Source of the DNA: Baffinella frigidus
Taxonomy: Eukaryota; Cryptophyceae; Cryptomonadales; Baffinellaceae
Reading direction: 5' to 3'
Length of the DNA stretch: 20,284 nucleotides
Assembly: GCA_026770585.1 (NCBI GenBank)
Contig: MU646773.1
Coordinates: 95,270-115,553 of the forward strand
The position numbers and the translations under genes are program-made. The notes under the pieces were generated by a model. The model was not told where the DNA came from, did not search any database, and was given only the letters and a program-made list of their open reading frames with translations. Below, one piece after another: positions 1 to 20,284 of this stretch (position 1 is the first letter of the stretch; each line of letters begins with the position of its first letter).

Positions 1-180
1 CTAAGATAGCACCAACGACCCGACAGCCCCCTCCCGGGCACTGAATCAGTATCACTTGTATGCTATCTTAGTCAGGATCACTTGCATGCTATCTGAATCA
101 GTATCACTTGTATGCTATCTTAACTTCCCGACAGCCTACTCCCGGGCACTGAACCAGTATCGCTTGTATGCCATCTTAGG
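1..180. repeat. Tandem and inverted repeat around gtatgctatctta
   Basis: Four imperfect units of gaatcagtatcacttgtatg + ctatctta occur at about 43-71, 72-94, 95-122 and 150-178. ctaagatagc at position 1 is the inverse of gctatcttag at 62-71. Lies past the last recognised BIR-gene exon; no gene seen. Confidence 0.7.
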
Positions 181-280
181 TATGGGGTGTATCTCCAAGA
201 TAGCAACAAAAATCCTACCATGCCACAAATAAAGACTGAGATCGCATGAAAAGTGATTCCGATTCAGTAATCTTCCGAAA

Positions 281-366
281 TATCCCTTCACGTGGCGAGT
301 TGGCTCATACGCCAAACGGCAGGGCCCTAGGACCTGCCTAGGGCGAGCTAGGGTGAACATTCACCC
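281..366. mobile_element. Dispersed repeat with cctaggacctgcctaggg core, copy 1
   Basis: It aligns with 16797-16877 through tatccctt, gtggcgag, catacgcc and gggccctaggacctgcctag. Both are preceded by gatagca-type sequence. Probably an end of a larger element; boundaries are not defined. Confidence 0.6.
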
Positions 367-392
367 TAGGGGTACTTAAGGGATAACCGCAC

Positions 393-428
393 CTGGCTAG
401 TGCGCTTCCCAACAGCGTGACCCACCTC
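393..428 (-). pseudogene. Truncated copy of BIR gene exon 7 donor end
   Basis: ctgttgggaagcgcactagc+cag/gtgcgg repeats the end of exon 7 (ctgttgggaagcgcgacagt+cag/gtgcca), donor included. It could act as an alternative donor or be debris. Confidence 0.7.
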
Positions 429-506
429 ACGAAAGTTACTACACAAATGCCCACTTGTAAAAAAAAACGGTTTACAATAGGCCTCTCTAGGATTCTCGCG
501 TGGCAC

Positions 507-647
507 CTGACTGTCGCGCTTCCCAACAGCCTCTTCCCGCGTCCGCAGGCGGCTCTCCCTCTCCCTCAACCCCGCGTCTCTTTCCTCCAGCAAAGCTTCC
601 TTCGCGAGCGCCCCCACCTCCCGCTCCCCGATCCGCAATAGCGTCCC
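507..647 (-). CDS. BIR gene exon 7 (coiled coil), last exon recognised
   Basis: The exon is 141 bp (47 codons), phase 0 at both ends, with acceptor tcgacag and donor gtcag/gtgcca. It encodes an Arg/Glu-rich helix (RIGEREVGALAKEALLEERD, then GLRERESRLRTREEAVGK). Its acceptor is only six bases from the end of the palindromic element at 657-794. The donor end is repeated at 393-428. No stop codon or later exon was identified toward the window edge. Confidence 0.65.
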
Positions 648-3600
648 CTGTCGATATCATAGGAAAGCTTATTTAATATACAACATTTCGGTAGTGAAAT
701 TTACTACACATAGGGATCTTTACTAGTAATATTCAAGCAAACGTGTAGTAATTTTCAGTGAAATCCAATTTAAGTAAAATCAGTTTTCCTATGAGATTCA
801 GTCCCTTCACATGAAATATTCAATTTCGTAACGCACCCACAAAAAGGATTCCCGGTACAAAACCTGGGATTTTAAACGCTGAAAGTACGAAATGGCTCCA
901 ACGCCAAGCCAAATCCGAGATAGCATCTATTGGGTGACAGGACCAGATTGACACCACCGGCCCTTCATCTCATACCGGCGCGCGTCCCGAGGTAAAGCGT
1001 GAGAAGGAAAAATGAAAAATAGTTGTGAAAATATTTAATTGAAATTACGTAAAATAAATCAAGGCCCCCGAAGCGGGAGACAATCGCCTGCAGGACATCA
1101 CGCACCTAGGTTGTTTCCGAAACAGCCATCTGATGCCATCAGATAAGAAACCCGCTCTGGCGTACAGGGGTTGATCGCGAACACGGACACGCACCGCCCT
1201 AGGGTCCTACGGCAGGGCCAGTCCTAGGAGCATACGACCACCCTAGGAGCGATGCGTGTTTCTTAAGAAACCTGCTGCACCAGCGTCCAGCCTCGCGACT
1301 GATTGCCAGCCATAGCGGGATGTAGGGTGTAGGGTGTAGGGTGTAGGGTGTAGGGTGTAGGGTGTAGGGTGTAGGGTGTAGGGTGCAGGGTGTAGGGTGT
1401 AGGGCGTATCTCAGCGCTCTGGATTTCGGCGAATAAGCACACGCACCACCCTCTCCTACGGTATGGCCAGTCCTAGGAGCATACGACCACCCTAGGGGCG
1501 GCGCGTGTCCTAAATTTCTCGTAACCCCTGTACCTCAGCGCTCTGGATTTCGGCGCGGCGCCGGGCCTCGATGTCTGTCAGCTCCGCTAGTTCCGAGTCA
1601 AGAAGCCGCCTGCAAAGACACCGTGATGAGGTTTATTCGACACCCATACAATCGGGAAATCCTAGCTCTGTCCCACTTGGATCGAGGCACGCCATTATTT
1701 CGCCCCCCCCCGAAATTTCACACGTAAATTTTGACACCCTCCAATGAAATTCACCTCTGAAATTTCGGGTGGGGCGAAATAATGGCGAGCCCAAATTGAA
1801 CTGGGACATAGCTAGAAATCCAGGGCGTTACAGAGCGGAATTCATCCAAGCGCGCCCGCCCACCAAGGTTGGCTCAACGCGCAGGTGTTTTGGCGGGATG
1901 TGACTATGCTTAGGCTTCGTACACAGGCTTTGTTCTTCGGTTACGTTGTGACCTTCGTGGCAACTGACTCTGGGTGCAAAATCCGTTGAACCTACCAACC
2001 ATGCGTCAATCAACCAGGGAAACCTTTCAGTAGTCCGCAGTCGTGGGATTCAGGGTGATCAGCAGCGCTGAAAGAGAGCACCGAGAGACGGTGACGCGGC
2101 AAGGTTTTGCCCACACGGGGAGCCTCCAAGGAAATTTCGAACATACGTCTGTTCGAAATATCGGTCAATGAAATGTCTTTGTATCGAGAAATTCTCAAGT
2201 AGTACCTCGAAAATAAATGGATGGATCTGCGAAGGCCACTGTGCGGCGGCGTACATCACGCGCTCGCGCACACGCCGATTCGCGTCTGTGAGGGACTAAA
2301 CCCTTAACACCTAACCAGGACTTCACAACTCCCTCCCTTCAACACCAACCAGACCCGGACAGGGGCACACGCCAAGGTGCGGTGCTCAGGTCTAGCTCTG
2401 CCTGAGTAAAACGGGGCCCGTCATTAAATAAATTAGAGCAGGCAATCAAGTGCAAGAGTCCAGCTAAAATACATTTATGACGAGCCCAGTTTTAATAAGA
2501 GCTAGGAGGAGCGTTGGTGAGGTGGTGAGGTGGTGAGGTGGGATGTGGATGCCACCTCTGTTCAGCCTTGCCGGCATACTCAGCCTCGGCAGCTTTCATC
2601 TTGTGCTCTAGTGTCCCCTGCTCCTCTCTGCACAGACACGCACACCACGACTGTCAGAGCTATTTTGGCAGGGACTTGCTGTTCTCGATCCGCCGAATTG
2701 CCCAACTGGAAATTGAGAGCGCGGCCCACCGAGACAAAAGTCGAGAGTGGAACTTCTCAAAGCAAAAGTGGAACCTCTGTTAACTTAAAAAAGTAACAGC
2801 GGAAAACTCGAAGCGGTGCCTTTGTTGCCTCAACCTTCTTCCTCTTTTCTTCTTCGGTATTTCTGCCACGCCTGGAGACGAGTGATCCAACAGTCTATGC
2901 GCCTTACGACTGTTGTTACCTCAACCGGACAGGCTTCGTGCCGTGACGCAAACGAAACCAGGAAACTCTCCGATTAGTCAACAGTCGTGGGATGCTCAGA
3001 CACGCCTCCCTTGAGCCACGCCAGAGTCCAGAAAGGCGGTCGCCAAAAGTCACCCCCCCCTCCATTGCAGCTGTTTTCAAAAGTCATCCCCGTCAAATGG
3101 GACGGTCGGCAAGAGAGACGAACCCCCTCGAGCAATCTGGCGTGGAGACACCTGACTGCGCTAGACGAAAGGCTCCACGACCCTCCTCCAAAGTCTAGCT
3201 CTGCCTCACTCGGACTATTCTCAAGTCGACACGCTGGGTTTGCGATACACATCCTTCAACTTTGGAGCGGAAAAGATCCTGGGCTCACCATATTGGTGAG
3301 CCCAAACAGACTGAGAGAGACAGAAAGTTGACCATCCAGCGGAAGTTGCTGATTTCGACGGATCGGAGGGAGTTGATAGGACAAGGGTCCCTAGGCCTGA
3401 GTTTCTCGTAGGAACCTTGCGGCCTACCGTAGTCAATAACGTAGGCGTAACTAACCTCAATTCGAGCCGGTACCCTATTGGAGTGGGCTTGCCACCGTGC
3501 AGCGGCGAGGGCGTCAAGGGCAGCACGCTGCGCCCCTTCCGCGTCCTCGATCTTCCGCAGCGCCTCCTCGTGCCTGCCCCGAGAATCGGTTAGGATAACC

Positions 3601-5990
3601 GTAGGTCGGTTAGGATAACCGTGGGAACAACTAGTAAATGACCTATTCACACTGTTAGATGACCCCCCTTGCGTGTCTGCGATCTTCCGCAGCGCCTCCT
3701 CGTTCCTGCCCCACCATCATTAGATACGGCGAGACGTGTTGGTGGTCATAAAAGTCAATCTCATGCATGGGTCATTTAATACTATTAAGTTACTGTTACT
3801 ATGAAGTTACTATTAAGTTACTATGACATAATCGATGGATGAGAGAGATTTTTTTATCACTATCAACACGGCTTCCTACCCCCGTATGAATGAAATTTAG
3901 TGCATACCCCTGACACCAAGAAATCCAGGGTGTTACAGAGCGGAATCCAGCTGAGCGCTACCGCGCGAGCCACTAGGGCGAAGTTCCCTCCCCTTCACGC
4001 CGCCATGATCTACAACCCACGCTTTCCCCATCACGCCTTCTCCCTGCACAGCCACTCGAGGCTAGAGATGGAAATATTTTAAAAGTGGGTGTGTTGGATT
4101 TGTACCAGTCACGGGCGGGTTTGGTCACGTAGCTGCGGGGTATCCCGCAGCTACGTGACCAAACCAGGATATGTGTGTCCACCCGACGCCATAAATTTGA
4201 CTATTTTAAAACCGGGATATTTTTACAAGTGGGGCGGTATGTAGTAATTTTCACATATATCCGGTTTTGGTCACGTAGCTGCACATTCGTTTCCGCGCTG
4301 CACATTCGAAGGGAAGCGTGGCGAACATGCCAGCAGGCATCTTCGTTGGAAACATGCCCGACTCCCACAACCACTTTCCCTGCAGGTTCTCTACCACCTA
4401 ACGTAAGTCCAACAACGTATGCTAACTACCGCAATCCAGGAAGCCCCCCCCCCCCACCCCCCCCAAAACCCTATACACTATAAACCTTAACCTCTGGAGA
4501 GCAATTCCCCAGTTTGAGGTGTACACCGTTTGTAACATATTACACGCCGAAAACCCAATTGAAGCTGCTACGGGGTCCTTTAAGTCCTTTAGTAGGGTGG
4601 CGGATGCGCGTGCAACATCGTATGCGGACTACCTGCAATCCAGCCCCCCCCCGCCACAAAAAAAAAGTCCAACCCCCTAAAAGCTTGAGAGAAACGGACC
4701 GTTCGGCCTCCTGGCGGAGGGCTTCGAGGCGCGGGAGCAGCTCGGCCTCGCGAGCCTCCAACTTTCGCACGCGCGCCCCCCCTTCCTCTTCCCGCGCGCG
4801 CCCTTCCTCCTGTCGCGCACGCCCCTCATCGTCCAGCCGCGCACTCCTGCCGAAGCGAGTTGTACTTTTAATTGTAAATTTACTTGTACGGTTGTAAAGT
4901 TATTTGTGCGCTTGTACCGTTAGTTGTACTGCTTTACCGTTGTACAGTTAGCTGTACAGTTGTACAGGTAGTTGTAGAGTTGTAGAGTTGTAGAGTTGTA
5001 GAGTTGTAGAGTTGTAGAGTTGTAGAGTTAGGCGGAACACACGCATGAGTGCACGCGCCTGTGCGCAGGGGGATGTGACGCGCCGACCCTGCAGAGGCCT
5101 AGCTCTGCCCGAGTAAATCTGGGTTCTCGAAATGAGGAAACCGGAAGTCGATTCTCCTGTTTTGCGGTGCATATCCGTCAACTTCTGGCGAGGAAACGAT
5201 CAGTCAACCCGACTGAGGCAGAGCCAGACAGTCTCGACGCAACGCAACGTTGCGGAGGGCGGGTAGCAAGTGAAATGCTTTGTCGATGGGCCACCCCACG
5301 ATTTTATATCAGTGGTCGCAGGACATCGGTACCATCCTCGCACACCTCCGCCAAATCCCACCGCCGAATCTGGTGCATTTGGGAGGTCGGTTAGAGAGTG
5401 TAAAGTGGCATGGATGGTGTTTAGGTTTTAGGATTCAAGTTTTAGGGTTTTATAGTTAGGTTTACATTTTAGGGGTTAGGATTGAGTTTAGAGTTTATGG
5501 TTTATGGTTGATGATTTATGGTTGATGATGTATGGTTTATGGTCTACACTTCATGGCTTTAGTTGATGGTTTCTGGATTAGGGTTTAGGGTTAAGGGTTT
5601 AGGCCACCTGGCGGCCGCCTGCTCCTCCCCAGCCTTCACCGCCCCGGCGCGCGCCCGCACCTTGTCGGCAATCCGCGCGAGCCGTGTGGCCTGCCGGGGC
5701 GACATGTTTATTCCATCGAAAGCAAACATTTTTTTTGGCGGATCTTTGCTACGGCAAGGCGTGGTGTTAGCCTATCTTTGGGTTGCATGGGAGGAAGAGG
5801 CGGATGTAGGCGTCAGTTGTTGGTTGCATGCGGTGGGGGGGACGCGGGGAGGAGGGGGTGGGGGGGGGAAGCGGGGGGGGGGGCGACCTGCTCCTGTGCA
5901 CGCTCCGAGACACGCGACAGCCCAGTGTCGGCAGCCAGCTCGAAGGTGCGGTGCGCCGCCTCCAGCTTCCTCCGCCCTTCCATCACGGCC

Positions 5991-6070
<80 letters not shown>

Positions 6071-6933
6071 TTGCCCCCCCCGTTGACGCCGTCCCCCACG
6101 CCCCCCCCCCCCTCCTTTGCTTTCTTTTTTCCCCCGACACCTTTCCCCTTCCCCCCCGTGACATTGATCACGGGTGCGGCCCACCCCCCATCCCCCCCCG
6201 CCAACGGCTCTGCGACAGGGCGCGTCGCCGGCTCTCTCCCCTTGTTCACCTTGACCACGCGGTCAGGGTCATTATTCCACATGGCGAGCACCTTGGACGC
6301 CGGCGAGACCGAGAGAGGCTTGTGCTCTGTCCCCTCGTCAGCCCGGAACACAATCGCATTTCCCGCAGTTGCCACCTGCGGCTCCGCTTCCCCCTGCACC
6401 CGCCGCCCTGGCGTGACGCCGTTGCTGGGGCTGTCGCTCCCCGCAGTGCCGTCGACTCCCGCGAGCTTGGTGAGGTAGCGCCCGAGATCGATCCTGGAAG
6501 GGGCGGTGGCGCCCTTCGAAGACTCCGGGTGATCCCCGTTGCTCCTCTCGCCGTTTCTTTCCGACGCCCCATGCGGCACGGAGTCGGGGCGCGCGCTGGA
6601 AGGGGGGCGCGCTGGTGAGGCATCTGGCTTGGCAGCCGTCCCCTTGCGTATGTTCCCCGTGGGGCGCCCCTGGATGAAGGGACACATGGGGTACCACGTC
6701 TTGTGCTCCTCCCACGCGTCATCCGAGCTATCCCAGTCCGTCAGCGCGTTCTCGCACGCGAAGCACACCACCCTGTCCGGCGCCTTGGGGGTGGGAGCAG
6801 CGTAGAAGCCAGCGGCCGCGAGGCGCGGGGGGGTGAGGGTGAGCGAGCTGCGGTGCGGCCAGACGATGCCATCGAAGGACCGCTCCCGCTCGTCCTCGCG
6901 GGACCACACCCGCGAGTCGGCGAGAGACGCCAT
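507..6933 (-). CDS. BIR-domain coiled-coil protein (IAP/survivin-like), seven exons, 3' partial
   Basis: Seen: exon 1 encodes one BIR domain at about residues 17-90, with zinc ligands Cys57, Cys60, His77 and Cys84 in the exact family spacing CX2C-X16-H-X6-C, plus the usual WPH and AGFY motifs. A basic/Ser/Pro/Gly linker follows, then a poly-Gly run, then six small exons rich in Glu, Arg, Ala, Leu and Lys that read as a continuous coiled coil. Introns are GT-AG and phases join cleanly (0,2,2,2,2,0), giving about 548 residues before the left edge. Known: BIR domains bind IAP-binding-motif peptides or histone H3 tails; survivin joins a BIR to a long helix in the chromosomal passenger complex. 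Inferred: a cytosolic or nuclear adaptor for apoptosis-like or mitotic functions. No RING or protease domain is seen. It is head to head with the plus-strand gene at 7220. The C terminus lies outside the window or was not recognised. Confidence 0.75.
657..794. mobile_element. Family A-related MITE (138 bp)
   Basis: The inverted ends tcataggaaa / ttttcctatga are flanked by gata and gatt, an imperfect 4-bp duplication. The middle shares tttactacaca, actagtaatatt and gtgtagtaatttt with the 140-bp family, but the ends differ. It abuts the acceptor of the BIR gene's exon 7. Confidence 0.8.
799..1319. other. Intron 6 of the BIR gene, no gene
   Basis: AT-rich, then mixed sequence with no supported exon. 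From 1191 it holds a repeat (gccagtcctaggagcatacg, cgaccaccctagg) whose second copy is at 1443-1510. Confidence 0.6.
1320..1407. repeat. (gtgtaggg)n minisatellite
   Basis: About eleven near-perfect 8-bp units lie next to the exon 6 fragment at 1410-1431. On the BIR gene's sense strand the array is C-rich. Confidence 0.95.
1410..1431 (-). pseudogene. Copy of BIR gene exon 6 donor end
   Basis: The 22 bases ending gaaatccagagcgctgag repeat the end of exon 6, but the following GT is changed to AT (gag/atacgc), disabling the donor. Confidence 0.8.
1534..1609 (-). CDS. BIR gene exon 6 (coiled coil)
   Basis: The exon is 76 bp, with acceptor tctttgcag and donor gctgag/gtacag, the best-looking splice sites in this gene. 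It encodes RLLDSELAELTDIEARRRAE then IQSAE, entering in phase 2 and leaving in phase 0. Its donor end is duplicated at 1410-1431. Confidence 0.7.
1662..1815. mobile_element. Family C MITE (154 bp)
   Basis: The inverted ends are ctagctctgtcccactt / ctgggacatagctag, with inner arms around a poly-C stretch and gaaatttcg. The 5-bp duplication aaatc is at 1657-1661 and 1816-1820. It lies in intron 5 of the BIR gene. Confidence 0.88.
1816..1850. repeat. Dispersed fragment aaatccagggcgttacag
   Basis: aaatccagggcgttacagag followed by cggaat recurs at 3920-3975 and, inverted, at 13687-13745. All three are intronic; this may be the end of an element family. Confidence 0.6.
1851..2391. other. Intron 5 of the BIR gene, no supported gene
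   Basis: Unique-looking sequence. A minus-strand stretch at 2206-2285 looks exon-like but fails the phase test (listed among the rejected items). Confidence 0.5.
2392..2505. mobile_element. Probable family C MITE, degenerate
   Basis: Left end ctagctctgcctgagtaaaa and right end ttttaataagagctag form an imperfect inverted repeat. No target duplication was found. It lies in intron 5 of the BIR gene. Confidence 0.6.
2556..2627 (-). CDS. BIR gene exon 5 (coiled coil)
   Basis: The exon is 72 bp, with acceptor ctgtgcag and donor cagag/gtggca. It encodes 23 residues (EEQGTLEHKMKAAEAEYAGK then AEQ), phase 2 to phase 2. The first base completes an Arg codon with exon 4, and the last two bases complete an Arg codon with exon 6. 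Immediately past the donor the intron holds three copies of ggtgaggtg. Confidence 0.7.
2628..3194. other. Intron 4 of the BIR gene, no supported gene
   Basis: It contains cacgccagagtccagaaagg followed by gtcgccaaaagtca (about 3015-3050), similar to cacgccagattcttggaagg + ggtcgccaaaagtca at 18876-18908, so it holds at least one dispersed repeat. No exon was seen. Confidence 0.5.
3195..3323. mobile_element. Family C MITE (129 bp)
   Basis: It starts ctagctctgcctcactc and ends gagagagacag, flanked by aaagt at 3190-3194 and 3324-3328. An inner palindrome gggctcaccatattggtg is shared, in opposite orientation, with the element at 8706-8844. Confidence 0.85.
3377..3478. mobile_element. Family F element, partial
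   Basis: It shares tttctcgtaggaaccttgcg, ctaccgtagtcaataacgta and the following aacta with the element at 18600-18756. Its right end reaches almost to the donor of the BIR gene's exon 4. Confidence 0.6.
3496..3573 (-). CDS. BIR gene exon 4 (coiled coil)
   Basis: The exon is 78 bp, with acceptor ggggcag and donor gcacg/gtggca. It encodes 25 residues (HEEALRKIEDAEGAQRAALD onward), phase 2 to phase 2, so it can be duplicated or skipped without a frame change. A truncated copy of it lies just upstream in the same intron (3660-3705). Confidence 0.7.
3586..3625. repeat. Two 20-bp units of tcggttaggataaccgt
   Basis: Direct repeat; each unit is itself nearly palindromic (cggtta-gga-taaccg). It lies 12 bases upstream of BIR gene exon 4's acceptor on the sense strand. 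Confidence 0.9.
3660..3705 (-). pseudogene. Truncated copy of BIR gene exon 4
   Basis: Acceptor ggggcag then gaacgaggaggcgctgcgga repeats the start of exon 4 (reading NEEALRKIADTQGG). The remainder of the exon and its donor are missing. Confidence 0.8.
3714..4118. other. Intron 3 of the BIR gene, repeats only
   Basis: It holds a tandem array of actattaagtt-like units (about 3779-3827) and the dispersed fragment at 3920-3975. No exon was seen. Confidence 0.55.
4119..4164. repeat. Perfect 21-bp hairpin
   Basis: The arms gtttggtcacgtagctgcgg(g) and their exact complement are separated by gtat. This looks like two abutting ends of the tggtcacgt element family, whose other end lies at 4264-4282. 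Confidence 0.85.
4147..4282. mobile_element. tggtcacgt-type MITE
   Basis: Left gcagctacgtgaccaaacc and right ggttttggtcacgtagctgc are inverted repeats extending into aggatatgtgtg / catatatcc. The interior holds gtagtaattttcac, as in the family A elements. A partial direct copy precedes it at about 4070-4135, so the region is nested. Confidence 0.72.
4283..4699. other. Intron 3 of the BIR gene, no supported gene
   Basis: It holds short poly-C runs (4446-4463, 4644-4652) and poly-A (4659-4667). ctaactaccgcaatccaggaa (about 4420-4442) and ggactacctgcaatccag (4625-4642) are a short imperfect repeat. No exon was seen. Confidence 0.5.
4700..4846 (-). CDS. BIR gene exon 3 (coiled coil)
   Basis: The exon is 147 bp, with acceptor ttcggcag and donor aacg/gtccgt. 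It encodes 48 residues (SARLDDEGRARQEEG through LPRLEALRQEAE) with Leu/Ala heptad character. It starts with one base and ends with two (cg), matching its neighbours. The dense Glu/Arg content and clean frame contrast with the flanking intron repeats. Confidence 0.7.
4860..5034. repeat. ttgtac-type and (tgtagagt)n tandem repeat
   Basis: A degenerate series of ttgtacngtta-like units (4860-4970) grades into about seven exact 8-bp tgtagagt units (4973-5029). It ends just before exon 3's acceptor on the minus strand, supplying its pyrimidine/A-rich tract. Confidence 0.9.
5099..5227. mobile_element. Probable family C MITE
   Basis: Left ctagctctgcccgagtaaa pairs loosely with right cgactgaggcagagccag. 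The length suits the family, but no target duplication is visible. It lies in intron 2 of the BIR gene. Confidence 0.6.
5228..5607. repeat. Intron 2 of the BIR gene: degenerate telomere-like repeat
   Basis: From about 5420 the plus strand is a run of ttaggg, ttttaggg, tttatggttgatga and gggtttagggttaagggttt variants reaching the exon 2 donor. 5228-5410 shows nothing recognisable. Confidence 0.8.
5608..5690 (-). CDS. BIR gene exon 2 (coiled coil)
   Basis: The exon is 83 bp, with acceptor cggcag before 5690 and donor ccag/gtggcc at 5608/5607. It encodes 27 residues beginning ATRLARIADKV and ending GEEQAAA, and leaves two bases (ag) that complete an Arg codon with the first base of exon 3. Composition is strongly helical and charged. 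Confidence 0.65.
5888..6933 (-). CDS. BIR gene exon 1: BIR domain, linker, poly-Gly, start of coiled coil
   Basis: The start ATG at 6933 is followed by MASLADSRVW; the same start is kept in the duplicate at 9431. The BIR fills residues 17-90. The linker (about 91-265) is polar and contains a possible basic stretch (GGKKKAKEGG). The poly(C) run 5992-6070 then reads as about 26 Gly. Beyond it, the frame with EAVMEGRRKLEAAHRTFELA continues to a donor at 5887/5886 (gagcag/gtcgcc, phase 0). As written, the two frames do not match: one extra base or two fewer in the homopolymer would join them. Homopolymer miscounting is therefore the simplest explanation. An unrecognised intron across the G-run is the alternative. 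Confidence 0.8.
5992..6070. repeat. 79-nt poly(C) tract
   Basis: Uninterrupted C from 5992 to 6070 (poly-G on the coding minus strand, about 26 Gly codons), with further C-runs to 6115. Its length decides whether BIR gene exon 1 is in frame. Confidence 0.98.
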
Positions 6934-7351
6934 GTGTGTCTGCTCACCGAATGTGGCTGGGCTGGGTGAGGGCGGCGCGGTGCCTGGCGCGTGATACGTT
7001 CAGGGAGCTGCGCTCACTCCAACACCCCTCGGCCTCACCGCCCAGAAATGAGTCACCTCGTCACCGCCCGAATTCGTCAAATCGGGGATTTTTTCGACGA
7101 CAGAGAAGATCGGTTTCGGTCTTTTCGCTTGGCGGCCTATTGAAACCCCAAATTCGGGAATGCTGCGGACGAGGGGTCCGTTTTCCGGCCAGTGGAGGAT
7201 CGCGAGTCGGGGGGTGCAGATGAGGGGCGCCGCGGCTCGCACCGCGGCGGTGCTCCTGTGCTTTTCCCTCTTGGGCACGGGGGCAGGTTCATTGGACCCG
7301 CCCCCGCCCGCTGGGGCGCTCTGCGGGCTGGTGCCTGCGGTGCTGGTCCAT
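6668..7351. repeat. Segmental duplication, parent copy
   Basis: This block (BIR codons, spacer and leader exon) matches 8867-9839 at high identity over its whole length, once two insertions in the other copy are set aside. Both coding parts are open here. Confidence 0.9.
6934..7219. promoter_or_regulatory. Bidirectional promoter spacer between the two head-to-head genes
   Basis: The 286 bp between the two chosen start codons must hold both 5' ends. I see no convincing TATA box. The segment is preserved almost intact in the duplicate at 9432-9707, apart from small deletions and substitutions. It also carries, at 6977-7023, an inverted copy of the exon 2 end of the plus gene. Confidence 0.55.
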
Positions 7352-7614
7352 CGAAGCACGGCGCTTCGCCTGCGCGGGGCGGGTCCGGCTAGGACAACGG
7401 AGGAAAATGAAGGTCGGCACCCGCTGGTGGAGGACTGGACCTCGGAGGAGGAGGCTTCCAGCATTGACAAGCCGACGTTCGACGTGACGAATCCCATGGA
7501 TGCCATGTACATGAGGAGGTTCGGGATGCTGGACGATCAACCGGATCGCGGCGAAGATCCTTGGGACAGCGAGGCGGAGCGCGTCCTGGGAGAGCTTCGC
7601 GGCGAGCTTGACAG
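7220..7614 (+). CDS. Exon 1: signal-peptide-like leader and acidic N-terminal region
   Basis: I chose the ATG at 7220 over the in-frame ATG at 7160 because it puts a short Arg-containing n-region directly before the hydrophobic run AAVLLCFSLLGTGAG. The leader exon start is also kept in the duplicate at 9708. The exon has 131 codons and ends gacag/gtgcgc (phase 2). After the LRLRGAG motif the sequence becomes acidic (VEDWTSEEEASSIDKPTFDV, DQPDRGEDPWDSEAERVLGE). Confidence 0.75.
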
Positions 7615-10600
7615 GTGCGCGGCACACAATATGCAGCGCTGGTCCAGAAAGGCACGGGTGGATGTTGTCGCGTTCTCACGCTGAGCCACAATCGACCTGC
7701 CCCGTTCCGACAGTACCACCAGCAACCCGTTGCAGCTTATAACCGGATCGGGCACTGTAGTAAATTTCAGCGAAACCGGACACATCTGGCCGTATCTCCC
7801 GTCAGCAATTCGAGGTCCCAAGGGTTTCCTACCGTAGGGTCATAGGAAAGATATTTTTTTAAATCAAATACCCGAATCCTTGGGAGGATCCGGTAAAAGC
7901 TGCTACGGGTTGCTGGTGGTAGCCACGACGCCATCCCTCTTGCACCGCAAAACACTTCTTGACCAGTCTCGTGCGTGTGCGCAGGTACGGCCAGGAGCTG
8001 GGGGTCCTGGTGAACGACTCGGAGGCGGAGAGGGAGGACGCGTTGGAGCGAGCACAGCTCCCTGAACGCATCACGCGCCAGGCACCGCCTCCCTCCCTAC
8101 CGCAAGCAAAATCGTATCAGCTTTTACCGGACCTTGCAAGAATTCGGCAACAATTTTTAGTTTTTGGTTATCGTATTAAGACCCTACGGTAGGAGGCCCT
8201 AGGGGCCTCGAAATTGCTGACGGGAGATACGGACAGATATGTCCGGTTCATCTGAAATTTACTACAGTACCCGGCCCGGGTAAAAGCGGCAACGGGTTGC
8301 TGGTGGTAGACCAGCTCAGCGAAACCAAGAGAAATCTTTAAATGTGATTTCTACCCATGGCAAAATGCTCTTCCATAGTCAGCAGATTTCTCGCCTTACC
8401 GCAGCTGAAGCGCTCACGAAGACGAAACCGACCAAGTGTTGAGCTTTGCAAATACTTGTGGAGCGCCACTGTCCCACACGAGGTTATTCAAGCACCCAGA
8501 ATAAATGTCAATTGTAGACGTTTTGTGGGGAGTTGGTCACGTGCCCGACCGCAAAGCGGTAGGACACGTGACCAAACATATGAAAATTACTACACAATGA
8601 ATACATTGTGAACTTTTGGACTTTTGAATTGGGTGCTCGATCGGCCTCGTATGGTCCACCCTCCCACCGAAGAAAATACTTTTGATGATTGGGTCTGGCG
8701 GATTTCTAGCTCTGTCTCGTTATATTTGGTCTCACCAATTTGGTGAGACAAGGCTCTTTTCTGCTCCAAAGTTGACAAATTTGTACCACACACCCAGAAC
8801 GTCCACTTGAGAATAGTCCATCAAACCGACTGTGGCGGAGCCAGGAATTTCCCCGGGAGACTAGGCCTCTGGATGAAGGGGCACATGGGGTACCACGTCT
8901 TGTGCTCCTCTCACGCGTCATCCGAGCTATTCCAGTCCGCCAGCGCGTTCTCGCACGCGAAGCACACCACCCTGTCCGGTGCCTTCATCCGGGAACATGT
9001 TTCATCTAACATAAACCGGTCTATCAAACCGGATGGTGGCCCTAATCAAATTTACTTAGGGGCCTAATTAACCTTCGTCCTACTTCTATGAACAAATAGG
9101 GATCCATTTTCTTTTAAATTAAACACGTCCCTGGATCAGCCTTGGGGGTGGGGGCAGCGTAGAAGCCAGCGGCCGCGAGGCGCGGGGGGGTGAGGGTTTA
9201 TCCGGGGAAACCTTTTTTTCTTTCATTTGATATCAATGGAAATTACTACACGAATGCTTTAATATTACTAGTAACAGCGAATTGTGTAGTAATTTTCATT
9301 GCCATCAAATGAAAGAAAAATAGGTTTCCCCGGATAAGGGTGAGCGAGCTGCGGTGCGGCCAGACGATGCCATCGAAGGACCGCTCCCGCTCATCCAAAA
9401 ACCACACCCGCGAGTCGGCGAGAGACGCCATGTTTCTCTGCTCACCGAATGTGGCTGGGCTGGGTGAGGACGGCGCGGTGCCTGGCGCGGGATGCGTTCA
9501 GGGAGCTGCGCTCGCTCCAACACCCCTCGGCCTCACCGCCCAGAAATGAGTCACCGCCCGGATTCGTCAAATCGGGGATTTTTTTCGACGACAGAGAAGA
9601 TCGGTTTCGGTCTTTTCGCTTGGCGGCTTATTGAAACCCCAAATTCGGGAATGCTGCGGACGAGGGGTCCGTTTTCCGGCCAGTGGAGGATCGCGAGTCG
9701 TGTGGAGATGAGGGGCGCCGCGGCTCGCACCGCAGCGGTGCTCCTCTGCTTGTCCCTCTTGGGCACGGGGGCAGGCCCGCCGGAGCCGCCCCCGCCCGCG
9801 GGGGGCTCTCTGCGGGCTGGTGCCTGCGGCCCTGGCCATTGGAAACTCACCCACCGAACCCCTAACCCGTGCATCCTAACCCCTCAACCCCAAACTCCAA
9901 ACCCCAGATTCCAAGCCCCACACCCTAAACCTTGAACCCTACACCATGAACCCCAAACCCCAAACCCCAAACCCTAAACCCTAAACCCTAAACCCCAAAC
10001 CCTAACCTATAAACCCCAAACCCCAAACCCTGCACCCTAAACCGAAACCCCCAAATTCTCAACCCCAAACCCTTAACCAACGTCCTCAAAACAGGAGTGG
10101 ACGCTGGAAGAGGCGTTGGTTGACATGCGGGAGCACGATTTGGTGCTCTCGGATTCGGGGGAGGAGGATAAGGACTTTGCTGTGCGGAAGGTCGCGCGGG
10201 AGATGCCTACCTTCACGCCGGATCAGGTACAGAGTGTAGGGTGTGGTGTGTGGTGTGTAGGGTGTGTGGTGTGTGGTGTGTGGTGTGTGGTGTGTGGTGT
10301 GTGGTGTGTGGTGTGTGGTGTAGAGTGTAGGGTGGGGGGTGTGGGGTGTGGGGTGTAGGTTGTAGGTTGTAGGGTGTAGGGTGTGGGGTGTGGGGTGTGG
10401 GGTGTGAGGTGTTGGGTGTGGGGTGTGGGGTGTGGGGTATAGGGTGTGGGGTGTGGTGTGTGTGGTGTGTGGTGTGTGGTGTGGGGTGTAGGGTGTAGGG
10501 TCCAGGGGTGAGGATCAGCCGCTTGACACTGCCCGTGTCCGTTTTGGTTTTTCTGAAGCAAGTGTCCTCGTTCCGTGGTTGTCCACGTGGTACAAAAAAT

Positions 10601-12902
10601 GGGTTCCTCCCGTTTTGGTTTGCAGCGTGCGTGCGTGATTTGACGTGTGTGTGATGAACAAACGGTGGTGTGCGCGCGAGGTAAAATTCCGGCCGTGGAA
10701 AGGACGAGCAGTCGCGTTTCACCGAGGAGCGCACACTAGTCCAGTAACACCAATCGAAACGTCGCGTTTTGAAATTGCCACGTGTGATCTGGCGTGGGAT
10801 GAACACACCATTTTGTTGCGCGGGCGCGGCGGCTCACGCGCCCGAGTAAACCTCAGACCCTAAATCCCAAACCCTGAACCCTAAACCCTGAACCCTGGGC
10901 AGCTGACGACGGACATGGCGGGATGCTGGGCGGAATGGGACGCCGCGTGGAACAGTTGCGTTTCACCGGGAAGCGCACACTCATCCAGTACCGCGAAACG
11001 AAACGTCGCGTTCTGAAATTGCCACGTGTGGTCTGGCGCTGAGCAGCTGACGACAGACATGGCGGGATGCTGGGCGGAATGGGACGCTGCGGCTGGCCGC
11101 AAGGGTGGACCCTGCTCGTACCGCACCAAGGTACCACACCCTCTCCTCTCCGGTCTAGGGTTCCTTCGGGTTGGTGTGTGTTTGCGTATGGCTTTTGGTT
11201 CGAGGTTTAGCGTAGGAACTCGAATTTGGGGGTTAGGTTTGGGGACCTGCTCCTACCGCACCAAGGTATCCATAACCCACCTTCTCCTCTCCCGCCGATG
11301 TTTGCGTAGGGTTCAGGGCCGAGTGGGACGCTGCGGCGAGCCGCAAGGGTGGACCCTGCTCCTACCGCACCAAGGTACGGGTTTAGGTTTTATCGTTTAG
11401 TGTTTGGGGTGTGGGGTGTGGGGTGTGGGGTGTGGAGTGTGGGGTGTGGGGTGTGGGGTGTGGGGTGTAGGGTGTGGGGTGTGGGGTGTGGAGTGTGTGG
11501 TGTGGGGTGTGGGGTGTGTGGTGTGTGGGGTGTGGGGTGTGGGGTGTGGGGTGTGGGGTGTGGGGTGTGGGGTGTGGGGTTCGGAGATTAGAGCCCGGCC
11601 TCCCGGCTAGCCTCAAGGGCGGACAGCCCTGCTCCTACCGTTCCGAAGGTACCCCTAACCCACCCTCTCTTCTCCCGCCGAAGTGTGCGTAGGGTTGAGG
11701 GCCGAGTGGGACGCTGCGCCGAGCCGCACGGGCGGGTCCTGCTCCTACCGCACCAAGGTACATTAGGGTGTAAGGTGTAGGGTGTAGGGTGTAGGGTTGA
11801 GGGTTGATGGTTGAGGGTTGATGGTTGATGGTTGATGGTTGATGGTCGAGGTGTTAGGGTTCTGGGTTATCACACCCTCTTCAGGGTCTAGGGTTCAGGT
11901 TTCAGGGTTCAGGGCATCCTCCCTTCTCAAGTTTTCCACTCAAGCCAGCCCCTGCCCCGCCGGCGTTCCCAATTTTGAAACGCCGCGAGTACTAACCCCA
12001 GCCCCTAACCCTAAACCCCACACCCTAAACCGTAGGTCGACCGGGCGCTCCCCTCCTACCTCCGCGCACTCGAGCCTGGCGCAATGGACATCCGAAATCG
12101 GCGCAACCGCTAACCCCTGCACACCAAAACCCGAGCCAGCGCCTGCCCCGTCGGCGTTCCCAATTCGGATACGCCACGAGTGCTAACCGCAGCCCCTAAC
12201 CGTAAACCCCACACCGTAAACCTTAGGTCGACCGGGCGCTGCCCTCCTATCTACGTCCGCTGGAGCTGGATGTCATGGACATCAAAAATCGGCGGGATCG
12301 GTTCCACGCGAAGCAAATGCGGCAAGCTGTGTATGACTATGGCGCTACCGAGGAGGGTGGGGGGGCGCTGCTTGGACAGCTCAAGGCCGAGGTCTCTCTC
12401 CCGTGTGCTTGTTCAGTGTGCTCAACCTTTCCCGCTGTGCGGCTACCAACCGAATCATAGGGAGAGAGATGTGGCGTGATATACGGTGGTGAGCGTGGCA
12501 GGGGAAGAAACCCTGGCCCCTAACCCCTAACCCCTGAACCCTAACGCGCGTTGGGCAGATGGCAGCGGGGCGGGTGACGGGGGGCGACGACCCAGGGAAG
12601 TCCGAGGTCCGCGCGATGATTGACCAGGTGTGCCTTCGTTGCTTTGGTGCTTTGTGTTACCCTCGCATCGCATCACAACCTATCTCACCTTGGAGAGATA
12701 CGAACACCTCACCGTGGAGACCGTCGTGAAAGCGATTCGTGCGTGAGATATGGCGTGGCAAGGTGCGCGACATCGGTTGTTAGGTGCTTTACGTTCCATG
12801 AAATCATCTAATGTCCCTTTCTACTGTTGATATGTGTTTACTGTGCAGGTTGGGGAGGAGGAGCTGCACGCTGTGCTCGACCGCGCGCTTTACAACGCCG
12901 AG

Positions 12903-12955
<53 letters not shown>

Positions 12956-12964
12956 GTCTCGCTC

Positions 12965-13010
<46 letters not shown>

Positions 13011-15362
13011 GCTCGCTCTCGCTCTCGCTCGCGCGCGCGCGCTCTCTCTCTCTCACTCGCTCGCTCGCTCGCTCTCTCTCGCGCGCGCTCGCTCTCTCTC
13101 TCTCTCGCTCTTTGACCGCGCGCTGTACAACGCCGAGGCGACCCCCCTCTTTTCCGCCCGAATCCTATACCCGAAGGTGCTCACCCGAGACCTGAAACCC
13201 TGATGAGCTGCATGCCGTGCTCGACCACACGCTGTAAAAAGCCGAGCTCGCCCCCCTCTCCCGCGCTTCTGGCCCAGCTCGCGCGTTTTGATGTAGAGTG
13301 TTGGCTCGTGTGTTTCTCGCCGTCACCAGTCGAATCAATCACGCCATCTTTCTCTCTCTCTCCCTCTGGTTCAGTTGTTGTACAGCAGTTTCTCGTCTCT
13401 TTGTTTCATCCGGTTTACAGTAGCGCGTCGTCTGGTTTCGCCAGTTGCTTTACATTAACGTCTTGTTCCGACATATATCAGGGTAAAAATAGGTCAGTGC
13501 GGGCTACAGGTGTGGGGTTTTCTGTAGTCCCGCTCTGCTGTACCATTTCAACAAAGCAACTATCTCTCATTATTTATCTGAAATTGTGCCATTTCGCATG
13601 TGCACGGGCGGCGCGAGACGCTCCCTCTCCCGGACTGGGTGTACAAAATGCCCAAGAAAACCGAGTCGTTCAGTTGCTTTACAACACCATCGTATGGCTT
13701 GCGCGATCACGCTCGGCTGGATTCCGCTCTTCAACACCCAGGATTTCGTGGGTTGATAGGTATCCGATAAATGTCTTTCGCCTTGCAGGTGCATGGGCGA
13801 CGCGAGACACTGCCTCTCCCGGACTGGGTGTACAAACCCCCCAAGAAGACCGAGTCGTGGGCCAGCAAACGCGCACTCGCCATGGGTGCGTTTGGGGGTT
13901 CTTTTTTGTTTGTTTGTGGGTTGGTGTTTGGTGTTTGGGGTTTAGGGATGAGGTGCAATCGCCATGAGTGCCACCCGTCAACACCCTCCGACGCCCCGCC
14001 ACCAGCCATCCCAAGTGGCTCACATAATGCCCTGGAAGGCCTTCGATTTTACCTTGGATCGGGGTCGGATCCGACCCCGATGTCAATGTAAATCGAAAAT
14101 GCCCCCGATCACTATTTGCGCCACCTTCACGGGCTAGTGGCGCCGGGTTGGTGATTGGTGTTTGTGGTTTAGGGATGAGGTGCAGTCGCCATGGGTGCCG
14201 CCCTGTCCTCCCGGCGCCCCTCTCGTGCTCTCATCCTTCGCAAATGTCGTGACCCTTAATTCAAGTACCCCATGTACTTACACCACTGTTCTGGTTTCAT
14301 CGTGAGTGTCTTTCGGTCGTACCGAAAGGGTGTCAGAAGCGCACCGGGCCAACATGCGTCCTTTGGGAGGGCTGATGGGGCCGAGGCCACCCGATCTGAA
14401 ACGCGCGCTAGCCCCGTGGAATGTCTGGGCACGTTAAGTTCCACCTCGTCGTACAAATCTCAAAATTCACCCGTTATGCCTGATCAAATCAACTAAACCT
14501 GTTTCCATATGCAATCTGAGAAGCGCGCTACCCCTCCCGCAGCGGCCTTCTGCTTCCCCTTCGCTCCATTCCTTCTTAATCGATACCCGGTATGCCCGCA
14601 GCGGGGTGTGTTCCACCGCGTACCGTAGTACACATCTTGAAATTCCTCGTAGTACACATCTTGAAACACATCTTGAAACCTCGTAGTACACATCTTGAAC
14701 TTCACCCGGTATGCCCCATCAAATCAACTAAACCTCTTTCCATATGCGATCTGAGAACCTCTGTTTCCATATCAGATCTGTCTGTTTCCATATGATGTAT
14801 GAGTCTTTTTCCATATGAGATATGAGTCTGTTTCCATATGAGATATGAGTCTGTTTCCATATGAGATATGAGTCTGTTTCCATATGAGATATGAGTCTGT
14901 TTCCATATGATATACGAGTCTGTTTCCATACGATATCTGTTTCCACATGAGATCTGAGCGCTACCCCTCCCGCGGCGGACGATGCAGTGGACCCGGGTCC
15001 TCGCGCGCGCTCTCTCTCTCTCCCGCAAGATAACAAACGGTGTTGCAAATCAAACCTGATTCCATATGCGATCCAAAAAGCGCGCTATCTGAGATTACCG
15101 CTACGGGCATGTTGTGTTCCGCGTATGGTATTGCGGAACGCCATTCACTGGTCTTCAGATTGACCCGGAATGCCCGCAGCGGATGATGCGTTGGACCCGA
15201 CGCTCTCCGGATGCGAGAAGGTCCCGCCCCCAACCCTCCTCCCTCAACCCTCACCCCTGAACCCTGAACCCTGAACCCTGAACCCTGAACCCTGAACCCT
15301 CAACCCTCAACTCTCAACCCTCAACCCTGAACCCGCAACCCTCACCCCCCAACCCTCAACCT

Positions 15363-15399
<37 letters not shown>

Positions 15400-18300
15400 G
15401 TCCCTAAACCCTCAACCCTGAACCCCGGAAAGGGGGGGCGACCTCGGCGTTGTACAGCGCGCAATCGAGCTCTGCCTCACTCGGGTTGACCGACTCTCTT
15501 GAAGTTGAGATGCACGGCGCGCATCTCAACTCCCAACGTCATCCAGGGAAACATATTTTTCGTTCATTTGATGGCAATGGAAATTACTACACACTCCGTT
15601 CTTACTAGTAATATTAAACCATTCGTGTAGTAATTTTCATTGGAATGAAATGGAAGAAAAATAGGTTCCCCCGGATAAAACGTGCGTCGGGTGAGAAGCT
15701 CCTCCTCCCAGAGACCTGCGCATCTCCGTGTGTTCGCCTTGTCAGCAACGGTTTTGCTGACGGTTCCCCGGTCGAATGCCACATGACGTGTGAATGGCAC
15801 TTGGCGTGTAAATGGACAAATGACGTGTGAATGCCAGCCGACTCTTGTTGTGTCTCTCCGTGTGGTCTCGCCTTGTCAGCACCGGGTTTGCTGACGGTTC
15901 CCGGTTGAATGCCGCATGGCGTGTGAATGCCAAATGACGTTCGTTGTGTCTCTCCGTGTGTTCGCCTTGTCAGCATCGGTTTGCTGACGGCTCTTTCGAA
16001 CGAGCAGTCCAGTTGAATGATGACAAACGACGTTCAGTGTGTCTCTGCAAAGGTGGACTCCGCTTGAATGCCACATGACTTTCCTTCTAAAAAATGACTT
16101 TCGTTGTGAAAAATGACTTTCGTTGTAAAATTGACTTTCGGTGTGCGAAGGTGGACAAGGCGTGGGAGGCGCTGGAACGGGCGGACGTCTCGCTTCAGGA
16201 TGCTCTCCAGGAGGCCAGGGATGACCAAGCGAGGGTGCGTCCCGCCGAGAGTGGATACCTGCTACTGCAAAGCCACAGAGGAAGTCTCAAAATTCTTGGA
16301 CACGACACTAAAATTACTTGTAGGTTACCTTTTGACGAATTTTGGTCACGTCCTTGGGGTGAAAATTGCCTTTTGAGGAGAAAATGGCTCCAAAGTATGC
16401 GACACCAGAGTGTCGCGAACTTTTTGAAACTTCCCCTGGGGCTTTCCAGTAGTGCCTGTCGCGTGCTCTGATCGGATCAGAGAGAGCGAGAGTCTACCTC
16501 TGCCCCACTTCATTTCGTCTCATGCGGAAAAATGTTTAGCTGCCGTTGTTAGTTTTAAAGGAGGATGCCCAGTACAAATTAACTGTCCATCTACGGCTTA
16601 TTTTCTTGAACGATGAGACGAAATTAAGTGGGACAGAGCTGGAGAGTAGCGCTGGACTGGAAGGCCAGGGATAACCAAGCGCGGGTGCGTTTAAATCACC
16701 TTTTTGCTATCTTAGGGGTAGCCTTTTTGCTATGGTATCGCTATTTCGAAGCTAAGATATCGAATTTCACCCTCGAGATAGCACAAACCGGTGTTTTATC
16801 CCTTGAGTGGCGAGAAAACGCATACGCCCTACCGTAGGGCCCTAGGAACTGCCTAGGGCTTCGACGGGCGAATATTCGGCCGTCCGGCACTTGAAGGATA
16901 TTGAATCTGATTCCGCAGTAGACGGCTGGCTGTCTCGTCCGACCAGAGAGAGAGAGTAGCTGGCTGTCTCGTCCCAACTGAGAATGAATAGCTGTCACGA
17001 CTCAGAAAGAATATCTGACTGCCACGCCCTCAATCCTAAACCCGAAACCCGAAACACCAGGACGGGGCGCCCCCTGAAGATGCGACCATGGCGCAACTCG
17101 AGTAGTTTAATTTCTAACCCCGAAGCCTAATCCTAAACCCGAAACCCAATTCTAACCTCGAAACCCGATTCTAATCCCGAAATCTGAATCCGCAGGGAGG
17201 GGGCGCCTCCGGATGATAAGAGGGAGGTGTGGACTATGAAGCAACTCAAGGAGAAATAATTGATGTTACATGTTAGAATAAGGAGAAAGAATTGTTGTCA
17301 CATGTTAGAATAGCCAGCTGTCACCTCCTCAATCCTAAACCCTTGGGGATTCCCGAAAATCCAGGGCGGGGCGCCTCCGGATGATACGAGGGAGGTGTGG
17401 ACCATGAAGCAACTCAAGGAGTGGGCGGCAAAGGGGGACCGGGGGGAGGTTGACCCTGAGGAGAGGGTAACCCCCCTGGCCTCCCGCGCCTTGACTCCCA
17501 ACCCCCGAACCCACACCTCGCACGCGCGCTTATCCGCAAAGTCGGGTTGCTAGCGCGGCTGGTGTTTGCGGTTCAGGGTTTCTCATGGAGTGGGCGGCCC
17601 CGTTTCCCCTTGTCTATTCAAGGAGTGGGCGGCCAAGGGGTATCGGGGGGAGGTTGGACCCGATGAGGGGGTGCGTACCCGGAAAGACACCCAGGACTGA
17701 ACACTTTTGAAACTAGGTTTTGGTGCACCGTTAGACGGGCGTGCTCTGAGGGCTTTGGGGCTAGGTTCGAGGGTTGGGTGTAGAGGGTTGAGGATGGAGG
17801 GTTGAGGGGTTAGGATGATTGCCACGCCAGGGCACTCGAAACATCCACTTTTGACATCTTTCAAGGAAGATCTCTTGAGTACTCAAGTCAACCACGTAGA
17901 ATCTGACGTGGACAAGGCGTCGGTATCCCTCGACCATTCTGGCGTGGTGCGGCGGGGCGGTTGTAGGAAACAGGGGACATTTTAGTCAACACCGCACCTT
18001 GCGTTTTCACGGCGGATATTGCCCCCCCCCCCTACCCCTTGGAGGTGGCTCACACAGTGCTCTGGGGCATTTTCGATTTACCTTGGATCGGGGTCAAAAG
18101 TGACCCCGGTCCAAGGTGAAATCGAAGACCTTCCAGGGCAGTATTTGAGCCAGTTGGGAGGGCTGGTGGTCTGGCGCAACTCAAAGAGTGGGTGGTGCAG
18201 GGGGGACGCTGGGGAAGTTGGCCCCAATCCAAGTCCGCTGTTTTGAAAGGGAGTTCTTGAATAGCCCACAAATGAGTAATTCCTACAACCCTACGGTAGG

Positions 18301-19967
18301 CATTCCGTAGGGACATAGGGTTGTTCAAAGTGTGACCAACCCTACCACTTAGCAGCGATCGAGGACCTTTTCATCTTGAGTTCAAGGTGGAATTCCGGTT
18401 AGGTTAGAGGGCAATGGACACGAGTCTAGTACAAATAGTTTAGATGGACTGCATCCGTTAAGTCCCTGGTGGCTGCTAAGTGGAAGAAGGTTAGCGGAGC
18501 AATTCGTAATTACTACCACGAAAATAAATGGACCGGTCTACGAATCGCACTGTTTGGTCACAGCACCGACGCCTCGCTGGACACGCGGCGTGTTAATGGG
18601 GTAACGGACTGCATATGGGGTAGTCAGGCATATGGCATTGACTATGGTAGGCCGTAGGCCCCCTAGGACCTGGTTTTTCGTAGGAGCCCCCTAGACCCCT
18701 ATGGCTTACCGTAGTCAAACGCGTAGGCCTAACTACCCCATTTTCAGTCCGTTATCCTATGAGTGTGCGCTAACGCTCTCCTGTCGCGCAGTTCACCGGC
18801 TGGATCAAAAACGACAAATACGAAGACGACTCGGATCAAATCATCATCGAGGGCTATCAGGTGCGGGCCTCCCCACGCCAGATTCTTGGAAGGGGTCGCC
18901 AAAAGTCAATTCCCCGGAAGGAATAAGGGGGAATTGTTTACTTTTGGGATAGTTGAACGCCAGGTGCGGGCCTTCCTCCCAAAGTCGTGCTGGATCTCTT
19001 GAAACGCGATCTTATCCGGGGAAACCTATTTTTCTTTCATTTGATGGCAATGAAAATTTCTACACAATTCGTTCTTACTAGTAATATTAAGTCATTCCTG
19101 TAGTAATTTTCATTTGAATGAAATGAAAGAAAAATAGGGTTCCCCGGATAAGATCCTGAGCGCAAGCAGCTCACGTCCTCAGTCTTTCCCTTCGATTCCT
19201 GTACGGCCAGCTTCGGTGGGCCCGCCTCAGAGCGAGCCCCGTAAAGATTGCCCAATTTCTTTCTGAGTTTTCCCGCTTCCTGGGTTATAGTGTTCAGAGC
19301 TGTACACTAGAATCATCGTGGGGCCGGGCAACCAGTAGGCCGCTCTCGCTCTCTCGCCCCCCCCCCCCAAGAACTCCTTTGATCAAAGGGAACACTCTAC
19401 TTATCAGGCAATGCCTCCCTTCTCTCAGGAGGTTCCGGCGAGGTTTAGGGTCGGGACTGTAAGGTTTGGGGTCGGGACTGTAAGGTTTGGGGTCGGGACT
19501 GTAAGGACCCGGCGGCTCCCACCTCTGGGAGTGGCTATCCCGCGCACCGTCAGAGTGCGAGACTGACACCACTTGCCTGGGTGGACCGCTCTCGCTCTTC
19601 GTAACCCCCACCGCACGACATGACGAAACAACGCAGCCATCCGTACTCGGGCGCTGATCCACACTCGGTCGCTCACGCGGACCAACACCCCCCCCCCTCC
19701 CCTTGGAGCAGGAAGTACCTCCCGGGCCGGGTGGACCCCACCTCTGGGAGTTGCCATCGCGCGTGAGGGTGCGAGACTTGACTGGGTGGCTTTCGCTCTG
19801 CACAACCCCCACCTTACCCCACCTTTCCTCCCTTTTCGCAGGAAGTGCCCCCCGGACCCGGTGGACCACACCTCTGGGAGTGGCCATCGCGCGTGGGGGT
19901 ACGTGACTTGGAGAACCGGACGCGGGGGAAGGACTGGAACAAGAAGTTCGCAGGCGCCATTGATAGG
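7220..19967 (+). CDS. Leader-bearing unknown protein, 13-exon chain, 3' partial
   Basis: Thirteen exons on one strand join without frame conflict into at least 505 residues. The N terminus (MRGAAARTAAVLLCFSLLG) looks like a signal peptide. An Arg/Ser/Thr-rich region with STALRLRGAG follows, resembling the second part of bipartite pre-sequences in algae with complex plastids; that targeting is inference. The rest is acidic to mixed charge, with short Trp- and Cys-containing segments (AGCWAEWDAA, GGPCSYRTK, DWVYKPPKK, FTGWIKNDKYEDD, HLWEWPSRV). I do not recognise a family, transmembrane segment or catalytic motif in it. The chain shares its promoter spacer with the BIR gene. Introns range from about 170 to 2000 bp and are mostly repeats, MITEs and damaged copies of adjacent exons. 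After exon 13 the last donor (agg/gtgatc) leads into a CCCTCAA-type repeat typical of these introns; alternatively, translation runs on to TAG at 19983-19985. Confidence 0.65.
7714..7921. mobile_element. Family D palindromic element, copy 1 (intron 1)
   Basis: The ends taccaccagcaacccgt and acgggttgctggtggta are long inverted repeats that continue into gcagcttat / taaaagctgc. The terminal TA may be a TA target duplication of the Tc1/mariner type, but this is not certain. It makes up more than half of the 370-bp intron 1. Confidence 0.82.
7985..8081 (+). CDS. Exon 2 (possible GC donor)
   Basis: The acceptor tgtgcgcag is followed by a base that completes Arg with exon 1, then YGQELGVLVNDSEAERED and ALERAQLPERITRQ. 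No GT donor fits; cgccag/gcaccg would be a GC-AG intron in phase 0, matching exon 3. The last 40 bases of the exon and the donor also occur inverted at 6977-7023 and 9475-9521, so the exon may have been truncated and repaired there. The exon lies between two inverted copies of one MITE family. Confidence 0.55.
8098..8308. mobile_element. Family D palindromic element, copy 2, inverted
   Basis: The right end aacgggttgctggtggta is well kept and the left end (taccgcaagcaaaatcg) is degenerate. The interior is the reverse complement of copy 1 (gctgacgggagatacgg, ccctacggtagg). It lies just past exon 2. Confidence 0.8.
8309..8705. other. Intron 2 of the plus gene, no supported gene
   Basis: No exon-like frame with splice sites was seen. 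It holds the hairpin at 8534-8574 and a tract of family A-like sequence after it. Confidence 0.5.
8534..8574. repeat. Hairpin of the tggtcacgt family
   Basis: tggtcacgtg and cacgtgacca flank an inner gaccgc-aaa-gcggt stem. It is followed by gaaaattactacaca, a family A core motif. Confidence 0.7.
8706..8844. mobile_element. Family C MITE (139 bp)
   Basis: It starts ctagctctgtctcg and ends gtggcggagccag. The flanks gattt and gaatt are an imperfect 5-bp duplication. Its interior (tctgctccaaagttga, cttgagaatagtcc) matches the reverse complement of 3195-3323. Confidence 0.82.
8986..9138. mobile_element. Small inverted-repeat element inside the BIR pseudogene (153 bp)
   Basis: The left end catccgggaacatgttt pairs with the right end aaacacgtccctggatca. 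The 5-bp duplication gcctt is at 8981-8985 and 9139-9143. The parent copy has a single gcctt at this point, so the insertion boundaries are exact. Confidence 0.9.
9198..9337. mobile_element. Family A MITE, copy 1 (140 bp)
   Basis: Terminal inverted repeats start ttatccggggaaac and end gtttccccggataa, and nearly the whole element is palindromic around cttactagtaatatt-like core sequence. The target duplication gggt flanks it (9194-9197 and 9338-9341). The empty site is visible in the parent duplication at about 6838. Confidence 0.93.
9708..9839 (+). pseudogene. Leader-exon pseudogene
   Basis: This copies the first ~130 bp of exon 1 (MRGAAARTAAVLLCLSLLG). One inserted base within the run after CCCGCCCGC shifts the frame relative to the parent, and homology stops before the LRLRG motif. 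Confidence 0.85.
9840..10090. repeat. Interstitial telomere-like repeat before exon 3
   Basis: CCCTAAA-type units mixed with ccccaaa and cccgtgcat variants. C-rich on the sense strand and ends at the exon 3 acceptor (cctcaaaacag). Confidence 0.92.
10095..10226 (+). CDS. Exon 3
   Basis: The exon is 132 bp, phase 0 at both ends, with acceptor tcaaaacag and donor gatcag/gtacag. It encodes 44 residues: EWTLEEALVDMREHDLVLSD, then an acidic SGEEDKDF and VAREMPTFTPDQ. Its flanks are C-rich telomere-like repeat upstream and GT-rich minisatellite immediately downstream, so the coding stretch stands out by composition. Confidence 0.75.
10227..10502. repeat. GT/GGGTGT minisatellite opening intron 3
   Basis: Units gtgtggtgtgtgg, gtagggtgt and ggggtgtg follow the donor immediately. 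Rich in G-triplets. The intron's C-rich end at 10856-10899 is complementary in kind. Confidence 0.95.
10690..11040. repeat. Tandem duplication of intron 3 end plus exon 4 start
   Basis: gcgtttcaccgaggagcgca... cgtcgcgttttgaaattgcc at 10713-10796 recurs at 10949-11036 (gcgtttcaccgggaagcgca... cgtcgcgttctgaaattgcc). A copy of the exon 4 start (10903-10947) lies between. Confidence 0.88.
10903..10947 (+). pseudogene. Truncated exon 4 copy with intact acceptor
   Basis: cctgggcag then ctgacgacggacatggcggg repeats the first half of exon 4, and is cut where the duplicated intron segment resumes. Confidence 0.85.
11047..11130 (+). CDS. Exon 4
   Basis: The exon is 84 bp, phase 0 at both ends, with acceptor tgagcag and donor accaag/gtacca. 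It encodes LTTDMAGCWAEWDAAAGRKG then GPCSYRTK. It is the only complete member of an array of at least six exon-like copies between 10903 and 11757; the others are truncated or enter in the wrong phase. Confidence 0.7.
11243..11265 (+). pseudogene. Exon 4 donor-end copy
   Basis: cctgctcctaccgcaccaag/gtatcc repeats the last 20 bases of exon 4 with a working-looking donor. Confidence 0.85.
11317..11374 (+). pseudogene. Exon 4 copy, acceptor and donor present, wrong phase
   Basis: ggttcag then gccgagtgggacgctgcggc through ctaccgcaccaag/gtacgg. It encodes AEWDAAASRKGGPCSYRTK but enters with one spare base, so inclusion after exon 4 would shift the frame. Confidence 0.82.
11404..11582. repeat. (ggggtgtg)n minisatellite in intron 4
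   Basis: About 22 units of 8 bp with minor variants (gagtgtgtgg). Strong G-quadruplex potential on the transcribed sense strand. Confidence 0.96.
11605..11757 (+). pseudogene. Two further exon 4 copies
   Basis: 11605-11648 ends ctgctcctaccgttccgaag/gtaccc, and 11699-11757 reads gccgagtgggacgctgcgcc to accaag/gtacat. The intron piece between exon copies (taacccaccctctcttctcc + cgccga) is duplicated as well, from 11273. Confidence 0.82.
11944..12324. repeat. 191-bp tandem duplication covering the exon 5 acceptor
   Basis: cctgccccgccggcgttccc to ctaaaccgtag/gtcgac (from 11950) recurs 191 bases later as cctgccccgtcggcgttccc to gtaaaccttag/gtcgac. The second copy continues as the real exon 5. 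Confidence 0.88.
12036..12110 (+). pseudogene. Truncated exon 5 copy
   Basis: It encodes VDRALPSYLRALEPGAMDIR then NRRNR and stops at TAA within the following repeat. The acceptor ccgtag is intact. Confidence 0.85.
12227..12391 (+). CDS. Exon 5
   Basis: The exon is 165 bp (55 codons), phase 0 at both ends, with acceptor aaaccttag and donor gccgag/gtctct. It encodes VDRALPSYLRPLELDVMDIK, then NRRDRFHAKQMRQAVYDYGA and TEEGGGALLGQLKAE, a mostly helical, basic-then-acidic segment. The acceptor half is the second copy of a 191-bp tandem duplication. Confidence 0.72.
12559..12627 (+). CDS. Exon 6
   Basis: The exon is 69 bp (23 codons), phase 0 at both ends, with acceptor gttgggcag and donor gaccag/gtgtgc. 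It encodes MAAGRVTGGDDPGKSEVRAM then IDQ. It is short, but phase and composition agree with neighbouring exons, and no duplicate was seen. Confidence 0.6.
12849..12902 (+). CDS. Exon 7
   Basis: The exon is 54 bp (18 codons), phase 0 at both ends, with acceptor actgtgcag and donor gccgag/gtcctc. It encodes VGEEELHAVLDRALYNAE. The donor opens directly into a long CT microsatellite. Damaged copies lie at 13114-13137 and 13202-13246, and an inverted copy of its donor end at 15441-15462. Confidence 0.7.
12903..13112. repeat. CT / CTGT / CTCG microsatellite opening intron 7
   Basis: Blocks of (tc)n, (tgtc)n and (gctc)n with cgcgcg islands run from directly after the donor to the next exon 7 copy. 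Confidence 0.98.
13114..13137 (+). pseudogene. Exon 7 donor-end copy, donor GT changed to GC
   Basis: gaccgcgcgctgtacaacgc+cgag repeats the end of exon 7; the next bases are gcgacc rather than gtcctc. Confidence 0.85.
13202..13246 (+). pseudogene. Second exon 7 copy, stop codon and lost donor
   Basis: gatgagctgcatgccgtgct reads DELHAVLDHTL, then TAA; the donor GT is replaced by CT. Confidence 0.85.
13247..13599. other. Intron 7, no supported gene
   Basis: A pyrimidine-rich stretch and mixed sequence without exon-like signals. The open frame across this region joins intron to exon copies and is not credible as a gene. Confidence 0.5.
13600..13668 (+). pseudogene. Exon 8 copy with lost acceptor
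   Basis: It encodes VHGRRETLPLPDWVYKMPKK then TES, nearly identical to exon 8, but the preceding AG is AT (cgcat/gtgcac) and homology ends before the donor. Confidence 0.88.
13789..13885 (+). CDS. Exon 8
   Basis: The exon is 97 bp, with acceptor cgccttgcag and donor catgg/gtgcgt (phase 1). It encodes 32 residues: VHGRRETLPLPDWVYKPPKK then TESWASKRALAM. A close copy at 13600-13668 has lost its acceptor (gcag to gcat). Amino-acid conservation between the copies supports past coding constraint. Confidence 0.75.
13920..14210. repeat. Duplicated intron 8 start around gcaatcgccatg
   Basis: ggttggtgtttggtgtttgg... gggatgaggtgcaatcgccatg (13919-13966) recurs as ggttggtgattggtgtttgt... gggatgaggtgcagtcgccatg (14146-14192). 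cgccatgggtgc also echoes the exon 8 donor. Confidence 0.75.
14015..14124. mobile_element. Family E palindromic element, copy 1
   Basis: Arms gtggctcacataatgccc and gcgccac pair across ccttggatcggggtcgga / tccgaccccgatgtcaatg. Homologous to 18045-18152. No clear target duplication. Confidence 0.7.
14211..14620. other. Intron 8, no supported gene
   Basis: Mixed sequence. aagcgcgctacccctcccgc at 14521-14540 recurs in part at 14957 and 15078, all near tttccatatg motifs. No exon was seen. Confidence 0.5.
14625..14700. repeat. Tandem gtagtacacatcttgaa units
   Basis: Three units of gtagtacacatcttgaa separated by short spacers. Confidence 0.9.
14735..14960. repeat. 23-bp tandem array, tgtttccatatgagatatgagtc
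   Basis: About eight units with small changes, most perfect between 14818 and 14904, in intron 8. Confidence 0.95.
14975..14994 (+). pseudogene. Exon 9 copy with mutated acceptor
   Basis: cggacgatgcagtggacccg corresponds to exon 9's cggatgatgcgttggacccg; the preceding cgcag has become cgcgg. Confidence 0.7.
15180..15220 (+). CDS. Exon 9 (microexon)
   Basis: The exon is 41 bp, with acceptor tgcccgcag and donor cgagaag/gtcccg. Its first two bases complete an Ala codon with the phase-1 end of exon 8, and it then encodes DDALDPTLSGCEK and ends in phase 0, as exon 10 needs. That it alone reconciles exons 8 and 10 is the main support. A copy with a mutated acceptor lies at 14975-14994. Confidence 0.6.
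15236..15425. repeat. CCCTGAA / CCCTCAA heptamer array in intron 9
   Basis: About 25 seven-base units starting shortly after the exon 9 donor. Confidence 0.95.
15441..15462 (-). pseudogene. Inverted exon 7 donor-end copy
   Basis: On the minus strand it reads gcgcgctgtacaacgccgag/gt, exon 7's end with its donor, about 2.5 kb from the parent and in opposite orientation. Confidence 0.8.
15539..15678. mobile_element. Family A MITE, copy 2 (140 bp)
   Basis: Same length and inverted structure as the copy at 9198, with left end tcatccagggaaac and right end ccccggataa. The target duplication aacg is at 15535-15538 and 15679-15682. It lies in intron 9. Confidence 0.92.
15720..16020. repeat. Three-unit tandem repeat with internal hairpin
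   Basis: Units of about 100-130 bp start at tctccgtgtg (15723, 15855, 15951). Each contains cttgtcagca...tgctgacgg, a hairpin, and most contain gaatgcc + catgacgtgtg. Confidence 0.88.
16044..16150. repeat. Short duplications leading into exon 10
   Basis: gcaaaggtggac (16048-16059) resembles the exon 10 acceptor gcgaag/gtggac. Three copies of tgactttcgttgt then run to the real acceptor. Confidence 0.7.
16151..16234 (+). CDS. Exon 10 (helical)
   Basis: The exon is 84 bp (28 codons), phase 0 at both ends, with acceptor gtgcgaag and donor gcgagg/gtgcgt. It encodes VDKAWEALERADVSLQDALQ then EARDDQAR, a likely amphipathic helix. The acceptor lacks the usual pyrimidine before AG. Fragments of both exon ends are repeated nearby (about 16044-16058 and 16661-16690). 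Confidence 0.68.
16235..16488. other. Intron 10 start, no supported gene
   Basis: Contains ttttggtcacgtcc (tggtcacgt family motif) and a short hairpin gcgacaccagagtgtcgc at 16399-16416. No exon was seen. Confidence 0.5.
16494..16642. mobile_element. Family C MITE (149 bp)
   Basis: Left ctacctctgccccactt pairs with right aagtgggacagagctgg, continuing through atttcgtctcat. The 5-bp duplication agagt is at 16489-16493 and 16643-16647. It lies in intron 10. Confidence 0.9.
16661..16690 (+). pseudogene. Exon 10 donor-end copy
   Basis: ggccagggataaccaagcgc+gg/gtgcgt repeats the last 22 bases of exon 10 and its donor, just right of the MITE at 16494-16642. Confidence 0.82.
16797..16877. mobile_element. 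Dispersed repeat with cctaggacctgcctaggg core, copy 2
   Basis: Counterpart of 281-366, in intron 10. The preceding 16700-16790 holds gctatctta / aagatagc-like motifs also seen at 1-180. Confidence 0.6.
17061..17105 (+). pseudogene. Exon 11 copy 1, stop codon
   Basis: Acceptor caccag then DGAPPEDATMAQLE and TAG. Confidence 0.82.
17196..17259 (+). pseudogene. Exon 11 copy 2, stop codon and altered phase
   Basis: It encodes EGAPPDDKREVWTMKQLKEK then TAA. One base more than exon 11 follows the acceptor, so it would enter out of frame. Confidence 0.85.
17365..17466 (+). CDS. Exon 11
   Basis: The exon is 102 bp (34 codons), phase 0 at both ends, with acceptor aaatccag and donor gagagg/gtaacc. 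It encodes GGAPPDDTREVWTMKQLKEW then AAKGDRGEVDPEER. Of five related copies between 17061 and 18230 this is the only one open from acceptor to donor. Confidence 0.7.
17583..17672 (+). pseudogene. Exon 11 donor-half copies
   Basis: ggagtgggcggcc occurs at 17588, and a longer copy from 17617 reads KEWAAKGYRGEVGPDEG with donor-like ggg/gtgcgt. Confidence 0.8.
17673..18040. other. Intron 11, no supported gene
   Basis: A short telomere-like stretch (17763-17817, gggttgggtgtagagggttg type) and unique sequence. No exon was seen. Confidence 0.5.
18045..18152. mobile_element. Family E palindromic element, copy 2
   Basis: It contains a strong hairpin, cgatttaccttggatcgggg to ccccggtccaaggtgaaatc, with outer arms gtggctcac / gagccag. 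It lies in intron 11 just before a damaged exon 11 copy. Confidence 0.7.
18174..18230 (+). pseudogene. Distant exon 11 copy
   Basis: gcgcaactcaaagagtgggt reads AQLKEWVVQGGRWGSWPQS, matching MKQLKEWAAKGDRGEV in spacing but decayed. Confidence 0.6.
18231..18599. other. Intron 11, weak microexon candidate
   Basis: Palindrome acaaccctacggtagg / gtagggacatagggttgt at 18282-18325. The stretch tccctggtggctgctaagtg+gaagaag/gttagc (18462-18488, SLVAAKWKK) has AG and GT in phase 0 but is too short to accept. Confidence 0.4.
18600..18756. mobile_element. Family F palindromic element
   Basis: Arms of about 55 bp: gtaacggactgcatatgggg at the left and tagtcaaacgcgtaggccta... ccgttatcc at the right, meeting near ccccctagg. 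A related partial copy lies at 3377-3478. No target duplication was identified. Confidence 0.72.
18792..18860 (+). CDS. Exon 12
   Basis: The exon is 69 bp (23 codons), phase 0 at both ends, with acceptor ctgtcgcgcag and donor tatcag/gtgcgg. It encodes FTGWIKNDKYEDDSDQIIIE then GYQ. A 12-bp copy of its donor (caggtgcgggcc) recurs at 18961-18972. Confidence 0.65.
18953..18982 (+). pseudogene. Exon 12 donor copy
   Basis: gccaggtgcgggccttcc echoes exon 12's tatcag/gtgcgggcctcc. Confidence 0.6.
19012..19151. mobile_element. Family A MITE, copy 3 (140 bp)
   Basis: Ends are ttatccgggg and ccccggataa, with target duplication gatc at 19008-19011 and 19152-19155. It lies in intron 12. The 4-bp target duplication in all three copies defines the family. 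Confidence 0.93.
19429..19563 (+). pseudogene. Exon 13 partial copies
   Basis: tctcag/gaggttccggcg at 19429 and ggacccggcggctcccacct to cgagac (19506-19563) are split by three copies of aaggtttggggtcgggactgt-like sequence, so this copy is interrupted by a tandem repeat. Confidence 0.75.
19712..19790 (+). pseudogene. Exon 13 copy with intact acceptor
   Basis: gagcag then EVPPGPGGPHLWELPSRVRV and RDLTGW. It lacks the second half of exon 13 and has no donor. Confidence 0.85.
19842..19967 (+). CDS. Exon 13, last exon recognised
   Basis: The exon is 126 bp (42 codons), with acceptor ccttttcgcag and donor gatagg/gtgatc. It encodes EVPPGPGGPHLWEWPSRVGV, RDLENRTRGKDWNKK and FAGAIDR. Three shorter copies precede it (19429, 19506, 19712), the last with an intact acceptor. 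If the donor is not used, the protein ends VIPQP at TAG 19983-19985. Confidence 0.7.
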
Positions 19968-20204
19968 GTGATCCCTCAACCCTAGACCCTAATCCCTAAA
20001 CCTAAGTGACCCCTGAACCCTAAGCCTGCGATCCCTCAAGCCTAAACCGAAGTGATCCCTAAATCCTAAACCTAAGTGGTCCTCACACCCTAAACCCTAA
20101 ACCCTGAATCTAAACCTGAACCTGAACCTGAACCCTAAACCCTAAAACATGAACCATGAACCATAAACCCTGAACCCTGAACCCCAAACCCTTAACCATA
20201 CACC

Positions 20205-20284
<80 letters not shown>
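19968..20284. repeat. CCCTAAA / CCCTGAA / CCCTCAA repeat to window end
   Basis: Degenerate heptamers from the exon 13 donor onward, becoming perfect (ccctcaa)n over the last ~80 bases. Likely the start of intron 13; a subtelomere is less likely because several introns here contain the same repeats. Confidence 0.9.

Follow-up and report, generated by a model that had tools for sequence, protein, structure and literature searches.

Two neighbouring genes in the window

The window, by which we mean the whole 20,284-nt stretch of DNA analysed here, is part of the nuclear genome of Baffinella frigidus, a cryptophyte and single-celled Arctic alga. It contains two neighbouring genes, one on the minus strand that encodes a BIR domain (Pfam BIR, 5.8e-20) and one of unknown function on the plus strand, whose protein had no Pfam match. 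A search of the window at Rfam gathering thresholds returned no RNA genes, and there was no tRNA. The gene models, with plus-gene exons numbered E1 to E13 and BIR exons B1 to B7, are as follows.

7220..19967, plus strand: plus gene, 13 exons, modelled from the open frame, GT-AG borders and the match to P0014
7220-7614, 7985-8009, 10095-10226, 11047-11130, 12227-12391, plus strand: E1 to E5
12559-12627, 12849-12902, 13789-13885, 15180-15220, plus strand: E6 to E9
16151-16234, 17365-17466, 18792-18860, 19842-19967, plus strand: E10 to E13
507..6933, minus strand: BIR gene, seven exons; the gene may continue
6933-5888, 5690-5608, 4846-4700, 3573-3496, minus strand: B1 to B4
2627-2556, 1609-1534, 647-507, minus strand: B5 to B7

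All 12 introns of the plus gene are GT-AG, and the exons form a single open frame of 481 codons. The public B. frigidus protein P0014 (T484DRAFT_1823120) matches this gene with 91% identity over 91% of the query and agrees with E3, E5–E12 and most of E1 and E4. It continues beyond the end of E2, is without E13 and counts a truncated copy upstream of E4 (10903-10947) as coding, so either its model is in error or splicing sometimes includes the copy. Since P0014 disagrees at these three places, the present model is the sole basis for the end of E2, E4 and E13. The 25-nt E2, where P0014 reads on, restores GT-AG borders and frame; a longer E2 was rejected, as its open frame is not followed by a GT and the stretch directly after E2 (8024-8088) repeats part of the promoter (source 6977-7042) in inverted orientation.

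In the BIR gene, the phases of exons 2–7 are consistent (checked by hand), and the exons past the BIR domain appear, by eye, charged and coiled-coil-like. A transcript-derived relative, P0015 (674 aa), aligns over the entire spliced model, and its protein contains no trace of the copies of B4, B6 and B7 listed below. BIR exon 1 carries a poly-C run of nearly 80 bases (5992-6081) that codes for glycines and disrupts the reading frame; the length of this run may be an assembly error. The genome of strain CCMP2293 comprises 534.5 Mb (6.1 times Guillardia theta) with 41.1% repeats, 53.9% GC and a BUSCO score of 72.3%, and was assembled with AllPathsLG from Illumina libraries (PMC9756366). We infer that this is the assembly that holds the window.

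Partial exon copies and their position

To find copies, every exon plus 25 nt was compared with the rest of the array-masked window, using 40 dinucleotide-preserving shuffles per exon as the null and the null maximum as the threshold; BIR exon 1 was searched down to 6090, which excluded the poly-C run. A direct copy above the null maximum was present for 13 of the 20 exons (E1, E4, E5, E7–E11, E13, B1, B4, B6 and B7), and none for E2, E3, E6, E12, B2, B3 and B5 in the masked window. Chance resemblance of exons and copies was ruled out by the shuffles. A preliminary description of this DNA had named 14 exons with truncated copies; assuming identical exon numbering, 13 of these are above the null, the exception being E12, whose "copy" is only a short word below it. 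The copies are listed below, where acceptor-type and donor-type refer to the splice site that the fragment carries.

8865..9839: E1/B1 copy of 6666-7351, containing the 5′ parts of BIR exon 1 and plus exon 1 and their shared promoter
389..416, minus strand: end of B7, donor-type
1177..1431, minus strand: B6, second copy of a 124-bp unit, with the B6 3′ end at 1431-1410 and a heptamer array at 1408-1321
1259-1177, minus strand: intron arm of the B6 copy, matching 1508-1429
3665..3712, minus strand: start of B4, acceptor-type
10706..10947, plus strand: upstream tandem copy of E4, with intron arm, acceptor and the first 45 nt of the exon
11246-11292, 11316-11378, 11604-11675, 11699-11761, plus strand: end of E4, donor-type, four nested duplications
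11943..12103, plus strand: upstream copy of the start of E5 with intron arm, 191-bp period
13114-13138, 13202-13249, plus strand: E7, donor-type, both donors lost, one copy carrying a stop
13596..13669, plus strand: E8, acceptor-type, acceptor AG changed to AT
14585-14604, 14969-14995, plus strand: E9, acceptor-type
16662..16690, plus strand: E10, donor-type
17048-17085, 17193-17253, plus strand: E11, acceptor-type
17618-17672 (donor-type) and 18176-18224 (interior piece), plus strand: E11
19700-19780 (acceptor-type) and 19505-19544 (interior piece), plus strand: E13

The copies of E1 and B1 belong to a single segment of about 0.7 kb, so the events are fewer than the exons. This segment copy lies in plus-gene intron 2, not adjacent to its source, and is interrupted by two inserts absent from the original, one of which (9198-9337) is palindromic and has a 4-bp target duplication. 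Within the same intron, 9457-9709 repeats the shared two-way promoter (6959-7219) at 96% identity and could be an internal promoter. An inverted copy of the end of E7, with its GT intact, lies in a later intron (15440-15470).

When a tandemly duplicated unit spans one exon border, an acceptor copy is left upstream of the full exon or a donor copy downstream of it. All 19 above-null copies with a splice boundary (9 acceptor, 10 donor, from 11 exons) obey this rule of position, although, as several share an exon, they do not represent 19 independent events. Of two sub-threshold matches, one obeys the rule (14182-14198) and one breaks it (17908-17923). A tandem duplication should also leave a second arm, so that the sequence where the copy breaks off resembles the opposite end of the unit. 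Such an arm was found at p=0.003, the floor of the test, in 9 of 22 copies (seven outside simple repeats, two inside) and was absent from the other 13; for the E4 copy at 11316, the arm may come from another nested duplication. The clearest arms are those of the upstream E4 copy, in which a heptamer array is inserted beside the acceptor, and of the copies of E5 (191-bp period), E13 and B6. At B6, a copy of the 124-bp unit comes after it, and a heptamer array lies at the donor of that copy. In most donor-type copies the homology does not run past the splice site, and the duplications, often nested, have periods mostly of 114–450 bp. No copy spans a whole exon, where 6.6 of 17 units would be expected to do so (p=6e-5, taking periods as unit lengths and events as independent). 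The rule of position and the second arms agree with the original proposal of short local duplications across exon-intron borders as the source of the fragments, and for many copies this probable origin is well supported by the sequence.

We favor, with a probability of about two-thirds, the reading that the intronic exon fragments are the surplus members of short tandem duplications and that exon borders undergo duplication more often than other parts of the gene. The duplicated unit would straddle one border, reaching from within an exon into the adjacent intron, with periods mostly in the range given above and often nested, and after its duplication the full exon would be accompanied by a truncated copy that has only one splice site. 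The truncated copy would then be intron, free to drift and to collect frameshifts, stops and inserts, and the intron would be longer by one unit per duplication. Selection would purge whole-exon duplications and tolerate a truncated copy with an orphan splice site. The duplications themselves may arise through fill-in and end-joining of staggered breaks, with exon borders breaking or duplicating more than the remainder of the gene; such fragility would also explain the arrays that abut splice sites, described below. Counting against this reading are the 13 copies without a second arm, the end of homology at the splice site in most donor-type copies, the excess of silent differences and the equal per-base coverage of exons and non-exons discussed later, the inverted exon copy, the non-adjacent segment copy and the base of a single locus.

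One alternative is templated insertion or capture by mobile elements, in which the repair of breaks would have placed fragments of nearby exons in the introns. The inverted copies of E7 and of the promoter piece, the separation of the 0.7-kb segment from its source and the frequency of MITE-like repeats would fit such a process. However, neither the rule of position nor the second arms would be expected from random pasting, and we give this explanation very little weight.

Border preference and tandem arrays

Are exon borders duplicated preferentially, or are duplications there merely easier to see? Local direct duplicates cover a similar fraction of the bases in exons (548/2,996, 0.183) and in non-exonic sequence (2,808/14,964, 0.188). 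After two of the 37 local direct pairs were dropped as parts of palindromic repeats (4116/4262 and 7892/8279), 18 of the remaining 35 touch an exon. It is possible that tandem duplication is uniform, with no hot spot, that the conserved member keeps exon pairs recognisable for longer, and that whole-exon duplications are purged; the equal coverage and the missing whole-exon copies are both consistent with this. To allow for the longer-lasting traces of exon copies and for the lack of whole-exon duplicates, uniform duplication was simulated with drift, indels and large insertions, and with rejection of whole-exon duplicates, in five settings of 200 runs each. The simulation is simple and its parameters were chosen by us, and the tests were run at 17/35, on the cautious side of the observed 18/35.

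Under these conditions uniform duplication fell short in three respects. The simulated exon-touching share was 0.25–0.28, against 18/35 (P 0.000–0.050, tested at 17/35; pilot simulations gave 0.16–0.28), the simulated ratio of exon to non-exon coverage was 0.37–0.40 against 0.97 (P at most 0.005), and 4.2–5.7 exons were touched against 10 (P 0.000–0.045). Thus, exon-touching duplicates exceed the simulated ascertainment about two-fold, and because coverage per base is equal, the preference for borders is visible only against a simulation with chosen parameters.

The tandem arrays also gather at splice sites, and this clustering is independent of exon conservation. Among the 26 merged arrays from Tandem Repeats Finder, three were dropped for touching exons. 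Seven of the 23 non-exonic arrays that were kept are no more than 8 nt from a real splice site, where random placement predicts 0.52 (P=0.0003), and 11 lie within 25 nt, where 1.5 are expected, in both genes. A preference for donors among these (8 of 11) was not significant. The arrays concerned, and those with GGGTTTA-like units, are as follows.

5460-5601, 5835-5883, 10234-10501, 12906-13111, 13890-13942, 15227-15425, 16075-16144: arrays within 8 nt of real splice sites
10234..10501: 7-bp array after exon 3, beginning 7 nt past the real donor
1321-1408, 5460-5601, 9875-10078, 10234-10501, 10847-10897, 11764-11861, 15227-15425, 19987-20284: GGGTTTA-like arrays

Of ten arrays of the 7-bp type (the last heptamer array being merged with a neighbouring row of period 24), three are 7 nt or less from real sites (P=0.0013), or six when copied sites are counted. 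Their units are degenerate GGGTTTA-like variants in either strand orientation, which we take to resemble plant-type telomere repeats, and they adjoin the splice sites of exons and exon copies far above random placement.

The simulations and these arrays both speak for exon borders as favoured places of duplication. On the evidence of this one locus, a preference for exon borders is moderately supported, these borders may be true duplication hot spots, and we consider uniform duplication unlikely. A more tentative extension, to which we would assign a low probability, is that exon-intron borders in Baffinella are fragile and that a telomere-linked repair by fill-in and end-joining leaves duplications there at every scale, from the telomere-like 7-bp arrays at splice sites to part-exon units of 0.1–0.45 kb. 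If so, intron length would be a record of the repair of breaks at exon edges, which would help to explain a genome of 534 Mb, about six times that of Guillardia theta.

Divergence of the copies and growth of introns

The copies have decayed. Splice changes are present in copies of E8 (AG to AT), E9 (AG to GG), E7 (GT to CT and GC) and B6 (GT to AT). All five kinds of change cited in the preliminary description, which held that many copies had lost a key splice base, were therefore found, but the copied dinucleotide is intact in 14 of the 19 above-null copies (15 of 20 with one sub-threshold E8 copy). With drift of 6–10%, intact dinucleotides are not significantly fewer than predicted (p=0.08 and 0.33 at two drift rates). 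The surplus splice site thus need not be destroyed, and its loss, proposed as a step in intron growth, is at about the level expected from drift. The statement that the copies keep reading frame is only partly correct: across 25 exon-copy alignments, flanks included, 4 of 19 gap events are multiples of three, and in the 25 alignments three single differences create stops.

Codon positions 1 and 2 differ between exon and copy at 51 of 855 sites; doubled, this is 12%, close to the divergence of the intron arms, which are 88% identical for E5, 87% for E4 and 87.5% for B6. Third positions differ at 80 of 427 sites, which is above the divergence of alignable intron arms (about 12–13%). Compared with copies neutral from birth, the excess of third-position differences over positions 1 and 2 has p=0.007 (p=0.011 with one copy per exon), and dN/dS between exon and copy is 0.21 (bootstrap 0.15–0.29). 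Decay of CpG was considered as the source of this excess and rejected, as the excess is about three-fold both inside and outside CpG context. Of the third-position differences, 36 put G or C in the copy opposite A or T in the exon, and 26 show the reverse. Either the silent sites of exons evolve faster than introns, as they may at this locus, or the copies were coding during part of their existence, or one member of the pair derives from a diverged allele.

The last of these possibilities would mean that one member of each pair derives from a diverged haplotype or homologue, through unequal exchange or through the joining of haplotypes during short-read assembly. The dN/dS of 0.21 and the coding-like third positions of the copies would be accounted for in this way, as would the frequent end of homology at the splice site, and the genome is an Illumina AllPathsLG draft with a BUSCO score of 72.3% (PMC9756366). 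However, the copies hold frameshifts, stops and an element insertion with a target duplication, the second arms and the rule of position also count against it, and the window contains no N. In addition, a search that scored the best 8000 candidates, of limited length, turned up no other homologue of the plus gene, which makes an allelic source less likely. We regard this explanation as quite improbable, less so than templated insertion and more so than uniform duplication.

If the fragments are the surplus members of tandem duplications, how much of the introns do they account for? Of the 17,198 non-exonic bases of the window, MITE-like repeats (palindromic, inverted or dispersed) account for 3,105, tandem arrays for 2,772, local direct duplicates for 2,380 (both members counted) and the remainder of the 0.7-kb segment copy for 767, leaving 8,174 unclassified; 1,279 (7.4%) are exon-derived. 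Introns were proposed to grow mainly by local border duplications, but local direct duplicates, at 2,380 of 17,198 bases, are one filler among several. As the sequence reads, local duplications appear to have lengthened existing introns and are one contributor of several. Intron creation by duplication of an AGGT-type site, the other process put forward, left no clear sign in the 18 introns: in 36 comparisons there was one marginal 14-nt match (p=0.025).

Several known systems resemble parts of this pattern. In the potato RdRp gene, a tandem duplication spans an intron-exon boundary, and, as in the window, it is a short duplication running from intron into exon that inherits the acceptor and its tract (Ma, Lan and Niu 2016, PMC4974935). 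In potato, a single event made a new intron, documented by RNA and DNA reads, whereas the window has many events that seemingly only enlarged introns and are known from assembled sequence. The Rogers/Hellsten AGGT model of intron gain by exonic tandem duplication, in the form outlined in PMC4974935, likewise places tandem duplications in genes, and AG/GT occurs on both sides of 5 of the 18 window introns, but the predicted likeness of intron ends to the flanking exons was not clearly found in these 18. For the repair pathway, which we propose by analogy, CST-guided fill-in by Pol alpha-primase followed by end-joining would be a candidate, since it yields small tandem duplications as a product of break repair; that work concerns mammalian cells and mostly smaller units (PMC8355091). 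With introners (PMC9860276), the window shares introns rich in mobile elements in a protist. Introners would be a single repeat family that forms whole introns across many genes; the palindromic elements of the window sit within introns, one of them within an exon copy, and by eye no repeat in the window fills an intron from one splice site to the other.

Among the matches listed in a search of the open-licence literature, no paper described this pattern by title or abstract, and what may be new here is the standing of exon borders as true hot spots. Intron growth is hard to see because its traces decay. In this single 20-kb window, some twenty partial exon copies follow a simple rule of position, and arrays abut splice sites. 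If other genes are alike, they would allow direct measurement of the rate of the process, its unit size and its preference for borders, and mutational hot spots could be separated from selection that merely preserves traces.

Finally, we note the other repeats of these introns. A 17-base word from an element occurred at 21 loci in viral_contigs, and blastn of the window against a file of these loci, which may contain fewer than the 21, gave no match; a 33-base word found nothing in viral_contigs or genome_contigs. Further intronic palindromic or inverted-repeat elements lie at 1663-1814, 7714-7922, 8097-8308, 13999-14140, 18029-18169 and 18594-18762. A palindromic family of about 140 bp with the ends TTATCCGGGG is present at 9198-9337, 15534-15680 and 19012-19151, and two of its copies are flanked by 4-bp target duplications, GGGT and GATC.
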